Source: Streptomyces sp. SUK 48
Lineage (GTDB): Bacteria > Actinomycetota > Actinomycetes > Streptomycetales > Streptomycetaceae
DNA length: 64,000 bases
Assembly: GCF_009650765.1 (NCBI RefSeq)
Contig: NZ_CP045740.1
Span: 7,292,001-7,356,000, forward strand
Direction: 5' to 3'
Position 1 is the first letter of the stretch, and each line of letters starts with the position of its first letter. The notes beneath the pieces were generated by a model. The model worked only from the letters and a program-made list of their open reading frames with translations, made no database searches and was not told the DNA's origin. Made by a program: the position numbers and the translations under genes. Below are positions 1 to 64,000 of this stretch, piece by piece.

Positions 1-1152
1 CAGCGGCTGCGCGCCGAACTGCGCGCCTACTTCGCCCGCCTGGTCCCGGACAACGCCTACGCCCGCTACGCCGACCCGGCGGCCCGCAAACGCTTCTACC
101 GCGACACCATCAGAACGCTCGGCGCCGACGGCTGGCTCGGCGTCGGCTGGCCCGCGGAGTACGGCGGCCGGGGCATGTCGGCGATGGAGCAGTTCATCTT
201 CTTCGACGAGGCGGCCCAGGCCGGCGTCCCGCTGCCGCTGATGGCGCTGAACACGGTCGGGCCGACCCTCATGAAGTTCGGCACCGAGGAGCAGAAGGCG
301 TACTTCCTCCCGCGCGTCCTCTCCGGCGAGATCGACTTCGCGATCGGCTACAGCGAGCCCGAGGCGGGCACCGATCTCGCCGCGCTGCGGACCAGGGCCG
401 TACGCGAGGGGGACACGTACATCGTGAACGGGCAGAAGATCTGGACGACGAACGGCGACACCGCGGACTGGGTGTGGCTCGCCGTGCGCACCGACCCGGA
501 GGCTCCGCCGCACCAGGGCATCACCATGCTGCTGGTGCCGACCTCCGACCCCGGCTACTCCTGCACCGTCATCAACACGCTGGCCTCCCACGACACCACC
601 GCCAGCTACTACGAGAACATCCGGGTCCCCGTCTCCCGCCGCGTCGGCGCCGAGAACCAGGGCTGGCGGCTGATCACCAATCAGCTCAACCACGAGCGGG
701 TCACCCTCGCGGCGCACGGCACGATGGCCGTCCGCGCGCTGCACGACGTCCAGCACTGGGCCGCCCGCACCGAACTCGCCGACGGGCGCCGGGTGCTCGA
801 CCTCGGCTGGGTGCGCCGGCTGCTCGCCCGCACCCACACCCGGCTGGAGGCCCTGAAACTCCTCAACTGGCAGATGGTCACCGCCGTCGAGGACGGCACC
901 CTCACCCCGCAGGACGCCTCCGCCGTCAAGGTCTACGGCTCCGAGGCGCGCCGCGACGCCTACGCCGCCCTCATGGAGATCACCGCCGCCGCGGGCCCCC
1001 TCAAGGAGGGCTCGGCGGGCGCCGTCCTGCACGGCGAACTCGAACGCGGCTACCGCTCGGCCGTCATCTTCACCTTCGGCGGCGGCAACAACGAGATCCA
1101 GCGCGAGATCATCTCCTGGATCGGACTGGGCATGCCGAGGGTGCGGCGCTAG
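1..1152 (+). CDS. Acyl-CoA dehydrogenase, 5' end outside the window
   Basis: Flavin-dependent acyl-CoA dehydrogenase (FadE type) that would introduce an alpha-beta double bond into an acyl-CoA thioester. The frame is open from base 1, so the start lies upstream; 383 residues are visible. The sequence shows the family features: WPAEYGG near the N-terminal helical domain, GYSEPEAGTD followed by GQKIWTTNG in the middle beta domain that contacts FAD and substrate, and the C-terminal GGGNNEIQREII segment. A first in-frame ATG at 175 is internal to the conserved domain and is not the start. It stands immediately before a convergent acetyltransferase. The substrate cannot be read from the sequence. 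The similar catabolic genes at 22571-37440 suggest it may belong to the same pathway, which is inference. Confidence 0.9.
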   Translation, partial: QRLRAELRAYFARLVPDNAYARYADPAARKRFYRDTIRTLGADGWLGVGWPAEYGGRGMSAMEQFIFFDEAAQAGVPLPLMALNTVGPTLMKFGTEEQKAYFLPRVLSGEIDFAIGYSEPEAGTDLAALRTRAVREGDTYIVNGQKIWTTNGDTADWVWLAVRTDPEAPPHQGITMLLVPTSDPGYSCTVINTLASHDTTASYYENIRVPVSRRVGAENQGWRLITNQLNHERVTLAAHGTMAVRALHDVQHWAARTELADGRRVLDLGWVRRLLARTHTRLEALKLLNWQMVTAVEDGTLTPQDASAVKVYGSEARRDAYAALMEITAAAGPLKEGSAGAVLHGELERGYRSAVIFTFGGGNNEIQREIISWIGLGMPRVRR

Positions 1153-1177
1153 CCTCTTCCGCCCGGATCGGCCCGGC

Positions 1178-1753
1178 TCAGCGCCGCGCCCACCGCTCCC
1201 CGGTGATCTCGTACCGCACGCCCCCGTGCTCGGCGCCCTCGACCCCGCGCATGTCGGGGGGAGTGGGGATGTGGTCCGTGAGGGTCATGCCGAGTTTCTC
1301 CATGACGTTGCGCGAGCCGCGGTTCACGGTCATCGTCTCGGCCCAGACCGTCCGCAGGCCGAGTTCGGTGAAGCCCTTGCGCAGCAGGGCCCGCGAGACC
1401 TCGGTCGCGTACCCCCTGCCCCAGGACGCCCGGCGCAGCCGGTAGCCGAGTTCGGCCTCCTCCCGCGGGCCGTCCGGTTCGGGCCGCAGGCAGAACCAGC
1501 CGACGAACGCCCCGCCGTCCCTCTCGTACGCGGCGAACAGTCCGAGATCGCCGTCCCACCTCTCGTAACCGGCGATGACGGACGGCAGTTGGCGTTCGCG
1601 GACGATCTCCGGCGCCGTCGCCTCGCCCCCGCTCAGATAGCGCATCACGGCCGGGTCGCTGTCCAGCTCGATCAGCAGGTCGGCGTCATCGGCCGTGAAA
1701 CGGCGCAGGGCCAGGCGCTCGGTCTCCAGGTATATGTCCACGGAACAGAGCAT
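1178..1753 (-). CDS. GNAT family N-acetyltransferase, RimJ/RimL-like
   Basis: Acetyl-CoA-dependent acetyltransferase of about 191 residues. The protein begins MLCSVDIYLETERLALRRF, the usual opening of the RimJ/RimL branch (LxTERLxLRRF). It continues with AELGYRLRRASWGRGYATE, the acetyl-CoA pyrophosphate-binding loop, and NRGSRNVMEKLGM, the typical C-terminal beta-bulge motif. I chose the ATG at 1753 rather than the in-frame start at 1813, because the family alignment begins there and the extra 20 residues look like translated leader. The substrate is unknown: the branch includes ribosomal-protein and small-molecule acetylases. It converges on the acyl-CoA dehydrogenase gene, 25 bases away. 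Confidence 0.88.
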   Translation of the reverse strand: MLCSVDIYLETERLALRRFTADDADLLIELDSDPAVMRYLSGGEATAPEIVRERQLPSVIAGYERWDGDLGLFAAYERDGGAFVGWFCLRPEPDGPREEAELGYRLRRASWGRGYATEVSRALLRKGFTELGLRTVWAETMTVNRGSRNVMEKLGMTLTDHIPTPPDMRGVEGAEHGGVRYEITGERWARR

Positions 1754-2029
1754 GCCCGAGGCGGCCGGGGCCGCCCAACGGCTTTTCCGCCCCGAACAGG
1801 GCGGTACGCGCACCTGCCGCCCGCCCGCCCGCCCATGCCCGGGTCGAGGGCGCCGTCCTCGGCGTCACCGGCTCCGACGCCGTCGCCCGGTCCGCATTTC
1901 GTGGCGCGTCTGTGCGCTGTCCGGGTCAGTCCGCCGCGAGGTGTGCGCGTGATGCGCGCCGCGCGCTCCTACGCTTCGCCACGGTCCACCGTCCCAAGCG
2001 GCCCGGAGAGGCCGAGAGAGGACTCACCC

Positions 2030-2797
2030 ATGTCACCTCCCGTGGTCGTCATCACCGGCGCGCTCAGCGGAATCGGGCGCGCCACCGCCCTGGCCTACGC
2101 CCGGCAGGGTGCCGACGTCGTCGTCTCCGGCCGGCACCCGGACCCCGGCAAGGAACTCACCGGGGAACTCGAAGGACTGGGCGGCCGGGCCCTGTTCGTC
2201 CGGGCCGACGTGCGCCGGGAGGACGACGTCCGCGACCTCGTCGACCAGGCCGTCGACCGCTTCGGCCGGATCGACGTGGCCCTCAACAACGCCGGCACCG
2301 AGGGGCGGTCCGCCCCGGTCACCGCCGTCACCGAGGGCGACTACGCGGCCACCTTCGATACCAACGTCAAGGGAACCCTGCTCAGCCTGAAGCACGAGTT
2401 CCGCGCCATGCGGGAGTGCGGCGGCGGCAGCATCGTCAACGTCAGCAGCGTGTACGGCCGGATGGGCTACCCGGAGGTGGCCGTGTACGCCGGCAGCAAG
2501 CACGCCGTTCTCGGCATCACCAAGGCGGCCGCCCTCGAAGGCGCCGCGCACGGCATCCGGGTGAACGCGGTCGCCCCCGGATTCACCCGGACCGGGATGT
2601 ACGAGCGGGTCACCGGGGACGACCGGACGCGCGCGGCGGTGAACTCCGTGCTGCCCATGCACCGGCCGGGCACCCCGGAGGAGGTGGCCGACGCCGTGCT
2701 CTTCCTCGGCTCCCACAGGGCGTCGTACATCACCGGCCAGACCCTCACCCTGGACGGGGGCCTCATGGCGGGCGCGCCGCTGCTTCCCGGCGCCTGA
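2030..2797 (+). CDS. Short-chain dehydrogenase/reductase
   Basis: NAD(P)-dependent oxidoreductase of 255 residues, classical SDR length. Visible motifs are the dinucleotide-binding TGALSGIG near the N terminus, LNNAG for the stabilising loop, and the catalytic Ser-Tyr-Lys set in VSSVYG and YAGSK. The C-terminal LTLDGG is also typical. The ATG at 2030 follows a purine-rich GAGAGAGGA and is preferred over open frame running upstream. The substrate is unknown. It converges with the radical SAM gene, whose end lies 49 bases away, so this gene marks the left border of the biosynthetic cluster. Confidence 0.93.
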   Translation: MSPPVVVITGALSGIGRATALAYARQGADVVVSGRHPDPGKELTGELEGLGGRALFVRADVRREDDVRDLVDQAVDRFGRIDVALNNAGTEGRSAPVTAVTEGDYAATFDTNVKGTLLSLKHEFRAMRECGGGSIVNVSSVYGRMGYPEVAVYAGSKHAVLGITKAAALEGAAHGIRVNAVAPGFTRTGMYERVTGDDRTRAAVNSVLPMHRPGTPEEVADAVLFLGSHRASYITGQTLTLDGGLMAGAPLLPGA

Positions 2798-2846
2798 CCC
2801 GCCCCCCGCCGCCCCCGGCCCCGGTCGATCCACCGGCCTGCCGGTC

Positions 2847-4871
2847 TCAGCCGGTGACCCTCCCGCGCGACCTCAGCTCCGCGCCCCGGCGGCGCACGGC
2901 GTCCGGGGTGCGCAGTTCATGGCCGAGCAGGCGGGCGGCGAGGCCCTCGCGGTCCTCGGGGGCGAGGGCGGTCACCGCGGCGATCAGCTTCTCCGCCGTC
3001 GCCGCGTCGACGCCGGCCGGGAGGGGGTCCTGGCCCAGGAGGCGGGCCGTCTCCCGGTCGAGCGGGGCCGGGGACCCGGCGTCCGGGGCGAGCAGCGCGC
3101 GGCGCAGGGGCTCGGCGGCCTCGTCCGGCAACAGGTCCGCGTAGCGCGGGAGTTCGGCGTCCGGGGCGATCAGCAGCAGGTGCCTGGCGGCGAGCGCGGC
3201 CTCCGGGAAGGGGGTGCGCACGGCGAGCGGGGCCAGCGTCTCGGGGGGCAGGCCGAGGACGCAGCCCGCGTGCAGCAGCACCTCGCGGACGCGGGTCGCG
3301 GCGGGCGCGTCGGGCAGCAGGGCGCCGGTGCGGGCGAGGAACCCGGCGACGGTCTCCTCGGCGGCCGTGCCGTCGAGATGCTCGGTGCCCCGGTAGTAGC
3401 GCGTCAAGTAGGCGTACCACCAGGCGAGTTGGACCTCGTACAGCTCGGCGGCCACCGACTCGTACGCCTCCTGCGGGAGCAGCTCGCGCAGGGCCGGGAC
3501 CAGCTCGCGGTAGAGGAGGCGGATCCAGGTGTGCGGGGAGCGCTGGATGCCCCAGCACTCGCCGTGCGCGTAGTCCCCGATCAGCTCGGCGACGCTCAGC
3601 TCCCCGGCGGCGAACTCGGAGCGCACCCCGGTGCCGGTGGTCTCGAAGCGGTAGAAGTGGTCGGCGGACTCCGGCGGCCGGGGCGTGGGCAGCACCTGGT
3701 CGATCAGGTGCTCCACCTCGGTGTAGCGGGCGTGGAGCCGGTCGAGGTCGAGGGGCAGGCGCGGGAAGAGCGGGTCGGTGAACCGCCGTTTGATCTTGGC
3801 GATCTCCTCCGACAGCGCCTGGTAGAGGAAGACCTTGTCGAAGCGGTGGCTGAACGACAGCCCGATGTACGGGAAGACGGTGCAGCTGCGGCACTCCGAG
3901 CGGTGGCCGACCTCCTCGTCCCGCACCCGCAGGAACTCGGGGTCCTCGACCATTTCACGCAGCGGGCGGTCCCAGGCGACCGAGTTGTCGAAGGCGTGGT
4001 AGCAGGGCAGCACGAGACGCCCGTCGGGGCCGACGGTCAGGATCCGCTTGTTGGCGTAGCAGTCGGTGGGCGCGGTCGGGTCCAGGGTCTCCATGTACTT
4101 GCGGAAGTGCAGGTTGACCAGGGCGAACGGCTGATGCAGCAGCCGTATCAGCTCCTCGGCGATCGGTCCGCCGGTCGGCTCCGACTCGTCCATCCGCCCG
4201 GAGCGGCCCGCCGCGGCGTCGGCGAGCGGCTTGCCGTTCTGCTCGATCAGCTTCAGCTTGCGGGCCGTGCGGTTGGTGTCCCGGACGGTGTCCTGCTCGT
4301 CGAAGTACTCGAACATCCCGGAGAAGTAGACGGTGGTCCGGTTCTCGTGGGCGAAGCGCAGCAGATCCGGTATCTCGTCCACGTTCTCCCGGGTCACCAC
4401 GCAGATCAGCTTGAGGTTGCCGCTGCCGGTGGCGATGACCTTCTGGATGACGTCGAGGGCCCGGTCCAGCGTGGGCACCCCGCGGATCTGCCGGTAGCGG
4501 TCGGGCCGCAGGGTGTCCAGGGAGACGTTCATGGTGTCGACGTGGGGCACGATCGCCTCGATGTGCTGGGCGAAGCGGATGCCGTTGCTGGTGATCTCCA
4601 CGGCCATGCCGAGCGACTTGGCGTACTGCACGATGCCGTCGATGTGCGGGTGCAGCACCGGCTCGCCACCGGTGAAGTCGACGTAGCGCACCCCGAGTTC
4701 GTACAGCTCGTCCAGGATCTGGCGGCCCCGCTCCAGGGTGAGTTCCTCGTAGCCCTTGAACTTGTCGTCCTGCCAGACGTTGCAGTAGCCGCAGAGCGAG
4801 TTGCAGCGGAAGGTGATGTAGAAGCGGGCCGAGGTCAGCCGGCCCCGGTCGGTGGTGGTGCTCGCGGTCAC
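2847..4871 (-). CDS. Radical SAM enzyme with SPASM-like cysteines and a long unassigned C-terminal half
   Basis: Radical S-adenosylmethionine protein of 674 residues from a GTG start preceded by GGAGA seven bases upstream. The [4Fe-4S] motif CX3CX2C is at C23, C27 and C30, and the SAM-binding GGEP is at 68-71. A second cysteine set (C271, C290, then C327 and C330) resembles SPASM or twitch auxiliary-cluster domains, so an additional iron-sulfur cluster is plausible. About 340 residues after position 335 match no domain I recognise; they are rich in Leu, Ala, Arg and Glu and probably helical. It is the last gene of the second cluster unit, 92 bases after the aldo/keto reductase gene. By analogy with BtrN, a radical SAM dehydrogenase of 2-deoxystreptamine biosynthesis, it might oxidise or rearrange a cyclitol or sugar. 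That role is inference. Confidence 0.85.
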   Translation of the reverse strand: MTASTTTDRGRLTSARFYITFRCNSLCGYCNVWQDDKFKGYEELTLERGRQILDELYELGVRYVDFTGGEPVLHPHIDGIVQYAKSLGMAVEITSNGIRFAQHIEAIVPHVDTMNVSLDTLRPDRYRQIRGVPTLDRALDVIQKVIATGSGNLKLICVVTRENVDEIPDLLRFAHENRTTVYFSGMFEYFDEQDTVRDTNRTARKLKLIEQNGKPLADAAAGRSGRMDESEPTGGPIAEELIRLLHQPFALVNLHFRKYMETLDPTAPTDCYANKRILTVGPDGRLVLPCYHAFDNSVAWDRPLREMVEDPEFLRVRDEEVGHRSECRSCTVFPYIGLSFSHRFDKVFLYQALSEEIAKIKRRFTDPLFPRLPLDLDRLHARYTEVEHLIDQVLPTPRPPESADHFYRFETTGTGVRSEFAAGELSVAELIGDYAHGECWGIQRSPHTWIRLLYRELVPALRELLPQEAYESVAAELYEVQLAWWYAYLTRYYRGTEHLDGTAAEETVAGFLARTGALLPDAPAATRVREVLLHAGCVLGLPPETLAPLAVRTPFPEAALAARHLLLIAPDAELPRYADLLPDEAAEPLRRALLAPDAGSPAPLDRETARLLGQDPLPAGVDAATAEKLIAAVTALAPEDREGLAARLLGHELRTPDAVRRRGAELRSRGRVTG

Positions 4872-4963
4872 GATCGGTTCTCCGTCGGTCGGTACGGCGG
4901 GGGAGAGCGGGCGGGCGGGGCCGGACCCCGGGGAGCGGGGCCGGCCCCCGGGAGGCCGGGTCG

Positions 4964-5923
4964 TCAGGGCAGCGGGGTGCCCCGCGCCGTGATCCACAGC
5001 TCGTACCACTCTTCGTGCGTGAGGTCCGGTGCGCGCAGCGCCGCGTCCCGGCAGGCGCGGATCCGGTCGGGGCGGCTGGTGCCGATCACCGGGACGATGC
5101 CGGCGGGATGGCGGGCCAGCCACCACAGCAGGACCGTCTCGGGGGTGGTGTCCTTGCTCCGGGCCAGCCGGCGCAGCAACTCGGCGGTGGGCGAGTCGGC
5201 GTCCCCGGTGTACCGGCCGCCGGCAAGCGCGCCCCACGCCTGGAGCTGGATGCCCCGGTCGACGCACGCCTCGAGGGTGCCCTCCGGGAATCCGTTGGAC
5301 GTGGCCGCCGAGGTGTTGAGCAGCACCCCCGCCTCGACCCAGTCCCGCCGGGCCAGGCTCATCTCCAACTGGTTCGCCACCAGCGGGAGTTCCAGGCGGG
5401 ACTGGAGATGCGTGATCTGCGCGGCGCCCATGTTGGAGACGCCGAACCGGCGCACCAGCCCCTGCCGGTGCAGTTCACGCAGGGCGGCGGCGATCTCGTC
5501 GGGGCCGGTCAGCGGGTCGGGGCGGTGCAGCATCAGGGTGTCGATCACCTCGGTGCGCAGCCGCTCCAGGCTCTCCTCGACCCGCCGGAGGATCGAGTCC
5601 CCGCGCAGGTCGTAGTGGCCCGGCCGGTCCCCCTCGGCGAGCCGGATACCGCACTTGGTCTGCACGGTGATCCGCTCCCGCAGCCCCGGCGTGCGGGCCA
5701 GGACCTCGCCGAACACGGCCTCCGAAGTGCCGAACCGGTAGATGTCCGCGAGGTCGAACACGGTGATCCCGCACTCCAGCGCGGTCTCCACGGCGGCCTG
5801 CGCCCGGTCGACGTCCTCGGCGGTGTACGGCGTACGGTCCCAGCCGCCGCCGAGCCCCATGCAGCCGTAGATCAGCCGCGCCTCGGGAGCGCGGGCGGCG
5901 GAATCGGTGGATACGGTCGTCAA
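4964..5923 (-). CDS. Aldo/keto reductase
   Basis: NADPH-dependent carbonyl reductase of 319 residues. The catalytic tetrad is readable: D57 and Y62 in FDLADIY, K90 in QTKCGI and H133 in LMLHRPD. The C-terminal IGTSRPDRI segment binds the cofactor phosphate. Translation most likely begins at a TTG whose bases overlap the TGA stop of the upstream GMC gene, with AAGGAGG at correct spacing inside that gene, so the two are translationally coupled. In the cluster it could reduce a ketone on a cyclitol or sugar intermediate, possibly one produced by the neighbouring GMC oxidoreductase. The direction and substrate are not visible. Confidence 0.9.
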   Translation of the reverse strand: MTTVSTDSAARAPEARLIYGCMGLGGGWDRTPYTAEDVDRAQAAVETALECGITVFDLADIYRFGTSEAVFGEVLARTPGLRERITVQTKCGIRLAEGDRPGHYDLRGDSILRRVEESLERLRTEVIDTLMLHRPDPLTGPDEIAAALRELHRQGLVRRFGVSNMGAAQITHLQSRLELPLVANQLEMSLARRDWVEAGVLLNTSAATSNGFPEGTLEACVDRGIQLQAWGALAGGRYTGDADSPTAELLRRLARSKDTTPETVLLWWLARHPAGIVPVIGTSRPDRIRACRDAALRAPDLTHEEWYELWITARGTPLP

Positions 5924-7431
5924 CGGGCCGCCTCCTTCAGGGCGTCGGCGAGCAGTTCGGCCGCGGCGAGCACGGGAAGCTGGGTGTTGGCCGCGGGGAC
6001 GGAGGGGAGCACGGAGGCGTCGGCGACGCGCAGGTTGGGAACCCCGTGCACCCGGCCCGCGCCGTCGGTGACCGCCAGCGGGTCGGTCGCGGGGCCCATG
6101 GCGCAGGTGCCGACGGGGTGCCAGTAGGTGCCGAGCCGGGCACGCAGCCCGGCGTCGGTCAGCCCGGAGGCGGGGGCCCCGGACGCGGCGGCCCCGCACG
6201 TGGCACCGGCCAGCGGGGCGAGCGCCGAGGTGGCGGCGAGCCGTTCGGCGATCTCCAGGCCCTCCCGCAGCACCGCCGCGTCCCGGCCGTCCGGGTCGGT
6301 GAGGAACCCGGGGTCGATGTCGAGGGGGTCGGCGGGGTCGGCCGAGTTCAGCCGGACCCGGCCCCGGGAGGCGGGCTTCATCAGGAACGCGGCGATCCCG
6401 GCCTCGTACTCGCCCGGCGGCAGGCTGCCGAAGAGCGGGTCCCCGGCGGAGGGCAGGATGTGCAGGTCCCAGCCGTCCGCCGGGCAGTGGGTGCTGGCCG
6501 CCCGGATCAGCATCCGGCTGACGTACAGCTCGCCCGCCTTCTCCTGCGCGGCCAGCGCCGCGTTGAGGTCCGGGGTCGGGGCGAGCGGGACGAACACCCC
6601 CGGCTGGTCGGACAGGTTGGTGCCGACACCCGGCAGGTCCACCTCGGGCCGCACGCCTCGCTCGCGCAGCTCGTCCGCCGGTCCGATGCCGCTGCGCAGC
6701 AGCAGTCCGGGGGAGCCGAAGGTGCCGCAGGCGAGGACATAGGTGTCGGCGGTCAGCGTCGCGCGCCGCCCGTCCACGAGGACCTCGGCGCCCACGACCC
6801 GGCCGCCGTCGAGCACCAGCCGGTCCGCCGTGGTGCCGCCGAGGATCGTGAGGTTGGCGCGGGAGCGGGCCGGACCGAGATAGCCGAAGGCCGCGTTCCA
6901 GCGCAGCCCGTCGAGCGCGTTGAGCAGCGGGGTGCCGCAGCCGGGGGAGCCCGGGGCGGCCATGTCCACGTCCGCGTAACCGAGTTCACGGGCCCCGGCG
7001 AGCGCCGCGCGGGCCCAGACGCCGAACTCCCGCTCGGGCACGGGCCGCAGCCGCATGGCCGCCGCGGCCCGCTCCCGGTAGGGCGCCATGGCGGCGGCCG
7101 ACCAGCGGGGGCCGCCGGCCCGGGTCCACTCCTCGTGGTCGGCGGCCGAACCCCAGGTGTGCCAGCAGCCGTTGACGCAGGAGGAACCGCCGAGGACCCG
7201 GGCGCGCAGCCGGTGCACGGCGACCCCGCGCTCCCACATGTGGTCGCGGGGCAGGGCGTGCGCGTCGCGCAGCGAGCGCGGCCAGTCCGAAGGAGCGGCG
7301 CCGTGGTCGGGCCCGGCCTCCACCAGGCAGACCGTGCGGGCCGGGTCCTCGCTGAGCCGCGCGGCGAGCACACAGCCCGCCGCGCCGCCGCCGAGCACGA
7401 CCACGTCGTGGTGGCCGGTGGCCTGGCTCAT
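5920..7431 (-). CDS. GMC family FAD-dependent oxidoreductase
   Basis: Glucose-methanol-choline oxidoreductase of 503 residues. The FAD-binding GGGAAG is at 14-19, followed by the acidic end of the Rossmann fold in VCLVEAG. The C-terminal catalytic pair is present: H438 in YWHPVGTCAMG and N483 in AANTQ. Enzymes of this family oxidise primary or secondary alcohols of sugars, polyols and sterols. There is no signal peptide, so it acts in the cytoplasm. It overlaps the PfkB kinase gene by ATGA and the reductase gene by TTGA. In this setting oxidation of a cyclitol or sugar hydroxyl to a ketone before amination is a reasonable guess, since the first unit encodes an aminotransferase. GMC enzymes are not part of the acarbose pathway as I know it. 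Confidence 0.9.
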   Translation of the reverse strand: MSQATGHHDVVVLGGGAAGCVLAARLSEDPARTVCLVEAGPDHGAAPSDWPRSLRDAHALPRDHMWERGVAVHRLRARVLGGSSCVNGCWHTWGSAADHEEWTRAGGPRWSAAAMAPYRERAAAAMRLRPVPEREFGVWARAALAGARELGYADVDMAAPGSPGCGTPLLNALDGLRWNAAFGYLGPARSRANLTILGGTTADRLVLDGGRVVGAEVLVDGRRATLTADTYVLACGTFGSPGLLLRSGIGPADELRERGVRPEVDLPGVGTNLSDQPGVFVPLAPTPDLNAALAAQEKAGELYVSRMLIRAASTHCPADGWDLHILPSAGDPLFGSLPPGEYEAGIAAFLMKPASRGRVRLNSADPADPLDIDPGFLTDPDGRDAAVLREGLEIAERLAATSALAPLAGATCGAAASGAPASGLTDAGLRARLGTYWHPVGTCAMGPATDPLAVTDGAGRVHGVPNLRVADASVLPSVPAANTQLPVLAAAELLADALKEAAR

Positions 7432-8363
7432 CCGCTCACCTCGGCGACCTGCTCGCCGGCGTCCTGCTCGGCGACCCGGGCGAGGAGTCGCTCCCGGGAG
7501 ATGGCGTCGGCCCGGGTCGAGGGCACGGTGCAGGCGTGGGCGCCCGCGATCGCGCCGTAGCGGGCGCAGCGCAGCGGGTCCAGGCCCTCCAGCCAGGCCA
7601 GCAGGAAGGCGGCGGCGAAGGCGTCGCCCGCGCCGTTGGAGTCCACGACGGGCTCCGGCGGGGCGACCGCGGGCACATGGGTCAGCTCGCCGTCGGCCAG
7701 CAGATGGGCGCCCTCGGCGCCCGCGGTGGCCACCACGATCCGGGCCCGGCCGCGCGCCGCGACGTCCCGCATGGTGTGCTCCGGGTCGGCCAGCGCCGTG
7801 GTGGACAGGAAGACCAGGTCGGCGGCGAGCGCGAAGGGCTCGTGGTACGGATTGACGCCGTCCCAGTTGTGCAGGTCCGTCGAGACGGTCAGCCCGGCCT
7901 CGCGCAGCACCGGCAGGGCGTGCGAGCACGGGTGGGTGATGACCACGTGCGCGTGCCGGCTGGTCGCGGCCAGCGCGCGCAGGGTGTCCTCGGGCAGCCG
8001 GTCGGCCTCCTGGCTACGGGTGTCGTCGTACAGGGACAGCCGCCGCCCGTCCGGGCCGACCAGGTTGACGGCGCGCTTGGTGCCGGCGGGCGAGGGCACG
8101 TCGGTGAGCGGGATGCCCCGGTCCCGGTGCAGCGCGCGCACCAGGTCGCCCTCCGGGTCGGCGCCGACCAGGTCGATGTGGTGGGCGCGCAGGCCCAGGG
8201 CGCTGACCCCGAGCGCGACGAAGTCTCCGCTCTGCCCGGCGCGGGTCACGATGCCCGGCCGGATCATGTAGCTGTCGGCGTAGGGGACCGGCAGCTCCGG
8301 GACGTGGACGACGGTGTCCACGCCCGCGCCGCCCAGGACGAGGACGTCAATGTCGGTGGTCAT
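7428..8363 (-). CDS. PfkB/ribokinase family carbohydrate kinase
   Basis: ATP-dependent sugar or nucleoside kinase of 311 residues. The N-terminal VLVLGGAGVDTVV and AGQSGDFVALGVSALGLR match the family opening. The second PfkB signature is DSNGAGDAFAAAF near residue 245, with the catalytic base Asp and anion-hole glycines. It is the first gene of the second cluster unit and lies directly behind a promoter with an operator-like inverted repeat. The acarbose cluster also encodes ribokinase-fold kinases (AcbK, and the cyclitol kinase AcbM from another family), so phosphorylation of a cyclitol, of the product for self-protection, or of an imported sugar are all possible. The sequence does not choose between them. 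Confidence 0.9.
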   Translation of the reverse strand: MTTDIDVLVLGGAGVDTVVHVPELPVPYADSYMIRPGIVTRAGQSGDFVALGVSALGLRAHHIDLVGADPEGDLVRALHRDRGIPLTDVPSPAGTKRAVNLVGPDGRRLSLYDDTRSQEADRLPEDTLRALAATSRHAHVVITHPCSHALPVLREAGLTVSTDLHNWDGVNPYHEPFALAADLVFLSTTALADPEHTMRDVAARGRARIVVATAGAEGAHLLADGELTHVPAVAPPEPVVDSNGAGDAFAAAFLLAWLEGLDPLRCARYGAIAGAHACTVPSTRADAISRERLLARVAEQDAGEQVAEVSG

Positions 8364-8421
8364 GGCAGTCGGCTCGTTTCTCTCGCGTCGCTCGGGTTGG
8401 TGAGTGTCGCTCGGGTGGGTG

Positions 8422-8483
8422 AGTCAAGCAGTCGCCCACACCGCTGGCAATAACTTGCAGCAATTTTCAGCAAGTTGCACCAG
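8422..8483 (-). promoter_or_regulatory. Promoter and operator-like inverted repeat before the PfkB-GMC-AKR-radical SAM unit
   Basis: On the minus strand a -35 TTGCCA (8445-8450) is followed after 17 bases by a -10 TTGACT (8422-8427), reading toward the PfkB gene. Overlapping and upstream of the -35 is an inverted repeat, CTGG-N4-AACTTGC (8444-8458) and GCAAGTT-N3-CCAG (8470-8483). It also contains two CAGCAA copies spaced 10 bases apart. The minus-strand CAAGTTATTGC at 8447-8457 matches the equivalent position of the promoter at 22132-22192 in 10 of 11 bases. This 168-base gap is the only break longer than 100 bases inside the cluster. Confidence 0.65.
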
Positions 8484-8531
8484 TGGGTGGGCCGGTCGGA
8501 GGGCGGACGCGCACGATCAGAGGACGGGCGT

Positions 8532-9329
8532 TCAGGGGAACAGGCGTTCAAGGACCGCCGCGACCCCGTCCTCCTCGTGACCCGGCGCGATCTCGTCGGC
8601 GTGGCGTTTCAGCTCGGCGTGGGCGTTGCCCATCGCGACCCCGTGCCCCGCCCAGGCGAGCATCGGGATGTCGTTGGGCATGTCCCCGAACGCGACCGTG
8701 TCGGCCGCCTTGAACCCCAGCCGGTGCCCCGCCGCGGCGAGACCGCTCGCCTTGTCCACGCCGTCGGGCAGCAGCTCGACCATGCCCTCACCGGAGTGCG
8801 TGACCCCGATCAGCCCGGCGCACACGGAGAGCGCCAGCGCAGCCAGGCCGTCGTCGTCCAGCGTCCGGCTGCGGATGAGGACCTTCTCCACGGGCCGCGC
8901 CCACAGCCCCGCCGGGTCCTCCACCAGCCGCCAGCCGTGCCGCACCCGTTCGCCGAACCCCGGCGTGACCAGGAACTCCCCGGTGAGCCCCGCGGTCACC
9001 ACTGCGAGCGCCAGCGGGCCCGTCGCCTCGGCGATCCGCGCCACCAGCGCGCGTACGACGCCCCGGTCGAGGGTCGCCGAGGACAGCAGCCGGTCGGCGC
9101 CGACGTCGTACAGCTGCGCCCCCTGCCCGCAGATCGCGAGCCCCCGGTAGCCGAGCGGGGCCAGCAACGCGCGGCATCCCGCGGCCGGACGGCCCGTCAC
9201 CACCAGGTGCCGGGCGCCCCGGGAGGCGGCCCGGGCGAGCGCGGCCCTGGTGCGCGGGGAGACGGTGAGGTCGCCGCGCAGCAGGGTGCCGTCGAGGTCG
9301 GTGGCGACGACCGTGTACCGGGGCGTCAT
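8532..9329 (-). CDS. HAD superfamily (Cof type, IIB) phosphatase
   Basis: Haloacid dehalogenase-type hydrolase of 265 residues. Motif I is DLDGT (nucleophile and acid Asp) near residue 10, motif II is the Thr in VVTGRP, and motif IV is GDMPNDIPML near the C terminus. The insertion between motifs fits the Cof/IIB cap type, which usually acts on sugar phosphates and other small phosphoesters. It is the last gene of the 13-gene unit and overlaps the NUDIX gene by four bases. A cytoplasmic phosphatase fits removal of a phosphate from a cyclitol or pseudosugar phosphate late in the route, comparable to the role assigned to AcbJ in acarbose synthesis. That parallel is inference. Confidence 0.9.
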   Translation of the reverse strand: MTPRYTVVATDLDGTLLRGDLTVSPRTRAALARAASRGARHLVVTGRPAAGCRALLAPLGYRGLAICGQGAQLYDVGADRLLSSATLDRGVVRALVARIAEATGPLALAVVTAGLTGEFLVTPGFGERVRHGWRLVEDPAGLWARPVEKVLIRSRTLDDDGLAALALSVCAGLIGVTHSGEGMVELLPDGVDKASGLAAAGHRLGFKAADTVAFGDMPNDIPMLAWAGHGVAMGNAHAELKRHADEIAPGHEEDGVAAVLERLFP

Positions 9330-9871
9330 CCGGCCCCGCCCCGGTGCAGGCCCAGCAGGGTGTACGCGGCCAGGGTCGCCGCGTCCGTGACCCGTCCGGC
9401 GCGGACGAGGTCGCGCCACTCGCCCGGTTCCGCCCGGCGCTGGCGCATGTCGGCCTCGGTGACCTCGCGTTCGGGCGGCCCCTGCGTCAACTCCTCGGCG
9501 AGGAAGACGTTGCAGCCCTGGCTCGCGTAGCCGTAGGCGACGTGCACCAGGCCCAGGTACGTCATCCGGGCGGCCCGCAGCCCGGTCTCCTCGCGCAGTT
9601 CGGCGCGGGCCAGTTCGAGCGGCGGCGCGCCCGCGTGCCCGGCGGGCCAGGAGCCCTGCGGGAACTCCCAGTAGCGGCCCGCGACCGGATAGCGGTACTG
9701 CTCGACCAGATGCAGCGCGCCGTCCTCGTCCCGGGGGATCACCAGGGCGTAGTCCGGCTTGTCCACGACACCGTAGACGCCCTCGCTGCCGTCGGGGCGC
9801 CGGATGTCGTCCTCCCGCACGCTCATCCACGCGTTGCGGTAGACCTCGCGGGACCGCACGGTACGGATCAC
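9326..9871 (-). CDS. NUDIX hydrolase, ADP-sugar pyrophosphatase-like
   Basis: NUDIX protein of 181 residues. The box region reads LELARAELREETGL, keeping the metal-binding REE core but with Ala where the first Arg of REUXEE usually stands, a variant common in ADP-ribose and ADP-sugar pyrophosphatases. The N-terminal half (VYRNAWMSVREDDIRRPDG) is also typical of that subgroup. The start is a GTG overlapping the TGA of the upstream reductase gene. A nucleotide-sugar hydrolase beside a GlgC-like nucleotidyltransferase might recycle an unwanted NDP-sugar or correct its misactivation. This is a guess from position. Confidence 0.85.
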   Translation of the reverse strand: MIRTVRSREVYRNAWMSVREDDIRRPDGSEGVYGVVDKPDYALVIPRDEDGALHLVEQYRYPVAGRYWEFPQGSWPAGHAGAPPLELARAELREETGLRAARMTYLGLVHVAYGYASQGCNVFLAEELTQGPPEREVTEADMRQRRAEPGEWRDLVRAGRVTDAATLAAYTLLGLHRGGAG

Positions 9872-10758
9872 GGCGCGGCCTCCAGCAGGGCGCGGACCCC
9901 CTCGGCGACACCGCGGACCCGCAGCCCGTGCCGGCGCAGCACCTCGTCCAGGAGGGTGCTGGTCAGACAGGTGTGGGCGGGCCGGCTCGCGTACCGTCCG
10001 GCGGCCCGGGGCACCCGGGTCACCCGCTCCCGGGGCACGCCGAGCCCGTCGGCGATCGCCTCCGCCCACGCGGCCCGCGAGACGCGGTCGGGGCCGCCGA
10101 GGTGCAGCAAGTGCGGTGCCCCGGGCTCCAGTACGGCGGCGGTCACCGCGGCCACGTCCGCCACCAGCACCGGCGTGGTCCACTGGTCGTGGGGCGCCGC
10201 CACCCGCTCGCCCGCGCGCAGCCGGTGGGCGCAGGCGGCGAAGAAGTTCAGCCATTTGGCACCGTCCGCGGGCTCCCAGCCGTAGACCAGGCTCACCCGC
10301 AGCACGGTGGCGTCGGGGGCCGCGCCGACGATCCGCTCGGCGGCCAGCTTGGCCCGGCCGTAGGCGTTCGCGGGGGCCGTGGGGGTGGCCTCGTCGTTGT
10401 CCGGTCCGCTGCCGTCGAAGACGTTGTCCGTGGAGATCAGCACGGTACGACGGCCCCGCGCCGCCGCCGTCAGATGGCGGGCCGCGGCGCTGTGCAGCGC
10501 GATCGCCCGCTCGGGTTCGGCCTCGCACCAGGTCACGTCGGAGGGGCCGTGCACCAGCACGAGCCGGTCGGGCCGCACCGACTTGACCACCTGTGCGCAG
10601 GCGTCCGCGTCGGTGGCGTCGAGCCGCACCCAGGGCGCGGTGTCCCCGGGCGGCGGGGTGCGGGAGGCGAGCACGGGGTTGTCACCCCGGGCGGCCAGCC
10701 GCGCGGCCACGGCGCGGCCGACGAAGCCGCTGCCGACGATCAGCGTGGTCGTGCTCAT
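9868..10758 (-). CDS. NAD(P)-dependent sugar epimerase/reductase (RmlD-like extended SDR)
   Basis: Rossmann-fold protein of 296 residues. The nucleotide-binding motif GSGFVG is at the N terminus, LISTDNVFDG carries the position of the catalytic Ser/Thr, and the catalytic Tyr-Lys pair is in YGRAKLAAE. The layout resembles dTDP-4-dehydrorhamnose reductase (RmlD) and NAD-dependent epimerases. No dTDP-glucose synthase or dehydratase is encoded in the cluster, so a cyclitol or another nucleotide sugar may be the substrate. It overlaps the ROK kinase and NUDIX genes by four bases each, which indicates tight co-translation. Confidence 0.85.
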   Translation of the reverse strand: MSTTTLIVGSGFVGRAVAARLAARGDNPVLASRTPPPGDTAPWVRLDATDADACAQVVKSVRPDRLVLVHGPSDVTWCEAEPERAIALHSAAARHLTAAARGRRTVLISTDNVFDGSGPDNDEATPTAPANAYGRAKLAAERIVGAAPDATVLRVSLVYGWEPADGAKWLNFFAACAHRLRAGERVAAPHDQWTTPVLVADVAAVTAAVLEPGAPHLLHLGGPDRVSRAAWAEAIADGLGVPRERVTRVPRAAGRYASRPAHTCLTSTLLDEVLRRHGLRVRGVAEGVRALLEAAP

Positions 10759-11810
10759 ACGGCCGTCACCGCCCCGTGTCCCACGCCCCGCGCCGCCACC
10801 TCGTGTCCCGCGGCCCGCGCCGCCAGCAGCCGGCCGGCGCCGATCAGTCCGTGGTCGTCGTCCGGGGCACCGAGTGTCACCATGCGCCGGATGCCGTCGG
10901 CGTCCAGGCCGAAGCAGCCGAGCCGCTCCAACTCCTCGGTGAGCAGCTGGACATACCGGGGCCCGACGGCGAGGGCGAAGCCGCCCATCAGGATGTAGCG
11001 GCGGATGCCGATGGAGGTGAACACGGAGATGATCGCGGAGGCGAGATGGGGCAGGACCGAGCGCAGGACGCCGGTCGCGAACGGGTCGCCGGACCGGATC
11101 GCGGCGACCAGCGCCGGGTTGTCCAGCCGGTCCGGACCGGGCGCGGTGGCGGCGAGCGCCGAGCGGGCGTAGCCGACGGGATCGGCGTGGGCGGCGCGGC
11201 GCGCGGCGGCGAGGGTGCCGCGCCCGGAGGCGATGCCGCCGAGGTGGCCCCGGCCGCCGCAGTCGCAGCGCGGCGCGTCCGGCGAGGGATCGCAGGGCCA
11301 GTGGCCGAGTTCACCGCCGTGGCCCTCCGCGTCGAGCAGCACCTCGCCCGCCCGGTACACCTTGCTGCCGATCCCGGAGCTCACCGTGATCAGGCAGAAC
11401 GGCGGTTCGCCGGGGCCGTGGACATAGCGCCACGCGGCGGCCGTCAGATCGTTGACGACGACCACCGGCAGCCCGAGGCGGTCCTCCAGGGACTGCCGCA
11501 CCGGCAGCGGCTCGCCGGGGCCGCCCCAGATGGTGGGCGCGGCCAGCGCCCGGCCGTCGGCGGTGACCGGACCGGCGAAGGCCACGGCCAGCGCGCGGCT
11601 GCCGTGCCGCTCCACCGCCTCGGCGCACCGCGTGGCGAGCTGCTCGCGCACGCGTTCCTGGAGGACCGCGACGGGAGCGCCGGGATACCGGTCGAGGCCC
11701 TCGGTGGGGGTGCGGCGCACATCGGACAGGGTGCCGGTGGCGAGGTCGTAGCGGGCGGTGCGCAGCGTGGTGCCGCCCAGATCGACCACCGTGCAGGCGG
11801 GTTCAGACAC
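10755..11810 (-). CDS. ROK family sugar kinase
   Basis: Glucokinase-like protein of 351 residues without the N-terminal DNA-binding domain of ROK repressors. The ATP phosphate-binding [13 protein letters not shown] is near residue 10, followed by [17 protein letters not shown] (catalytic Asp) and the GGELGHW segment. A zinc-binding region appears as [11 protein letters not shown]; the usual CXCGXXGC is altered to CDCGGRGH, so zinc binding may use the His or be weaker. The start is a GTG with GGAGG upstream, overlapping the nucleotidyltransferase gene by eight bases. It would phosphorylate a hexose, amino sugar or cyclitol. One of three kinase-type genes in the cluster. Confidence 0.88.
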
Positions 11811-12909
11811 GGGTTCCTCCTCGGGGGGAGGCGGGCGCGACGGACTGCACCGTGCCGTCCTCCAGGACGATCGCGGAATCGATGTCGGCGCCGGCCGGCA
11901 CCTCGGCGCCCGGCAGCAGCACACTGCGCCGCACCCGCGCCCCGGCACCGATCCTGGCACCGGGGAAGGCGACGCTGTGCTCCAGCAGCCCGCCGTTGAC
12001 GAGATCGGCCGGAACCAGACTGCGGGTCACCCCGGGCGCGGAGCCGACGACCTCGCGCGGCACCTCGGGCCGTACCGTGCACGGGAGTTGAGCGACCGTC
12101 AGGGTCGGCCGCTTTGCGACGAGCGCCAGATGGGCCCGGTGGTAGCGGTCGACGGTGCCGATGTCCTCCCAGTGCCCCGGCACCTCGTGGCCGAGGATCA
12201 GCTCGCCGCCCGCGAGCATCGCCGGGATGACGTCCCGGCTGATGTCGTGCTGCCAGCCGGTGCCGTCCAGCACCTCCAGATAGTGGTGCAGCCGGGCCGC
12301 GTCGAAGACGCAGAACGCCGCGAACACCAGATCGCTGGCCGGCTCGGCGGGCTTCTCCACGAATGCCGTCAGCCGCCCCGCCGGATCGAAGTCGACCATG
12401 CCGAACAGATGGACGTAACGGCGCTCGATCCGCTGGTAGGCCACGGTGAGCGCGGCGCCGGAGCGCCGGTGGGCGGCGATCAGCGGCCCGTAGCCGAAGC
12501 GGTACACATGGTCCGCGTGCAGCACCAGCACCTCGGAGGTGTCCGGTCCGAACAGGTACGGCGCCTTGCGGATCAGCGCGTCGGCGGTGCCCCGCTCGGG
12601 GATGCCGCCGGGCGGTGGGGGCAGATAGCCGGTGCCCTCGCGGTACGCGCGGTCGTACGGCCCGAAGTGCACCCGGAACCCCGGCCGCCACCAGGTGCGG
12701 TACAGGTCGTCCATCAGCTGCCGTTCCTCGTACTGGGAGAGCAGCAGCACCTCGCCGAGCCCGGACGCCTCGGCGTTGGCGAGCGAGAAGTCGATCAGCC
12801 GGGCGGCACCCCCGAAGGGCACCAGCGGCTTGAGCCGGCCGTGCCCGAGCGGCCCCATCCGGCGGCCCTCGCCGCCCGCGAGCAGCGCGGCGCGCACCCC
12901 GTCAGCCAC
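11803..12909 (-). CDS. GlgC-like sugar-phosphate nucleotidyltransferase
   Basis: Nucleotidyltransferase of 368 residues related to glucose-1-phosphate adenylyltransferase. The signature [13 protein letters not shown] followed by KPLVPFGG forms the nucleotide-binding loop. Later come [13 protein letters not shown] (metal and sugar-phosphate binding) and EKP. The C-terminal third ([23 protein letters not shown]) is a left-handed beta helix as in GlgC. It would join a sugar-1-phosphate or cyclitol-phosphate to a nucleotide. It sits between the GlgA-like transferase and the ROK kinase, overlapping both by eight bases. From memory, the acarbose enzyme AcbR is also GlgC-like and activates a valienol phosphate, which makes the same role attractive here. 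Plain glycogen synthesis is less likely given the other neighbours. Confidence 0.88.
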
Positions 12910-15010
12910 GGCGCACCACGTCCCAGGCGGAGCGCCCGTCGGCCAGGGTCAGCAGCAGGTTCAATTCTCCTCCGGAGTCGGGCAGTTCGTGCAGATCCAG
13001 GGTGAATTCGCCCGGCCCGGTCGCGGCCGCCCGGTGCACCACCGTGCCCCGGCGCCCCGCACCGGCGGGCTCGGCCCACAGGACCGCCTCGACGCGGGCG
13101 GCGTGCGGCAGCCGGTAGACGAGCAGACCGTCCGCGCACGCGTGGCGGGCCGCAAGCCGGGCCCGCAGCCCGGGGTCGTCACCCGCGGCACGGGCGCAGC
13201 GCGCGAAGTCGGCGCGCGCCCAGGCCGCGTCGAACAGGGCGCGGCGCGCCTCGGCGTCCAGCGGGCGGCAGCGGGCGTAGGCGTCGGCGTCCCCGAGCCG
13301 GACGGCGGCCTCGGCGATCGCGTCCGCGTGCGCGTCGTACGCCTCCTCGGGCAGCAGGTCGAACCAGCCGTGCCGCAGGAGGAGTTCGACATCCGGTGCG
13401 GGTCGCTTCCCCTCCCACAGCGGCACGAAAGCGTCCAGATGCCGGCGTGCCGTGTTCGCCCAGGTGAACTGCCGTGCGTTGGTGATGGAGTTGGCGCGCA
13501 GCCGGGCGTACTCCTCGGGTCGCTCGCGCAGCAGGGCTGCGGCCTCCCGGATGCGGCGGGCCAGCGCGTCGGCGAGCAGCGAGTCGTCCTCGGCGAAGGA
13601 GCGGTTGACGGCGAAGCCGGTGGCCCCGGGGGTGGCCAGCGGGTCGGCGGCATGGCCGAAGTGGGCCATGCCCAGCTGGGCCGTGGCGATGGGGACGGCG
13701 CCGGTGGCCATCGCCTCGCCCTGCGCGATCAGGAACGTGTCCATCTCGAACTTGGACGGGAAGAGACAGAAGTCCGAGGAGGCCGCGTACGCCATGATCC
13801 GTTCCTCGGCGACCCGTTCGCACTCCAAGTGGATCCGGTCCTGGTGGCGTTCGACCACCTCGCGGAGGTACGGGTCCTCGATCCCGTCGTCGCTGAGGCA
13901 GCGCAGCACGAAGTTGGCCGCCAGGCCCTCGGTGAGGACGCGGTCGACCGCGCGGAACAGCTCCAGCTGCCCCTTGTGGTTCACCGCGTAGCGGGCGTTG
14001 TGGAAGAAGGTGGGCAGGGCCGGGTCCAGACCGAGGGTGCCGAGCACGGCCGCGCGGTCCACGGCGGGCCGCTCGGGCGCGGTCCAGCGGTCACCGATCG
14101 CGCACCCGCCGACGAAGCTCTTGTGCGCGTTGCGGCGCACCGTCTCGTACACCGGCAGGCCGCGGAACGGCTCCTCGAACGGGGTCCCGGCGAAATCGGT
14201 GTAGAACTCCAGATGCCCCGGTGAGAGGAAGTCCACCAGGTCGGCGTGGTCGGCGACCAGGTCGTAGACGCCGATGTGGTCCGGGCCGTACGCGTAGTGC
14301 AGATGGGTGTGCTGCTGGTACGCGCTCCGCACGGATTCGGGCGACGGCCGCTCGGCGGGCAGGGCGACCGGCGCGTCCAGGAACGCCAGGAGCCGTTCCA
14401 CCTCGGGCCGGTACACCTTCTTGGTGATCGGCATGTTGCTCTGCACGGTCCCGACGACCAGCTTCGACGCATCGGCGCGGAAGGCCGCCGGCATCAGGTA
14501 GTGGTAGTAGGGCTCATGGGCGTGGATGAGCGCCTTCTCGTCCCCGAACCGGGCGCGCACGAAGCGGATCGTGTCGACCTGGTAGCCGAGCGACTTGAAG
14601 AAGACCAGGTCGTGGCCCTTGCTGTCGTACGGCGGGTAGAAGCGGTCCGGGAGCGCGTCCAGCAACTCGTTGGACAGGAAGTACAGATCGACGCCGTCCA
14701 GCCGGAGCCGGTGCGCGGTGGTGGTCAGCGGGATGCCCACCTCGGCCGGGAAGTGCTCGCCCCAGACGTCCGGGTCGAGCACGAGCGGCAGCTCGTAGGT
14801 GTCCTCGTATTCCAGGGTCTCCAGGTCGTAGGAGGCCCGCAGTTCGGCCAGCCGGCCGTGGGCCGGGGTGACGACCGAGACGCGGTGGCCCGCCTCGGCC
14901 AGCGCCGTGGAGAGGTTCCAGAGGTAGACGGATATCCCGCCCTGGAGGAAGCGGTGGTCGAAGCCCCCGCACTCGAAGTAGGTCTCGATGACGTGCACGG
15001 GTGTCCTCAT
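12902..15010 (-). CDS. GlgA-like (GT-B fold) glycosyltransferase, possible pseudoglycosyltransferase
   Basis: Transferase of 702 residues. The N-terminal [26 protein letters not shown] corresponds to the KxGG loop and first Rossmann unit of starch and glycogen synthases. The second half holds NHKGQLELF and [20 protein letters not shown], matching the nucleotide-sugar site (two acidic residues and a Gly-rich turn). About 150 residues after position 550 exceed the roughly 480 residues of bacterial GlgA and are unassigned. It overlaps the kinase gene (ATGA) and the GlgC-like gene (8 bases), so enzyme and donor synthesis are coupled. In acarbose synthesis, as I recall, the GlgA-like AcbS joins an NDP-cyclitol to an amino sugar through nitrogen. 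A similar pseudoglycosyl transfer is my main hypothesis; ordinary alpha-1,4 transfer to a maltooligosaccharide is the alternative. Confidence 0.82.
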
Positions 15011-16452
15011 CCGCCGGCCGGGAGACCGGGGGCCTCCACGGCGTGCCGCAGGTTGATCGCCGCGTGGTAGGCGCGGTCGTGGGCGTAGGCGTAGTCCAGC
15101 TCATGGATCAGCCGGCGCAGCCTGAGCAGCCGCCAGGCCGGGTGCCCGTCCCGGTCCGGGCCCGCGTCGGCCAGCAGGTTCCCGGCCCGCGCGGCCCACA
15201 GCCCCGCCGCCCGCCGCAGCCGGGCCAGAACGGCCAGCCGCTCCTCGGTCCAGCCGGGCGTGTCCGGGCGGACGCCCGCCGCCTGGAGCAGCGCGGTGCG
15301 GCAGGTGTCCTCCGGGCCCATGCCGAGGACACCGGCCGCGTGGTCGGAGAACTCGTCGGCCGTGAAGATCTCCAGCCCCCGGGTGAGGGCGGCCAGGTCC
15401 TGCCACGGCGACTGCGCGGTGGCCGGGTCGGCCGGGTCGGCACGCGGGGTCGACAGGTCGATCACGCACAACTCCCATCCGCCGCCTGCGTGTTCGGCGC
15501 GCAGCACATGGGACAGGTGCAGGTCGCCGTGGCAGGGGCCGGCGGGCCAGGGGCGCGCCGGCAGCCCGGCTGTGCGGGTCAGTTCGCGGGACAGTCCGGT
15601 CGCCGCCGCCTCGCGCACGGCCACCGGGTAGCGGGTGTCGGCGAGGAGCCGCGGGGTGAGCCGGGCGAGCCGTTCACCGGTCTCGGCGAGCACCGCTGCG
15701 GCGGGGAACTCCGGGTGCGGGCCCAGCCGTTCGGCCAGCTCCCGGTGGAAGTCGCGCAGGAAGTACCCGGTCTCCCGCAGCGGCGCCACCAGATCCCGCT
15801 GGGAGGCGTCGACGGCCGGACCCGGCTCGGCCCCGGACGCCAGCAGCGGCCACAGCGCCCGTATCCCCGCCCGCAGGGGCACGTTGAGCCCCTCGCCCTC
15901 GGCGAACCGGTACAGCACCCCGAGCGGTTCCCGCGCCCCGGTCGCCGCGTCCACGTACGTGTAGTCGCCGACCGGCCGCTGGGTGCGCCCGCCGTCCGCC
16001 ATCAGGCGCAGCAGCTCGGCCTCCCGGTTGCCGGTGCCGATCCGCCGGTAGCTCTTGTGGGTGTGCGCGCTGCCGCCCAGGTCGATCAGGGACAGCGCGT
16101 TGGAGCACCAGCCCGGGTCGAAGGGCAGCGGGCCCCGGTAGGCGGCGGGCGCGCCCCGGAACTCGATCGCGTTTCCGCGCAGCGTCGGCAGCCGCAGCCC
16201 CGCGCGCAGCGCGTCCACCACGGCGCGGTCGAACGCCCCGGTACCGGCGGCCGGCCGCCCCGGGTCGGCGTCGAGGACCGGGACGAACCAGCGGGTGGCG
16301 CCCGCCCCGACCAGCAGCAGCCGGACCTCGCCGAGCACCGCCTGGTCGTACAGCTCGAAGGGGCCGCGGCGCCCGGCCTCGTCCATCCAGGGGGCCGCGT
16401 GCAGCAGGCCGGCGGTCGCGGGCGCGGGGGCGCCGGGCAACAGGGTGTCCAA
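15007..16452 (-). CDS. Maltokinase-like phosphotransferase
   Basis: Kinase of 481 residues with the aminoglycoside-phosphotransferase fold. The catalytic loop CHGDLHLSHVL is near residue 320, followed by VIDLSTPRADP in place of the usual metal-binding DFE or DFD. The length and the region of DPADPATAQSPWQDLAALTRGLE resemble actinobacterial maltokinase (Mak/Pep2), which makes maltose 1-phosphate. The start is a TTG three bases after the stop of the permease gene, with GGGAG at correct spacing; no better start is available. A maltokinase-like enzyme beside GlgC-like and GlgA-like enzymes points to alpha-glucan-type chemistry: it might phosphorylate the anomeric position of a disaccharide or cyclitol. 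A role in self-resistance by product phosphorylation is also possible. Confidence 0.78.
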   Translation of the reverse strand: MDTLLPGAPAPATAGLLHAAPWMDEAGRRGPFELYDQAVLGEVRLLLVGAGATRWFVPVLDADPGRPAAGTGAFDRAVVDALRAGLRLPTLRGNAIEFRGAPAAYRGPLPFDPGWCSNALSLIDLGGSAHTHKSYRRIGTGNREAELLRLMADGGRTQRPVGDYTYVDAATGAREPLGVLYRFAEGEGLNVPLRAGIRALWPLLASGAEPGPAVDASQRDLVAPLRETGYFLRDFHRELAERLGPHPEFPAAAVLAETGERLARLTPRLLADTRYPVAVREAAATGLSRELTRTAGLPARPWPAGPCHGDLHLSHVLRAEHAGGGWELCVIDLSTPRADPADPATAQSPWQDLAALTRGLEIFTADEFSDHAAGVLGMGPEDTCRTALLQAAGVRPDTPGWTEERLAVLARLRRAAGLWAARAGNLLADAGPDRDGHPAWRLLRLRRLIHELDYAYAHDRAYHAAINLRHAVEAPGLPAGG

Positions 16453-16455
16453 GGG

Positions 16456-17271
16456 TCAGCTCCCGGTCATCTCGTAACGGTCGACGCCCCGGTGCCAGAC
16501 GACCAGGGCGAGCGTCACCGCGCCCGCGGTCACCACGAACAGCCAGGGCAGCAGCCCGGTGCGCCCGAAGAGCAGATAGGTCGCGGGCACGTAGGCGGTG
16601 AAGGCGTAGGGCAGCAGCCAGGTCAGCAGCCACCGCAGGGAGGGGTGGTACAGGTCGAGCGGGTAGCCGGAGAAGTCGCCCAGCTGGTTGGCCGCGTACA
16701 GGGCCGGGAAACTGTTCGTCGTCCAGAACGCCAGCGACGCGAACAGCGTCTTGACGGAGGCGAGGACCAGCGTCCCGCACAGCACGAGCAGCGGCAGCAG
16801 CAGCCACTGCACGGCGCTGAGGCGCAGCTCGAGCCGGTCGGCCGCGTACCAGGTCAGGGCGGCGCCGGTGCACAGCTCGCCGAAGCCGTCCGGGTACAGG
16901 AACCGTTCGGACAGCAGCGAGAACAGCGGATGCACCGGGCGGATCAGATAGCGGAAGAAGTCGCCGTTCTGCACCAGCTTGCGGGCCATCACCCACAGCT
17001 GGTCGGTGAACATCCGGTCCAGGCCGCGCGGCAGCAGCGAGAAGCCGAGCAGGAACAGCACCTGGTGGTAGTCCCAGCCCGCGATCCGGGGCGTCTGCCG
17101 GAACACCATGCCGACCACGGCCACCTGGCAGACCACCCGCAGCACCAGACCGCCCGCGCCGAGCAGGAAGTCCATCCGGTACTCGGTCAGCCGGTGCACG
17201 CTGACGGCGCTGAGGTGCCAGGTCAGCCGGGCGTAGCGGGCGGCCGTCGTGAGGGGTCCCGGTGCGGTCAT
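16456..17271 (-). CDS. ABC-2 type exporter permease
   Basis: Integral membrane protein of 271 residues with about six hydrophobic helices, for example around residues 31-55, 62-80, 140-175 and near the C terminus. The N-terminal segment and the FFRYLIRPVHPLFSLLSERF stretch resemble the DUF990/ABC-2 permeases that work as heteromeric pairs with a neighbouring permease and an ATPase. It overlaps the second permease gene by four bases. Together with the next two genes it should form a two-permease, one-ATPase exporter in the cytoplasmic membrane. From memory the acarbose exporter AcbWXY has the same composition. Confidence 0.88.
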   Translation of the reverse strand: MTAPGPLTTAARYARLTWHLSAVSVHRLTEYRMDFLLGAGGLVLRVVCQVAVVGMVFRQTPRIAGWDYHQVLFLLGFSLLPRGLDRMFTDQLWVMARKLVQNGDFFRYLIRPVHPLFSLLSERFLYPDGFGELCTGAALTWYAADRLELRLSAVQWLLLPLLVLCGTLVLASVKTLFASLAFWTTNSFPALYAANQLGDFSGYPLDLYHPSLRWLLTWLLPYAFTAYVPATYLLFGRTGLLPWLFVVTAGAVTLALVVWHRGVDRYEMTGS

Positions 17272-18080
17272 CCGCCCAGCACCTCCACCCGTCGTACGGC
17301 ACCGCGCCAGGCCAGCGCGGCCAGCGCGGCGAGCGCCAGCGCCCAGCCGAGCTGGACGGCGAGGATGCCGGCCGCGCCCGCCGCCCCGTCGTAGCGGCCG
17401 AGGAGCAGCCGCAGCGGGCCGTCGACCATGCCCTGGAACGGCAGCACCCGGGCCACCGCCGCGAGCGGGCCCGGCATCAGCGCGAGCGGCACCACCTGCC
17501 CGGCGAAGAAGGCGACCACGCTGTCCTTGACGACGCGCACGCCCCAGATGTTGGTGGTGACGAACCCGGCGAGCCCGACCAGCAGGTTCACCCCGAAGCC
17601 GATCACCAGGGACAGCGCGGCGGAGACGGCGAACAGCAGCACGCCGCCCCAGGTCGGCCTGGTCAGCGGCAGCAGCAGCGCGTACAGCGCGACGACGGGT
17701 ACGGCGACCAGCGTGGCGTTGGTCAGCGAGACCGGCAGCCCGGTGGCGAACCGGGACAGCGGATAGCTGACCGGGCGCAGCAGCGAGACCGCGATGTCCC
17801 CGCGCTGGACCTCGCCGGAGACCTCCTCGTCCACCCGGCTGGCCTGCATCAGGCCGAGCACCTGGGCGAGCAGCACATAGGTCGTCAGCCGCGGCAGGTC
17901 GTAGCCGCCGGGCAGCCCGCCCGGCCGGCCCCCGTACACCGCGCGCCACAGGAAGACCTGGACGCCGACGGCGGTGGCGGCGGTCAGGGCGTTGATCAGG
18001 AAGGTGGAGCGGTACTGGAGCAGGGACTGGAGGCTGGAGGCCGCGAAGGGGGTGTAGCGGCGCAGGGCGGAGGCGTTCAC
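17268..18080 (-). CDS. ABC-2 type exporter permease
   Basis: Second permease, 270 residues from a GTG start that overlaps the TGA of the ATPase gene. About six membrane helices are visible (residues near 25-45, 60-80, 110-140, 145-170, 180-200 and 230-255). The segment VSGEVQRGDIAVSLLRPVSYPLSRFA is the cytoplasmic coupling region typical of these proteins. It is similar in length and plan to the other permease but not a recent duplicate. The pair most likely forms one heterodimeric channel with the ATPase. Confidence 0.88.
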   Translation of the reverse strand: MNASALRRYTPFAASSLQSLLQYRSTFLINALTAATAVGVQVFLWRAVYGGRPGGLPGGYDLPRLTTYVLLAQVLGLMQASRVDEEVSGEVQRGDIAVSLLRPVSYPLSRFATGLPVSLTNATLVAVPVVALYALLLPLTRPTWGGVLLFAVSAALSLVIGFGVNLLVGLAGFVTTNIWGVRVVKDSVVAFFAGQVVPLALMPGPLAAVARVLPFQGMVDGPLRLLLGRYDGAAGAAGILAVQLGWALALAALAALAWRGAVRRVEVLGG

Positions 18081-19072
18081 CCGGCCGCCCGGCCTGCGTA
18101 GATGCGTCGCAGCACCATCTCCACGTCGGGTTCGGGGGCGACGCAGTCGATGACGTCGAAGCGGTCGAGGAGGAAGCCCATCACCTGGCGGGCGGTCCAA
18201 CGGGCCACCGGGTACTCGACCTTGATCCGCCCGTCCTCGGCCAGGGTCGCCGAGGCGCCGCCAAGTCCCTTTTCGATCAGGGCGATCGCCTCGTCGGCGG
18301 AACCGTGGTGCTCGAAGACCACCGCCCTGGTGTCGGCGGTGCGCAGCAGCTCGTGCAGGGTCCCGCGGTGCACGACCTCGCCGTGGTTGACGACGAGGAC
18401 CCGGTCGCAGATGGCGGTGATGTCGCCCATGTCGTGGCTGGTGAGCAGCACGGTGGTGCCGAGTTCGGCGTTGACGTGGTTGACCAGCCTGCGCACGGCC
18501 TCCTTGAGCACCAGATCGAGGCCGACCGTCGGCTCGTCCAGGAAGACCACCTTGGGGTCGTGCACCAGGCTCGCCGCGACCTCGGCCCGCATCCGCTGGC
18601 CCAGACTGAGCTGCCGCACCGGGGTGTTGCCCAGTGCGTCGAGGTCCAGCAGCTCCTGGAACAGGGCCATGTTGCGCCGGTAGACGGCGTCCGGGATCTC
18701 GTGGATCCGGCGCAGGATGCGGAACGAGTCCGGCACCGGCAGGTCCCACCACAGCTGGCTGCGCTGCCCGAACACCACCCCGATGTTGGCCGCGTTGCGC
18801 CGCCGCTCCCGGTACGGCTCCAGGCCCGCGACCAGGGCCCGGCCCGAGGTCGGCGTCATGATCCCGGTGAGCATCTTCACCGTGGTCGACTTGCCCGCGC
18901 CGTTCGCCCCGATGTACGCGGCCTTCGTCCCGGCCGGGATCTCGAAGGACACCCCGGACACGGCCCGCACCAGCCGGTGCTCCCGGCTGAACAGCGTGCT
19001 GAGGCTGCCCAGCAGACCGGGCTCGCGTTCGGCGACCTTGAACTCCTTGACCAGGTTCTCCGCGACGATCAC
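18077..19072 (-). CDS. ABC transporter ATP-binding protein
   Basis: ATPase of 331 residues. Walker A is GANGAGKST near residue 55, the signature is LSLGQRMRAE, Walker B is VVFLDEPTVGLD and the switch His is in LLTSHDMGD. The GVVFGQRSQLWWDLP segment after the Q-loop and the C-terminal regulatory region of about 90 residues are characteristic of the ABC-2/DUF990 exporter subgroup (as in DrrA-like and AcbW-like proteins). It overlaps the aminotransferase and first permease genes by four bases. It should energise export of the cluster product, which could also serve as self-protection; no other resistance gene is evident. Confidence 0.92.
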   Translation of the reverse strand: MIVAENLVKEFKVAEREPGLLGSLSTLFSREHRLVRAVSGVSFEIPAGTKAAYIGANGAGKSTTVKMLTGIMTPTSGRALVAGLEPYRERRRNAANIGVVFGQRSQLWWDLPVPDSFRILRRIHEIPDAVYRRNMALFQELLDLDALGNTPVRQLSLGQRMRAEVAASLVHDPKVVFLDEPTVGLDLVLKEAVRRLVNHVNAELGTTVLLTSHDMGDITAICDRVLVVNHGEVVHRGTLHELLRTADTRAVVFEHHGSADEAIALIEKGLGGASATLAEDGRIKVEYPVARWTARQVMGFLLDRFDVIDCVAPEPDVEMVLRRIYAGRAAG

Positions 19073-20370
19073 CGGGGGTCCCCCGTGGCCAGTTCGAGCG
19101 CGCGGTCGAGCAGCGTGATGCCCTCGTCGAGGAGTGCGCGGTCGATGGTGAACGGCGGTGCCAGGCGCAGCACATGACCGCCGAGCGCGGTACGCAGCCC
19201 GAGGTCCAGCGCGTGCCGGTACACGGCCCGGGCGATCTCGGGGGCCGGTGTCCGGCTCGTCCGGTCGCGCACGAACTCCAGCCCGTGCAGCAGCCCGAGC
19301 CCGCGCACCTCGCCCAGCACCTCGTACCTGGCGTGCAGTTCGGCCAGCCGTTCGTCCAGTACGGCGCCCAGCTCGCTCACCCGGGCGAGCAGCGTGTCCC
19401 GGCGTACGACCTCCAGCGTGGCCTTCGCCGCGGCGATGCCCAGCGGATTGTTCGCGTACGTCGACGCGGTGGACCCGGCGCGGCCCGCCTCGGGATGCCG
19501 CAGCACCGCGGACCGGCCGGCCAGCGCGGCGAACGGGAACCCCGAGGCCAGGCCCTTGGCGAGGGTCACGAGATCCGGCTCGACGCCGAATCGCTCACTG
19601 GCCAGGAAGGTGCCGGTGCGGCCGCCGCCGGTGAGCACCTCGTCGGCGACGAGCAGCACCCCGTTCTCCCGGCAGCTGTCGGCGATCTGCTCCCAGTAGC
19701 CCGGCGGCGGCACGATCACCCCGGCCGCGCCGAGCACCGGCTCGAAGACCAGCGCGGAGATGTTCGGTTTCTCCGCGATGTGCCGGCGCACCAGCGAGGC
19801 GCAGCGCACCCCGCAGGAGGGGTACTCCAGCTCCAGCGGGCAGCGGTAGCAGTAAGGGGAGTAGCCCAGCACGCTGTTGCCGGAGAACGCCTGGTGGCCG
19901 ATGTCCCAGTGGACCAGCATCCTGGCCCCCTGCGTCTTGCCGTGGAAGCCGTAGCGCAGTGCCCCGATCCGGTTGCGACCCGGCTCGGCGACGGCCTGCA
20001 CGGCGCGCAGCGCGGCCTCCACCACCTCGGCGCCGGTGGAGAAGAAGGCGTACGTGTCCAGTTCCTCCGGCAGCAGGTCGGCGAGCAGATCGCACAGGGC
20101 GGCGCGGTCGGCGGTGGCGAAGTCGTGCACGTTCCACAGCCGGCCGGCCTGCTCGGTGAGCGCGGCGACGACCTCGGGATGGCAGTGGCCCAGCGACTGG
20201 GTGAGGGTGCCGGCCGCGAGGTCGATGTACTGGTTGCCGTCCAGATCGGTCAGCACCGCGCCGCGGCCCTCCACGAAGACCCGCCGCCCCAGCGCGGACT
20301 CCTCCGAGGCGCCGGGTGCGAGGCGCGCCGACTCCCGCTCCAGCAGCTCTCGTTGACGCGGGCCGGTCAT
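19069..20370 (-). CDS. Class III PLP-dependent aminotransferase
   Basis: Aminotransferase of 433 residues in the acetylornithine/4-aminobutyrate group. The cofactor Asp is in LVADEVLTGGGRTG, and the PLP-binding Lys is in TLAKGLASGFP. FSTGAEVVEAALRAVQA is the phosphate-binding segment. A cysteine-rich stretch (CYRCPLELEYPSCGVRC) in the middle is unusual and is seen in some GabT-like sugar or cyclitol aminotransferases. In the cluster it should place nitrogen on a keto-cyclitol or keto-sugar. The acarbose aminotransferase AcbV is also GabT-like as I recall, which supports the comparison. It overlaps the cupin and ATPase genes by four bases each. Confidence 0.9.
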   Translation of the reverse strand: MTGPRQRELLERESARLAPGASEESALGRRVFVEGRGAVLTDLDGNQYIDLAAGTLTQSLGHCHPEVVAALTEQAGRLWNVHDFATADRAALCDLLADLLPEELDTYAFFSTGAEVVEAALRAVQAVAEPGRNRIGALRYGFHGKTQGARMLVHWDIGHQAFSGNSVLGYSPYCYRCPLELEYPSCGVRCASLVRRHIAEKPNISALVFEPVLGAAGVIVPPPGYWEQIADSCRENGVLLVADEVLTGGGRTGTFLASERFGVEPDLVTLAKGLASGFPFAALAGRSAVLRHPEAGRAGSTASTYANNPLGIAAAKATLEVVRRDTLLARVSELGAVLDERLAELHARYEVLGEVRGLGLLHGLEFVRDRTSRTPAPEIARAVYRHALDLGLRTALGGHVLRLAPPFTIDRALLDEGITLLDRALELATGDPR

Positions 20371-20783
20371 CCGGCACCGCCCAGCGGACCGACCTCGAAG
20401 ACCAGCAGGGTGATGTCCTCGTCGCCGTCGTTGGCCAACCCGTGCTCGCCGTAGGGGCGGTTGGGCACCACGTCGCCCGCGCGCACGGTGAACTCCGCGC
20501 CGTCCAGGGTCATCCGGCCCCGGCCGGAGAGGATCACGTACGTCTCCTCGTCGTCCGCGTGCCGGTGGGTGCCGATGGAGGTGCCCGGGGGCAGCACGAC
20601 CAGGTCGATGAACGCGACCGGCGCCTTCGCCCCGGCGCCCGGGTAGGCGCGGTGGGCGCGGATCGTGCCGGTGCCGCCGTGGTCGCCGGTCACGTCACGC
20701 AGCAGCCCGTCGTACAGGTTGGTGACGCGGGTACGGACGGGTTCGGGCGTCGGGGCTCCCGGCTCCGGCAGGGCAGGACTCAT
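20367..20783 (-). CDS. Small cupin-domain protein
   Basis: Single-domain cupin of 138 residues. The metal-binding motif 1 appears as GTHRHADDEETYVILSGRG (two His and a Glu), and motif 2 as GDVVPNRPYGEHGLAN with the distal His. Such proteins may be isomerases, epimerases, dioxygenases or sensors. Position between the cyclase and the aminotransferase suggests action on an early cyclitol or sugar intermediate, for example epimerisation. The sequence does not identify the reaction. It follows the cyclase gene by 58 bases and overlaps the aminotransferase gene by four. Confidence 0.85.
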   Translation of the reverse strand: MSPALPEPGAPTPEPVRTRVTNLYDGLLRDVTGDHGGTGTIRAHRAYPGAGAKAPVAFIDLVVLPPGTSIGTHRHADDEETYVILSGRGRMTLDGAEFTVRAGDVVPNRPYGEHGLANDGDEDITLLVFEVGPLGGAG

Positions 20784-20841
20784 CGCGGTACGGCTCCAAG
20801 GCGCTTGCGGGGAAGGGGAGTTCGCGGGGAGGGGGCCGGAG

Positions 20842-22068
20842 TCAGCACGCGGCCGTGAGCGGCGCGGCGGCGTTCCCGGTCCGGGCGGCCAGGGCGTCCA
20901 GTGCCTCTTCGAGCGCGGCCCCGGGGATGTCGTCCAGGTCGTCCACGAAGACCGCCGAGCCGATCCCGTCCGGCACCACGAGGTGCAGCCGGCGGCCCCG
21001 GCGCTCCCAGGACGCCTTCAGGGCCCGGTCCATCAGCGCGGGCGTGCAGGTCTGCGGGTCGAACACGGGCAGTCCGAGCGCGTCGATCAGGGCGACGATC
21101 CGCTCGCAGTCCCCGGCGTCCAGCAGGCCCAGCACACGGGCGAGTTCAGTGGAGAGGGCCATGTCGATCGCGACGGACTCGCCGTGCGCGATCCGGTACT
21201 CGCTGGCCGTCTCCAGCACGGGCCCGAAGGTGTGCCCGAAGTCGACGAGCCGGGCCAGGTCGTGCTCGCGCAGGTTCGGGCACAGCTCCTCCATCATGAG
21301 CCGCATCGAGGTGCGCAGCACGTAGTCCTCGACGCCGCGCCGCCCGAGCCCGTCCTCGGCGAGCGACGCCGGGGCGGCGTACGGCCGCTGGAAGACCTGC
21401 GGGCACTCCTCCAGGGTGCGCAGCAGCCGGGCGTCCTTGATGATCGCCATCTTGGCGATCTCGCCGAGGCCGCAGCGGATGTCCCGGGGGGCCAACGACC
21501 GCAGGAAGGCGGGGTCGTTGAGGGAGGCGTGCGGGGGGTGGTAGGCGCCGAGCATGTTCTTGGTGCCCAGGGCGTTGACGCCGGTCTTGACGCCGACGCC
21601 CACGTCGACCTGGCCGACCAGGGTGGTGTTGACCTTCACATAGCGCACGCCCCGGCAGTAGATCGCCGCCGCGAACCCGACCAGGTCGCAGGTGACGCCC
21701 CCGCCGACGGCGAGCATCACGCCGCCCCGGTCCAGGCCGGCCGACTTGGCCAGCGCGCAGATCTCCTCGACGGTCTCCATGCGCTTGCGGTCCTCGCCGC
21801 CGGCCAGGACGTGCACGCTCCAGGTGCCCGGGGCGAACCGCGCGTCCAGGTAGGCGCGCAGCTGCCGCCCGTACAGCCGGTCGACGGCCGGCCCGGTGAA
21901 GGCGACCACGCGGCGCCCCTCGCAGCACTCGGCCAGCAGCGGGTTGCCGGGGGAGAGCACCTCGTGGGTGAGATCGACACGGTACGAGGTTCCGTCCGGG
22001 GCGCGGAGGGTGAACCCGTTGTCATCGCCTCGGACCCCGGATTCGGCGGCGGATGTCTGCGCCGTCAC
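20842..22068 (-). CDS. Sedoheptulose-7-phosphate cyclase superfamily enzyme (2-epi-5-epi-valiolone synthase-like)
   Basis: Sugar-phosphate cyclase of 408 residues in the dehydroquinate synthase fold, from a GTG with GAGGAG just upstream. The NAD-binding GGGVTCDLVGFAAA is at 122-135. The expected zinc ligands are E203 (GLGEIAK), H279 (DFGHTF) and H295 (HGES). The sequence DFGHTFGPVLE with the Pro after HTFG, and AIDMALS after the HGE, match the 2-epi-5-epi-valiolone synthase (EEVS) group better than primary AroB, which has LGHTFGHA and HGEAVAIGM. EEVS turns sedoheptulose 7-phosphate into the C7-cyclitol scaffold of acarbose and validamycin. Close relatives (2-epi-valiolone or desmethyl-4-deoxygadusol synthases, 2-deoxy-scyllo-inosose synthase) cannot be excluded. 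As first gene of the unit it defines the cluster's chemistry. Confidence 0.87.
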   Translation of the reverse strand: MTAQTSAAESGVRGDDNGFTLRAPDGTSYRVDLTHEVLSPGNPLLAECCEGRRVVAFTGPAVDRLYGRQLRAYLDARFAPGTWSVHVLAGGEDRKRMETVEEICALAKSAGLDRGGVMLAVGGGVTCDLVGFAAAIYCRGVRYVKVNTTLVGQVDVGVGVKTGVNALGTKNMLGAYHPPHASLNDPAFLRSLAPRDIRCGLGEIAKMAIIKDARLLRTLEECPQVFQRPYAAPASLAEDGLGRRGVEDYVLRTSMRLMMEELCPNLREHDLARLVDFGHTFGPVLETASEYRIAHGESVAIDMALSTELARVLGLLDAGDCERIVALIDALGLPVFDPQTCTPALMDRALKASWERRGRRLHLVVPDGIGSAVFVDDLDDIPGAALEEALDALAARTGNAAAPLTAAC

Positions 22069-22131
22069 GACACTCCTCGAATCGGCCGGATTCACCACCG
22101 GCTGGCCGTCAACTGCGATCAACAGGGCTTG

Positions 22132-22192
22132 AGTTAAACAGGTGATCGAGAGCCCTGCAAGAACTTGATGAAACTTGCTGCGGATTCTTGCA
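22132..22192 (-). promoter_or_regulatory. Promoter and operator-like inverted repeat before the 13-gene cyclase unit
   Basis: On the minus strand a -35 TTGCAG (22155-22160) and a -10 TTAACT (22132-22137) are 17 bases apart and read toward the cyclase gene, whose start is 64 bases further on. A perfect inverted repeat, TGCAAGAA (22156-22163) and TTCTTGCA (22185-22192), overlaps the -35. Inside it CAAGTT occurs twice with a 10-base period on the minus strand. The minus-strand CAAGTTCTTGC (22157-22167) sits at the same place relative to -35 as CAAGTTATTGC in front of the second unit. Geometry suggests repression by a factor covering the -35. Confidence 0.68.
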
Positions 22193-22570
22193 AACGGAGG
22201 TGATCGTACGGGCGGACAGGGGAGGGCCCGGCTCTCCCGCCCCGCGCTCCGTGCCCCGGCGCCCGCACGGCGACCCTGCGGCGCGGGGCCGCCTCGGGCG
22301 CCCGCCGTGGCTTCGTCGGCGTCACGGCATACGGCACGGCGGAGGCAGCCGAGCGCGCCGGTGCCGAGGCCGCCGGCCTCCGCCGCAGGCTCGCCACCGC
22401 CACCGCCACCGCCGCGAGCGGCGGGGCGCCGCGAACCGCACCGAACCGGCCGCGTACTTCGCCAAGACGCGCCCCATCCCGCGCGCCCTCTCCCGCCGCG
22501 CCCCGCCGTCCGTCCGGTGCCGCGCGAGGAGCCCTCTGGTCCGGCCGGATCGGCCGTGTTACGAAGGACC
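22193..22570 (+). other. Gap without a convincing gene
   Basis: About 380 bases of very GC-rich DNA between the cyclase promoter and the FAD oxidoreductase gene. Several frames stay open but none has a ribosome binding site, recognisable motifs or a family match. One plus frame around 22273-22430 reads like protein (GFVGVTAYGTAEAAERAG), which might be the trace of a lost gene. The promoter for the oxidoreductase should lie here, but I could not place it. Confidence 0.4.
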
Positions 22571-24136
22571 ATGTCCGTGAACCAGGGAACCCGCGCGTAC
22601 GACGCCGTCATCGTCGGGGCAGGCCACAACGGTCTGGTCGCCGCCGCCTATCTGGCCCGGGCCGGGCGCTCCGTGCTGGTGCTGGAGCGGCTCGGGCACA
22701 CCGGCGGGGCCGCCGTGTCCAGCCGGCCGTTCGCCGGGGTGGAGGCGCGGCTGTCGCGCTACTCCTACCTGGTCAGCCTGCTGCCCCCAAAGATCGTCAC
22801 CGACCTCGGCCTCGACTTCCGGCTGCGCTCGCGCACCATCTCCTCGTACACCCCGGTGGAACGCGCCGGGCGCCCCACCGGACTCCTCGTCGGCGGCGGC
22901 GAGGCGCGCACCCGGGACGCCTTCACCCGGCTGACCGGCGGCGAGCGGGAGTACGCCGCCTGGCAGCGCTTCTACGGCATGACCGGCCGCGTCGCCGAGC
23001 GCGTCTTCCCCACCCTCACCGAGCCGCTGCCCACCCGGGACGAGCTGCGCCGCCGCATCGATGACGAGAGCGCCTGGCGGGCCCTGTTCGAGGAGCCGAT
23101 CGGGGCCGCCGTCGAGGAGTACTTCGAGGACGATCTGGTCCGGGGCGTGGTCCTCACCGACGCCCTGATCGGCACCTTCGCCGACGCCCATGACCCCGCG
23201 CTGGCCCAGAACCGCTGCTTCCTCTACCACGTCATCGGCGGCGGCACCGGCGCCTGGGACGTGCCCGTGGGCGGCATGGGCGCCCTCACCGACGCGCTCG
23301 CGGCGGCGGCCCGTTCGGCGGGAGCGGAGATCGTGACCGGACACGAGGCGGTGCGCGTCACCGGCGACGAGAGCGGCGCGGAGGTCGCCTACCGCACCGC
23401 CGACGGTGAGGGCGTCGTCGCCGCCCGGCACGTCCTGGTCAACGCCTCCCCGCAGGAGCTGGCCGCCCTCACCGGGGACGCACCCCCGGAACCCGCCGAG
23501 GGCGCCCAGCTCAAGGTCAACATGCTGCTCACCCGGCTGCCGAAGCTCCGCGACCCCGACGCCGACCCCCGCGAGGCGTTCGCCGGCACCTTCCATATCG
23601 CCGAGGGCTACGGCCAGTTGGCCACCGCCCACGCCCAGGCCGCCGCCGGCCGGCTGCCCGCCGCGCCGCCCTCCGAGATCTACTGCCACTCCCTGACCGA
23701 CCCCACCATCCTCGGCCCCGAACTCGCCGGGCGCGGCTACCAGACCCTCACCCTCTTCGGCCTGCACACCCCGGCCCGGCTCTTCGACCGGGACAACGAC
23801 GGCACCCGCGAGGAACTGCTCGCCGCCACCCTCGCCGAGCTCGACGCCCACCTCGCCGAGCCCCTCGCGGACTGCCTGGCCACCGACGCCGACGGCCGCC
23901 CCTGCATCGAGGCGAAGACCCCGATCGACCTGGAACGGGACCTGCGGCTGCCCGGCGGCAACATCTTCCACCGCGCCCTGTCCTGGCCCTACGCCCAGCA
24001 GGAAACGGGCCGTTGGGGCGTGGAGACCCCGCACCCGCGCGTCCTGCTGTGCGGGGCCGGAGCGGTGCGCGGGGGAGGGGTGAGCGGCGTACCCGGGCAC
24101 AACGCGGCGATGGCGGTGCTGGAACAGGACGACTAG
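22571..24136 (+). CDS. Phytoene desaturase-like FAD-dependent oxidoreductase
   Basis: FAD-binding amine-oxidase-fold protein of 521 residues. The dinucleotide motif VIVGAGHNGLVAAAYLARAG is near residue 11, followed by VLERLGHTGGAA. The C-terminal FAD segment is LLCGAGAVRGGGVSGVPGHNAA. It resembles the PYROXD2/CrtI-like group. No carotenoid synthase is nearby, so carotenoid desaturation is unlikely; the catabolic neighbours suggest oxidation of a lipid or isoprenoid-like compound. ATG at 22571 is preceded by GAAGGA. It begins the rightward catabolic region and is followed by a palindromic operator candidate. Confidence 0.85.
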   Translation: MSVNQGTRAYDAVIVGAGHNGLVAAAYLARAGRSVLVLERLGHTGGAAVSSRPFAGVEARLSRYSYLVSLLPPKIVTDLGLDFRLRSRTISSYTPVERAGRPTGLLVGGGEARTRDAFTRLTGGEREYAAWQRFYGMTGRVAERVFPTLTEPLPTRDELRRRIDDESAWRALFEEPIGAAVEEYFEDDLVRGVVLTDALIGTFADAHDPALAQNRCFLYHVIGGGTGAWDVPVGGMGALTDALAAAARSAGAEIVTGHEAVRVTGDESGAEVAYRTADGEGVVAARHVLVNASPQELAALTGDAPPEPAEGAQLKVNMLLTRLPKLRDPDADPREAFAGTFHIAEGYGQLATAHAQAAAGRLPAAPPSEIYCHSLTDPTILGPELAGRGYQTLTLFGLHTPARLFDRDNDGTREELLAATLAELDAHLAEPLADCLATDADGRPCIEAKTPIDLERDLRLPGGNIFHRALSWPYAQQETGRWGVETPHPRVLLCGAGAVRGGGVSGVPGHNAAMAVLEQDD

Positions 24137-24145
24137 AAACCCGAA

Positions 24146-24160
24146 CTGACGGTACGTCAG
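24146..24160. promoter_or_regulatory. Palindrome CTGACGGTACGTCAG, putative TetR-type operator
   Basis: Perfect six-base arms CTGACG and CGTCAG around a three-base centre. The same arms occur at 33391-33405 before the crotonase operon, again directly upstream of a promoter-like pair. Here the pair is TTCCGT (24169-24174) and CATCCT (24192-24197) with 17 bases between. Both sites are also followed by a short A-run and CCTT. A shared repressor of acyl-CoA catabolism is the simplest reading. Confidence 0.65.
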
Positions 24161-24203
24161 AAAAAGCCTTCCGTCGTGCGGGCCGGTGCGGCATCCTGCG
24201 CCC

Positions 24204-25316
24204 ATGCAGACGGAGCTGAGCGACCAACTGGGCATCGAGCACGCCGTCTTCGGCTTCACGCCGTTCCCCGCCGTCGCCGCGGCCATCAGCCGCGCCGGCG
24301 GCTTCGGCGTGCTCGGCGCCGTCCGCTACACCGCCCCCGACGACCTCGGACGCGACCTCGACTGGCTCGACGCGCACACCGACGGCCGCCCCTACGGCCT
24401 CGACGTCGTCATGCCCGCCCGCAAGGTCGAGGGCGTCACCGAGACCGACGTCGAGGCCATGATCCCCGAGGCGCACCGGCGGTTCGTGCGCGACACCCTC
24501 GCCGCGCACGGGGTCCCCGAACTGCCCCCGGGCGAGACGGCCGGCTGGCGGATCACCGGCTGGATGGAACAGGTCGCCCGGAAGCAGCTGGACGTCGCCT
24601 TCGAGCACCCGATCCGGCTGCTGGCCAACGCTCTCGGCTCCCCGCCCGCCGACGTCGTCGCCCGCGCCCATGAGCGGGGCGTGCCCGTCGCCGCGCTCGC
24701 GGGCAGCGCCCGGCACGCCCGCAAGCACCAGGACGCGGGCATCGACATCGTGGTGGCCCAGGGCTACGAGGCCGGCGGGCACACCGGGGAGATCGCCACC
24801 ATGGTGCTCACCCCGGAGGTCGTGGACGCCGTCGCGCCGCTGCCCGTGCTGGCCGCGGGCGGCATCGGCAGCGGGGCGCAGGTCGCCGCCGCCCTCGCTC
24901 TCGGCGCCCAGGGCGTCTGGCTCGGCTCCCTCTGGCTGACCACGACGGAGGCCGAGCTGCACTCGCCCGCCCTGACCCGCAAACTGCTCGCCGCCGGATC
25001 CGGGGACACCGTCCGCTCCCGCGCCCTGACCGGAAAGCCCGCCCGCCAGCTGCGCACCGCCTGGACCGACGCCTGGGACGACCCGGCGGGGCCCGGCCCG
25101 CTGCCCATGCCGCTCCAGGGACTGCTGGTCGCCGAGGCGGTCTCCCGCATCCAGAAGCACGAGGTGGAACCCCTGCTGGGCACGCCCGTCGGGCAGATCG
25201 TCGGCCGGATGACCAGCGAACGTGCCGTCCAGGCCGTCCTGGACGACCTCACCCGCGGCTTCGAGCGGGCCGTGGACCGGATCAACCGCATCGCGCGAAG
25301 GAGCGGCACATCATGA
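24204..25316 (+). CDS. Nitronate monooxygenase / 2-nitropropane dioxygenase-like flavoprotein
   Basis: FMN-dependent TIM-barrel protein of 370 residues. Typical segments are GIEHAVFGFTPFPAVAAAISRAGGFGVLG at the N terminus, AQGYEAGGHTGEIATMVL and VLAAGGIGSGAQVAAALALGAQGVWLGS, which form the flavin phosphate site and active-site region with its His. Members of this family cluster with acyl-CoA catabolism genes in actinobacteria; the true substrate is often unknown. The ATG at 24204 lies six bases after a likely -10 (CATCCT), so the messenger may be leaderless. The gene overlaps the next synthetase gene by ATGA. Confidence 0.88.
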   Translation: MQTELSDQLGIEHAVFGFTPFPAVAAAISRAGGFGVLGAVRYTAPDDLGRDLDWLDAHTDGRPYGLDVVMPARKVEGVTETDVEAMIPEAHRRFVRDTLAAHGVPELPPGETAGWRITGWMEQVARKQLDVAFEHPIRLLANALGSPPADVVARAHERGVPVAALAGSARHARKHQDAGIDIVVAQGYEAGGHTGEIATMVLTPEVVDAVAPLPVLAAGGIGSGAQVAAALALGAQGVWLGSLWLTTTEAELHSPALTRKLLAAGSGDTVRSRALTGKPARQLRTAWTDAWDDPAGPGPLPMPLQGLLVAEAVSRIQKHEVEPLLGTPVGQIVGRMTSERAVQAVLDDLTRGFERAVDRINRIARRSGTS

Positions 25317-26872
25317 GCGCACCGGCGACGCCCCCGACCGGCTTCTGGGCCCAGGCCGCCCAGGACCCCGGCCGCACCATCCTGATCGGCCCCGACGGCG
25401 AGGAGTGGACCGCGGGGCGCCTCGCCGCCGCCGCCAACCGGCTGGTCCACGGACTGCGCGCGGCCGGCCTGGAGCGCGGCGACGCCTTCGCCGTCGTCCT
25501 CCCCAACGGCGCCGAGTTCCTCACCGCCTATCTCGCCGCCACCCAGGCCGGGTTGTACCTCGTCCCGGTCAACCACCACCTGGTCGGCCCCGAGATCGCC
25601 TGGATCGTCGCCGACTCCGGCGCCAAGGTGCTGATCGCGCACGAGCGTTACGCCGGCACCGCCCGCGCCGCCGCCGACGAGGCGGGCCTCCCGGACCGGG
25701 CACGGTACGCGGTCGGCACCGCGCAGGGCTTCCGGCCGTACCCCGAACTCCTTGCCGGGCAACCGGAGTCGGCGCCCACCGGACGCGAACTCGGCTGGGT
25801 CATGAACTACACCTCCGGTACGACCGGACGCCCGCGCGGCATCCGCCGCCCGCTGCCCGGCAGGCCCCCCGAGGAGGCGTATCTGGGCGGTTTCCTCGGC
25901 ATCTTCGGCATCACGCCGTACGACGGCCAGGTGCACCTCGTCTGCTCGCCGCTCTACCACACGGCCGTCCTCCAGTTCGCGGGCGCTTCCCTGCACATCG
26001 GCCACCAAGTGGTGGTGATGGACCGGTGGACCCCCGAGGAGATGCTGCGCCTGATCGACGCCCACCGGTGCACCCACACCCATATGGTCCCGACCCAGTT
26101 CCACCGGCTGCTGGCCCTGCCCGAGGAGACCAGGGCCCGCTACGATGTCTCCAGCATGCGGCACGCCATCCACGGCGCCGCGCCCTGCCCCGAGCACGTC
26201 AAGCGGGCCATGATCGACTGGTGGGGGACCTGTGTGGAGGAGTACTACGCGGCCAGCGAGGGCGGCGGCGCCTTCGCCACCGCCGAGGACTGGCTGAAGA
26301 AGCCCGGCACGGTCGGCAGGGCCTGGCCGATCAGCGAACTCGCGGTCCTCGACGACGACGGCAACCGGCTGCCGCCCGGCCGGCTGGGCACCGTGTACAT
26401 GAAGATGAGCACCGGCGGCTTCGCCTACCACAAGGACGAGGGCAAGACCCGTGAGAACCGGGTCGGGGACTTCTTCACCGTCGGCGACCTCGGCTACCTC
26501 GACGAGGACGGCTGCCTCTTCCTGCGCGACCGCAAGATCGACATGATCATCTCCGGCGGGGTCAACATCTACCCGGCCGAGATCGAGTCCGTGCTGCTCG
26601 CCCACCCGGCCGTCGCCGACGCCGCCGCCTTCGGCATCCCGCACGACGACTGGGGCGAGGAGGTCAAGGCCGTCGTGGAACCGGCCCCCGGGCAGCAGCC
26701 GGGGCCGGAGCTCGCCGCGTCGATACTCGGTCACTGCGCGGACCGGCTCGCCGGGTTCAAGCGGCCCCGCAGCGTCGACTTCGTCGCCGAACTGCCCCGC
26801 GACCCCAACGGAAAGCTCTACAAGCGACGGCTGCGCGACCACTACTGGCAGGGCCGCACCCGCCCGGTCTGA
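25313..26872 (+). CDS. AMP-dependent acyl-CoA synthetase
   Basis: Adenylate-forming ligase of 519 residues that would activate a carboxylic acid to its CoA thioester. The ATP-binding motif is YTSGTTGRPRGIRRP near residue 165; GDLGYLDEDGCLFLRDRKIDMIISGGVNIYPAEIE holds the hinge and second adenylation motifs, and the catalytic Lys is in DPNGKLYKRRL at the C terminus. It is translationally coupled to the preceding flavoprotein gene (ATGA overlap, GAAGGAG upstream). The FadD-like subgroup in this setting handles medium- or long-chain, branched or steroid-type acids; the exact acid is unknown. Confidence 0.92.
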   Translation: MSAPATPPTGFWAQAAQDPGRTILIGPDGEEWTAGRLAAAANRLVHGLRAAGLERGDAFAVVLPNGAEFLTAYLAATQAGLYLVPVNHHLVGPEIAWIVADSGAKVLIAHERYAGTARAAADEAGLPDRARYAVGTAQGFRPYPELLAGQPESAPTGRELGWVMNYTSGTTGRPRGIRRPLPGRPPEEAYLGGFLGIFGITPYDGQVHLVCSPLYHTAVLQFAGASLHIGHQVVVMDRWTPEEMLRLIDAHRCTHTHMVPTQFHRLLALPEETRARYDVSSMRHAIHGAAPCPEHVKRAMIDWWGTCVEEYYAASEGGGAFATAEDWLKKPGTVGRAWPISELAVLDDDGNRLPPGRLGTVYMKMSTGGFAYHKDEGKTRENRVGDFFTVGDLGYLDEDGCLFLRDRKIDMIISGGVNIYPAEIESVLLAHPAVADAAAFGIPHDDWGEEVKAVVEPAPGQQPGPELAASILGHCADRLAGFKRPRSVDFVAELPRDPNGKLYKRRLRDHYWQGRTRPV

Positions 26873-26873
26873 C

Positions 26874-26965
26874 CCGGTACGGTACCGGCCGCTCGACGGC
26901 GCGCGCCCGGCCAAAGATCCGGTCCCGCCCCAGTCCTTGACCCGCGCGTTTGGCGGCCGCAAGAT
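26874..26965 (+). promoter_or_regulatory. Palindrome and leaderless-type promoter before the second acyl-CoA synthetase
   Basis: A perfect palindrome CCGGTACGGTACCGG (26874-26888; seven-base arms, one central base) is followed by -35 TTGACC (26937-26942), 17 bases and a -10 CAAGAT (26960-26965). The ATG at 26974 is only eight bases beyond the -10, and no ribosome binding site is visible, so translation from a leaderless transcript is likely. The palindrome differs from the CTGACG type. Confidence 0.5.
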
Positions 26966-26973
26966 CTGCGGTC

Positions 26974-28518
26974 ATGAGCGAGGCACAGGGCGGCACGGCG
27001 GGCGGACAGGGCGGCACGGCCGACGGGCAGGGCGGCAGCACGGTCGACGCGATGCTGCGGCGCAGCGCCCGCCGCACCCCCGCGCGCATCGCGCTGGAGT
27101 ACGGCGAACGCGCCTGGACCTACGGCGAACTGGACGACGCGGTCTCCCGCGCGGCCGCCCTGCTGCTCGCCGAGGGCCTCGCCCCCGGCGACCGGGTCGG
27201 CGCCTATGGCCACAACTCGGACGCCTACCTGATCGCCTTCCTCGGCTGCGCCCGCGCGGGCCTGGTCCACGTCCCCGTCAACCACCACCTCACCGGCGAC
27301 GACCTGGCCTACCTCGTCGCGCAGTCCGGCAGCACCCTGGTGCTCACCGACCCCGGCCTCGCGGACCGGCTCCCGGACGGGGTGCGGTCGCTGCCGCTGC
27401 GGGACACCGGGGACTCGCTGCTGGCCCGGCTCGCGGACACGGCGCCGTACGACGGTCCGGGACCGGGCGCCGAGGACCTGGCGCAACTCCTCTACACCTC
27501 CGGCACGACCGCGCTGCCCAAGGGCGCGATGATGACCCACCGGGCCCTGGTGCACGAGTACGTGAGCGCGATCACGGCCCTGGACCTGCGCGCGGAGGAC
27601 CGCCCCGCGCACGCGCTGCCGCTGTACCATTCGGCCCAGCTGCACGTCTTCCTGCTGCCCTATCTCGCGGTCGGCGCCACCAGCGTCGTCCTGGACGCGC
27701 CGGACGGGGACCTGCTGTTCGACCTGATCGAGGCGGGCCGCGTGGACAGCGTGTTCGCGCCGCCCACCGTGTGGATCGCCCTGGCCAACCGGCCCGACTT
27801 CGCCACCCGCGACCTCGACGGGCTCCGCAAGGCGTACTACGGCGCCTCCATCATGCCCGTACCGGTCCTGGAGCGGCTGCGCGAACGCCTGCCGGACCTC
27901 GCCTTCTACAACTGCTTCGGGCAGAGCGAGATCGGCCCGCTCGCGATGGTCCTCGGCCCGGCCGAGCACGCGGAACGGCCGGCCTCCTGCGGGCGGCCCG
28001 TGCTGTTCGTGGAGGCCCGGATCGTGGACGCGCAGGGCCGGGAGGTGCCCGACGGCACGAGGGGCGAGATCGTCTACCGCTCACCGCAGCTGTGCGAGGG
28101 CTACTGGGGCAAGCCCGAGGAGAGCGCGGAGGCGTTCCGCGACGGCTGGTTCCACTCCGGCGACCTCGCGGTCCGGGACGCGGACGGCTGCCACACCATC
28201 GTGGACCGAGTGAAGGACGTCATCAACTCCGGTGGTGTGCTGGTCGCTTCACGGCAGGTCGAGGACGCCCTCTACACCCATGAGGCGGTCGCCGAGGCCG
28301 CCGTGGTCGGGCTGCCCGACACCCGCTGGATCGAGGCCGTCACCGCGATCGTCGTACGGCGCGGCGAGGTGACCGAGGAGCAACTCCTCGCGCACGTACG
28401 AAAGAAGCTGCCGTCCTTCAAGGCGCCCAAGCGGGTGCTGTTCGTGGACACCCTGCCGCGCAACGCCAGCGGGAAGATCCTCAAGCGCGAACTGCGGGAC
28501 CGCTTCACACAGGGGTGA
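26974..28518 (+). CDS. AMP-dependent acyl-CoA synthetase (FadD-like)
   Basis: Adenylate-forming ligase of 514 residues. Motifs: LLYTSGTTALPKGAMMTH for ATP binding, YNCFGQSEIGPLA as A5, HSGDLAVRDADGCHTIVDRVKDVINSGG with the hinge, and the catalytic Lys in ASGKILKREL. The first residues after the ATG are low-complexity (two near-identical GGQGGTA-type units) and probably disordered. I preferred ATG 26974 to a TTG at 26950 because it fits the promoter. It is close in type to the synthetase at 25313 but not a recent copy, so the two probably take different acids. A strong hairpin follows the gene. Confidence 0.92.
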   Translation: MSEAQGGTAGGQGGTADGQGGSTVDAMLRRSARRTPARIALEYGERAWTYGELDDAVSRAAALLLAEGLAPGDRVGAYGHNSDAYLIAFLGCARAGLVHVPVNHHLTGDDLAYLVAQSGSTLVLTDPGLADRLPDGVRSLPLRDTGDSLLARLADTAPYDGPGPGAEDLAQLLYTSGTTALPKGAMMTHRALVHEYVSAITALDLRAEDRPAHALPLYHSAQLHVFLLPYLAVGATSVVLDAPDGDLLFDLIEAGRVDSVFAPPTVWIALANRPDFATRDLDGLRKAYYGASIMPVPVLERLRERLPDLAFYNCFGQSEIGPLAMVLGPAEHAERPASCGRPVLFVEARIVDAQGREVPDGTRGEIVYRSPQLCEGYWGKPEESAEAFRDGWFHSGDLAVRDADGCHTIVDRVKDVINSGGVLVASRQVEDALYTHEAVAEAAVVGLPDTRWIEAVTAIVVRRGEVTEEQLLAHVRKKLPSFKAPKRVLFVDTLPRNASGKILKRELRDRFTQG

Positions 28519-28531
28519 GGCCGTCGGCGAG

Positions 28532-28561
28532 GTCGTCGCCCGCCGGTCGCCGGGCGACGAC
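28532..28561. terminator. Hairpin terminator between convergent genes
   Basis: Perfect 11-base stem GTCGTCGCCCG / CGGGCGACGAC with an eight-base loop, placed between the stop of the acyl-CoA synthetase gene (28518) and the stop of the convergent paaK gene (28580). There is no U-run, which is common in Streptomyces, so bidirectional termination is inferred from position and stem strength. Confidence 0.65.
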
Positions 28562-28579
28562 GTCCGTCCGCTCCGCCGC

Positions 28580-29896
28580 TCACCCCCGGCCGGTGTCGCG
28601 CGGCCGCAGATCGACGATCCGGCGGATCTTGCCGACCGAGCGCTCCAGCGACTCCGGCTCCACGATCTCCACGTCCACCGACACCCCGATGCCGTTCTTC
28701 ACCGCGGTCACGATCGACCGGGCCGCCGCCTCCCGCATCTCCGGGGTGGCACCGGCGCGCGCCTCGGCCCGCACGGTGAGCGAGTCCATCCGGCCCGTAC
28801 GGGTCAGCCGCAGCTGGAAGTGCGGGGCCACCCCCGGCGTGCGCAGCACGATCTCCTCGATCTGGGTGGGGAACAGGTTCACCCCGCGCAGGATCACCAG
28901 GTCGTCGCTGCGCCCGGAGATCTTCTCCATCCGCCGGAACACCCGCGCCGTGCCGGGCAGCAGCCGGGTCAGATCCCGGGTCCGGTACCGGACGATCGGC
29001 ATGGCCTCCTTGGTCAGCGAGGTGAACACCAGCTCGCCCCGCTCACCCTCCGGCAGCACCTCGCCGGTGAGGGGATCGACCACCTCCGGATAGAAGTGGT
29101 CCTCCCACACGGTCAGCCCGTCCTTGGTCTCCACGCACTCCTGCGCCACTCCGGGACCGACCACCTCCGACAGGCCGTAGATGTCCACGGCGTCGATCGC
29201 GAACCGCTCCTCGATCTCCCGCCGCATCTGCTCGGTCCACGGCTCGGCCCCGAAGATCCCCACCCGCAGCGAGGTCGTCCGCGGGTCCACGCCCTGCCGC
29301 TCGAACTCGTCCAGCAGCGTCAGCATGTAGGAGGGCGTCACCATGATCACGGACGGTTCCAGATCCTGGATCAGCTGCACCTGCCGCGCCGTCATGCCGC
29401 CGGAGGCGGGGACGACCGTACAGCCGAGCCGCTCCGCGCCGTAGTGGGCGCCGAGGCCGCCGGTGAACAGGCCGTACCCGTACGCCACGTGCACCACGTC
29501 ACCGGCGCGCCCGCCCGCGGCCCGGATGGACCGGGCGACCATGTCCGCCCACATGGACAGATCGTTCTCGGTGTAGCCGACCACGGTCGGGCGGCCGGTG
29601 GTGCCGCTGGAGGCGTGCAGCCGGCGGATTTGCTCCCGGGGCACCGCGAACATCCCGTACGGGTAGTTCTCCCGCAGGTCCGCCTTGGTGGTGAAGGGGA
29701 AGCGGGCGAGATCCTCCAGCGAACGGCAGTCCTCCGGGCGGATTCCCGCCTTGTCGAACGACTCCCGGTAGAACGGCACCCGTTCGTAGGCGTGCCGCAG
29801 CGAGGCGCGCAGCCGCTCCAGCTGAAGTGCCCGCAGCTCCTCGGGGCCGAGCCGTTCGCCCGCGTCCAGCAGCTCCCGCGCGTCCGCCATCGGCAC
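28580..29896 (-). CDS. paaK: Phenylacetate-CoA ligase
   Basis: PaaK family enzyme of 438 residues, the usual length. It opens with the characteristic LRASLRHAYERVPFYRESFDKAGI; ATP binding is at LHASSGTTGRPTVVGYT; later come YGLSEVVGPG, YRTRDLTRLLPG and KISGRSDDLVILRGVNLFP. It activates phenylacetate, or a close aromatic acid, to the CoA ester as the first step of the phenylacetate pathway. The PaaABCDE epoxidase and later genes are not in this window, so the ligase may feed a route encoded elsewhere. It is transcribed alone from a region with two palindromes. Confidence 0.93.
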   Translation of the reverse strand: MPMADARELLDAGERLGPEELRALQLERLRASLRHAYERVPFYRESFDKAGIRPEDCRSLEDLARFPFTTKADLRENYPYGMFAVPREQIRRLHASSGTTGRPTVVGYTENDLSMWADMVARSIRAAGGRAGDVVHVAYGYGLFTGGLGAHYGAERLGCTVVPASGGMTARQVQLIQDLEPSVIMVTPSYMLTLLDEFERQGVDPRTTSLRVGIFGAEPWTEQMRREIEERFAIDAVDIYGLSEVVGPGVAQECVETKDGLTVWEDHFYPEVVDPLTGEVLPEGERGELVFTSLTKEAMPIVRYRTRDLTRLLPGTARVFRRMEKISGRSDDLVILRGVNLFPTQIEEIVLRTPGVAPHFQLRLTRTGRMDSLTVRAEARAGATPEMREAAARSIVTAVKNGIGVSVDVEIVEPESLERSVGKIRRIVDLRPRDTGRG

Positions 29897-29928
29897 GTCT
29901 CCTCACCCAGACATCAATGATCAAGACA

Positions 29929-29968
29929 GTCCGGATCGTGGCAATCCGGACGACCGATCATTCGGTCG
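29929..29968. promoter_or_regulatory. Two adjoining palindromes upstream of paaK
   Basis: First palindrome: GTCCGGAT (29929-29936), seven bases, ATCCGGAC (29944-29951). Second palindrome: CGACCGA (29951-29957), TCAT, TCGGTCG (29962-29968). They share one base. The second has the ACCGA-N4-TCGGT look of TetR-type operators, a class that includes PaaR regulators of phenylacetate genes; no regulator gene is adjacent. The paaK start is 33 bases away, so both lie in the promoter zone. Confidence 0.55.
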
Positions 29969-30083
29969 AACTGTTCGGGGCCAGTAATTCAGGCCAAGAG
30001 GGTTTTGGACAAGGGGGCTGCGGACATTTGTCGTGCCGCCTGCGGAAACGCCGTGCGGCCGGACGCGCCGCGCCGAGATCATC

Positions 30084-30708
30084 ATGGCCATGCCGACCTT
30101 CACCACGGCCGACGGCACCCGCCTCGCCCACCACCTGCGGGGCGAGGGCGAACCCCTCGCCGTCCTCCTGCGCGCCTCCGCCTGTCTCGGGGAGACCTCG
30201 GCGGGCTCACCGCGCACCGCCGCCTGGCCCTGCCGGACCTGCGGGGCACCGGCGACTCGGGGGTACCGGCCGACCCGGCGACGTACGCGTGCGACCGCAT
30301 GAGCGAGAACGTGGAGGACTGGCGCGAGCACCTCGGTCTCGACCGCTTCGACCTGCTCGCCCACTCCGCCGGCGCGGCCCTGGCCATGCTCTACGCGGCC
30401 CGCCACCCCCACCGGATCAGGCGCCTGCTGCCGATCACCCCGAACCCCGACGTGTTCCTGCCCTTCTCCCACGGCCGCTGGGACGACACCGCGCGGGCCC
30501 ACGCGGACGCGGAGCCGGCGCAGACCAACGAGGAGGCCGCCGACCGGTACCTCGCCGAGGGCGCCTGCGCCCCGGACGAGACCCGCGCCGGGTGGCCGCG
30601 TGCTTCCCGCACGCCGAGGTCGTCGTCCAGCCGGGTGTCGCGCACTGTCCGTGGCTGGACGACCCGGAGGAGTTCAGGAGGCGGATCGCCGGTTTCCTCG
30701 ACCGGTGA
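30084..30708 (+). pseudogene. Decayed alpha/beta hydrolase (proline iminopeptidase-like)
   Basis: Pieces of one hydrolase are spread over three frames. Frame A (from ATG 30084) gives MPTFTTADGTRLAHHLRGEGEPLAVLL and RASACLG. Frame B (from about 30186) continues with DLGGLTAHRRLALPDLRGTGDSG and, further on, LLAHSAGAALAMLYAARHP, which holds the nucleophile Ser. Frame C (from about 30595) ends with VAACFPHAEVVVQPGVAHCPWLDDPEEF and the catalytic His. Compared with intact relatives of about 270 residues, the oxyanion PGGP stretch, most of the lid domain after ITPNP and the strand bearing the catalytic Asp are missing. About 208 codons remain. This is a relic, not a sequencing error, because whole segments are gone. 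Confidence 0.85.
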
Positions 30709-30776
30709 GCCGGACCCCGTCTCCCGGCCCGTCCTGCTCTTCGAGCCGAATATTCCAAGATTGATAGGCTCCGGAC

Positions 30777-31703
30777 ATGACCGACTCCTCCCACGGGCAG
30801 AACCCGGTCCCCGGGTTGCCGCTGCACGAACTCGCGGGCTTCACCCACCGCTGGGTCGAGGGGGAAGGCGTCCGGCTCCACGTCGTGGAAGGCGGCCGGC
30901 CGGCGGGCCCGACCGTCGTCCTGCTCGCCGGATTCCCGCAGACCTGGTGGGCCTGGCGCGAGGTGATGCTCGCCCTCGCCGAGCGCTTCCACGTGATCGC
31001 GGTCGACCTCCCCGGGCAGGGTCACTCCGAGCGCCCGCAGGGCGGTTACGACACGCACACCGTCGCCGCGCGCGTCCAGGCGGCGCTGAGCGCGCTCGAC
31101 GTGCCGAAGTACTGGCTCGTCGCCCACGACGTCGGGGCCTGGGTCGCCTTCTCGCTGGCCCTGAAGTACGCGGAGCGCCTGCACGGCGTCGCGCTGCTCG
31201 ACGCCGGCATTCCCGGCATCACCCTCCCGGAATCCGTCCCGCTCGATCCCGAACGGGCCTTCAAGACCTGGCACTTCGCGTTCCACCTGGTGCCCGAACT
31301 GCCCGAGACGCTCCTCACCGGTCGCGAACGTGCCTACGTGGACTGGTTCCTGAGGGCCAAGACGCTGTCCCCGGACACGTTCGACGGCGCCGAGATCGAC
31401 CAGTACGCCGCCGCCCTCGCGGCCGAGGGCGGGCTCCGCGCCTCGCTCGCCTACTACCGTGACGCTCCGAGATCGGCGCGGGCGAACCATGAGGCTCTCG
31501 AACGCGGGCGGCTGACCGTCCCGGTCCTCGGAATCTCCAGCTCCCGTGGCTCGATCCCCGACATGGCCGCCTCCATCGGCCCCTGGGCGGAGCACATCAC
31601 CGGCGTGGTCATCCCCGAGGCCGGCCACTTCATCCCCGACGAGCAGCCCGGCGCGGTCGTGGCGGCGCTGACCGCGTTCATCGATCACGAAGGCGCCGGG
31701 TAG
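30777..31703 (+). CDS. Alpha/beta hydrolase with Asp nucleophile, epoxide hydrolase or dehalogenase-like
   Basis: Alpha/beta hydrolase of 308 residues. The oxyanion region is LLAGFPQTWWAWR; the nucleophile elbow is VAHDVGAWVA, with Asp where serine hydrolases have Ser, as in epoxide hydrolases and haloacid or fluoroacetate dehalogenases. The catalytic His is in EAGHFIPDEQP. The charge-relay acid is not obvious. The cap holds WFLRAKTLSPDTFDG. A likely -10 (TAGGCT, 30762-30767) is nine bases before the ATG, so the transcript may be nearly leaderless. The gene overlaps the convergent synthetase gene by 19 bases at the 3' end. The true substrate is unknown. Confidence 0.85.
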   Translation: MTDSSHGQNPVPGLPLHELAGFTHRWVEGEGVRLHVVEGGRPAGPTVVLLAGFPQTWWAWREVMLALAERFHVIAVDLPGQGHSERPQGGYDTHTVAARVQAALSALDVPKYWLVAHDVGAWVAFSLALKYAERLHGVALLDAGIPGITLPESVPLDPERAFKTWHFAFHLVPELPETLLTGRERAYVDWFLRAKTLSPDTFDGAEIDQYAAALAAEGGLRASLAYYRDAPRSARANHEALERGRLTVPVLGISSSRGSIPDMAASIGPWAEHITGVVIPEAGHFIPDEQPGAVVAALTAFIDHEGAG

Positions 31704-33307
31704 TCGGCCACCGCCACCTCCCGCGCCCACCGGTAGTCCGCCTTGCCGCTCGGGGAACGGTGGATGGTGTCGGTGAGGACGAGCTGCCGGGGGATCTTGT
31801 ATCCGGCCAGCCGGGTACGGCAATGGGTCCGCAGCTCGGACAGCGAGAGGCGGGGCGCGCCCGCGCGCAGCTGCACGACGGCCGCCACATGGTTGCCCCA
31901 GGTGGCGTCCGGCACCCCGGCGACCAGGGCGTCGTACACGTCCGGATGCGCCTTGAGGGCCTGTTCGACCTCCTCGGGGTAGACCTTCTCGCCGCCGGTG
32001 TTGATGCACTGGGAGCCCCGGCCGAGCACGGTGAGGACGCCGTCCGCGTCGACGGTCGCCATGTCGCCGAGCAGCACCCAGCGCACCCCGTCCCGCTCGA
32101 AGAAGGTCTCGGCGGTTTTGCGCGGGTCGTTGTAGTAGCCGAGCGGGACATGCCCGCACTGCGCGACCCGGCCGGTCTCACCCGGGGCGACCGGCTCACG
32201 GGTCGCCGGATCGACCACCCGGGTACGGGAGTTGACCCGCAGCCGGAAGCCGCGTTCGGGCCCGGAGTCCTCCGTCGCCGTGCCGTTGAAACCGGACTCG
32301 GAGGAGCCGAAGTTGTTCAGCAGCACGGCGTTCGGGACCAGTTCGGCGAACTGCCGGCGCACCGTCTCCGACATGATCGCGCCGGACGAGGAGACGCTGA
32401 ACAGCGCCGAGCAGTCGGTGCCCCTCAGGGGCCCGTTCAGCGCGTCGATCAGCGGGCGCAGCATCGCGTCGCCGACCAGGGACATGCTGGTGACCCTCTC
32501 CCGCTCGACCGTGCGCAGCACCTCCTCGGGCACGAACCTGCGGTGCAGCACGACGCGCTGGCCGAAGTTGAAGCCGATGAAGGCGGTGAGCGTCGAGGTG
32601 CCGTGCATCAGCGGGGGAGTGGGGAAGAAGGTGATGCCGCTGCCGCCCGCGGCGACCCGCTCGGCCAGCTCCTCGGGGGCCTTGACCGGCTCACCCGTCG
32701 GCGCGCCCCCGCCGAGCCCCGCGAAGAACAGGTCCTCCTGGCGCCACATCACCCCCTTCGGCATACCGGTCGTGCCACCGGTGTAGATGATGAACTGGTC
32801 GTCCCCGGACCGCTCCCCGAAGCCGCGCTCCGGCGAACCGGACGCCTCGGCGCGCGCGAAGTCCGCCGCCGTACCGATCCCCGCCGGGCCGGGCCCGACC
32901 CGCAGCAGCCGCCGCAGCCCCGGCACGCGCGGCACCGCCGCGCCCACCCGGTCCTCGAACTCCGCGTCGTAGACCAGCGCCACCAGATCCGCGTCCCGGT
33001 AGAGGTACACCAACTCCTCTTCGACATAGCGGTAGTTGACGTTCACCGGAACGATCCGCGCCTTCAGGCAGGCCAGCACCGTCTGCACGTACTCGACACC
33101 GTTGTACAGATGCAGGCCCAGATGCTCCCCGGGGCGTATCCCGCTGTCGGCGAGATGGTGCGCGAGGCGGTTGGCCGCCGCGTCCAGCTCGGCGTACGTC
33201 AGCCGGCGCTCCGCACCCGTGCCGGGATGGTCGAGGTACACGAGCGCCTCGCGGTCCGGCACCGCGTCGGCCACCGACTCGAACAGGTCGGCAAGGTTGT
33301 ACTCCAC
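31685..33307 (-). CDS. Acyl-CoA synthetase, FadD19/FadD17-like
   Basis: Adenylate-forming ligase of 540 residues. ATP binding at IIYTGGTTGMPKGVMWRQED is the form found in mycobacterial FadD19/FadD17 relatives, which take steroid side-chain acids. Other motifs are NNFGSSESGFNG, LLGDMATVDADGVLTVLGRGSQCINTGGEKVYPEEVE, and the catalytic Lys in SPSGKADYRW. It is transcribed away from the crotonase operon and shares the intergenic region with its CTGACG operator, so both may be under the same control. Steroid or other polycyclic acids are possible substrates; this rests on family resemblance only. Confidence 0.92.
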   Translation of the reverse strand: MEYNLADLFESVADAVPDREALVYLDHPGTGAERRLTYAELDAAANRLAHHLADSGIRPGEHLGLHLYNGVEYVQTVLACLKARIVPVNVNYRYVEEELVYLYRDADLVALVYDAEFEDRVGAAVPRVPGLRRLLRVGPGPAGIGTAADFARAEASGSPERGFGERSGDDQFIIYTGGTTGMPKGVMWRQEDLFFAGLGGGAPTGEPVKAPEELAERVAAGGSGITFFPTPPLMHGTSTLTAFIGFNFGQRVVLHRRFVPEEVLRTVERERVTSMSLVGDAMLRPLIDALNGPLRGTDCSALFSVSSSGAIMSETVRRQFAELVPNAVLLNNFGSSESGFNGTATEDSGPERGFRLRVNSRTRVVDPATREPVAPGETGRVAQCGHVPLGYYNDPRKTAETFFERDGVRWVLLGDMATVDADGVLTVLGRGSQCINTGGEKVYPEEVEQALKAHPDVYDALVAGVPDATWGNHVAAVVQLRAGAPRLSLSELRTHCRTRLAGYKIPRQLVLTDTIHRSPSGKADYRWAREVAVADYPAPS

Positions 33308-33390
33308 CGCTCCTCCTGACCCCGTCGGTCCGTCCGGTCCTCAGCAGAGCAAAGCCCGCCGCAAGTGGGAAGGCCCTGGAACAAAAGAAA

Positions 33391-33441
33391 CTGACGAAAC
33401 GTCAGAAAACCCTTGAAGTGCCCGGCCGTCTCCTGCAACCT
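33391..33441 (+). promoter_or_regulatory. CTGACGAAACGTCAG operator and promoter of the crotonase operon
   Basis: The palindrome CTGACG-AAA-CGTCAG (33391-33405) has the same arms as the site at 24146-24160. It is followed by -35 TTGAAG (33413-33418), 17 bases and -10 CAACCT (33436-33441). Spacing from palindrome to -35 is seven bases here and eight at the other site. The crotonase ATG at 33476 has GGGGAGAGG upstream. The same palindrome could control the divergent synthetase gene starting at 33307. Confidence 0.7.
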
Positions 33442-33475
33442 GTTCCCGTTCTCACCGAACCGAGGGGAGAGGCCC

Positions 33476-34276
33476 ATGGGCGGGACGGAACACCTCACCG
33501 TGCGACGCGAGGGCGCCACCCTGGTGCTCACGCTCGACCGGCCCGAAGCCAGGAACGCGCTGTCGCTGCCGATGCTCGTCGGCCTCTACGACGGCTGGCT
33601 GGAGGCCGACGCGGACGACACGGTCCGCTCGATCGTGCTCACCGGCGCCGGCGGCTCCTTCTCCTCCGGCATGGACCTGAAGGCGCTGGCCGGCGACGGC
33701 ATGCGCGGCCAGGCGCACCGCGACCGGCTCAAGGACGACCCCGACCTGCACTGGAAGGCGATGCTGCGCCACCACCGCCCCCGCAAACCGGTGATCGCCG
33801 CCGTCGAGGGGTACTGCGTCGCGGGCGGCACCGAGATCCTCCAGGGCACCGACATCCGGGTCGCCGGCGAGTCCGCCACCTTCGGCCTGTTCGAGGTCCG
33901 GCGCGGACTCTTCCCGATCGGCGGCTCCACGGTCCGCCTGCAACGCCAGATCCCGCGCACCCACGCGCTGGAGATGCTGCTCACCGGCCGCCCCTACAGC
34001 GCCCGGGAGGCCGCGGACATCGGCCTGATCGGCCATGTCGTGCCCGACGGCACCGCCCTCGACCGGGCACTGGAGATCGCCGGGCGGATCAACGCGTGCG
34101 GCCCGCTCGCCGTCGAGGCCGTGAAGGCGTCCGTGTACGAGAGCGCCGAGCTGACCGAGACCGAGGGCCTCGCCGCCGAACTCGCCCGCGGATGGCCGAT
34201 CTTCGCCACCGCCGACGCCAAGGAGGGCGCCCGCGCCTTCGCGGAGAAACGGCCCCCCGACTACCAGCGCGCCTGA
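33476..34276 (+). CDS. Crotonase family enoyl-CoA hydratase
   Basis: Crotonase-fold protein of 266 residues. The oxyanion-hole segments are GAGGSFSSGMDLKAL and YCVAGGTEILQGTDI. Both positions of the two catalytic glutamates of classic hydratases are occupied: E in GGTEILQG and E in FGLFEVRRG. It would hydrate an enoyl-CoA formed by an acyl-CoA dehydrogenase. First gene of an operon with the DUF35 and thiolase-fold genes. ATG at 33476 is chosen for its ribosome binding site; open frame extends upstream but has none. Confidence 0.92.
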   Translation: MGGTEHLTVRREGATLVLTLDRPEARNALSLPMLVGLYDGWLEADADDTVRSIVLTGAGGSFSSGMDLKALAGDGMRGQAHRDRLKDDPDLHWKAMLRHHRPRKPVIAAVEGYCVAGGTEILQGTDIRVAGESATFGLFEVRRGLFPIGGSTVRLQRQIPRTHALEMLLTGRPYSAREAADIGLIGHVVPDGTALDRALEIAGRINACGPLAVEAVKASVYESAELTETEGLAAELARGWPIFATADAKEGARAFAEKRPPDYQRA

Positions 34277-34290
34277 TCCGAGGAGCCCCG

Positions 34291-35232
34291 ATGCCCGACG
34301 TCCTCAAAGCACCACTCGTCGTCGAATTCCCCTTCACCCGCTCCCTCGGCCCCGTCCAGCGCGCCTTCTTCACCGGCCTGCGCGAACGCGTCCTGCTCGG
34401 CGCGCGCACCACCGCCGGACGCGTCCTCGTGCCGCCCGCCGAGTACGACCCCGACACCGCCGAGGAACTCCGCGACCTGGTGCCCGTCGCCACCACCGGC
34501 ACGGTCACCACCTGGGCCTGGAACCCCGCCCCCCGGCCCGGCCAGCCCCTCGCCACCCCCTTCGCCTGGGCCCTGGTCCGCCTCGACGGCGCCGACACCG
34601 CCCTGCTGGGCGCCCTCGACGCCCCGGGCCCCGACGCGGTGCGCACCGGCCTGCGGGTACGCGTCCGCTGGGCCGCCGAACGCACCGGCGCCATCACCGA
34701 CATCGCCTGCTTCGAGCCGTACGACGGCCCCCCGGCGCAACCCGCCCCGCACCCGGGGGAGTTCGAGAACCCGGTCACCGGCATCGTGGCCCACGCCCGG
34801 CTCGACTACACCTACACACCCGGCCGCGCCCAGTCCGACCACCTGAACGCGCTGGCCGGGCGCAGGATCGTCGGCGAACGCTGCCCCTCCTGCCGCAAGG
34901 TCTACGTCCCGCCCCGCGGCGCCTGCCCCACCTGCGGCGTCGCCACCACCGAACACGTCGAGGTGGGCCCGCGCGGCACCGTCACCACCTTCTGCGTCGT
35001 CAACATCAAGGCCCGCAACCTCGACATCGAGGTGCCCTACGTCTACGCGCACATCGCCCTCGACGGCGCCGACCTCGCCCTGCACGCCCGGATCGCCGGC
35101 ATCCCCTACGACCAGGTGCGGATGGGCCTGCGCGTGGAACCGGTGTGGACCGAGGACGCCCGGCACCCCGACCACTACCGCCCCACCGGCGAACCCGACG
35201 CCGACTACGACACCTACAAGGAGCTGCTGTGA
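34291..35232 (+). CDS. Double DUF35 (OB-fold) acyl-CoA-associated protein
   Basis: Protein of 313 residues with two DUF35-type units. Residues about 30-155 form a first OB-fold unit without zinc cysteines. Residues about 185-300 form a second, opened by a rubredoxin-like zinc ribbon (CPSC and CPTC 14 bases of residues apart in the chain, with the pattern C-X2-C...C-X2-C) and continuing VGPRGTVTTFCVVNI. DUF35 proteins bind acyl-CoA and act as obligate partners of thiolase-fold enzymes, for example with Ltp2 in steroid side-chain cleavage. The next gene starts inside its stop codon and encodes such a thiolase-fold protein, which supports a physical complex. Confidence 0.85.
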   Translation: MPDVLKAPLVVEFPFTRSLGPVQRAFFTGLRERVLLGARTTAGRVLVPPAEYDPDTAEELRDLVPVATTGTVTTWAWNPAPRPGQPLATPFAWALVRLDGADTALLGALDAPGPDAVRTGLRVRVRWAAERTGAITDIACFEPYDGPPAQPAPHPGEFENPVTGIVAHARLDYTYTPGRAQSDHLNALAGRRIVGERCPSCRKVYVPPRGACPTCGVATTEHVEVGPRGTVTTFCVVNIKARNLDIEVPYVYAHIALDGADLALHARIAGIPYDQVRMGLRVEPVWTEDARHPDHYRPTGEPDADYDTYKELL

Positions 35233-36278
35233 ACCGGCCGATCGCGGTCGTCGCCTTCGCCCAGAGCGATCACCGGCGCAGCACGGACGAACTGTCCGAG
35301 GTCGAGATGCTGATGCCGGTCCTGCACGAGGTCCTCGCGCGAACCGGCCTGCGGACCGCCGACATCGGCTTCACCTGCTCCGGCTCCAGCGACTACCTCG
35401 CCGGGCGCGCCTTCTCCTTCACCATGACCCTCGACGGGGTGGGCGCCTGGCCGCCGATCTCCGAGTCCCATGTGGAGATGGACGGCGCCTTCGCCCTGTA
35501 CGAGGCATGGTCCAAGCTGCTCACCGGGGACGCCGACACCGCCCTCGTCTACGCGTACGGCAAGTCCTCGCCCGGCTCGCCGCGCGATGTGCTCACCCGG
35601 CAGCTCGACCCCTACTACCTCGCCCCGCTGTGGCCCGACTCCGTGGCCCTCGCCGCACTCCAGGCGCAGGCCCTGCTCGACGCCGGCGACACCGACGAGG
35701 ACGCCCTCGCCGCCATCGGTGCCCGCAGCCGCGCCGCCGCCACCGCCAACCCGCACGCCCAGCTGCGCGGCCCGGTGCCGCGCGGCGATCACCTCGTGCG
35801 GCCCCTGCGCACCGGCGACTGCCCGCCCATCGGCGACGGCGCCGCCGCCGTGATCCTCGCCGCCGGCGACCGGGCCCGGCGGCTGTGCGCGCGGCCCGCC
35901 TGGATCCGGGGCCTGGACCACCGCATCGAGCCCCACTCCCTCGGCGCCCGCGACCTCACCGACTCACCCTCCACGCGGCTCGCCGCCGAACGGGCCGGAG
36001 CCTTCGAACGACCCGTGGACACGGCCGAGTTGCACGCCCCCTTCAGCTCCCAGGAAGTCGTCCTGCGCAAGGCGCTGCGCCTCGGCGACGAGGTGTGCGT
36101 CAACCCCTCCGGCGGGGCCCTCGCCGCCAACCCCGTCATGGCCGCCGGACTCATCCGCATCGGCGAGGCCGCCGCCCGCATCCACCGGGGCGCGTCCGAC
36201 CGCGCCCTCGCACACGCCACCTCCGGCCCCTGCCTCCAGCAGAACCTGGTCGCCGTACTCGAAGGGGATCCCCGATGA
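35229..36278 (+). CDS. Thiolase-fold (lipid-transfer/Ltp type) protein, first of a pair
   Basis: Thiolase-like protein of 349 residues from a GTG overlapping the TGA of the DUF35 gene. PIAVVAFAQSDHRR and GFTCSGSSDY resemble the N-terminal half of SCP-x/Ltp thiolases, and VNPSGGALAANPVMAAGL the C-terminal half. Where true thiolases have the nucleophilic Cys (ACSSG type), this protein reads SHVEMDGAFAL, so it cannot use the normal Claisen mechanism. Related Ltp proteins act as acyl-CoA aldolases together with DUF35 partners. Its stop overlaps the ATG of a second thiolase-fold gene. Confidence 0.82.
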   Translation: MNRPIAVVAFAQSDHRRSTDELSEVEMLMPVLHEVLARTGLRTADIGFTCSGSSDYLAGRAFSFTMTLDGVGAWPPISESHVEMDGAFALYEAWSKLLTGDADTALVYAYGKSSPGSPRDVLTRQLDPYYLAPLWPDSVALAALQAQALLDAGDTDEDALAAIGARSRAAATANPHAQLRGPVPRGDHLVRPLRTGDCPPIGDGAAAVILAAGDRARRLCARPAWIRGLDHRIEPHSLGARDLTDSPSTRLAAERAGAFERPVDTAELHAPFSSQEVVLRKALRLGDEVCVNPSGGALAANPVMAAGLIRIGEAAARIHRGASDRALAHATSGPCLQQNLVAVLEGDPR

Positions 36279-37440
36279 GCAAGGAGTGCGTGGCCGTCGT
36301 CGGCATCGGCCAGAGCAAGCACGCGGCCGCCCGCCGCGACGTCTCGCTCGCCGGGCTCGTCCGTGAAGCCGCCCAACGGGCCCTGGACGACGCTGAACTG
36401 GGTTGGGCCGACATCGACGCCGTGGTCATCGGCAAGGCGCCCGACTTCTTCGAGGGCGTGATGATGCCCGAGCTGTACCTCGCCGACGCGCTCGGCGCCG
36501 TCGGCAAACCCGTACTGCGCGTGCACACCGCGGGCTCCGTCGGCGGCTCCACCGCACTGGTCGCCGCGAACCTCGTGGCCGCCCGGCTGCACAAAACCGT
36601 CCTCACCGTCGCCTTCGAGAAGCAGTCCGAGTCCAACGCCATGTGGGGACTGTCCCTGCCGATCCCCTTCCAGCAGCCCCTGCTCGCCGGCGCGGGCGGC
36701 TTCTTCGCCCCGCATGTGCGCGCCTACATGCGGCGCAGCGGCGCCCCCGACACCGTCGGCGCGCTGGTCGCCCACAAGGACCGGCGCAACGCCCTCAAGA
36801 ACCCCTACGCCCACCTGCACGAACACGACATCACCCTGGAGAAGGTGATGGCGGCGCCCATGCTCTGGGACCCCGTCCGCTACTCCGAGACCTGCCCCTC
36901 CTCCGACGGCGCCTGCGCCATGGTCCTCACCGACCGCGCCGGAGCCGCCCGCGCGCCCCGCCCGCCCGCCTGGCTGCTCGGCGGCGCCATGCGCAGCGAA
37001 CCCACCCTGTTCGCGGGCAAGGACTTCGTCTCCCCCGGGCCGGCCGGGACTGCGCCGCCGACGTCTACCGGCAGGCCGGGATCACCGACCCGCGCCGGGA
37101 CATCGACGCCGTCGAGATGTACGTGCCGTTCTCCTGGTACGAGCCCATGTGGCTGGAGAACCTGGGCTTCGCCGAGGAGGGCGAGGGCTGGAAGCTCACC
37201 GAGGCCGGGGTGACCGCGCTCGACGGCGACCTCCCCGTCAACATGTCGGGCGGGGTGCTCTCCACCAACCCCATCGGCGCCTCCGGCATGCTCCGCTTCG
37301 CCGAGGCCGCCCTCCAGGTGCGCGGCCAGGCCGGGGAGCACCAGGTGCCCGGGGCCAGGAAGGCGCTCGGGCACGCGTACGGCGGCGGATCGCAGTTCTT
37401 CGCCATGTGGCTGGTCGGCGCCGAACCGCCGGAGCGCTGA
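36275..37440 (+). pseudogene. Thiolase-fold (Ltp type) protein, second of a pair, with one frameshift
   Basis: Begins MSKECVAVVGIGQSKH and runs in frame to FAGKDFVSP near 37035; the rest (DCAADVYRQAGITDP to the C-terminal GHAYGGGSQFFAMW) is in the next frame and ends at 37440. Adding one C to the run of five at 37032-37036 restores SPRAGRDCAADVY and a protein of about 388 residues. The break may be a real mutation or an under-called homopolymer; the downstream half shows no other decay, which favours error or a very recent change. Like its neighbour it lacks the thiolase nucleophile (TAGSVGGSTAL in its place). With the first thiolase-fold and DUF35 proteins it probably forms a lyase or aldolase complex. 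Confidence 0.8.
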
Positions 37441-37523
37441 AGGTCCTCCCCACGTGGGCTGTTGGGCACCGGGAGCGGTCGCTAGGCTGAGCCGCGGACG
37501 ACGACACCGGGAGGAGCACGGAC

Positions 37524-37766
37524 GTGGCCGAGAGCACCACCCAGCACAAGCCGCTCAAGGGCTGGGACAAGCCGGACCTGGACCTGAGCAAGGCCGAGTG
37601 GCGGTCCAGCAGCCGAGGCAAGGGCGATGTCCAGATCGCCTTCGTCGAGGGCTTCATCGCGATGCGCAACAGCGAGCGCCCGGAGAGCCCCTCCCTGATC
37701 TTCACCCCCGCGGAGTGGGGCGCCTTCGTCTCCGACGCGCGGGAAGGGGAGTTCGACCTCACCTGA
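37524..37766 (+). CDS. DUF397 protein
   Basis: Small protein of 80 residues from GTG with GGAGGA upstream. It has the family pattern: W-R-S-S-S-R near residue 30, VEGFIAMRNSERPESP in the centre and LIFTPAEWGAFVSDAREGEFD at the end. DUF397 proteins are abundant in Streptomyces and normally sit beside an XRE-type regulator (BldB/WhiJ-like systems), where they modulate its activity. No such regulator is adjacent here, so it is an orphan copy. The N-terminal 25 residues are longer and more charged than in most members. Confidence 0.85.
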   Translation: MAESTTQHKPLKGWDKPDLDLSKAEWRSSSRGKGDVQIAFVEGFIAMRNSERPESPSLIFTPAEWGAFVSDAREGEFDLT

Positions 37767-37913
37767 GGGCCGGCCGGACCGCGGGCCTGATCTGAACCGG
37801 GGGTGTTGCGCGCCGATTTCCGGACACGTGATCTACAGCGCCCCGCCGGGAACGATGCCTGATGGAGGCTGGTCCCAGCAAGGGTGAAGGTCGTGTTCCG
37901 GAGGTGAGGAAGC

Positions 37914-38816
37914 ATGAGTGCTGCGCCGGTGATCGCCGCGGTGGACGGTTCCGAGGACAGTCTGCGTGCGATGGAGTGGGCGGCGGACGCCGCCCGTCGC
38001 CGTGCGGCACCGCTGCGGGTGATCCATGTCCGCCAGTACGCCGCCTGGGGGCAGACCGACGTCCTGGTGGCCGGGCCGCCCGAGGAGGAGGAAGGCGACC
38101 CCGTCCTCGACGAGGTGCGCGCCCGACTCGCGGACCACGCGCCCGAGACCGTGGAGTACATCGCGCTGGAGGGCGCGCCCGGCGCGGTGCTGCCCGAACT
38201 CGGCGTCGACGCCCAGCTGATGGTGCTGGGCTCCCGGGGCCGGGGCGGCTTCGCCAGCCTGCTGCTCGGCTCCAACAGCCTCGCCGCCGCGCGGGACGCC
38301 GAGTGCCCGGTGGTCGTCGTACCCCCGCCCGAGCGCGAGGTGCACGGCGAGGGCCCGGCCGAGCCCGGCCCCCGGGTGGTGGTCGGTGTGAACGTCGACA
38401 GTCCCGACGAGGCCACCCTCGACTTCGCCTTCACCGAGGCGGCTCTGCGCGGCGCCCGGGTGCAGGCGATCGCCGCCTACCCGTGGCCCCTCCAGACCTG
38501 GTCGGCGCCGGGCCAGCTGGTGCCGCCCATGCCCGACGAGGAGGCCATCGCGAACGAGACCCGGACGCTCGCCGAGGGCTTCCTCGCCCCGCACCGCGAG
38601 CGCCACCCGGGCGTCCGCGCCGACTCGGAGGCCGTGCCGGGCGACGCGGCGGGCAACCTGGTGGCCGCCTCCCGCGACGCCGAACTCGTCGTCGTCGGCC
38701 GCCACCGCCGCCGCCTGCTCGCCCCGGCCCGCATGATGGGCTCCGTGACCCAGGCCGTCCTGCTGCACGCGGCCGCCCCGGTCGCGGTGCTCGCGCCGAC
38801 GCCGGGGGAGGAGTGA
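37914..38816 (+). CDS. Two-domain universal stress protein
   Basis: USP of 300 residues. Domain one covers about 1-145 and starts VIAAVDGSEDSLRAMEWAADAA; its ATP-binding loop is GSRGRGGFASLLLGSNS followed by CPVVVVP. Domain two (about 155-300) starts VVVGVNVDSPDEATLDFAF; its loop VVGRHRRRLLAPARMMGSV has lost the G-X2-G spacing, so it may bind nucleotide poorly. Such proteins respond to hypoxia, stationary phase and other stress in actinobacteria. It appears to be monocistronic. Confidence 0.92.
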   Translation: MSAAPVIAAVDGSEDSLRAMEWAADAARRRAAPLRVIHVRQYAAWGQTDVLVAGPPEEEEGDPVLDEVRARLADHAPETVEYIALEGAPGAVLPELGVDAQLMVLGSRGRGGFASLLLGSNSLAAARDAECPVVVVPPPEREVHGEGPAEPGPRVVVGVNVDSPDEATLDFAFTEAALRGARVQAIAAYPWPLQTWSAPGQLVPPMPDEEAIANETRTLAEGFLAPHRERHPGVRADSEAVPGDAAGNLVAASRDAELVVVGRHRRRLLAPARMMGSVTQAVLLHAAAPVAVLAPTPGEE

Positions 38817-39001
38817 CGGGGCGGTGGCGGCGGGCGGGGGAGGTGTGACGAGGTCGGTGGCGGCGAGCGGATGAGTTGACACGGGTGCGGGACCGGGCGC
38901 CCCGCACCCCGCCGCCCGCCCCTTGCCGGCACGCCTGCGGCCGCCCCACCACCGGGTGCCCGCAGGTCACTCAGCTCTGCCGGGGCACGTACCATGGCGG
39001 C

Positions 39002-39499
39002 ATGTCGTTCCTCCGCCGCCGCAGCGCCACTCCCGCCGGGCCCGACTTCGACGTGCTGGCCATGGACCCGGGCGACTGGCCGGGCAATCTCGGCGCGGGT
39101 CTGCTGCCCGCGCCCGACGGCACCTGCCAGGGTGTCTTCCTGCGCTACGACCTCTTCGGCGGCCGCGGCCCCGCGATGATCATCGGCAATCTGCCGCAGG
39201 GCTCCCCGGCCCGCGAGGTGGCCGAGGAGGAGATCCCCTTCGAGGTGGGCCAGCTGCTGCTGGCGCTGGAGAACGACGAGGAGGTCACCGTCGTCGGCAC
39301 CGAGGACACCCCGGTGCTCCAGGGCGACAACCTCCTGATCGTGCGCCGGCTGAAGCTCTCCGAGAGCCGGATCTCCTGCGTGCAGTTCGACCGCAGCGAC
39401 GGCGTCCTCGTGACCATCGCCGCCTGGGACCGGCCCATCACCGACGACCTGTACGCCCTGCTGAAGCCGCTCCCGGCGGAGCTTTTCCAGCAGGGCTGA
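39002..39499 (+). CDS. Conserved protein of unknown function
   Basis: Protein of 165 residues, no signal peptide or membrane segment. It is acidic, with a GDWPGNLG segment near residue 24 and a middle part of alternating hydrophobic strands. I recognise it only as a type seen in Streptomyces and do not assign a role. TACCAT six bases before the ATG could be the -10 of a leaderless promoter. It converges with the amidase gene, 13 bases apart. The surrounding 38817-39001 holds no other gene. Confidence 0.75.
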   Translation: MSFLRRRSATPAGPDFDVLAMDPGDWPGNLGAGLLPAPDGTCQGVFLRYDLFGGRGPAMIIGNLPQGSPAREVAEEEIPFEVGQLLLALENDEEVTVVGTEDTPVLQGDNLLIVRRLKLSESRISCVQFDRSDGVLVTIAAWDRPITDDLYALLKPLPAELFQQG

Positions 39500-39512
39500 G
39501 GCCCGGGAGCGG

Positions 39513-41483
39513 TCAGCTCGCCGAATTCTCCACGGTCACGTCGGCCGCGCGGACGAACTCCACCCGGTGGCCGTACTGGATCTCGTAGTACAGGTCGTCG
39601 CCCCGCACCACCTGGTGCGAGTCCGGGGTGAAGGTGACCGAGTAGTAGTACTCGCCCGGCATCTCGTCACCGATCACGTACTTCTGCCCGGCCGCAACCG
39701 TGTACGGCAGCGGTACCACCGACTGGACGGGCACCCCCGCCGGATAGGCGGACTTCTCCGGGTAGGCCCGGCCGTACACCGGGATGCTGGTCAGACCCTC
39801 CTTCGGGGTGATCACCATGCCCTTGGCGGAGACGGCCGCCGGGTGCTTCGCCGGGTTCTGGAACCACGCCTTCTGGCCGAGGTACCAGATGGCCGTCCAG
39901 TCGCCCCAGTGATCGGCGACCGCGTACTGCTGGCCGGTGGCGGCCCGCGAGGACACGTCGTTGACGTCGATCGTCGGCGCCGTACCGCGCCCGACGTCCG
40001 TGATCAGCGGTGCGTTCCCATCGTGGTCCGCGTACAGCCGCACCTCGCTGGAGGCGTGCGCCGGGCAGGGCTCGCCCGCCGTGGCGCAGCCCGTGTAGGC
40101 CGGCTGGTTGGTGGCGTAGTCCGGCCGGATCGTCACCAGGCCGCCCTGCCTGCCCGCGGTCTTCTTGAACGGGTGGCCGAGCAGCTGGAAGTAGTGCGCC
40201 CAGTCCCAGTACGGCCCCGGGTCGGTGTGCATCCCCGCGATGGTGGACGCGGTCGGTCCCGGCACGTTGTCATGGCCCAGGATGTGCTGCCGGTCCAGCG
40301 GAATGCCGTACTGCTTGGACAGGTACTTCACCAGCCGCGCCGAGGACCGGTACATCGCCTCGGTGAACCAGGCGTCCGGGTCGGCGAGGAAGCCCTCGTG
40401 CTCGATGCCGATCGAACGCGCGTTGATGTCCCAGTTGCCCGCGTGCCAGGCCACGTCCTTCGCCTTGACGTGCTGGGCGATCAGCCCGTCGGTGGAGCGG
40501 ATGGTGTAGTTCCAGGACACGTAGGTCGGGTCCTGGATCAGGTTCAGCACCCCGTCCCAGGCGCCCTCGGTGTCATGGATGACGATGTACTTGATCGCCT
40601 GCGACGCCGGGCGGTCGCCGAGGTCGTGGTTGCCGTAGTCGTCGTCGCCGAACTGCGCGTACGCCGCCGGGAGCCACTCGCAGGACACCGACTTCGGGCA
40701 CTCCGCGCCGTCGTCCCTGGCGGTGCGCAGCCCGGTCCGGGACAGCTGCGCGGTGTCCGGGGCGAGCCGCGGCTCGGCCGCCAGGGCGACCCGCTGCCCG
40801 GCGTCCGTGGTGCGCCGCTCACCCGTGCGCAGCACGTCGTACACGTCATCGGCGTACACCGCAGCCGTCGCCGTGTCGTCGGCGCCGGAGAAGCGGGCCA
40901 CCGCGCCGTACCAGTCGGCCGGGTCGGCGCTCAGCGGCTCGCCGAGCCCCCGCTGCGCGGCGGCCAGCAGGGCGGCGCCGCCCACGATGTTCGCCGCCGG
41001 GTCGGTGCGCAGCTTCGCGGCGGGGATGCCGGTCAGCCCGGCGGCCCGGGGCAGGGTCTTCAGCCGGGCCGGGATCGCGGACTCGGCCGGCACCTTCGCC
41101 TCGGGGTGCAGGGCGGGCCGGGAGCTGTCGCCGCGGGCGTCCTCGGTGCCGTCGGCGAAGTGCTCCGTGGCGGCGATCGCGGTACGGGCGTCCGTGAGGT
41201 GCATCGGGCCGTAGCCGCCGGAGACGCTGGGCGCGCCACCGTGGTAGTCCCAGCGGGACTGGAGGTAGGAGACGGCCAGCAGCACGCTCTGCGGCACGTG
41301 GTACTCGGCGGACGCGGAGGCGAACGCCGACTGCAGCCGGTCGGGGGAGGAGCCCGGGGCGCTCTGGGCGGGGGCCGCGCCGAACAGCGGCAGCAGCAGG
41401 GCCGCCGCGGCGAGCGGGACGGCGGCCCGCCTCAGATGTCTGTGGCCGGGCGTGGACGGGGAGTCGGGGGCGGAACCTCGCAA
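39513..41483 (-). CDS. Secreted N-acetylmuramoyl-L-alanine amidase
   Basis: Exported cell-wall hydrolase of 656 residues. From the TTG at 41483 (GGAGG seven bases upstream) the N terminus has a basic stretch (HRHLRRA), a hydrophobic core (LAAAALLLPLF) and an AQSA-type cleavage site. Residues about 50-260 resemble a lysozyme or transglycosylase-like segment (LLAVSYLQSRWDYHGG, GGYGPMHL). An Amidase_2 zinc domain follows: IKYIVIHDTEGAW, WHAGNWDINARSIGIEHEG and HILGHDNVPGP supply the zinc His residues and the catalytic Glu. The last 250 residues look like SH3-type wall-binding repeats. It probably cleaves peptidoglycan side chains during growth or turnover. Confidence 0.88.
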   Translation of the reverse strand: MRGSAPDSPSTPGHRHLRRAAVPLAAAALLLPLFGAAPAQSAPGSSPDRLQSAFASASAEYHVPQSVLLAVSYLQSRWDYHGGAPSVSGGYGPMHLTDARTAIAATEHFADGTEDARGDSSRPALHPEAKVPAESAIPARLKTLPRAAGLTGIPAAKLRTDPAANIVGGAALLAAAQRGLGEPLSADPADWYGAVARFSGADDTATAAVYADDVYDVLRTGERRTTDAGQRVALAAEPRLAPDTAQLSRTGLRTARDDGAECPKSVSCEWLPAAYAQFGDDDYGNHDLGDRPASQAIKYIVIHDTEGAWDGVLNLIQDPTYVSWNYTIRSTDGLIAQHVKAKDVAWHAGNWDINARSIGIEHEGFLADPDAWFTEAMYRSSARLVKYLSKQYGIPLDRQHILGHDNVPGPTASTIAGMHTDPGPYWDWAHYFQLLGHPFKKTAGRQGGLVTIRPDYATNQPAYTGCATAGEPCPAHASSEVRLYADHDGNAPLITDVGRGTAPTIDVNDVSSRAATGQQYAVADHWGDWTAIWYLGQKAWFQNPAKHPAAVSAKGMVITPKEGLTSIPVYGRAYPEKSAYPAGVPVQSVVPLPYTVAAGQKYVIGDEMPGEYYYSVTFTPDSHQVVRGDDLYYEIQYGHRVEFVRAADVTVENSAS

Positions 41484-41756
41484 TGCGGCCTCCTGTGCCG
41501 GGCGGGCGTGGCGGGGCGTGCGGCGCCGAACTGGGTCAGTGGTATCGGCTGGCCGACGATCCGTCAATGATGCAATCACCACGGAGATTTCCCACGTCAC
41601 GAAGGGTTTCGGCGAGTTTCGCGAGGACGGTGGGCGGGCCTGCGGGGCGTCAGTGGCATAGACCAATGGGTCGCGTCGCTGGTCGCGGCCGTACGGACCT
41701 CGCGCGGTGCCGGCAGCACCGACACCAGAGGCCCGCCGCCGTACGGCCGAAACGAT

Positions 41757-41885
41757 TCCCCCCTGCGGTGGCGATGCTCCGTCTGGTGGCGATGCCTCCG
41801 TGTGGTGACGATGCCTCCGTCTGGTGACGACTCTCCCGCGCGGCGACCGATCCCCGCGTGGTGACGGTTCCCCCGCGCGGTCGTG
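41757..41885. repeat. Seven degenerate tandem repeats of 17-20 bases
   Basis: Units end in GGTGRCGAT or close to it: 41757-41775, 41776-41793, 41794-41812, 41813-41831, 41832-41851, 41852-41868 and 41869-41885. The central three are most alike, of the form GCCTCCGTSTGGTGRCGAY. They lie in the 464-base gap between the amidase start (41483) and the phosphotransferase end (41948). The rest of that gap up to 41756 should contain the amidase promoter, which I could not place. Confidence 0.7.
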
Positions 41886-41897
41886 TCCGCGCGCGCG

Positions 41898-41940
41898 AAG
41901 GCCCGCGGTGCGCCGTCACTTCCGGCGCACCGCGGGCCTT
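41898..41940 (-). terminator. Strong hairpin terminator of the phosphotransferase gene
   Basis: Perfect 17-base stem (AAGGCCCGCGGTGCGCC paired with GGCGCACCGCGGGCCTT) and a nine-base loop, eight bases beyond the stop codon of the minus-strand phosphotransferase gene. The T residues after the stem on the minus strand are few but present. Confidence 0.85.
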
Positions 41941-41947
41941 CACTCCG

Positions 41948-43089
41948 TCAGCGGGTACCGACCGCCGCGCGTACCGCCTTGCGGGCCATCTGGCAGTCGT
42001 CGTGCAGCCGCCGCAGCAGCAGCCGCTGCTCCTCGCCGCAGGGCACGGCGCCCGGCTGGTGCAGCCCGGGGGCCGCCGGGGGCGGGTCCTGCATCGAGCG
42101 CTGGACGGCCGTCTCGTACCGCCGGATCTCACGGGTCAGCAGCAGCATCAGGTTCACCAGGAAGGCGTCCCGGGAGGCCGGGCCCGCCGACTGGGCGATC
42201 TGGCTGATCTGCCGCCGTGCCGCCGGGGCCTGACCGAGCACCAGCCACAGCGTGGCCAGGTCGTGGCCCGGCAGGTACCAGCCGGCGTGCTCCCAGTCCA
42301 CCAGCACCGGACCCGCCGGGGACACCAGGATGTTCGACAGCAGGGCGTCGCCGTGGCAGAACTGGAGCATGGCGCCCCGGCCCACCTCCTGCGCGATGCC
42401 GTGCAGCAGCTTCTGGAGGTCGCCGAGGTCCCGGTCGGTGAGCAGCCCCAACTCGTGGTAGCGGGACATCTGTTCGACATAGTCCAAGGGCATGTCGAAC
42501 AGACCGGCCGGCGGCCGCCAGGCGTTCACCCGGCAGATCGCGCCCAGCGCCGCGCGGATGTCGGCGCGGGGCGGCGCCTCCATCGGATGCCGCTGAAGTG
42601 CCGCCACCCGGCCGGGCATCCGCTCGATCACCAGGGTGCAGTTGTCCGGATCCGCCGCGATCAGCCGGGGCGCCCTCACCGGGGGCGGTGCCGGACGAAC
42701 GAGCGGTATACGGCTATTTCGTGGCGGCTCCGCTCCGCCCAGGCCGGCGCGTGGTCCAGCAGGCACTTGGCGACGGCCGTGCTGCGGCCGGTGGTGCCCA
42801 CGAACAGCACGGAGCGCGCGCTGCGCCGCAGCACCTGGACCGGTGCGAACTCCGGGCAGATCCGCTGCACCGCGGCGATCGCCGTGCGCAGCGGGGCGCC
42901 CTGGGGGCCGGAGAGGTCCAGTCGCCCGCTGAGCGGCGGGACGGGCTGTCCCGGGACCCGCCGGGGGCGGGGCGCGCCCAGCACGGAGCCGCCCGGACGC
43001 ACCGCCGGGTCGAGGTACGGTCCGCCGCCCGCCGGGCGGGGGCGCAACGGCCGAAGCGGGGCGGACACGGAGGACGATGCCGCGTACAT
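41948..43089 (-). pseudogene. Aminoglycoside phosphotransferase-fold protein with one frameshift
   Basis: The N-terminal part ([17 protein letters not shown] to [14 protein letters not shown]) and the C-terminal part ([24 protein letters not shown] onward) are in different frames. One extra C in the five-C run (five G on the plus strand, 42681-42685) would join them as RHRPPVRAPR and give about 380 residues. The catalytic loop [10 protein letters not shown] and the metal-binding DWEH in [10 protein letters not shown] are intact. The two halves show no other damage, so a sequencing error or very recent mutation is likely. It is divergent from the NsdA-like gene, with 246 bases between. The role is unknown; such proteins phosphorylate small molecules or act in regulation. 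Confidence 0.8.
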
Positions 43090-43335
43090 GGGAGATCCAG
43101 ATCCCTTCGTTGCCTGCGGTGCCTGCCTGTGAGGTCCTGGCGTCAGCCCGGCCCGGTTCCCGGGTACATCCTGGGGAATGTCCCCGGGGAGACCGGGTCG
43201 GGGTGGCGCTTTCCTACCTGACACCCGATGACCCGTGGCACACCATCTGGCGCACCCTGGCGAACCCTGGCGAATAGTCGCCCGGCAACTCTCACCGGGC
43301 TACTGTCAACTCAGCCGAGAACCTGGGGGCTTGAC

Positions 43336-44829
43336 GTGAGCGGACGACCCAACACCCGCCTTTCCGATCTGTTCGGCCTGGCCGGCTGGTCGAAGGGCGA
43401 ACTCGCGAGACTGGTCAACAGGCAGGCGGCGGCCATGGGCCACCCCCAACTGGCGACCGACACCTCCCGGGTCCGGCGCTGGATCGACATGGGAGAGATC
43501 CCGCGCGATCCCGTGCCGCGGGTGCTGGCGGCTCTGTTCACCGAGCGTCTCGGCCGTGTCGTGACCATCGAGGACCTCGGTCTGGTGCGCCACGGGCGGG
43601 CAGGGAAACGGCAGGGCGACGGGATCGAGGAACATCCCGACGGAGTGCCGTGGGCGCCCGAGCGGACCGCCGCGGTCCTCACCGAATTCACGGGAATGGA
43701 CCTCATGCTCAACCGACGCGGCTTGGTGGGCGCGGGTGCCGCGCTCGCCGCGGGATCCACACTCAGCAGCGCCATGCACGACTGGCTGCACACCGACCCG
43801 GTCCTCACGGCGGACGGACCCGCCCTGGACGACCCCCTGCACGCCGACCCCGCCGGTTTCGACCGCTACGAGGCCGCCCCCATCGGCTCGGAGGAGGTCG
43901 CGGAGCTGGAGCGCTCCGTCGAGGTGTTCCGGGCCTGGGACGCGGCCCGCGGCGGCGGCCTCCAGCGCAAGGCGGTGGTGGGCCAGCTCAACGAGGTGGG
44001 CGGCATGCTCGCCTACCGCCATCCACCTCACCTCCAGCGGCGCCTGTGGGGCGTCGCCGCCAATCTGGCCGTCCTCGCGGGCTGGATGTCCCATGACGTC
44101 GGACTGGAGCCCACGGCGCAGAAGTACTTCGTCATCGCGGCGCACGCCGCCCGGGAGGGCGGTGACCGGCCGCGTGCCGGGGAGGCGCTGTCCCGGGCGG
44201 CCCGCCAGATGGTCCATCTGGGCCGGCCCGGCGAAGCACTGGAGCTGATGAAGCTCGCCCAGTCCGGCGGGGGCGAGCGCCTCCAGCCGCGCACCAAGGC
44301 GATGTTCCACACCATCGAGGCGTGGGCGCAGGCGGCGCTGGGCAAGGGCCAGGCGATGCGCCGCACCCTCGGCCAGGCGGAGGACCTGTTCGTGGCCGAC
44401 CGGGGCGACGGCGAGCCCCTCGACTGGATGCAGACCTTCAAGGCCGAGGACCTGTACGGCATGCAGGCCCTGGCCTACCGCACCCTGGCCGAGTTCGACC
44501 CGGGCGCGGCCGTGCACGCCCAGCACTTCGCGGACAAGGCCCTGGAGCTGCGCGTCGACGGCCGGGAGCGCTCGAAGATCTTCGACCATCTCTCCATGGC
44601 GTCGGCCTGCTTCATCGCCGACGACCCCGAGCAGGCCGACCGCTACGCGCGGCTCGCCCTGATGTCGATGGGCGCGAACTCCTCGCGCCGCACCTGGGAC
44701 CGGCTGCGCCAGATGTACCGGCTCACCGCGGAGTACGCCGGATACCCGAAGATCCATGAACTGCGGGAGGAGATCAGACTCGCCCTGCCCAAGCCGAGGA
44801 GCAAGGGCGCGCACAGCGCGCGGGCGTAG
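43336..44829 (+). CDS. NsdA-like regulator
   Basis: Protein of 497 residues from GTG. The first 70 residues form a helix-turn-helix-like region (LFGLAGWSKGELARLVNRQA and DTSRVRRWIDMGEIPRDPVPRVLAALFTERLG). The motif LMLNRRGLVGAGAALAAGSTL follows, then a long helical, TPR-like region. This layout matches NsdA, described in Streptomyces coelicolor as a negative regulator of sporulation and antibiotic production. It may be a paralogue rather than the original gene. The ribosome binding site is weak (GGGGGC). No pathway genes are adjacent. Confidence 0.8.
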   Translation: MSGRPNTRLSDLFGLAGWSKGELARLVNRQAAAMGHPQLATDTSRVRRWIDMGEIPRDPVPRVLAALFTERLGRVVTIEDLGLVRHGRAGKRQGDGIEEHPDGVPWAPERTAAVLTEFTGMDLMLNRRGLVGAGAALAAGSTLSSAMHDWLHTDPVLTADGPALDDPLHADPAGFDRYEAAPIGSEEVAELERSVEVFRAWDAARGGGLQRKAVVGQLNEVGGMLAYRHPPHLQRRLWGVAANLAVLAGWMSHDVGLEPTAQKYFVIAAHAAREGGDRPRAGEALSRAARQMVHLGRPGEALELMKLAQSGGGERLQPRTKAMFHTIEAWAQAALGKGQAMRRTLGQAEDLFVADRGDGEPLDWMQTFKAEDLYGMQALAYRTLAEFDPGAAVHAQHFADKALELRVDGRERSKIFDHLSMASACFIADDPEQADRYARLALMSMGANSSRRTWDRLRQMYRLTAEYAGYPKIHELREEIRLALPKPRSKGAHSARA

Positions 44830-44856
44830 GGGACCGTCGGCCACACGGGTGTCGGC

Positions 44857-46311
44857 TCAGGCCGTGACCCTGGCGACGAGCACACACGCGTCGTCCACCC
44901 GCCCGGTCCCGCCGAACTCCTCCACGAGCGCCCGCACGCAGTCCTGCGCGTCCCGGGCGTCGTCGAAGCGTGGGGCGAGTCCCAGCAACCGGTCCGCGGC
45001 CGCCGTCCGGCTGTGCCCGGGTACCAGTCCCTCGGTGTGCAGCAGGAGCAGGTCGCCCGGTACGAGGATCACCTCGGCCTGCCCGTAGACGGCACCCGAG
45101 GTGGCGCCGAGCAGCACCCCCTCGGGAGCGTCGAGCGCGCACCCCGTCCCGTCCCGGAACAGCAGCGGGGCGGGGTGTCCGGCCTGGCCCCAGACCAGGG
45201 TCCGGGTGGTGGGCCGGTAGCGGGCGCAGACGGCGCTGCCGAGGGCAGGCTGCACCGTGGCGTCCAGTAACTGATTGAGCAGGGAGAGGAGTTGACCGGG
45301 CTGGGTGCCGGTCATCGCCATGCCGCGCACCGCGCCGAGCAGGGTGGCCATGCCGGAGGCGACGGCCACCCCGTGCCCGGTGAGGTCGCCGACGCTGAGC
45401 AGGGTCTCGCCGTCGGCCAGCTCCAGGGCGTCGTACCAGTCCCCGCCGATCGGTGTCCCGCCGTCGGCGGGCAGCCGGTACGCGGCGAGGTCCAGGGTGC
45501 GCGGGCCCTGGTGCGGGGGGCGCAGGGAGCCGCGCCAGGGCGGCAGCACGGCCTCCTGGAGTTCGGTGGCGACCCGGTGCTCGGTCTGCTCCCGCTGGCG
45601 GTGCCGGCGGAGCGAGTCATGCGTCTCGTGCACCGTGCGCCGGCTGCGGCGCAGCGCGCTGACATCGCGCAGCACGGCCCACATCGAGACGGTGCCGCCG
45701 TCGGCGCCGAGCACCGGCTCGCCCATCATGTGCACGCTGCGCACGGAGCCGTCGGGGCGGCGCACCCGGAACTCGCCGTCGATCGGGCGGCCGTCGATCA
45801 GGCAGTCCGTGACCATCCCGGTCAGTTTCGGCCGGTCCGCCTCCACGACCAGCGAGGGCAGTTCGTCCAGGGTGAGGGCGGGCAGGGCGGGGTCGCGGCC
45901 GAGGATCCGGTACAGCTCCCCGGACCAGGACGCCTCGTCGGTGAGGAGGTTCCACTCCGCGCTGCCGACCCGGCTGAGCAGCGCGCCGCGCGGGGCGCCG
46001 GCGGGGGCCGGGCGGACGGTGTGCGCCTCGGCGGGCTCCGTGGGCTCCGAGGGCTCGACGGCCGGGGGCAGGGGCGCGGGTCCGTCGCGCAGCTGGGCCA
46101 AGTGGGCGTCCAGGTCGCTGAGTTGGTGCAGTGCCAGGTCGTACAGAGCGCGCTGCCAGCGTTCCTCGGGGTCCGTGTCGTCGCAGCGGACGTCCCGCCG
46201 CACCGCGTCCACGTCGCCCTTGAGCTGCCGCGCCCGCGTGATCAGCGCCTCGACCGGGTCGGGCCCGGGCGGCTGGGCGGCGGGGCGGTCCGCGGAGACC
46301 GGTGACGGCAT
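44857..46311 (-). CDS. PAS domain PP2C/SpoIIE-type protein phosphatase
   Basis: Cytoplasmic phosphatase of 484 residues. Residues about 120-240 form a PAS domain (SAEWNLLTDEASWSGELYRILGRDP and EFRVRRPDGSVRSVHMMGEPV). The PP2C_SIG domain covers about 270-480, with metal-binding Asp residues in GGDWYDA, VGDLTGHG and DDACVLVARV and GQAGHPAPLLFRDG in between. Such proteins dephosphorylate anti-anti-sigma factors in response to signals. The ATG at 46311 has GGAGTG upstream. It converges with the NsdA-like gene (27 bases apart). Confidence 0.9.
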   Translation of the reverse strand: MPSPVSADRPAAQPPGPDPVEALITRARQLKGDVDAVRRDVRCDDTDPEERWQRALYDLALHQLSDLDAHLAQLRDGPAPLPPAVEPSEPTEPAEAHTVRPAPAGAPRGALLSRVGSAEWNLLTDEASWSGELYRILGRDPALPALTLDELPSLVVEADRPKLTGMVTDCLIDGRPIDGEFRVRRPDGSVRSVHMMGEPVLGADGGTVSMWAVLRDVSALRRSRRTVHETHDSLRRHRQREQTEHRVATELQEAVLPPWRGSLRPPHQGPRTLDLAAYRLPADGGTPIGGDWYDALELADGETLLSVGDLTGHGVAVASGMATLLGAVRGMAMTGTQPGQLLSLLNQLLDATVQPALGSAVCARYRPTTRTLVWGQAGHPAPLLFRDGTGCALDAPEGVLLGATSGAVYGQAEVILVPGDLLLLHTEGLVPGHSRTAAADRLLGLAPRFDDARDAQDCVRALVEEFGGTGRVDDACVLVARVTA

Positions 46312-46674
46312 GTTCGCACTCCGAACGAGGGGACGGCAGGGCCGGGCGGGACGGGGGACCGTAACGACTTTCGCACAGCGCGGGACGCCTCGTAAGGGAT
46401 TTGGCAACACACGATACGGTGGTGCTTCCGGCATATGCCAGAGTCTTCCCGAAGCGGCCCCGGGCGCTCCCGGAGTGCCCGGTCGGGCAGTCAAGTCGTA
46501 GACGGCCTACGGGAGTTGACGGACCCGGCGGTCGTGCGTCGAGGCCCCCGGAGCAGGCGGTCAATCGCCTGTTCGACGTTCTTGTGTTCCCCGCCGTTCG
46601 GGACCGGCCGGTACCCATCGAACTCTGACCGGATTTGGCGGCATGCGAAGGGCCTCTCCGCACTCCATAAAGGC
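46312..46674. other. Divergent promoter region without a gene
   Basis: The 363 bases between the phosphatase and SsgA-like genes hold no convincing coding frame. A ten-base palindrome GGCATATGCC lies at 46430-46439, about 120 bases before the phosphatase start. It could be an operator, but nothing else supports that. TTGAC at 46515-46519 on the plus strand lacks a good -10. Confidence 0.4.
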
Positions 46675-47088
46675 ATGGAGACCACCATCGAACTGCCCGC
46701 CCTCGCCCGGCTCGTGACCGCCGACGACCAGGAGATCCCCGTCACGGCCACCCTGCGCTACACCACCGGTGACCCGCTCGCCGTCTTCGTCGACTTCCCG
46801 GCCGAGGCGGCGCTGGAGGGCGAGGACGTCAGCTGGACCTTCGCGCGCTCCCTGCTGGACCAGGGACTGCGCACCCCGGCCGGACGCGGCGATGTGCAGA
46901 TCTGGCCCTACGGCCGCACCCGGACCGTACTGGAGTTCCACTCGCCCTTCGGCCTCGCCCTGCTCCAGTTCCCCACCTCGACCCTGCGCCGCTTCCTGGT
47001 GCGCACCTACGAGGTGGTCGCGGCCGGGCAGGAGGACGTGGCGGCGGTGGTGGAGCGCGGGCTGAACGCGCTGTTCGGAGGGGTGTGA
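46675..47088 (+). CDS. SsgA-like sporulation/cell division protein (SALP)
   Basis: Protein of 137 residues, normal for the family. Features are LRYTTGDPLAVFVDFP, WTFARSLLDQGLRTPAGRGDVQIWP and LLQFPTSTLRRFLVRTYEVVAAGQE, the typical SALP blocks. These actinobacterial proteins steer septum placement and peptidoglycan remodelling during sporulation. Which of the SsgA-G subtypes this is cannot be decided from the sequence alone; the absence of WhiA- or BldD-type neighbours gives no help. A likely start is ATG 46675 with AAAGG upstream. Confidence 0.88.
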   Translation: METTIELPALARLVTADDQEIPVTATLRYTTGDPLAVFVDFPAEAALEGEDVSWTFARSLLDQGLRTPAGRGDVQIWPYGRTRTVLEFHSPFGLALLQFPTSTLRRFLVRTYEVVAAGQEDVAAVVERGLNALFGGV

Positions 47089-47136
47089 GGCGTCCGCCGG
47101 AGTTGTCCCGGTGGACCCGGGCCGGTTTTGAATATT

Positions 47137-47154
47137 GTTCACCTTTACCTCACC
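47137..47154 (+). promoter_or_regulatory. PHO box before the phospholipase C gene
   Basis: Two seven-base units, GTTCACC (47137-47143) and CCTCACC (47148-47154), in an 11-base period, followed by GCAC. This fits the direct-repeat PHO box (consensus GTTCACC) bound by PhoP in Streptomyces. The phospholipase start is at 47240. Phosphate-starvation induction of a phospholipase is physiologically sensible. Confidence 0.6.
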
Positions 47155-47239
47155 GCACGGGTATGGACCCCGACGACCGGCGCGGGCACCCTGGCCCGCG
47201 GTGTGCCGCAGGGGCACTCCCGTGACCGAGGACGGACGA

Positions 47240-49264
47240 ATGACACCGATCAGCCGAAGGGGCTTCGTGGGGCTGGGCGCATCCGTGGCGGCGGGAGTGG
47301 CGCTGGGCGCCACCACGCGCACCACCGCGGCGGCCGCCACCACGGCGACCGGCACGATCAAGGACGTCAAGCACGTGGTGATCCTGATGCAGGAGAACCG
47401 CAGCTTCGACCACTACTTCGGCCGCCTCAAGGGCGTGCGCGGCTTCGACGACCGCAGCGGCATCACCCTCGGCGGCAAGTACTCCGTCTTCAACCAGCCG
47501 AACCTGCTCTCCCGCCAGTACCCGTGGAAGCTCAGCGCCACCCCGTCGGCGGCCGGCAAGGACGGCGAGACCCTCGCGCAGTGCAACGGCGACCTGCCGC
47601 ACTCCTGGTCCTCGCAGCACTCCGCCTGGAACAAGGGCCGCCTGGACAACTGGGTCCTGGGCGTCGGCAACGTCCGCTCGCTCGGCTACCTGGACCGCTC
47701 CGACATCCCCTTCCACTACGCGCTGGCCGACAACTACACCATCTGCGACGCCTACTTCTGCTCCACGCTGAGCGCCACCGGTCCCAACCGCACGTACCTG
47801 TGGAGCGGCAAGGTCGACTCCTCCAGCAACGACGGCGGCGACGAGTCCGGCCTCACCTGGCAGACCTACGCCGAGTCGCTCCAGGCGGCGGGGGTGAGCT
47901 GGAAGGTCTACCAGAACGCCGCGGACAACTACGGCGACAACGCCTGCGCCTACTTCAGCACGTTCGCGGGCGCCAAGGCCGGCGATCCGCTGTACGACCG
48001 CGGCATGTCCTCGGTGCCGAAGGTGACCGGTTCCACCCCGGACGACATCGCCGCCGCCATCAAGGCCGACGTCCAGGCGGGCACCCTCCCGCAGGTCTCC
48101 TGGGTGGTCGCCAACCAGGCGTTCTCCGAGCACCCCTACGCCCCGCCCGGCGACGGCGCCCACTTCGTCAACCTCGTCTACCAGGCCCTCGCCGCCGACG
48201 AGGACGTCTTCGACTCCACCGTGATGTTCCTCAACTACGACGAGAACGACGGCTACTTCGACCACGTGCCCCCGCCGTCCCCGCCCGCCGGCACGGCCGG
48301 CGAGTTCCTCAACGGGGTGCCGTTCGGCTTCGGCTTCCGGGTGCCGATGATCGTCATCTCGCCCTGGACGCGCGGCGGCTGGGTCTCCTCGGAGGTCTTC
48401 GAGCACACCTCGGTGCTGCGCTTCCTGGAGACCTGGACGGCCGCCCTCGGCACACCCGCGAAGTGCTCCAACATCAGCGACTGGCGACGCAAGGTGAGCG
48501 GCGACCTCACCGGCGTGTTCGACTTCGCCCACCCGGTCAAGGGCCCGGTGCCGCTGCCCGCGACCAGTGTCATCGGCATCGACAACTGCACGTCGCTGCC
48601 CAACCCCGTGCCGACCGACAACGCGCTGCCCGCACAGGAGGCCGGCACCCGCCCGGCCCGCGCGCTGCCGTACCAGCCGGGCGGCTATCTGGACCGCCTG
48701 GAGTTCGACGCGGGCGGCAAGACGCTCGCCTGGTTCGTGATGACCAACCAGGGCGGTCCGGCCGCCCGCGCGGCCCACTTCTCCATCCACCCCAACGCCT
48801 ACCGGGACACCACCCCCTGGCAGTACACGGTGGACGCGGGCGGCACCGCCACCGACTTCTTCAACATCGGTTCGGGCTACGGCGACGGCAAGTACGACCT
48901 GTCGATGGTCGGCCCCAACCGCTTCCTGCGCCGCTTCCAGGGCGACGCCACCAAGGCGGGCAAGTCCGCCGAGGTGAGCGTCCGTTACGCCGTGGAGCCG
49001 GGCAGCGGGAAGCTCGCCGTCTACTTCAAGATGGCCAACTCCGGTTCTTCGGCGGTGAAGTTCACCATCACCTCCAACCACTACCGCGCGGACGGCCCCT
49101 GGACGTACACCGTCGCCGCGGGTGCCTCCACGGAGGACTTCTTCAACGCCGTCGCGTACAACAACGGCTGGTACGACTTCACGATCACCGTGGACTCCGA
49201 CACGACCTGGTCGCGCCGGTTCACCGGGCACCTGGAGACGGGCGCCGCCAGCGTCAGCGGCTGA
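47240..49264 (+). CDS. Secreted phospholipase C (Tat-exported phosphoesterase)
   Basis: Enzyme of 674 residues. The N terminus MTPISRRGFVGLGASVAAGVALG is a twin-arginine signal. The phosphoesterase domain (about 40-420) starts VKHVVILMQENRSFDHYFGRLKGVRGF and includes NYDENDGYFDHV, the conserved metal-binding block. Two C-terminal domains (about 490-580 and 590-670), which repeat a W-x-Y-T-V-x-A-G-x-T-x-DFF-x pattern, match the DUF756 pair of bacterial phospholipases C. It should hydrolyse phosphatidylcholine or related lipids outside the cell and liberate phosphate. It lies behind a PHO box. Confidence 0.93.
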   Translation: MTPISRRGFVGLGASVAAGVALGATTRTTAAAATTATGTIKDVKHVVILMQENRSFDHYFGRLKGVRGFDDRSGITLGGKYSVFNQPNLLSRQYPWKLSATPSAAGKDGETLAQCNGDLPHSWSSQHSAWNKGRLDNWVLGVGNVRSLGYLDRSDIPFHYALADNYTICDAYFCSTLSATGPNRTYLWSGKVDSSSNDGGDESGLTWQTYAESLQAAGVSWKVYQNAADNYGDNACAYFSTFAGAKAGDPLYDRGMSSVPKVTGSTPDDIAAAIKADVQAGTLPQVSWVVANQAFSEHPYAPPGDGAHFVNLVYQALAADEDVFDSTVMFLNYDENDGYFDHVPPPSPPAGTAGEFLNGVPFGFGFRVPMIVISPWTRGGWVSSEVFEHTSVLRFLETWTAALGTPAKCSNISDWRRKVSGDLTGVFDFAHPVKGPVPLPATSVIGIDNCTSLPNPVPTDNALPAQEAGTRPARALPYQPGGYLDRLEFDAGGKTLAWFVMTNQGGPAARAAHFSIHPNAYRDTTPWQYTVDAGGTATDFFNIGSGYGDGKYDLSMVGPNRFLRRFQGDATKAGKSAEVSVRYAVEPGSGKLAVYFKMANSGSSAVKFTITSNHYRADGPWTYTVAAGASTEDFFNAVAYNNGWYDFTITVDSDTTWSRRFTGHLETGAASVSG

Positions 49265-49275
49265 GCGCGGCGTAC

Positions 49276-49346
49276 GGGTCCGGGCGCGGGGCGAGTACGG
49301 GCGGGCAGGACGGCCACCCGGCCACCGCCCGCCGCCGCCCGGACCC
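49276..49346 (+). terminator. Long inverted repeat after the phospholipase gene
   Basis: Perfect 11-base arms GGGTCCGGGCG (49276-49286) and CGCCCGGACCC (49336-49346), with further internal GC pairing. It starts 11 bases after the stop codon. The loop is long for a simple terminator, so the function is uncertain. Confidence 0.45.
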
Positions 49347-49435
49347 CCGCCTCGGCGAGGACCAAAGCCGGAACTGGTTCTCGCCGCCGCCGACATGCGG
49401 AGAGACGAACAGCGGCTGGCGGCGGGGCGGGCCGA

Positions 49436-50890
49436 TCAGCCGACCCTGGGGGCGCAGCGCATGCCGATATAGACGCAGCGTGTGCCGTCGGGCAGGCTGG
49501 AGAAGATCACCGGTGTGTAGTCCGTGCTGAAGGCCGAACCCACGCCCGTGCCGGCAAAGGCCGTCGGCGTGACCGGCAAGAGGTCGATCGGCAGGGGCTT
49601 CGAGAGGTCCTTCATGCCGTCGACGAACTCGTAGAGCGCGTGCCCGGCACCGTCCTTCTCGGTCACCGTGATGACCACACCCTCGCGCCGGTACGTGCCG
49701 ACGAGCGGGGCCCAGTCCACCACGGGGGGCGCGGCCGGCGGGGTGAGGGACCCGGGCATGGTCACGCCCGCCAGGTCGGCGAGCAGCTCGCGGTAGAGCG
49801 CCGCGTACACCTCGCGCGCACCGCCGCCGTTGGTGAGCAGCGCGACGGCGACACCGGCCGACGGCACCACGCGCAGATAGCCGTACTGCCCGATGGAGGC
49901 ACCGTCGTGGCCGTAGCCCTCGACGCCGTTCCAGTCGTACAGAGTCCAGCCCAGACCCCAGCCGTCCGAGCTGACGGTCCACTTGTCGGGGCAGTCCACC
50001 ACCCGGCGTCGCATCAGGGCGACTGTCTCTTCCAGGAGCACGCGGGTGCCGTCCTCGGCCACGCCGCCGGCGAGGTGCATGCGCGCGAGCCGGACGAGGT
50101 CGCCCGCAGTGGCGATGACCCTGCCGTACGGGCCCGCCGATCGCGGCATCATGTCCCATTGCGGTGCCGGTGCCGGATCCTGGCCCGGCTCGCCCAGATG
50201 CCCCATGGCCGCGCGGAAGCGCAGCGCCTCTTCGGGCAGGGTCATGGTGTGGGTGAGGCCGAGCGGGGTCAGCAGCAGGTCCTTGAGCGCTTCGTCCCAC
50301 GTCTTGCCGGTCACCACCTCGACGATCCGGCCGAGCACGTTGTAGCCGACGCTGCTGTACGAGATCGCGCTGCCGGGCGGGCAGTCCAGCGCCACGTCCT
50401 TCGCGGCCTCGACGTACTTGGCGAGGCAGTCGTCGCCGCGCCCGCTGTCGTGATTGAAGTCGCAGGTGAGCCCGCTCGTGTGGCTGAGCAGCCGGCGAAT
50501 GGTGATCATCCTGGTCGCTTCGGGGCCACCGGCCGAGAACTCCGGCAGCACGTCCGTGACCGGGGCGTCCAGGGCGAGCCGGCCGGACTCGACGAGCCGC
50601 ATCACCAGGGTGGCCGTGTAGATCTTGGCTATCGAGCCCATCTGGAAGACGGAATCGGTCGTCGTCTCCACGCCCGTGCCCCGGTGCAGGACGCCGCTCG
50701 CCCATGCGTGGACGGTCCCGTGGGCGAGGACGGCCAAGGACGCGCCCGGCACGTGGTGCTCGGCGCAGAGCTGGTCGAGGCGGGCCTGCCACCGGGCGCG
50801 ATCCAGCCTCCACCCGGCCGAGTCCCGGGCCCCCCGCGCCCCTGCGGCACTCCGCTTCCGCTGTTCGTCAGCACTCATTCCGTTCAGCAC
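49436..50890 (-). CDS. Serine beta-lactamase-fold hydrolase (class C/esterase-like)
   Basis: Protein of 484 residues in the beta-lactamase/D-alanyl-D-alanine carboxypeptidase/esterase family. The nucleophile motif is SIAK (S-X-X-K), the second is YSSVGYN, and the third position reads GHDGASIG. No signal peptide is seen, so it may be cytoplasmic, as with many EstB-type esterases. The C-terminal 110 residues form a separate lipocalin-like segment (VGTYRREGVVITVTEKDG). I chose GTG at 50890 because GGGGGAG precedes it; an ATG at 50878 has no ribosome binding site. It is divergent from a TetR regulator and very likely its target. Confidence 0.85.
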   Translation of the reverse strand: MLNGMSADEQRKRSAAGARGARDSAGWRLDRARWQARLDQLCAEHHVPGASLAVLAHGTVHAWASGVLHRGTGVETTTDSVFQMGSIAKIYTATLVMRLVESGRLALDAPVTDVLPEFSAGGPEATRMITIRRLLSHTSGLTCDFNHDSGRGDDCLAKYVEAAKDVALDCPPGSAISYSSVGYNVLGRIVEVVTGKTWDEALKDLLLTPLGLTHTMTLPEEALRFRAAMGHLGEPGQDPAPAPQWDMMPRSAGPYGRVIATAGDLVRLARMHLAGGVAEDGTRVLLEETVALMRRRVVDCPDKWTVSSDGWGLGWTLYDWNGVEGYGHDGASIGQYGYLRVVPSAGVAVALLTNGGGAREVYAALYRELLADLAGVTMPGSLTPPAAPPVVDWAPLVGTYRREGVVITVTEKDGAGHALYEFVDGMKDLSKPLPIDLLPVTPTAFAGTGVGSAFSTDYTPVIFSSLPDGTRCVYIGMRCAPRVG

Positions 50891-50909
50891 AGTTGACTCC
50901 CCCTCGATG

Positions 50910-50977
50910 GCGTACAGCGTTCCGTGTTGCGCACACTGTACGCATCTCGGATCGCCCTTCGCAACATGCGTACGGTG
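50910..50977. promoter_or_regulatory. Three GCGTACRG half-sites between the esterase and tetR genes
   Basis: GCGTACAG (50910-50917) and CTGTACGC (50936-50943) are perfect inverted arms, 18 bases apart. A third copy, GCGTACGG, is at 50968-50975. CACTGTACGCAT (50934-50945) and ATGCGTACGGTG (50966-50977) also pair in 11 of 12 bases, 20 bases apart. The arrangement between divergent genes suggests binding sites of the adjacent TetR protein. Confidence 0.6.
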
Positions 50978-51031
50978 TCGGCTACGGTGGGGGGCGACAA
51001 GCAGCGGATCGACCGATGGGAACGAGCGAGC

Positions 51032-51742
51032 ATGTCTGCCGACGCGAAGCCGATCACCTCGGTGTGGACACGTCCGCATCGCCCGCAGCGGGAGAAGCTG
51101 ACCCGGGAGCAGATCGTGACCGCGACGGTGGAGCTGCTGGACGCGGAGGGTGCCGAGGCGCTCAGCATGCGCAGACTCGGGACCTGTCTGAAGGCCGGGG
51201 CCACTTCCCTCTACCGGCATGTGGCCAATCGGGACGAGCTGATCCAGCTGGCCGTGGACGACGTGTTCGGCGAGATGGACCCGCCGGCCGCCGCCACCCG
51301 CGGGACCTGGCGCACGGCGGTCACCCGCGCCGCCGTCGACCTGCGGGCCATGGTCCTGCGCCACCCGTGGGTCGGCCCCGAACTCGGCCAGGTCGGCCTT
51401 CTCCACGTCGGCCCGAACGCCGTCCGCATGACCTCGGGCCTCCTCGCGCAGTTCGAGGCGGCCGGTTTCCCCGCGGGTGAGGAGGACATGGCCGCGGGGG
51501 CACTCATGTCCTACGTGGTCGGGATCGCCACCAGCGAGGCCGCGTATCTCTCACTGATCGACCGAAGTGGTGTCCCCGAGCGCGCGTGGCTGTCGGACCA
51601 CAGCCCGGACTTCGGCGAGGAGACGGACCCGCGGCAGGTGCGCGAGGACCGCTTCGCCTATGGACTCGACCGAATCCTCGACGGCCTCGCCGGCCGGCTC
51701 GCGCCAGGCGATGACCGTGGTCCTCGCCCCACCGGCCGGTGA
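51032..51742 (+). CDS. TetR family transcriptional regulator
   Basis: Regulator of 236 residues. The HTH domain is at about 22-70: KLTREQIVTATVELLDAEGAEALSMRRL, then LKAGATSLYRHVANRDELI. The C-terminal portion matches the TetR_C (tetracycline repressor class) ligand domain (AVDDVFGEM, RHPWVGPELG). The ATG at 51032 is preferred to an upstream in-frame start at 50924, because that region overlaps the operator repeats. It is divergently arranged with the beta-lactamase-fold gene and probably represses both genes until a ligand binds. Confidence 0.9.
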   Translation: MSADAKPITSVWTRPHRPQREKLTREQIVTATVELLDAEGAEALSMRRLGTCLKAGATSLYRHVANRDELIQLAVDDVFGEMDPPAAATRGTWRTAVTRAAVDLRAMVLRHPWVGPELGQVGLLHVGPNAVRMTSGLLAQFEAAGFPAGEEDMAAGALMSYVVGIATSEAAYLSLIDRSGVPERAWLSDHSPDFGEETDPRQVREDRFAYGLDRILDGLAGRLAPGDDRGPRPTGR

Positions 51743-51858
51743 CAGGACGCGCGCCGCGCACCCGGTGACCCACCCCTGCGTGCGCTCCCGGCACGCCGGC
51801 GATCGCCGCGTGGCGTACGTCGGCGGGGGAGCGCGTGCTCAAGGGTCGCGGGGGCGGG

Positions 51859-52953
51859 TCAGAACCGCAGTACTCCGGCGATCCCGTCCTCCTCGCCCAG
51901 CGTGCCGTCCGGCACGAAGCGGACGTCGGCGCCGGTCTCCAGGCACTGCTCCACGATCTCGTCCACGATGTCGTCGCGGGCGTCCAGATCGCCGGAGTCG
52001 GCCGGCACCAGGTGGTCGCCGTCGTCGCGGACCACGGCCCGGTAGCCGTCCTCCACGGCGAGCAGCCGCACCCGGCCCTCCCGGGCGCTGAGCCACAGCT
52101 CGTCCAGGCCCGCCGCGAAGGTGCGGTGGCCGCGGGCCGAGGTCAGCTCCTCGACGACGGAGTGGGCGCCCTTGGACTCCTCCGCCCGAAGGACCGGCCG
52201 GATGGCCTGCCACACCGCCTCGGGACCGGAGTGGGCGAGCCCGCCGTGCCCCACGTGCACCGCGTCCCTGGCGACCGTGCCGGCCTCGTCCAGCAGGGAG
52301 AGCGCCGCGCGTTCGCCGGTGACGTACAGCGGGCGGGGCTCCTCGCGCAGGACGGCGGCCATCGCGGTGTCCGCCTCGCGCAGGAACTGGCGGGTGCCCT
52401 CGTCCTGGAAGGTGCTCGGCAGATCGCCGATGCGCTCCTGCCGCTCGGCGTCGAAGTTCGGCCGGCTGCGGGTCAGCGGGAAGCCCCCGGTGTGGTCCTT
52501 CACCACCCGGTCCGCGCCGCCGCTCCACAGGGTGACCTGGTCGGCCGAGACCGAGAGCACCCAGAAGGGCCGCTCGGCCGCCTGCGCGGCGACCAGATTG
52601 CGGGTGAGGAAGGTGTCCGCGAGCACCACGCGCTCGGGAACGCTGCGGGCCAGCGACCAGACCTGGTGCTCGCCCGGCGCCGCGAAGATCACCAGACCGT
52701 CCTCGGCATGCGCGAGATCCACCTCGGCGAGCGCCCGGTCGAGCTGGGCGTCCACGTCCGCCCGCCGCTCCCGGGTCACGGCCGGATCGGCCTCCAGGCG
52801 CTTGCGGGCCTCGGCCAGCACATTGCGCAGCCGGACCGGATCCTGGTCGCTGCCGGCTCCGCGGCGGTGTGTCGGGGTCAGCACCGACACCGCCGGATAG
52901 GGCCGCGGACGCCGCAGTTCGGCAAGGGTTGCGGGACTCAGTGCGTGCTCCAT
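51859..52953 (-). CDS. baeRF family protein (archaeal eRF1-like, possible ribosome hibernation factor)
   Basis: Protein of 364 residues. Blocks such as YPAVSVLTPTHRRG, LADTFLTRNLVAAQAAERPFWVLSVS, LYVTGERAALSLLDEAG and the C-terminal EIVEQCLETGADVRFVPDG (the L7Ae/eRF1 domain 3 type) are characteristic of bacterial eRF1-like proteins, some recently described as ribosome-associated hibernation factors. No signal or membrane segment is seen. It stands alone. TATGGT six bases before the ATG may be the -10 of a leaderless promoter. Confidence 0.8.
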   Translation of the reverse strand: MEHALSPATLAELRRPRPYPAVSVLTPTHRRGAGSDQDPVRLRNVLAEARKRLEADPAVTRERRADVDAQLDRALAEVDLAHAEDGLVIFAAPGEHQVWSLARSVPERVVLADTFLTRNLVAAQAAERPFWVLSVSADQVTLWSGGADRVVKDHTGGFPLTRSRPNFDAERQERIGDLPSTFQDEGTRQFLREADTAMAAVLREEPRPLYVTGERAALSLLDEAGTVARDAVHVGHGGLAHSGPEAVWQAIRPVLRAEESKGAHSVVEELTSARGHRTFAAGLDELWLSAREGRVRLLAVEDGYRAVVRDDGDHLVPADSGDLDARDDIVDEIVEQCLETGADVRFVPDGTLGEEDGIAGVLRF

Positions 52954-53369
52954 GACAGCACCATAGGGCTGATTCACATGTACGGCATTCGGGGTATTCG
53001 GAACGTATGACCGCGTGCCGGGACGCGCCCGCGGTGCCCCGGTGGCCAGGCCGCCCGGGTGCCGGAGTGGTAATTGATCACAACGCCAGGCGGCGCGCGG
53101 CACTTGGGGAAATTTTTGCCGATGGCCGGTTCTCCGTGCCTGTGGCGCTCCCGCGCAGCGCATACCGGACCTCACGGAGGCAAAACGCGGCCGAAACCAT
53201 CGGACGGCCGGTTGCGGCCGTGTTGCGTCCGCGTTGACCGGCGCCGGGCGCGGGCGGAGGCTCGTCATATAGGTGCTCGATACAACTGGTTCGTCGGCCG
53301 GCGCCGCGGCCCTCGCGAAAGCGCAGACGAGCGCGGCACCGGCGGTCGGCCGGAGGCTGGAGGCAGCAC
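52954..53369. other. Gap without a gene before the asparagine synthetase gene
   Basis: 416 bases with no supported coding frame. The left part has two ATTCGG copies in a nine-base period (52987-53001), about 35 bases from the baeRF start. An AT-rich spot (GGGGAAATTTTTGCC, near 53105-53119) is unusual for this DNA and might be a promoter element. CATATAGG and ATACAAC motifs near 53270-53285 could provide the -10 for the synthetase gene. None has firm support. Confidence 0.35.
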
Positions 53370-55211
53370 ATGTGCGGCATCACCGGATGGGTGTCCTTCG
53401 ATCGTGACCTGAGCGCCGAGGCCACCACATTGCATGCGATGACCGAGACGATGGCCTGCCGCGGCCCGGACGACCGCGGCACCTGGGCCGAGGGGCCCGC
53501 CGCCCTGGGCCACCGCCGGCTCGCCATCATCGACCTGCCCGGCGGCCGCCAGCCGATGTCCCTCGCGACCCCCGAGGGCACCGTCGCGCTGGTCTACTCC
53601 GGCGAGACCTACAACTTCACCGAGCTGCGCCGCGAACTGACCGACCGCGGCCACCGGTTCACCACCGACTCCGACACCGAGGTGGTCCTGCACGCCTACG
53701 TCGAATGGGGCGACGCGCTCGCCGAACGCCTCAACGGCATGTACGCGTTCGCCCTCTGGGACGGCCGCCGCGACAAGCTCGTGATGATCCGCGACCGCAT
53801 GGGCATCAAGCCGTTCTACTACTATCGCACGCCCGACGGCGTCCTGTTCGGCTCCGAGCCCAAGGCGATCCTCGCCAACCCGCTGGCCCGCCCCCGGGTG
53901 ACCCTCGACGGGCTGCGCGAGCTGCTCGTGATGATCAAGACCCCCGGGCACGCCGTCTGGGACGGCATGCGCGAGGTGGAGCCCGGCACGGTCGTCACCC
54001 TCGACCGCTCCGGACTGTCCACCCGCGTCTACTGGCGGCTGGAGACCCGCCCGCACGAGGACGACCGCGACACCACCATCGCCACCGTGCGCACCCTGCT
54101 GGACGACATCGTGCGCCGCCAGCTCGTCGCCGACGTGCCCCGCTGCACCCTGCTCTCCGGCGGCCTCGACTCCTCCGCCATGACCGCCATCGCCGCCCGT
54201 CAACTGGCCGAACAGGGCGAGACGGTGCGCTCCTTCGCCGTCGACTTCGTCGGCCAGACCGAGAACTTCGTCGCCGACGAACTGCGCGGCACCCCCGACA
54301 CCCCCTTCGTGCACGACGTCGCCCGGCGCTCCCGCACCGAGCACCAGGACATCGTGCTCGACGCCGAGGCCCTCGCCGACCCCGCCGTGCGCGAACACGT
54401 CATCCGGGCCCGTGACCTGCCGACCGGTTTCGGCGACATGGACGCCTCACTGCTGCTGCTCTTCCGCGCCATCCGGCAGAAGTCCACGGTCGCCCTGTCC
54501 GGCGAGTCCGCCGACGAGGTCTTCGGCGGCTATCTCCAGTTCTTCGACGAGGACGCCCGCAGCGCCGACACCTTCCCCTGGCTGGTGCGCTTCGGCCGCC
54601 ACTTCGGCGACGACTCCGACGTGCTGCGCACCGACCTGCTGAAGAGCCTCGACCTGGACGCGTATACGGCCGACGGCTACCGTACGGCCGTCGCGGGCAT
54701 CGAACGCCTCGCCGGGGAGAGCGACTTCGAGTTCCGGATGCGGCAGATCTGCCATCTGCACCTCACCCGGTTCGTGCGCATCCTGCTCGACCGCAAGGAC
54801 CGGATGAGCATGGCCACCGGCCTGGAGGTGCGGGTGCCGTTCTGCGACCACCGCCTGGTCGAGTACGTGTTCAACGCCCCCTGGGCCCTGAAGTCCTTCG
54901 ACGGCCGGGAGAAGAGCCTGCTGCGCGAGGCGTCCAGGGACGTCCTGCCGCAGAGCGTGTACGACAGGGTCAAGAGCCCCTACCCGTCCACCCAGGACCC
55001 GCGCTACGCCCGCGCCCTCCAGGAGCAGGCCAAGGACCTGCTGGCCCGGCCCGCCCACCGGGTCTTCGACCTGGTGGACCGGGACCGGGTGCGCAAGGCC
55101 GCCGAACGCGAGGCCCCGGTGTCCGACCAGGCGGCCCGGCGCGGCCTGGAACGCACCCTGGACCTCGCGCAGTGGCTGGACCTGTACGCGCCGGAACTCG
55201 TCCTCGGCTGA
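53370..55211 (+). CDS. asnB: Glutamine-hydrolysing asparagine synthetase
   Basis: AsnB-type enzyme of 613 residues. It starts MCGITGW, so Cys2 is the glutaminase nucleophile; RLAIIDLPGGRQPM and GETYNFTELR follow. The synthetase half has the PP-loop SGGLDSS near residue 265 and LSGESADEVFGGY. It converts aspartate to asparagine with ATP and glutamine-derived ammonia, but the family also includes amide-forming enzymes of antibiotic synthesis. The neighbours are unrelated, so a house-keeping or cell-wall role is more likely. GGAGG lies eight bases before the ATG. Confidence 0.92.
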   Translation: MCGITGWVSFDRDLSAEATTLHAMTETMACRGPDDRGTWAEGPAALGHRRLAIIDLPGGRQPMSLATPEGTVALVYSGETYNFTELRRELTDRGHRFTTDSDTEVVLHAYVEWGDALAERLNGMYAFALWDGRRDKLVMIRDRMGIKPFYYYRTPDGVLFGSEPKAILANPLARPRVTLDGLRELLVMIKTPGHAVWDGMREVEPGTVVTLDRSGLSTRVYWRLETRPHEDDRDTTIATVRTLLDDIVRRQLVADVPRCTLLSGGLDSSAMTAIAARQLAEQGETVRSFAVDFVGQTENFVADELRGTPDTPFVHDVARRSRTEHQDIVLDAEALADPAVREHVIRARDLPTGFGDMDASLLLLFRAIRQKSTVALSGESADEVFGGYLQFFDEDARSADTFPWLVRFGRHFGDDSDVLRTDLLKSLDLDAYTADGYRTAVAGIERLAGESDFEFRMRQICHLHLTRFVRILLDRKDRMSMATGLEVRVPFCDHRLVEYVFNAPWALKSFDGREKSLLREASRDVLPQSVYDRVKSPYPSTQDPRYARALQEQAKDLLARPAHRVFDLVDRDRVRKAAEREAPVSDQAARRGLERTLDLAQWLDLYAPELVLG

Positions 55212-55220
55212 GCGGCCCGC

Positions 55221-55919
55221 TCAGCTGGGGCTGGGACTCGGGCTGGTCGCGGCCGGGCTGACCGGGCTCGTCGGCGAGGAACCGGCCGGGCTCGGGCTGG
55301 CCGGGGCCGTCGGGCTCGGCGTCGTGGTGGCCGGGGCCGGGCTCGGCGTCGTCTTCGTCGGGGCCGGCTTCGGCTTCGGGCTCGTCCGGGTCTGCGCGCG
55401 GAGCCCCAGTGCCCGGTCCGCGGCCGTCGCCGAGGGCTGCCAGGACGTCGTCACCGGCTCCCACACGGCCACCTTGGACCCGGTGCCGAGCCGGGCGGGC
55501 GCGAACACGCGGCCCCAGCGGCCCGTCCAGTCGCCGACGGTGACCGACGCCGCCCGGCGGGCCTGCGGGTCCGCCGCGCGCACGATGGTGCGCACATCGG
55601 CGTGGACGGTCGCGCCCGCCGCGAGCCGCAGCCGGCCCGTGCCGTCCCCCGACACCGGGAGCGCGGCCCCGTCCAGGCCGCCGAACGTCACCAGCGGCAC
55701 CCGGTCGATGGCGCAGGTGCGCCCGCTGCGGTTGGTGACGCTGACGCGCACCACGTTGGACCGGTGCGGCACGGTGGCCGCCCGCAGTGACAGCTCCCCC
55801 TGGACGCAGGGTGCCACCCGTGGGGCCCGGGCGGCCGCCTGTCCCGGCGGCGCGGTCAGCAGCAGGGCCGCCACGGCGGCGGAAGCGGCGGGTACGGCGA
55901 TGGCGGCGCGCATGCGCAT
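55221..55919 (-). CDS. Secreted DUF4232-like protein with Pro/Ser/Thr-rich tail
   Basis: Exported protein of 232 residues. The first 31 residues are a signal peptide (basic MRMRAAI, hydrophobic core, APPGQAAA). Residues about 35-165 form an Ig-like DUF4232 region (LSLRAATVPHRSNVVRVSVTNRSGRTC with a paired Cys upstream). The last 60 residues are a tandem array of Pro-Ser-Pro, Lys-Pro and Thr-Pro units, likely extended and wall-spanning. The function is unknown. ATG 55919 is chosen because GGAGGG is nine bases upstream. Confidence 0.8.
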   Translation of the reverse strand: MRMRAAIAVPAASAAVAALLLTAPPGQAAARAPRVAPCVQGELSLRAATVPHRSNVVRVSVTNRSGRTCAIDRVPLVTFGGLDGAALPVSGDGTGRLRLAAGATVHADVRTIVRAADPQARRAASVTVGDWTGRWGRVFAPARLGTGSKVAVWEPVTTSWQPSATAADRALGLRAQTRTSPKPKPAPTKTTPSPAPATTTPSPTAPASPSPAGSSPTSPVSPAATSPSPSPS

Positions 55920-55971
55920 GATGGGTGTCCCTCCGGTCGCGGTCACGGACGCCGGTCGGCGGCCGGTGCCT

Positions 55972-57600
55972 TCATCGGTCGATGCGGTTCGGGAAGACGC
56001 TCCACTCCTTCCCGTCCGCCGGGCAGGAGCTGCCGTACGCGGGCAGGGAGCCGTGGAGCAGGAAGTCGTCCACCGTGCGGTGCACGCACACGGAGGAGCC
56101 GTAGCCGGTGTGCCCGTCGCCCTTGTTGTCGAGGACGACGGCCGCGGGGCCGAGCCGCTGCGCGGTCCTGACGGCCCACGGGTACGGCGTCGCCGGGTCG
56201 CCGCGGGTGCCCACCAGCAGCATCCGCGGCGTGTCGACGTCCTTCACCCCGGTGCGGATGAAGTCGCTGCCCCTGGGGCGGCCGTAGCACATCAGCACCT
56301 GGGTGAGCCGGTAGCGGCCGAAGACGGGGGACGCCTCGTCGTACGCGGCCCGCAGCCGCTTCAGGTCCCCGGCGATCCGGGCGGCGGAGGGCCGGTCGGG
56401 GTCGTCCGCGCAGTTGATCGCCATCAGGGCGGCCTGGAGATTGTCGGCCGGTACGTCCTGGGGGTCGACCAGTCCGTCGTGCCGGGGGGCACCCCGGCCC
56501 AGGACCGGCCCGGCGCCGCCGGCGGCGAAGCCCATGATGCCCCGCGGGTCCCCGTCCCGGGTCAGCGAGCCCAGCGCCCGCTCCAGCTGCGGCCACAGGT
56601 CCTTGCTGTACAGGGCCTGCACGATGGCGGCCACCAGGTCCTGCCCGGAGAACGGGTCGCCGCCGTCCGTCGTGACCGGGCGCCGGTCCAGCGAGCGCAC
56701 CAGCCGGACCACCGTGTCGCCCGCCGTGCGCCGGTCCCGCCCGAACGGGCAGCCGGTGTCCCGCGCGCACCAGTCCAGGAAGTCCTCCAGCGCGGTCTGC
56801 TGCCCGCGCGCCCCGTCGACACCCTGCTCGGCGAGCGACTCGGTCAGGGTGTCCACGCCGTCCAGCGCCATCCGCCCCACGCGGTGCGGGAACTGGGCCG
56901 CGTACACCGAGCCGAGCCGTGTCCCGTAGGAGAATCCCAGGTAGTTGAGCTTCCGCTCACCGAGGGCTTGGCGGATCACGTCCAGGTCCCGGGCGGCGTT
57001 CACCGTCCCTATGTACGGCAGCACGGCACCGGAACTGCGCGCGCACGCGTCCGCGCTCTGCCGCAACCGCCGCAGCAGCGCCTGGGGATGGGCGAGGTCG
57101 GCGTCCGCGCCGGTGACGGCCGCGCCCTGGTCGCCGCCGTCGCCGCAGCTGACGGGGGAGGAGCGGCCGACGCCGCGCGGGTCGAAGGTGACCACGTCGT
57201 AGCCGTTGGTCAGTTCCATGAACTGCTTTCCGCCGTACGCCAGTTCGTTCACCCCGGCGCCGCCGGGGCCGCCGAAGTTCAGCAGCACCGAATGAGGGGA
57301 CCGGCCGGTGCCGCGATAGCGGGCCAGCGCGAGATCGAGCGTGCCGGTCGCGGGACGGGCGTAGTCCAGCGGGACCGTCACCTTCCCGCACTGCATGTCC
57401 CGCGGCATCCCCGGGCCCGCGCAGGCGCCCCAGGCCACCTTCTGCCGGTAGAACCGGGACAGGTCGGGGCGGCCCGCCGCGGCCGGTGCCGGGGCCGCGG
57501 TCGCGGGTGCGGGCAGTGCGGAGCCGAGCAGCGCCAGGGCGAGGACTCCGGTACCCGCACAGCGCCGCACCGCGGACCGCGTGCACAGCTTGGCCAGCAT
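55972..57600 (-). CDS. Secreted tripeptidyl aminopeptidase-like alpha/beta hydrolase (S33 type)
   Basis: Exported hydrolase of 542 residues. It has a signal peptide of about 35 residues ending APATAA. The oxyanion site is FGGPGGAG, the nucleophile elbow NYLGFSYGTRLGS, and the acid and His are in GTRGDPATPYPWA and KGDGHTGYG. The C-terminal TAP-like domain, with Cys residues in GSSVCV and GSSCP, is intact. This family (SlpD/SlpE/Tap) removes N-terminal di- or tripeptides from proteins outside the cell. It ends 52 bases before the DUF4232 gene begins on the same strand, so the two may be co-transcribed. Confidence 0.9.
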   Translation of the reverse strand: MLAKLCTRSAVRRCAGTGVLALALLGSALPAPATAAPAPAAAGRPDLSRFYRQKVAWGACAGPGMPRDMQCGKVTVPLDYARPATGTLDLALARYRGTGRSPHSVLLNFGGPGGAGVNELAYGGKQFMELTNGYDVVTFDPRGVGRSSPVSCGDGGDQGAAVTGADADLAHPQALLRRLRQSADACARSSGAVLPYIGTVNAARDLDVIRQALGERKLNYLGFSYGTRLGSVYAAQFPHRVGRMALDGVDTLTESLAEQGVDGARGQQTALEDFLDWCARDTGCPFGRDRRTAGDTVVRLVRSLDRRPVTTDGGDPFSGQDLVAAIVQALYSKDLWPQLERALGSLTRDGDPRGIMGFAAGGAGPVLGRGAPRHDGLVDPQDVPADNLQAALMAINCADDPDRPSAARIAGDLKRLRAAYDEASPVFGRYRLTQVLMCYGRPRGSDFIRTGVKDVDTPRMLLVGTRGDPATPYPWAVRTAQRLGPAAVVLDNKGDGHTGYGSSVCVHRTVDDFLLHGSLPAYGSSCPADGKEWSVFPNRIDR

Positions 57601-57661
57601 CGATCGCCTCCCGAGGCGCCCGCAGCGGACCGGGACGGCGCCCTTTCGCTCACCATAAGTG

Positions 57662-57701
57662 GGCCCCGTTCGGCCCGCCTCCGGGCGAGCGGAACGGGGC
57701 C
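57662..57701. repeat. Inverted repeat between the peptidase and chaplin genes
   Basis: Perfect ten-base arms GGCCCCGTTC (57662-57671) and GAACGGGGCC (57692-57701), with an inner GCCCG/CGGGC stem. It lies 62 bases upstream of the peptidase start and 170 bases before the chaplin start. The two genes are divergent, so termination is not an obvious role; it may be an operator or leader structure. Confidence 0.5.
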
Positions 57702-57873
57702 GGGTGCCGTATGCTCCGCGCCCGATTGGTGATCATTCATCGGCCTTACAAGCGGTTTATCGACGGTGCCACTCGATGGGGTGAAAGCCCGATGGGCCAT
57801 AACTGGACTGGTTCGCCCGCGTTTTACCGGGTGCGGGTGACTGCCCGTGAACTTGTCTGGAAGGCAGGAACCA

Positions 57874-58545
57874 ATGAGACGGGCTACCCGAAACGGTGTG
57901 ATCGCCGCCGTCGCCGCCTCCGGTGCGATGGCCCTGGCGTGGCCGGTGTCCGCCGCGTTCGCGGCCGACGGCGCGAGCGCCGACGGTGTCGCGGCCGGCT
58001 CGCCCGGACTGATCTCCGGCAACGGCATCCAGCTGCCGGTGGACGTCCCGGTGAACGTGTGCGGCAACACGGTCGACGTGGTGGGGCTGCTGAACCCCGC
58101 CATGGGCAACACGTGCGCGAACGAGGCCGGTGCGGCCAGGGGCGGCTCGACCACCTCCGGCGGGGCCGCGGCCCACGGCGCCGTCCACCACTCCCCGGGA
58201 GCGATCTCGGGCAACGGGATCCAGCTCCCCGTCGACCTGCCGGTGAATGTCAGCGGCAACAGCGTCAATGTGGTGGGCCTGCTCAACCCGGCCATGGGCA
58301 ACACCTCCGTCAACGGCGGCGGCGAGACCCCGAGCCACCCGGTGGCGCCCACCCCGCGGCCACCGGCCCCGCCCAAGTCCCACCCGGCCAAGCCGCACAC
58401 CCCGCGGCCCGCGCCGGAGCCGGTCACCGCCTCGCTGGCCCACACCGGTACGGACCTGACCACCCCCGCGGCGGCCGGCAGCGCGGCGCTGCTGCTCACG
58501 GGCACCATCCTCTACCGCCGCTTCCGCCCGAGCCGTATGCGCTGA
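57874..58545 (+). CDS. Long chaplin with sortase signal
   Basis: Surface protein of 223 residues. A signal peptide covers about 1-31. Chaplin domain one is about 43-83, with C63 and C81 (GNTVDVVGLLNPAMGN between them). Domain two is about 107-147 and nearly identical, but S127 and S145 replace the cysteines, so it cannot form the usual disulfide. A Pro-rich spacer leads to the LAHTG sortase-E signal (188-192), a hydrophobic helix and a basic tail. Long chaplins are wall-anchored amyloid-forming proteins that help aerial hyphae leave the water surface. GGAAGG precedes the ATG. Confidence 0.93.
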   Translation: MRRATRNGVIAAVAASGAMALAWPVSAAFAADGASADGVAAGSPGLISGNGIQLPVDVPVNVCGNTVDVVGLLNPAMGNTCANEAGAARGGSTTSGGAAAHGAVHHSPGAISGNGIQLPVDLPVNVSGNSVNVVGLLNPAMGNTSVNGGGETPSHPVAPTPRPPAPPKSHPAKPHTPRPAPEPVTASLAHTGTDLTTPAAAGSAALLLTGTILYRRFRPSRMR

Positions 58546-58822
58546 CCCCCACCCTGACCCTCCACCGGTCACCGGGCCCCCACCGTCCAGCAGCCGACCG
58601 GACGCCGGCCCGGTGGAGTCTCGCGGCACACACCCGCACAGCGAGGGCACCTCCACAGGCGGGCACCGCTCGGCAGCGGGCGCGTCGACGGGCGCTTGCC
58701 GCACCTCGGCCGGTGCCGGTCGGCTGATCTCCCCGTGGTGCGAGGGCCGTTGATCCGCGAGGATGCTGCGGACACGGGCCGTCCGGTACGGCGGCCGGCC
58801 CCCGACGCAATGGAGCGCGCCG

Positions 58823-59677
58823 ATGACTTCTCCCGCCCCCCACGACCTCGTCGTCACCCGGGCCGGCCTCGCCGACTGGCCGGTGATCAGCGGGTGGGCG
58901 GCGGCGGAGGGCTGGAACCCCGGACTCGCCGACGGACCCGCGTTCTTCGCCCAGGACCCCGAGGGCTTCTTCCTCGGCCGGATCGACGGAGAGCCGGTCT
59001 CGGCCGTCTCCGTCGTCACCTACGGCGCCGACTACGCCTTCCTCGGCTGCTACCTCGTCCGCCCCGACCTGCGCGGCCAGGGACACGGCCTCACCACCTG
59101 GAAGACCGCCCTGGCCCATGCCGGCACCCGCACCATCGGCCTCGACGGAGTCGTCGCCCAGCAGGACAACTACCGCCAGTCCGGCTTCCAGCTCGCCTAC
59201 CGCACCGTCCGGTTCACCGGCACCGCCCCCGAGACGGACACCCCCGGGGGAGTCCGCCGGGCCGAGCCCGCCGACCTCGCCGCGATCACCGCCTACGACA
59301 GCGCCTGCCACCCCGCCGACCGCCCCCGCTTCCTCGCCGAGTGGCTCACCGCCCCGGGCCACCACACCGCCGTACGCCACCACGACGGGCGCCTCACCGG
59401 GTACGGCGTGATCCGCCCCGCCCGCGAGGGCCTGCGCGTCGGCCCGCTCTTCGCGGACACCGCCGAGGACGCCCGCGCCCTGTTCGCCGCGCTGGCCCGG
59501 GAGGCCGCAGGCCGCGAACTCGCCATCGACGTACCCGAACCCAACGCCGCCGGTACCGCCCTCGCCGAGGCCGCCGGGCTCACCCCCTCCTTCGAGACGG
59601 CCCGCATGTACACCGGCCCGGTCCGCGCCCATGCCCAGGACCGCGTCTTCGGCGTGACCACCCTCGAACTGGGCTAA
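58823..59677 (+). CDS. GNAT acetyltransferase with C-terminal GNAT-like domain
   Basis: Protein of 284 residues. The N-terminal GNAT domain (about 1-130) has the acetyl-CoA loop VRPDLRGQGHGLTTW. A second, shorter GNAT-like domain (about 140-280; PLFADTAEDARALFAALAREAAG) lacks that loop. This two-domain form is common in actinobacteria; the substrate is unknown. ATG 58823 is chosen since the domain starts there; an upstream start at 58763 would add 20 residues without support. Confidence 0.85.
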   Translation: MTSPAPHDLVVTRAGLADWPVISGWAAAEGWNPGLADGPAFFAQDPEGFFLGRIDGEPVSAVSVVTYGADYAFLGCYLVRPDLRGQGHGLTTWKTALAHAGTRTIGLDGVVAQQDNYRQSGFQLAYRTVRFTGTAPETDTPGGVRRAEPADLAAITAYDSACHPADRPRFLAEWLTAPGHHTAVRHHDGRLTGYGVIRPAREGLRVGPLFADTAEDARALFAALAREAAGRELAIDVPEPNAAGTALAEAAGLTPSFETARMYTGPVRAHAQDRVFGVTTLELG

Positions 59678-59727
59678 GCGGGTAAACGCGTTGCCGCGCC
59701 CCCTCCCGCGTGATCGGGTGGGCGGCC

Positions 59728-60513
59728 ATGGAGAAGAACGAGATCCTCGCCCTGTACGACCGCGACCTGCGCCGACACGCCGTCCCCGACGGACCCGGCG
59801 CCCGTGTCGAACGCGTCGGGGAGGTGGTGCGGCAGCTCGCCGACGCGCACGGCTGGAACGGTGTGCTGTGGACCGGCCTCGACGAGGCGGGCGCGGACGC
59901 GGCGATCCAGGAGCAGATCGCCGCCTTCACCGCCCTCGGCCACGACTTCGAGTGGAAGCTCTACAGCCACGACCGGCCCGCCGACCTCGGCGCCCGGCTG
60001 ACCGCGGCCGGATTTCGCGCCGAGCCGGCCGAGACGCTGATGATCGGCGAGATCGACCGGCTCGACCTGGACGCCCGGCTCCCCGAGGGCGTGCGGCTGG
60101 TGGAGGTCGTGGACGAGGCGGGCGTCGACCTCTTCATCGAGACGCACGAGAAGGCGTTCGGGACCGACGGGACCCGGATGCGCCGGCGGCTGCTCGACCA
60201 ACTGGCCGCCGATCCCGGTGCGATGGCCGTCGTCGTCGCGCTGGCCGGGACGGAGACCGTCAGCGCCGCCCGGATGGAACTGTTGCCCGGCACCCCGTTC
60301 GCCGGTCTGTGGGGCGGCGGCACCGCCGAGGCGTGGCGGGGCCGGGGCCTGTACCGCGCCCTCGTCGCCCACCGCGCCCGGATCGCCGCCACCCGCGGCT
60401 GCCGCTACCTCCAGGTCGACGCCTCGCCGATGAGCCGCCCCATCCTGGAGCGGCTCGGCTTCCTCGCGCTGAGCACCACGACCCCGTACCTTTACGAGAT
60501 CACGGGAAGCTGA
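59728..60513 (+). CDS. GNAT acetyltransferase with N-terminal extension
   Basis: Protein of 261 residues. The GNAT core is in the C-terminal half: VALAGTETVSAARMELLPGTPFAGLWGGGT followed by the acetyl-CoA loop AWRGRGLYRALVAHRA and LERLGF. The N-terminal 120 residues form another GNAT-like segment without the loop. The order is opposite to the preceding gene, which also encodes a GNAT pair, so the two may be an old, rearranged duplication. The genes are 50 bases apart and probably co-transcribed. The start is ATG 59728. Confidence 0.82.
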   Translation: MEKNEILALYDRDLRRHAVPDGPGARVERVGEVVRQLADAHGWNGVLWTGLDEAGADAAIQEQIAAFTALGHDFEWKLYSHDRPADLGARLTAAGFRAEPAETLMIGEIDRLDLDARLPEGVRLVEVVDEAGVDLFIETHEKAFGTDGTRMRRRLLDQLAADPGAMAVVVALAGTETVSAARMELLPGTPFAGLWGGGTAEAWRGRGLYRALVAHRARIAATRGCRYLQVDASPMSRPILERLGFLALSTTTPYLYEITGS

Positions 60514-60520
60514 CGGTACG

Positions 60521-60784
60521 TCAACGGCGTGCGAACGCCCGGTCGAGGGCGGCGATCCCCACCGCCGCCAGGGCGATCTGGATGAGCCACTCGATCCAGT
60601 CGGGCCCCTTGGTGTCCGCGACCCCGAGCCCCGCCGCGATCGCGGAGCCGATCAGCGCGGCCACGATGCCGACGACGATGGTCCACAGCACCCCGATGTG
60701 CTGCCGCCCCGGGACGACCAGCCGGCCCAGAACGCCGATGATCAGGCCGATGACGATCGCGCTGATGATGCCTGAAATCTCCAT
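60521..60784 (-). CDS. GlsB/YeaQ/YmgE family stress-response membrane protein
   Basis: Membrane protein of 87 residues, formerly called transglycosylase-associated protein. It has three helices, about 3-25 (ending GRLVVPGRQ), 28-50 and 62-80, with Gly-rich faces. ATG 60784 has GAGGGG upstream at good spacing; a GTG six bases earlier does not. Function is unknown; relatives respond to envelope or acid stress. The stop codon is eight bases from the stop of the convergent acetyltransferase. Confidence 0.88.
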
Positions 60785-60876
60785 CTCCACCCCTCTGTAC
60801 GGCGTGCACCCGTCCCTGGGAAAGGTGCCCGCTGCGGGCGCGGACAGTCCGGCGCGCTTTATTGCCGGGTCTTTCT

Positions 60877-60946
60877 GTTCACCGGCGCTTCATGCCATGT
60901 ACCTTTCAAGCCATCGACGCGTGTAGAACCCTCAAGCGGGTTCTAC
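60877..60946 (+). promoter_or_regulatory. PHO-box-like repeat and hairpin upstream of the secreted Gly-rich linker protein
   Basis: GTTCACC (60877-60883) is followed at an 11-base period by CTTCATG (60888-60894) and GTACCTT (60899-60905), a degenerate PHO-box pattern. Downstream, GTAGAACCC (60923-60931) and GGGTTCTAC (60938-60946) form a perfect nine-base stem with a six-base loop, extended by four more positions with one mismatch. The stem may be an operator or a leader hairpin. Confidence 0.4.
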
Positions 60947-60976
60947 GCGCGCAGACTTGGTGCCGCAACTCCCTCT

Positions 60977-61011
60977 CCCCACACCCCACACCCCACACCC
61001 CACACCCCACA
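60977..61011 (+). repeat. Five perfect CCCCACA repeats just before the ribosome binding site
   Basis: Five head-to-tail copies of the seven-base unit CCCCACA, ending three bases before GGAGG of the gene at 61027. They lie in the 5' leader, where slipped-strand changes would alter leader length but not the coding frame. Confidence 0.9.
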
Positions 61012-61026
61012 ACGGAGGTTCGCCGG

Positions 61027-62508
61027 ATGCTCGGATCCACGAGATCCCGACGCAGAGTCACCACCGCACTCGCCGGTTTCGGCCTGCTCCTGACCGGAGC
61101 CGCCGTCCAGGTCGGTGCGAGCGCCCCCGTTCAGGCGGCGACCACGCACCGCGTGCTGTTCGACAACGCCCACGCCGAGACGGCCGGCAACGCCGACTGG
61201 GTCATCTCCACCAGCCAGCCCGACCCGCTGGCCCAGAACGCCAGCCCGCAGTCCGAGACGGACTGGACCGGCGCGCTCTCCTCCTGGGGCGTGGCGCTCC
61301 AGAAGACCGGCGACTACAGCCTGAAGACGCTGCCTTCCGGCCAGAGCCTGACCTACGGCGGCTCGTCCGCGCAGGACCTGTCGAACTTCGACGAGCTGGT
61401 CCTGCCGGAGCCCAACACGATGTTCACCACCGCCGAGAAGACGGCGATCATGAACTTCGTGAAGAACGGCGGCGGGCTGTTCATGATCTCCGACCACACC
61501 GGTGCCGACCGCAACAACGACGGCAACGACGCGGTCGAGATCCTCAACGACCTGATGACGAACAACGGCGTGGACAACACCGACCCGTTCGGCTTCTCCA
61601 TCGACGCGCTGGACGTCAAGTCCGGCTATCCGGCCGCGATCAGCGACAGCACCGACCCGGTGCTGAACGGCTCCTTCGGCAAGGTCACCAAGAGCCTGTT
61701 CGCCGACGGTACGACCGCCACCCTCAAGCCCGCCGACAACGCGGCCGCCAAGGGCCTGGTCTACCGCAGCGGTTACTCGGGCAACACCGGTGCCTTCTTC
61801 CTGACCAGCACCTTCGGCGCCGGACGCGTCGCGTTCTGGGGCGACAGCTCCCCGATCGACGACGGCACCGGCAGCTCCGGCAACACCCTGTACGACGGCT
61901 GGAACGACACCGGCGCCACCAACGCGCCGCTCGCCCTGAACGCCACCGCGTGGCTCGCCGGTGCCGGCGGCACCGGCGGCGGGACCGGTGGTGGCACCGG
62001 CGGCGGTGGCACGGGTGGCGGCGGCACCGGCACCTGCACCGCGGGCCAGCTGCTCGGCAACAACGGCTTCGAGTCGGGCGACACCACCTGGAGCGCGTCC
62101 GGCAAGGTCATCACCAACGCCGCGGGCGAGTCGGCCCACTCGGGTTCGTACTACGCCTGGCTCGACGGCTACGGCACCGCCACCACCGACACGCTCTCCC
62201 AGCCGGTGGCCGTCCCGGCGGGCTGCACCTCGGCCAAGCTGAGCTTCTACCTGCACGTCGACACGGCCGAGACCTCGACCACCACCGCCTACGACACCCT
62301 CAAGGTGCAGGTGCTGAACGGCTCCGGCACGGTGCTGGGCACCCTGGCGACGTACTCGAACCTCAACGCCGGCTCGGGCTACACCCAGCGCAGCTTCGAC
62401 CTCAGCGGCTACGCCGGACAGAACATCACCCTTCAGTTCACCGGCACCGAGGGCTCCAAGTACCAGACCTCGTTCGTCGTGGACGACACCGCGCTCAACG
62501 TGAGCTGA
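61027..62508 (+). CDS. Secreted two-domain protein with Gly/Thr linker and C-terminal carbohydrate-binding-like domain
   Basis: Exported protein of 493 residues. The signal peptide of about 38 residues ends APVQA. Residues about 40-310 form an alpha/beta domain of the DUF4350 or GATase1-like kind: [54 protein letters not shown] and [14 protein letters not shown] linker of Gly-Thr repeats (about 317-335) leads to a jelly-roll domain ([16 protein letters not shown] to the end) like carbohydrate-binding or proprotein-convertase-type modules. I do not know the enzyme activity. GGAGG is eight bases before the ATG; a strong terminator follows. Confidence 0.85.
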
Positions 62509-62522
62509 GCGCCCGCGCACGC

Positions 62523-62556
62523 GAGGGGGGTGGGTCCGGCGGGACCCACCCCCCTC
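62523..62556. terminator. Strong hairpin between convergent genes
   Basis: A perfect 15-base stem (GAGGGGGGTGGGTCC with GGACCCACCCCCCTC) and a four-base loop lie between the stop at 62508 and the stop of the convergent glucosaminidase gene at 62558. It should act in both directions. Confidence 0.85.
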
Positions 62557-62557
62557 G

Positions 62558-64000
62558 TCATGCCGCCGGCACGGTCCGCTGCGGGGTGTTCCACCCGGAG
62601 ACCCGCACCCGCGGGGCCGCGCCGCGCAGATCGGCCGTCCGGTAGACGGCGGTCAGCGTCACCGACTCGCCCGGCCACAGCCCCACCTCGTTGTCCGACC
62701 AGCGCACCGGCAGCACCGGCGCCCCGCGCCCGTCGACCAGGTGCACGTCCGTCAGCAGCGAGGGCGTCCGCCCGTCGGTGGTGTTGCGCAGGGTCACCGT
62801 GGTGGTCGACGTACCGCCTCCCGAACGGGTGGTGGCGGTCGCCGCCACCGACGCCGGTGCCATCGAGGCCAGCCCGGTGAGGTCGGCGTAACCGGTCGTC
62901 GGGGTGTACCACCAGGTGGTGCGCGGCCAGTCGAGCGTGTCCTGCCGGGCGGAGAGCCAGTACACGTTCCGGCTCACCTCCCGGCCGCCCGCGTCGGTCA
63001 GCACCAGCCGCAGCAGGTACGTCCGCGCCAGCCCGGGCACCGAGTCCGGCAGGGTCAGCGCGTCCGTGTGCGCCCCGTCCCCGGGCACCGACAGATCGGC
63101 GGCCGCCCCGTCGTAGCGCTGGGTGCCGTCCGGGTCGAAGAGCGTGGCCCGCGCGGTGAGACCGCGTGCCGCCCCGGGCCGGTTGTTCACCACCGTCACC
63201 GAGTGGTCGTCGTACCCGTACTGGATGTGCAGCGGCTCGTTGGCCTTCTTCGCGCCGAAGTAGGCGCCGCCCTGGTCGAGATAGCGGTCCGTCAGCTGCC
63301 AGTGCAGGGACGTCCAGCCGCTGTTGAACATCCAGTGGATCACCCCGGTCGCCGGCTGCTCGGCATCCGTCGCGTTGCGTTCGTACGCCTCGAACTGCGC
63401 CCGCACGTTCTCGTACTGGGCCAGCTGGGCCTTGCGGACGTAGTCGGCGAGGCCGGTGGGGGCGCCGTAGCGGGCGGCGAGCGCGGCGTCGTAGAGCGAG
63501 AGCGTGCCGAAGGTGGCGGACGGCGAGCGGTGGTACTGCCGGGCCCCGGGGTCCTGCCAGAGGCTGTCCAGCTCGGCCGGGGTGAGCATCCGGCGCAGGG
63601 TGTCCAGGGTGGGGATGCTCGGGCCCGCGCTGGTCTCGGAGTTGAAGCCGGTGGCGCCGCCCTCGCGCTTGGCGTACCAGTAGTCCGGCGGCACCCAGTC
63701 GTAGGGGCCGGTCATCTTCATGCCCGAACTGCCGAGCCGTGGCGAGGACTTGTCGGAGGCGGCGGAGACGACCGGGAGGTTCCAGTCGGCGGCCCGCAGC
63801 GCGTCCAGGTAGTTCTTCTCGATCGTCGCGTCGGGCGCGAAGTCGCTGCCGATCAGGAAGGAGATCACGCTCGGGTGGTCCCGCAGCCGGGCGGCCTCGG
63901 CGGCCATCGACGCCTTCGCCACCGGGTAGTCGGCCGGGGTCCACTTCTCTCCGTTCTCCGTGCCGTTGACCTGCCCCTCCCACTTGGTGCAGCACTCCCA
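62558..64000 (-). CDS. csxA: Exo-beta-D-glucosaminidase (GH2, CsxA type), 5' part outside the window
   Basis: C-terminal 480 residues of a family 2 glycoside hydrolase; the frame is open through base 64000. It enters at WECCTKWEGQVNG, the chitosan-specific block, then GSDFAPD (catalytic acid Asp in CsxA) and FNSETSAGP (nucleophile Glu). The remaining part has the two beta-sandwich domains (YLDQGGAYFGAKKANEPLHIQY and later). CsxA removes glucosamine units from the non-reducing end of chitosan oligomers outside the cell. An internal GTG at 63922 is not the start. Confidence 0.92.
   Translation of the reverse strand, partial: WECCTKWEGQVNGTENGEKWTPADYPVAKASMAAEAARLRDHPSVISFLIGSDFAPDATIEKNYLDALRAADWNLPVVSAASDKSSPRLGSSGMKMTGPYDWVPPDYWYAKREGGATGFNSETSAGPSIPTLDTLRRMLTPAELDSLWQDPGARQYHRSPSATFGTLSLYDAALAARYGAPTGLADYVRKAQLAQYENVRAQFEAYERNATDAEQPATGVIHWMFNSGWTSLHWQLTDRYLDQGGAYFGAKKANEPLHIQYGYDDHSVTVVNNRPGAARGLTARATLFDPDGTQRYDGAAADLSVPGDGAHTDALTLPDSVPGLARTYLLRLVLTDAGGREVSRNVYWLSARQDTLDWPRTTWWYTPTTGYADLTGLASMAPASVAATATTRSGGGTSTTTVTLRNTTDGRTPSLLTDVHLVDGRGAPVLPVRWSDNEVGLWPGESVTLTAVYRTADLRGAAPRVRVSGWNTPQRTVPAA

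Follow-up and report, generated by a model that had tools for sequence, protein, structure and literature searches.

A putative acarbose-type gene cluster of Streptomyces sp. SUK 48 without acbI and acbQ and with a probable second transcription unit

What does a seventeen-gene cluster of Streptomyces sp. SUK 48 make, and how does it depart from the acarbose cluster? Previously, a sequence-only reading of the 64 kb stretch of DNA analysed here (the window, 64,000 nucleotides) had proposed that these genes make a pseudosugar related to acarbose. Our analysis, which is based on sequence comparisons, indicates with a probability of about 0.8 that the genes form an acarbose-type, AcbS-dependent C7N-aminocyclitol cluster following the whole pathway proposed below. 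The real departures from acarbose are two: AcbI, AcbQ, AcbA and AcbB are missing from the cluster, and four of its genes probably make up a second transcription unit.

Gene content, conservation and shared upstream boxes

Seventeen open frames with a strong coding signal occupy the minus strand from 22068 to 2847. This agrees with the single-strand cluster first described, and family searches bore out the protein families named at that time. Junctions said to overlap nearly throughout do so by 4 or 8 bases in 12 of 16 cases (ten of 4 bases and two of 8), a count that uses the furthest-upstream fitting starts and that the gene caller's later starts for some genes would lower. The four others are gaps: cyclase-cupin (58 bases), permease-AcbU-like gene (3), HAD-PfkB (168) and AKR-radical SAM (92). 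The features are as follows.

22131..22191, minus: compound element before the cyclase gene, operator and promoter box joined
20842..22068, minus: predicted sedoheptulose 7-phosphate cyclase of the EEVS kind, AcbC/GacC counterpart (Pfam DHQ_synthase; PDB match ValA 4p53; tree)
20367..20783, minus: cupin (Cupin_2; 55-67% identity in L013-L045 where present)
19069..20370, minus: class III aminotransferase, AcbV counterpart (79% to the Actinoplanes gene in the acbV place)
18077..19072, minus: ABC exporter ATPase, AcbW (68% to Actinoplanes)
17268..18080, minus: ABC exporter permease, AcbX/Y (ABC2_membrane_6)
16456..17271, minus: ABC exporter permease, AcbX/Y (ABC2_membrane_6)
15007..16452, minus: AcbU counterpart, predicted valienol 7-phosphate 1-kinase (homology and position; 58% to the Actinoplanes gene in the acbU place)
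12902..15010, minus: pseudoglycosyltransferase, AcbS counterpart (63% to Actinoplanes AcbS; tree)
11803..12909, minus: predicted valienol 1-phosphate nucleotidyltransferase, AcbR counterpart (NTP_transferase/GlgC-like; 74% to Actinoplanes)
10755..11810, minus: predicted ROK cyclitol 7-kinase, AcbM counterpart (ROK; 34% to Actinoplanes, 59-66% to Streptomyces clusters)
9868..10758, minus: RmlD-type reductase (RmlD_sub_bind)
9326..9871, minus: NUDIX hydrolase, AcbP counterpart (70% to the Actinoplanes gene sited between acbR and acbI)
8532..9329, minus: HAD phosphatase, AcbJ counterpart (59% to Actinoplanes)
8421..8450, minus: promoter/operator box TTGC-N16-TGCTTGACTC before PfkB, one of exactly two pattern matches in the window
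7428..8363, minus: PfkB kinase, AcbK counterpart, opening the probable second unit (58% to Actinoplanes)
5920..7431, minus: GMC flavin oxidoreductase (67-71% relatives by 12 other acarviosin-type clusters)
4964..5923, minus: aldo/keto reductase, AKR (family match)
2847..4871, minus: radical SAM enzyme with C-terminal helical domain (family match; invariant cysteines)

Twelve of these genes are counterparts of acb genes (AcbC, V, W, X, Y, U, S, R, M, P, J and K), which favours the proposed kinship with acarbose; identity to Actinoplanes falls to 36% for the cyclase and 34% for the ROK kinase. Several supposed additions to the acarbose set are shared with other clusters: the NUDIX and maltokinase-like proteins are the AcbP and AcbU counterparts, the cupin is common to Streptomyces acarviosin-type clusters, and GMC and AKR genes occur together in 12 of 22 genomes belonging neither to the window's clade (type 1) nor to type 3.

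The complete seventeen-gene order was found in eight of the 11 other genomes examined and is not due to chance. Four of these eight have an inserted acbQ, and one of the four has acbI too. As for the other three genomes, the S. murinus copy (L005) ends at a contig end after ten genes, an insertion interrupts the S. cupreus copy and only a remnant of the radical SAM gene is left in K. purpeofusca. With five of 392 genomes of the genus (window counted in; AcbS at least 76%), plus Kitasatospora, the clade is uncommon, yet no one-off.

We infer that the cluster is probably split into two transcription units, one from the cyclase to the HAD gene and the other comprising PfkB, GMC, AKR and radical SAM. 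Both begin behind one predicted promoter/operator box common to acarbose-type clusters. Before the cyclase gene, the operator GCAAG-N8-GCAAGTTTC-N8-CTTGC (22157-22191) is joined to the promoter box TTGC-N16-TGTTTAACTC (22131-22160), and the window contains exactly two copies of the promoter box, one ahead of each unit. The box was found in 13 of 14 type-1 regions, 32 of 38 acarbose-type regions, 2 of 16 others and none of 100 Markov copies; several regions come from one genome and, since the cis motifs were spotted visually before being counted, these numbers do not amount to a blind test. Neither cis motif occurs in Streptomyces S-118, Kitasatospora GP82 has no box ahead of PfkB and the compound operator is missing from G269. 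These boxes provide a handle for finding the regulator and switching such clusters on. The shared operators, the probable second transcription unit, the RmlD gene and the lack of acbI and acbQ were all absent from the sequence-only reading.

The cyclase and the proposed pathway

The Pfam name of the cyclase, DHQ_synthase, could point to an ordinary dehydroquinate synthase or to a 2-deoxy-scyllo-inosose (aminoglycoside) cluster. Aminoglycoside clusters also hold class III aminotransferases, GMC and radical SAM enzymes, all three of which are encoded here. However, the best PDB match of the cyclase is ValA (4p53, 243 bits; next chain 153.6 bits), against 91 bits for inosose synthase and 143.9 bits for 3okf. 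That next chain, 5tpr, is named dehydroquinate synthase in the PDB but sits with ValA/AcbC in the tree, where the window cyclase also falls, apart from AroB (split support 99/99). Two controls were run: an acarbose-type cluster of Actinoplanes has a cyclase matching ValA at 426 bits, and the genome's own AroB, encoded by a separate gene elsewhere in the genome, matches dehydroquinate synthase at 426 bits and ValA at 106. Given also the AcbS, AcbR and AcbU counterparts, we regard this explanation as extremely improbable; the cyclase is, by its predicted function, of the 2-epi-5-epi-valiolone synthase kind.

From the observed gene content, homology and order, we infer the following enzyme steps. 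Sedoheptulose 7-phosphate would be cyclized to 2-epi-5-epi-valiolone, which the ROK kinase would phosphorylate. Epimerisation, dehydration and reduction to valienol 7-phosphate would then involve the cupin, as a putative epimerase/dehydratase, and the RmlD-type reductase, with a putative role in dehydration/reduction, in place of Actinoplanes AcbO/L/N. The cupin lies in the cyc-cupin-ROK block typical of Streptomyces clusters, and the reductase has a match in 32 of 34 genomes examined (E<=1e-45), the exceptions being Actinoplanes G009 and Bdellovibrionales G033; both proteins are the usual Streptomyces versions of acarbose-type steps. AcbL orthologues were found in three of the 34 genomes (E<=1e-40), none of them type 1. 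The AcbU-like kinase, which has no Pfam or PDB match and whose place in the acb gene order is given in PMC7682106, would phosphorylate C1 before the HAD enzyme removes the C7 phosphate, and the AcbR-like enzyme would yield GDP-valienol. The AcbS-like pseudoglycosyltransferase would form the C-N bond between GDP-valienol and a 4-amino sugar supplied by the AcbV-like aminotransferase. This sugar would probably be dTDP-4-amino-4,6-dideoxyglucose or a derivative of it, and the 4-keto sugar needed for it would come from RmlA/RmlB encoded elsewhere. Finally, the GMC/AKR pair and the radical SAM enzyme may tailor the product or its cyclitol, the AcbK-like kinase may phosphorylate the product for self-protection and the WXY transporter may export it.

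Missing tail genes and the possible product

In the window's genome, a whole-genome search for AcbI matched AcbS itself only. Among 11 whole type-1 genomes (window counted in, S. murinus left out, two searched with an AcbS query), eight gave nothing besides AcbS, two have AcbI and one has a 45% relative at another locus. Within the cluster, the glucanotransferase AcbQ is also absent and the 168-base gap lies at its place. In two of the 11 relatives (F-6131 and K. purpeofusca), both acbI and acbQ stand where the acarbose order puts them, the AcbI being 58% identical to that of Actinoplanes, and four more have acbQ alone. Since two relatives keep both genes in this order, the window lineage has probably lost them. 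As proposed earlier, the cluster holds no dTDP-glucose genes, AcbA and AcbB both being absent from it. RmlB and an RmlA-like gene are present elsewhere in the genome, RmlB in an apparent other biosynthetic cluster. All 11 type-1 genomes have RmlB outside the cluster, but the gene is common across the genus (252 of 295 genomes), so that the 4-keto sugar might be supplied in trans.

The AcbS-like protein shares 63% identity over 99% of its length with Actinoplanes sp. SE50 protein P0157 and is separate from AcbI in the tree. In a quick-method AcbS tree, type 1 forms a single clade in which F-6131 and K. purpeofusca are nested. Sites invariant in eight AcbI-bearing clusters but changed in all seven AcbI-less ones number 1 of 279 in AcbS, 0 of 226 in AcbV and 2 of 173 in AcbR. 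Outgroup-invariant AcbS sites are changed at 10-18 of about 300 positions in AcbI-less rows and at 17 of 299 in two AcbI-bearing type-1 rows. Despite the loss of AcbI, nothing in the AcbS sequence points to a new acceptor, which fits a tail from elsewhere and a tail-less product alike.

In the second unit, the PfkB kinase is 69-75% identical to copies adjoining GMC in S. alfalfae, S. griseoluteus and Hamadaea. GMC is present in all nine type-1 genomes searched (window counted in); among 34 genomes, 21 have both GMC and AKR, ten neither and three GMC alone, so that every AKR genome has GMC. Cysteines C23, C27, C30, C271, C290, C327 and C330 of the radical SAM enzyme are invariant in 46 sequences. 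They make up CxxxCxxC plus four further invariant cysteines, the pattern of radical SAM enzymes with one auxiliary cluster (Twitch type), to which this putative member would belong; the C-terminal helical domain has no clear PDB match.

In acarbose synthesis, the glycosyltransferase AcbI transfers the amino sugar onto maltose ahead of coupling. With AcbI and AcbQ lost, one would expect a product that has no tail or gains one in some other way, and the missing tail-attaching genes together with the extra redox genes suggest that it is probably a relative of acarbose. Our best guess is an acarviosin-type compound that has no tail, or a different one, and that undergoes oxidative tailoring. More specifically, and tentatively, with the odds somewhat against it, the pseudoglycosyltransferase of this clade would, in the absence of AcbI, use another acceptor, and the resulting tail-less or adiposin-type aminocyclitol would later be modified by GMC/AKR and radical SAM enzymes.

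Alternatively, a tailed acarviosin oligosaccharide (acarbose or acarviostatin) could still be made if a glycosyltransferase or glucanotransferase encoded elsewhere took over the role of AcbI. AcbS is unaltered at invariant sites and AcbQ, reported in PMC10146171 to modify acarbose, is kept in six of the 11 type-1 relatives, but the window lineage has no AcbQ in its cluster, eight of the 11 genomes have no AcbI relative elsewhere and, unlike the acarviostatin-type loci examined, the 17 genes include no amylase; we consider such a product rather doubtful. Equally doubtful is a second unit devoted to protection or recycling instead of tailoring, with GMC/AKR interconverting, for instance, 1-epi-valienol and valienol, shunt products of the kind reported for acarbose in PMC7081202. 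The unit accompanies the AcbK-like kinase in several clusters and follows cyc-cupin-ROK-RmlD in others. However, the ten genomes without GMC and AKR include S. coelicoflavus and Actinoplanes, and the radical SAM enzyme would be left unexplained.

Slightly less probable still is an adiposin-type route, in which GMC would oxidise the C4-OH of glucose, AcbV would form 4-amino-4-deoxyglucose with its C6-OH kept and AcbS would couple it to GDP-valienol, so that AcbA, AcbB and AcbI would not be needed. Adiposin-2, made by S. calvus, is described in part of PMC8234114 as acarbose with glucose replacing deoxyglucose; no adiposin gene cluster was found in the open-licence literature. The three missing genes, the retention of AcbV and AcbS and the constant presence of GMC in type 1 would suit this route. 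However, a GMC of 67-71% identity also lies beside clusters having AcbA, AcbB and AcbI, AcbV shows no drift away from the acarbose-type enzyme, F-6131 and K. purpeofusca have AcbI yet no AcbA/B in the stretch examined, and we know of no citable case of a GMC enzyme oxidising sugar C4.

If the pseudoglycosyltransferase does work without AcbI on another acceptor and the radical SAM enzyme modifies its product, this would be, as far as we know, the first gene cluster for such a product and the first case of a radical SAM enzyme, here with an undescribed helical domain, acting on an acarviosin-type compound. Acarviosin-type compounds are glucosidase/amylase inhibitors and one, acarbose, is a widely used diabetes drug. 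A conserved variant that lacks the tail enzymes and has gained redox and radical SAM enzymes leads one to expect new inhibitors, and it can be viewed as a natural test of the acceptors taken by AcbS.

Comparison with known clusters

According to the passages of PMC9200736 on validamycin (ValA, ValL/VldE), its cluster has in common with the window an EEVS-kind cyclase, a ROK kinase and a GlgC-like nucleotidyltransferase. However, the validamycin pseudoglycosyltransferase resembles GT20, and no GT20-like enzyme is found among the 17 genes, whose sole glycosyltransferase is AcbS-like.

Acarbose chemistry and the operon order acbVUSRPIJQKMLNOC are set out in parts of PMC9200736 and PMC7682106; our reference cluster is that of A. 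sandaracinus (L012/L070/L071). Orders U-S-R and P-J-K are common to both clusters, and in L012 an operator of the same plan precedes acbV by about 255 bases. Unlike the Actinoplanes cluster, the cluster analysed here has no AcbI, AcbQ, AcbA or AcbL orthologue, has cupin and RmlD genes replacing AcbO/AcbN and carries extra GMC, AKR and radical SAM genes; the A. sandaracinus stretch likewise has no AcbB.

The acarviostatin/trestatin/gac-type clusters of Streptomyces (L013-L045) have similar V-W-X-Y-U-S-R and cyc-cupin-ROK(-RmlD) blocks (41-81%), the same promoter/operator boxes and, in 12 genomes, Hamadaea among them, GMC-AKR. Unlike the window, they have no NUDIX match, and those of S. olivaceoviridis, S. 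cinerochromogenes, S. alfalfae and S. griseoluteus have AcbB, AcbI, AcbQ and amylases, with a clear AcbA in three of the four. An acarviostatin-like cluster is reported in PMC8545861 for Kitasatospora sp. SUK42, whose genus is shared with relatives of the window; it is described there as similar to the acarviostatin cluster.

The suggestion that the locus is possibly undescribed holds in part. No paper assigning a product to this gene order was found in the open-licence literature, whereas PMC9200736 mentioned in 2022, in a passage giving neither gene content nor product, AcbS genes without an AcbI partner. This AcbS subclade is probably the clade of the window.

Gene content and cyclase of the cluster

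The window covers bases 7,292,001-7,356,000 of a genome assembled as a single contig of 8.34 Mb. Its cluster consists of 17 genes with strong coding signal on the minus strand, from 22068 to 2847. According to Pfam and NCBIfam, these encode, from the cyclase end, a DHQ-synthase-like cyclase, a cupin, a class III aminotransferase, an ABC ATPase, two ABC2 permeases, a 481-residue protein without Pfam family, a 702-residue GlgA-like glycosyltransferase, a GlgC-like nucleotidyltransferase, a ROK kinase, an RmlD-type reductase, a NUDIX protein and a HAD phosphatase, followed by a PfkB kinase, a GMC oxidoreductase, an aldo/keto reductase (AKR) and a radical SAM protein. With the start furthest upstream among those that fit, ten junctions are 4-base overlaps, two are 8-base overlaps and four are gaps, the widest (168 bases) being between the HAD and PfkB genes.

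The cyclase, already named sedoheptulose 7-phosphate cyclase in databases, has ValA (4p53) as its closest solved structure (243 bits). Lower PDB matches are 5tpr (153.6), 3okf (143.9), further dehydroquinate synthases and the inosose synthase 2d2x (91). 5tpr carries the PDB name dehydroquinate synthase; we take it to be another sedoheptulose 7-phosphate cyclase. As controls, the cyclase of an Actinoplanes acarbose-type cluster scores 426 bits against ValA, whereas AroB of the window genome scores 426 against a dehydroquinate synthase and 106 against ValA. In a tree of 14 sequences, the window protein, ValA, AcbC and 5tpr lie on one side, with AroB and the type 3 cyclases (see below) opposite. 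The window cyclase (36% identical to AcbC) falls outside the AcbC group, in a divergent one shared with proteins of S. coelicoflavus (P0094) and S. dimorphogenes (P0091).

Related clusters

Scanning the contigs of genomes with an alignment of the glycosyltransferase gave 59 loci, which fell into three kinds when all 17 proteins were searched against them by tblastn and genes were called on extended stretches. Type 1, the window's kind, includes S. griseofuscus, S. malaysiense, S. murinus, S. cupreus, Kitasatospora GP82, Streptomyces NRRL S-118 and F-6131, K. purpeofusca, S. hygroscopicus NBRC 3401 and two genomes found later (G269 and G192). The complete 17-gene order is kept in eight of these 11 relatives, the exceptions being S. 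murinus (ended by a contig edge), S. cupreus (split) and K. purpeofusca (no intact radical SAM gene). The S. cupreus split leaves the cyclase, the cupin and one copy of the aminotransferase on one side and, several kilobases away, the remaining genes together with another, shorter aminotransferase. Beside the window cluster, a divergent FAD amine-oxidase-like gene (22571-24136) has a relative at that place in three loci (L003, L004 and L011) and none was seen at the remaining type 1 loci read by gene calling; it is probably a chromosomal neighbour. Furthermore, F-6131 has another GMC-AKR pair (69 and 73%) outside its cluster (G006, contig C14:26765-29172), and one database protein (P0285) combines radical SAM and GMC domains, perhaps through a deletion spanning neighbouring genes.

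Type 2 is the acarbose/acarviostatin kind; the apparently identical cluster on three S. alfalfae XY25 contigs (L025, L026 and L027) is probably an assembly duplication. Type 3 is distant and found in Allokutzneria and Streptomyces 8K308 (L051:2085-19400, also L050 and L053). It encodes an AroB-side cyclase, radical SAM, AcbV-, AcbS-, PfkB-, GMC- and luciferase-like proteins without AKR, and is possibly a further pseudosugar pathway starting from a different cyclase product.

In the portions consulted, PMC9200736 mentions AcbS genes lacking an AcbI partner, with nothing further, and PMC8545861 notes an acarviostatin-like cluster in a Kitasatospora. Neither a published product for such a cluster nor an account of its GMC-AKR-radical SAM unit was found in the portions of the open-licence literature consulted.

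Motifs upstream of the two probable units

Two linked patterns occur upstream of two probable transcription units, one running from the cyclase to the HAD gene and the other from PfkB to radical SAM:

22157-22191, upstream of the cyclase gene: compound operator, GCAAG-N8-GCAAGTTTC-N8-CTTGC
exactly two copies in the 64-kb window, one ahead of the cyclase gene and one ahead of PfkB: second box, TTGC-N15-18-TG[CT]TT[GAC]ACTC

Both were drawn by eye from the very sequences then counted and their counts are therefore descriptive: the operator occurs in 8/10 type 1 loci, 17/34 acarbose-type loci (including the three S. alfalfae contigs) and 0/16 others, and the box in 13/14, 32/38 and 2/16 regions, respectively, several regions being from the same genome. 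Neither was found in 100 Markov copies of the window. Their location ahead of both units is stronger evidence than these counts. The box precedes PfkB in the window, S. griseofuscus, S. malaysiense, S. hygroscopicus, S. cupreus, F-6131, K. purpeofusca and G269, and was not found there in S-118 and Kitasatospora GP82, nor anywhere in the A. sandaracinus locus (L012). The operator is present in G192 and was not found in G269. It precedes acbV in the 14 acarbose-type loci for which its position was listed, Actinoplanes included (L012:6948-6981). AcrC, a repressor of the MalR type, has CTTGC(A/T)G sites similar in sequence to the operator half sites; the consulted part of PMC5526262 treats these AcrC sites at acbE-acbD and malE-acrC only.

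Acarbose genes kept and missing, and the likely product

Window proteins were named from the acarbose operon order, acbVUSRPIJQKMLNOC (PMC7682106), and pathway (PMC9200736), both consulted in part. The window retains AcbV, AcbS, AcbK, the exporter and the cyclitol branch leading to GDP-valienol. No altered-substrate signature was detected in the AcbS and AcbV sequences (1/279 and 0/226 sites, versus 2/173 for AcbR). The tail enzymes are missing, and a redox unit with control of the same kind is fixed. The likeliest product is an acarviosin-type pseudosaccharide, tail-less or differently tailed, and oxidatively tailored. Its main rivals are a tail provided from elsewhere and an adiposin-type product that keeps the C6-OH (structure in the consulted part of PMC8234114).

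AcbI (58% to Actinoplanes) and acbQ occur in the acarbose order P-I-J-Q-K in F-6131 and K. purpeofusca, which fall within the type 1 clade of an AcbS tree (quick method); S. cupreus, Kitasatospora GP82, G269 and G192 retain acbQ alone, and both genes are missing from the clusters of the window, S. griseofuscus, S. malaysiense, S. hygroscopicus and S-118. The HAD-PfkB gap of the window corresponds to the acbQ position of relatives and holds no convincing remnant. Whole-genome searches of 11 type 1 genomes (window's included, S. murinus excluded, G192 and G269 queried with AcbS) gave no AcbI-like match other than AcbS in eight, AcbI in two and, in S. hygroscopicus, a 45% relative within a dTDP-sugar locus that has no cyclitol genes. 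A second S. hygroscopicus locus (L097:8200-17000) has AcbB-, AcbA-, AcbQ- and AcbS/I-like genes, with no cyclitol genes within the 20 kb read. AcbA and AcbB were not found in the type 1 stretches read. RmlB is encoded outside the cluster in all 11 type 1 genomes, which is uninformative since 252/295 genomes of the genus encode it; it adjoins an NDP-hexose 2,3-dehydratase and EryCIII-like transferases in the window genome, and one copy lies about 16 kb from the cluster in S-118.

Type 1 has no AcbL orthologue. An RmlD match occurs in 32/34 genomes examined, S. coelicoflavus included; therefore, the cupin and RmlD are probable Streptomyces substitutes for AcbO/L/N.

Compared with A. sandaracinus, the window proteins show the following identities: AcbV 79%, AcbR 74%, AcbP 70%, AcbW 68%, AcbS 63%, the permeases 60 and 53%, AcbJ 59%, AcbU and AcbK 58%, AcbC 36% and AcbM 34%. 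In acarbose synthesis, as described in the consulted part of PMC9200736, AcbI puts the amino sugar on maltose and only then does AcbS couple it to GDP-valienol.
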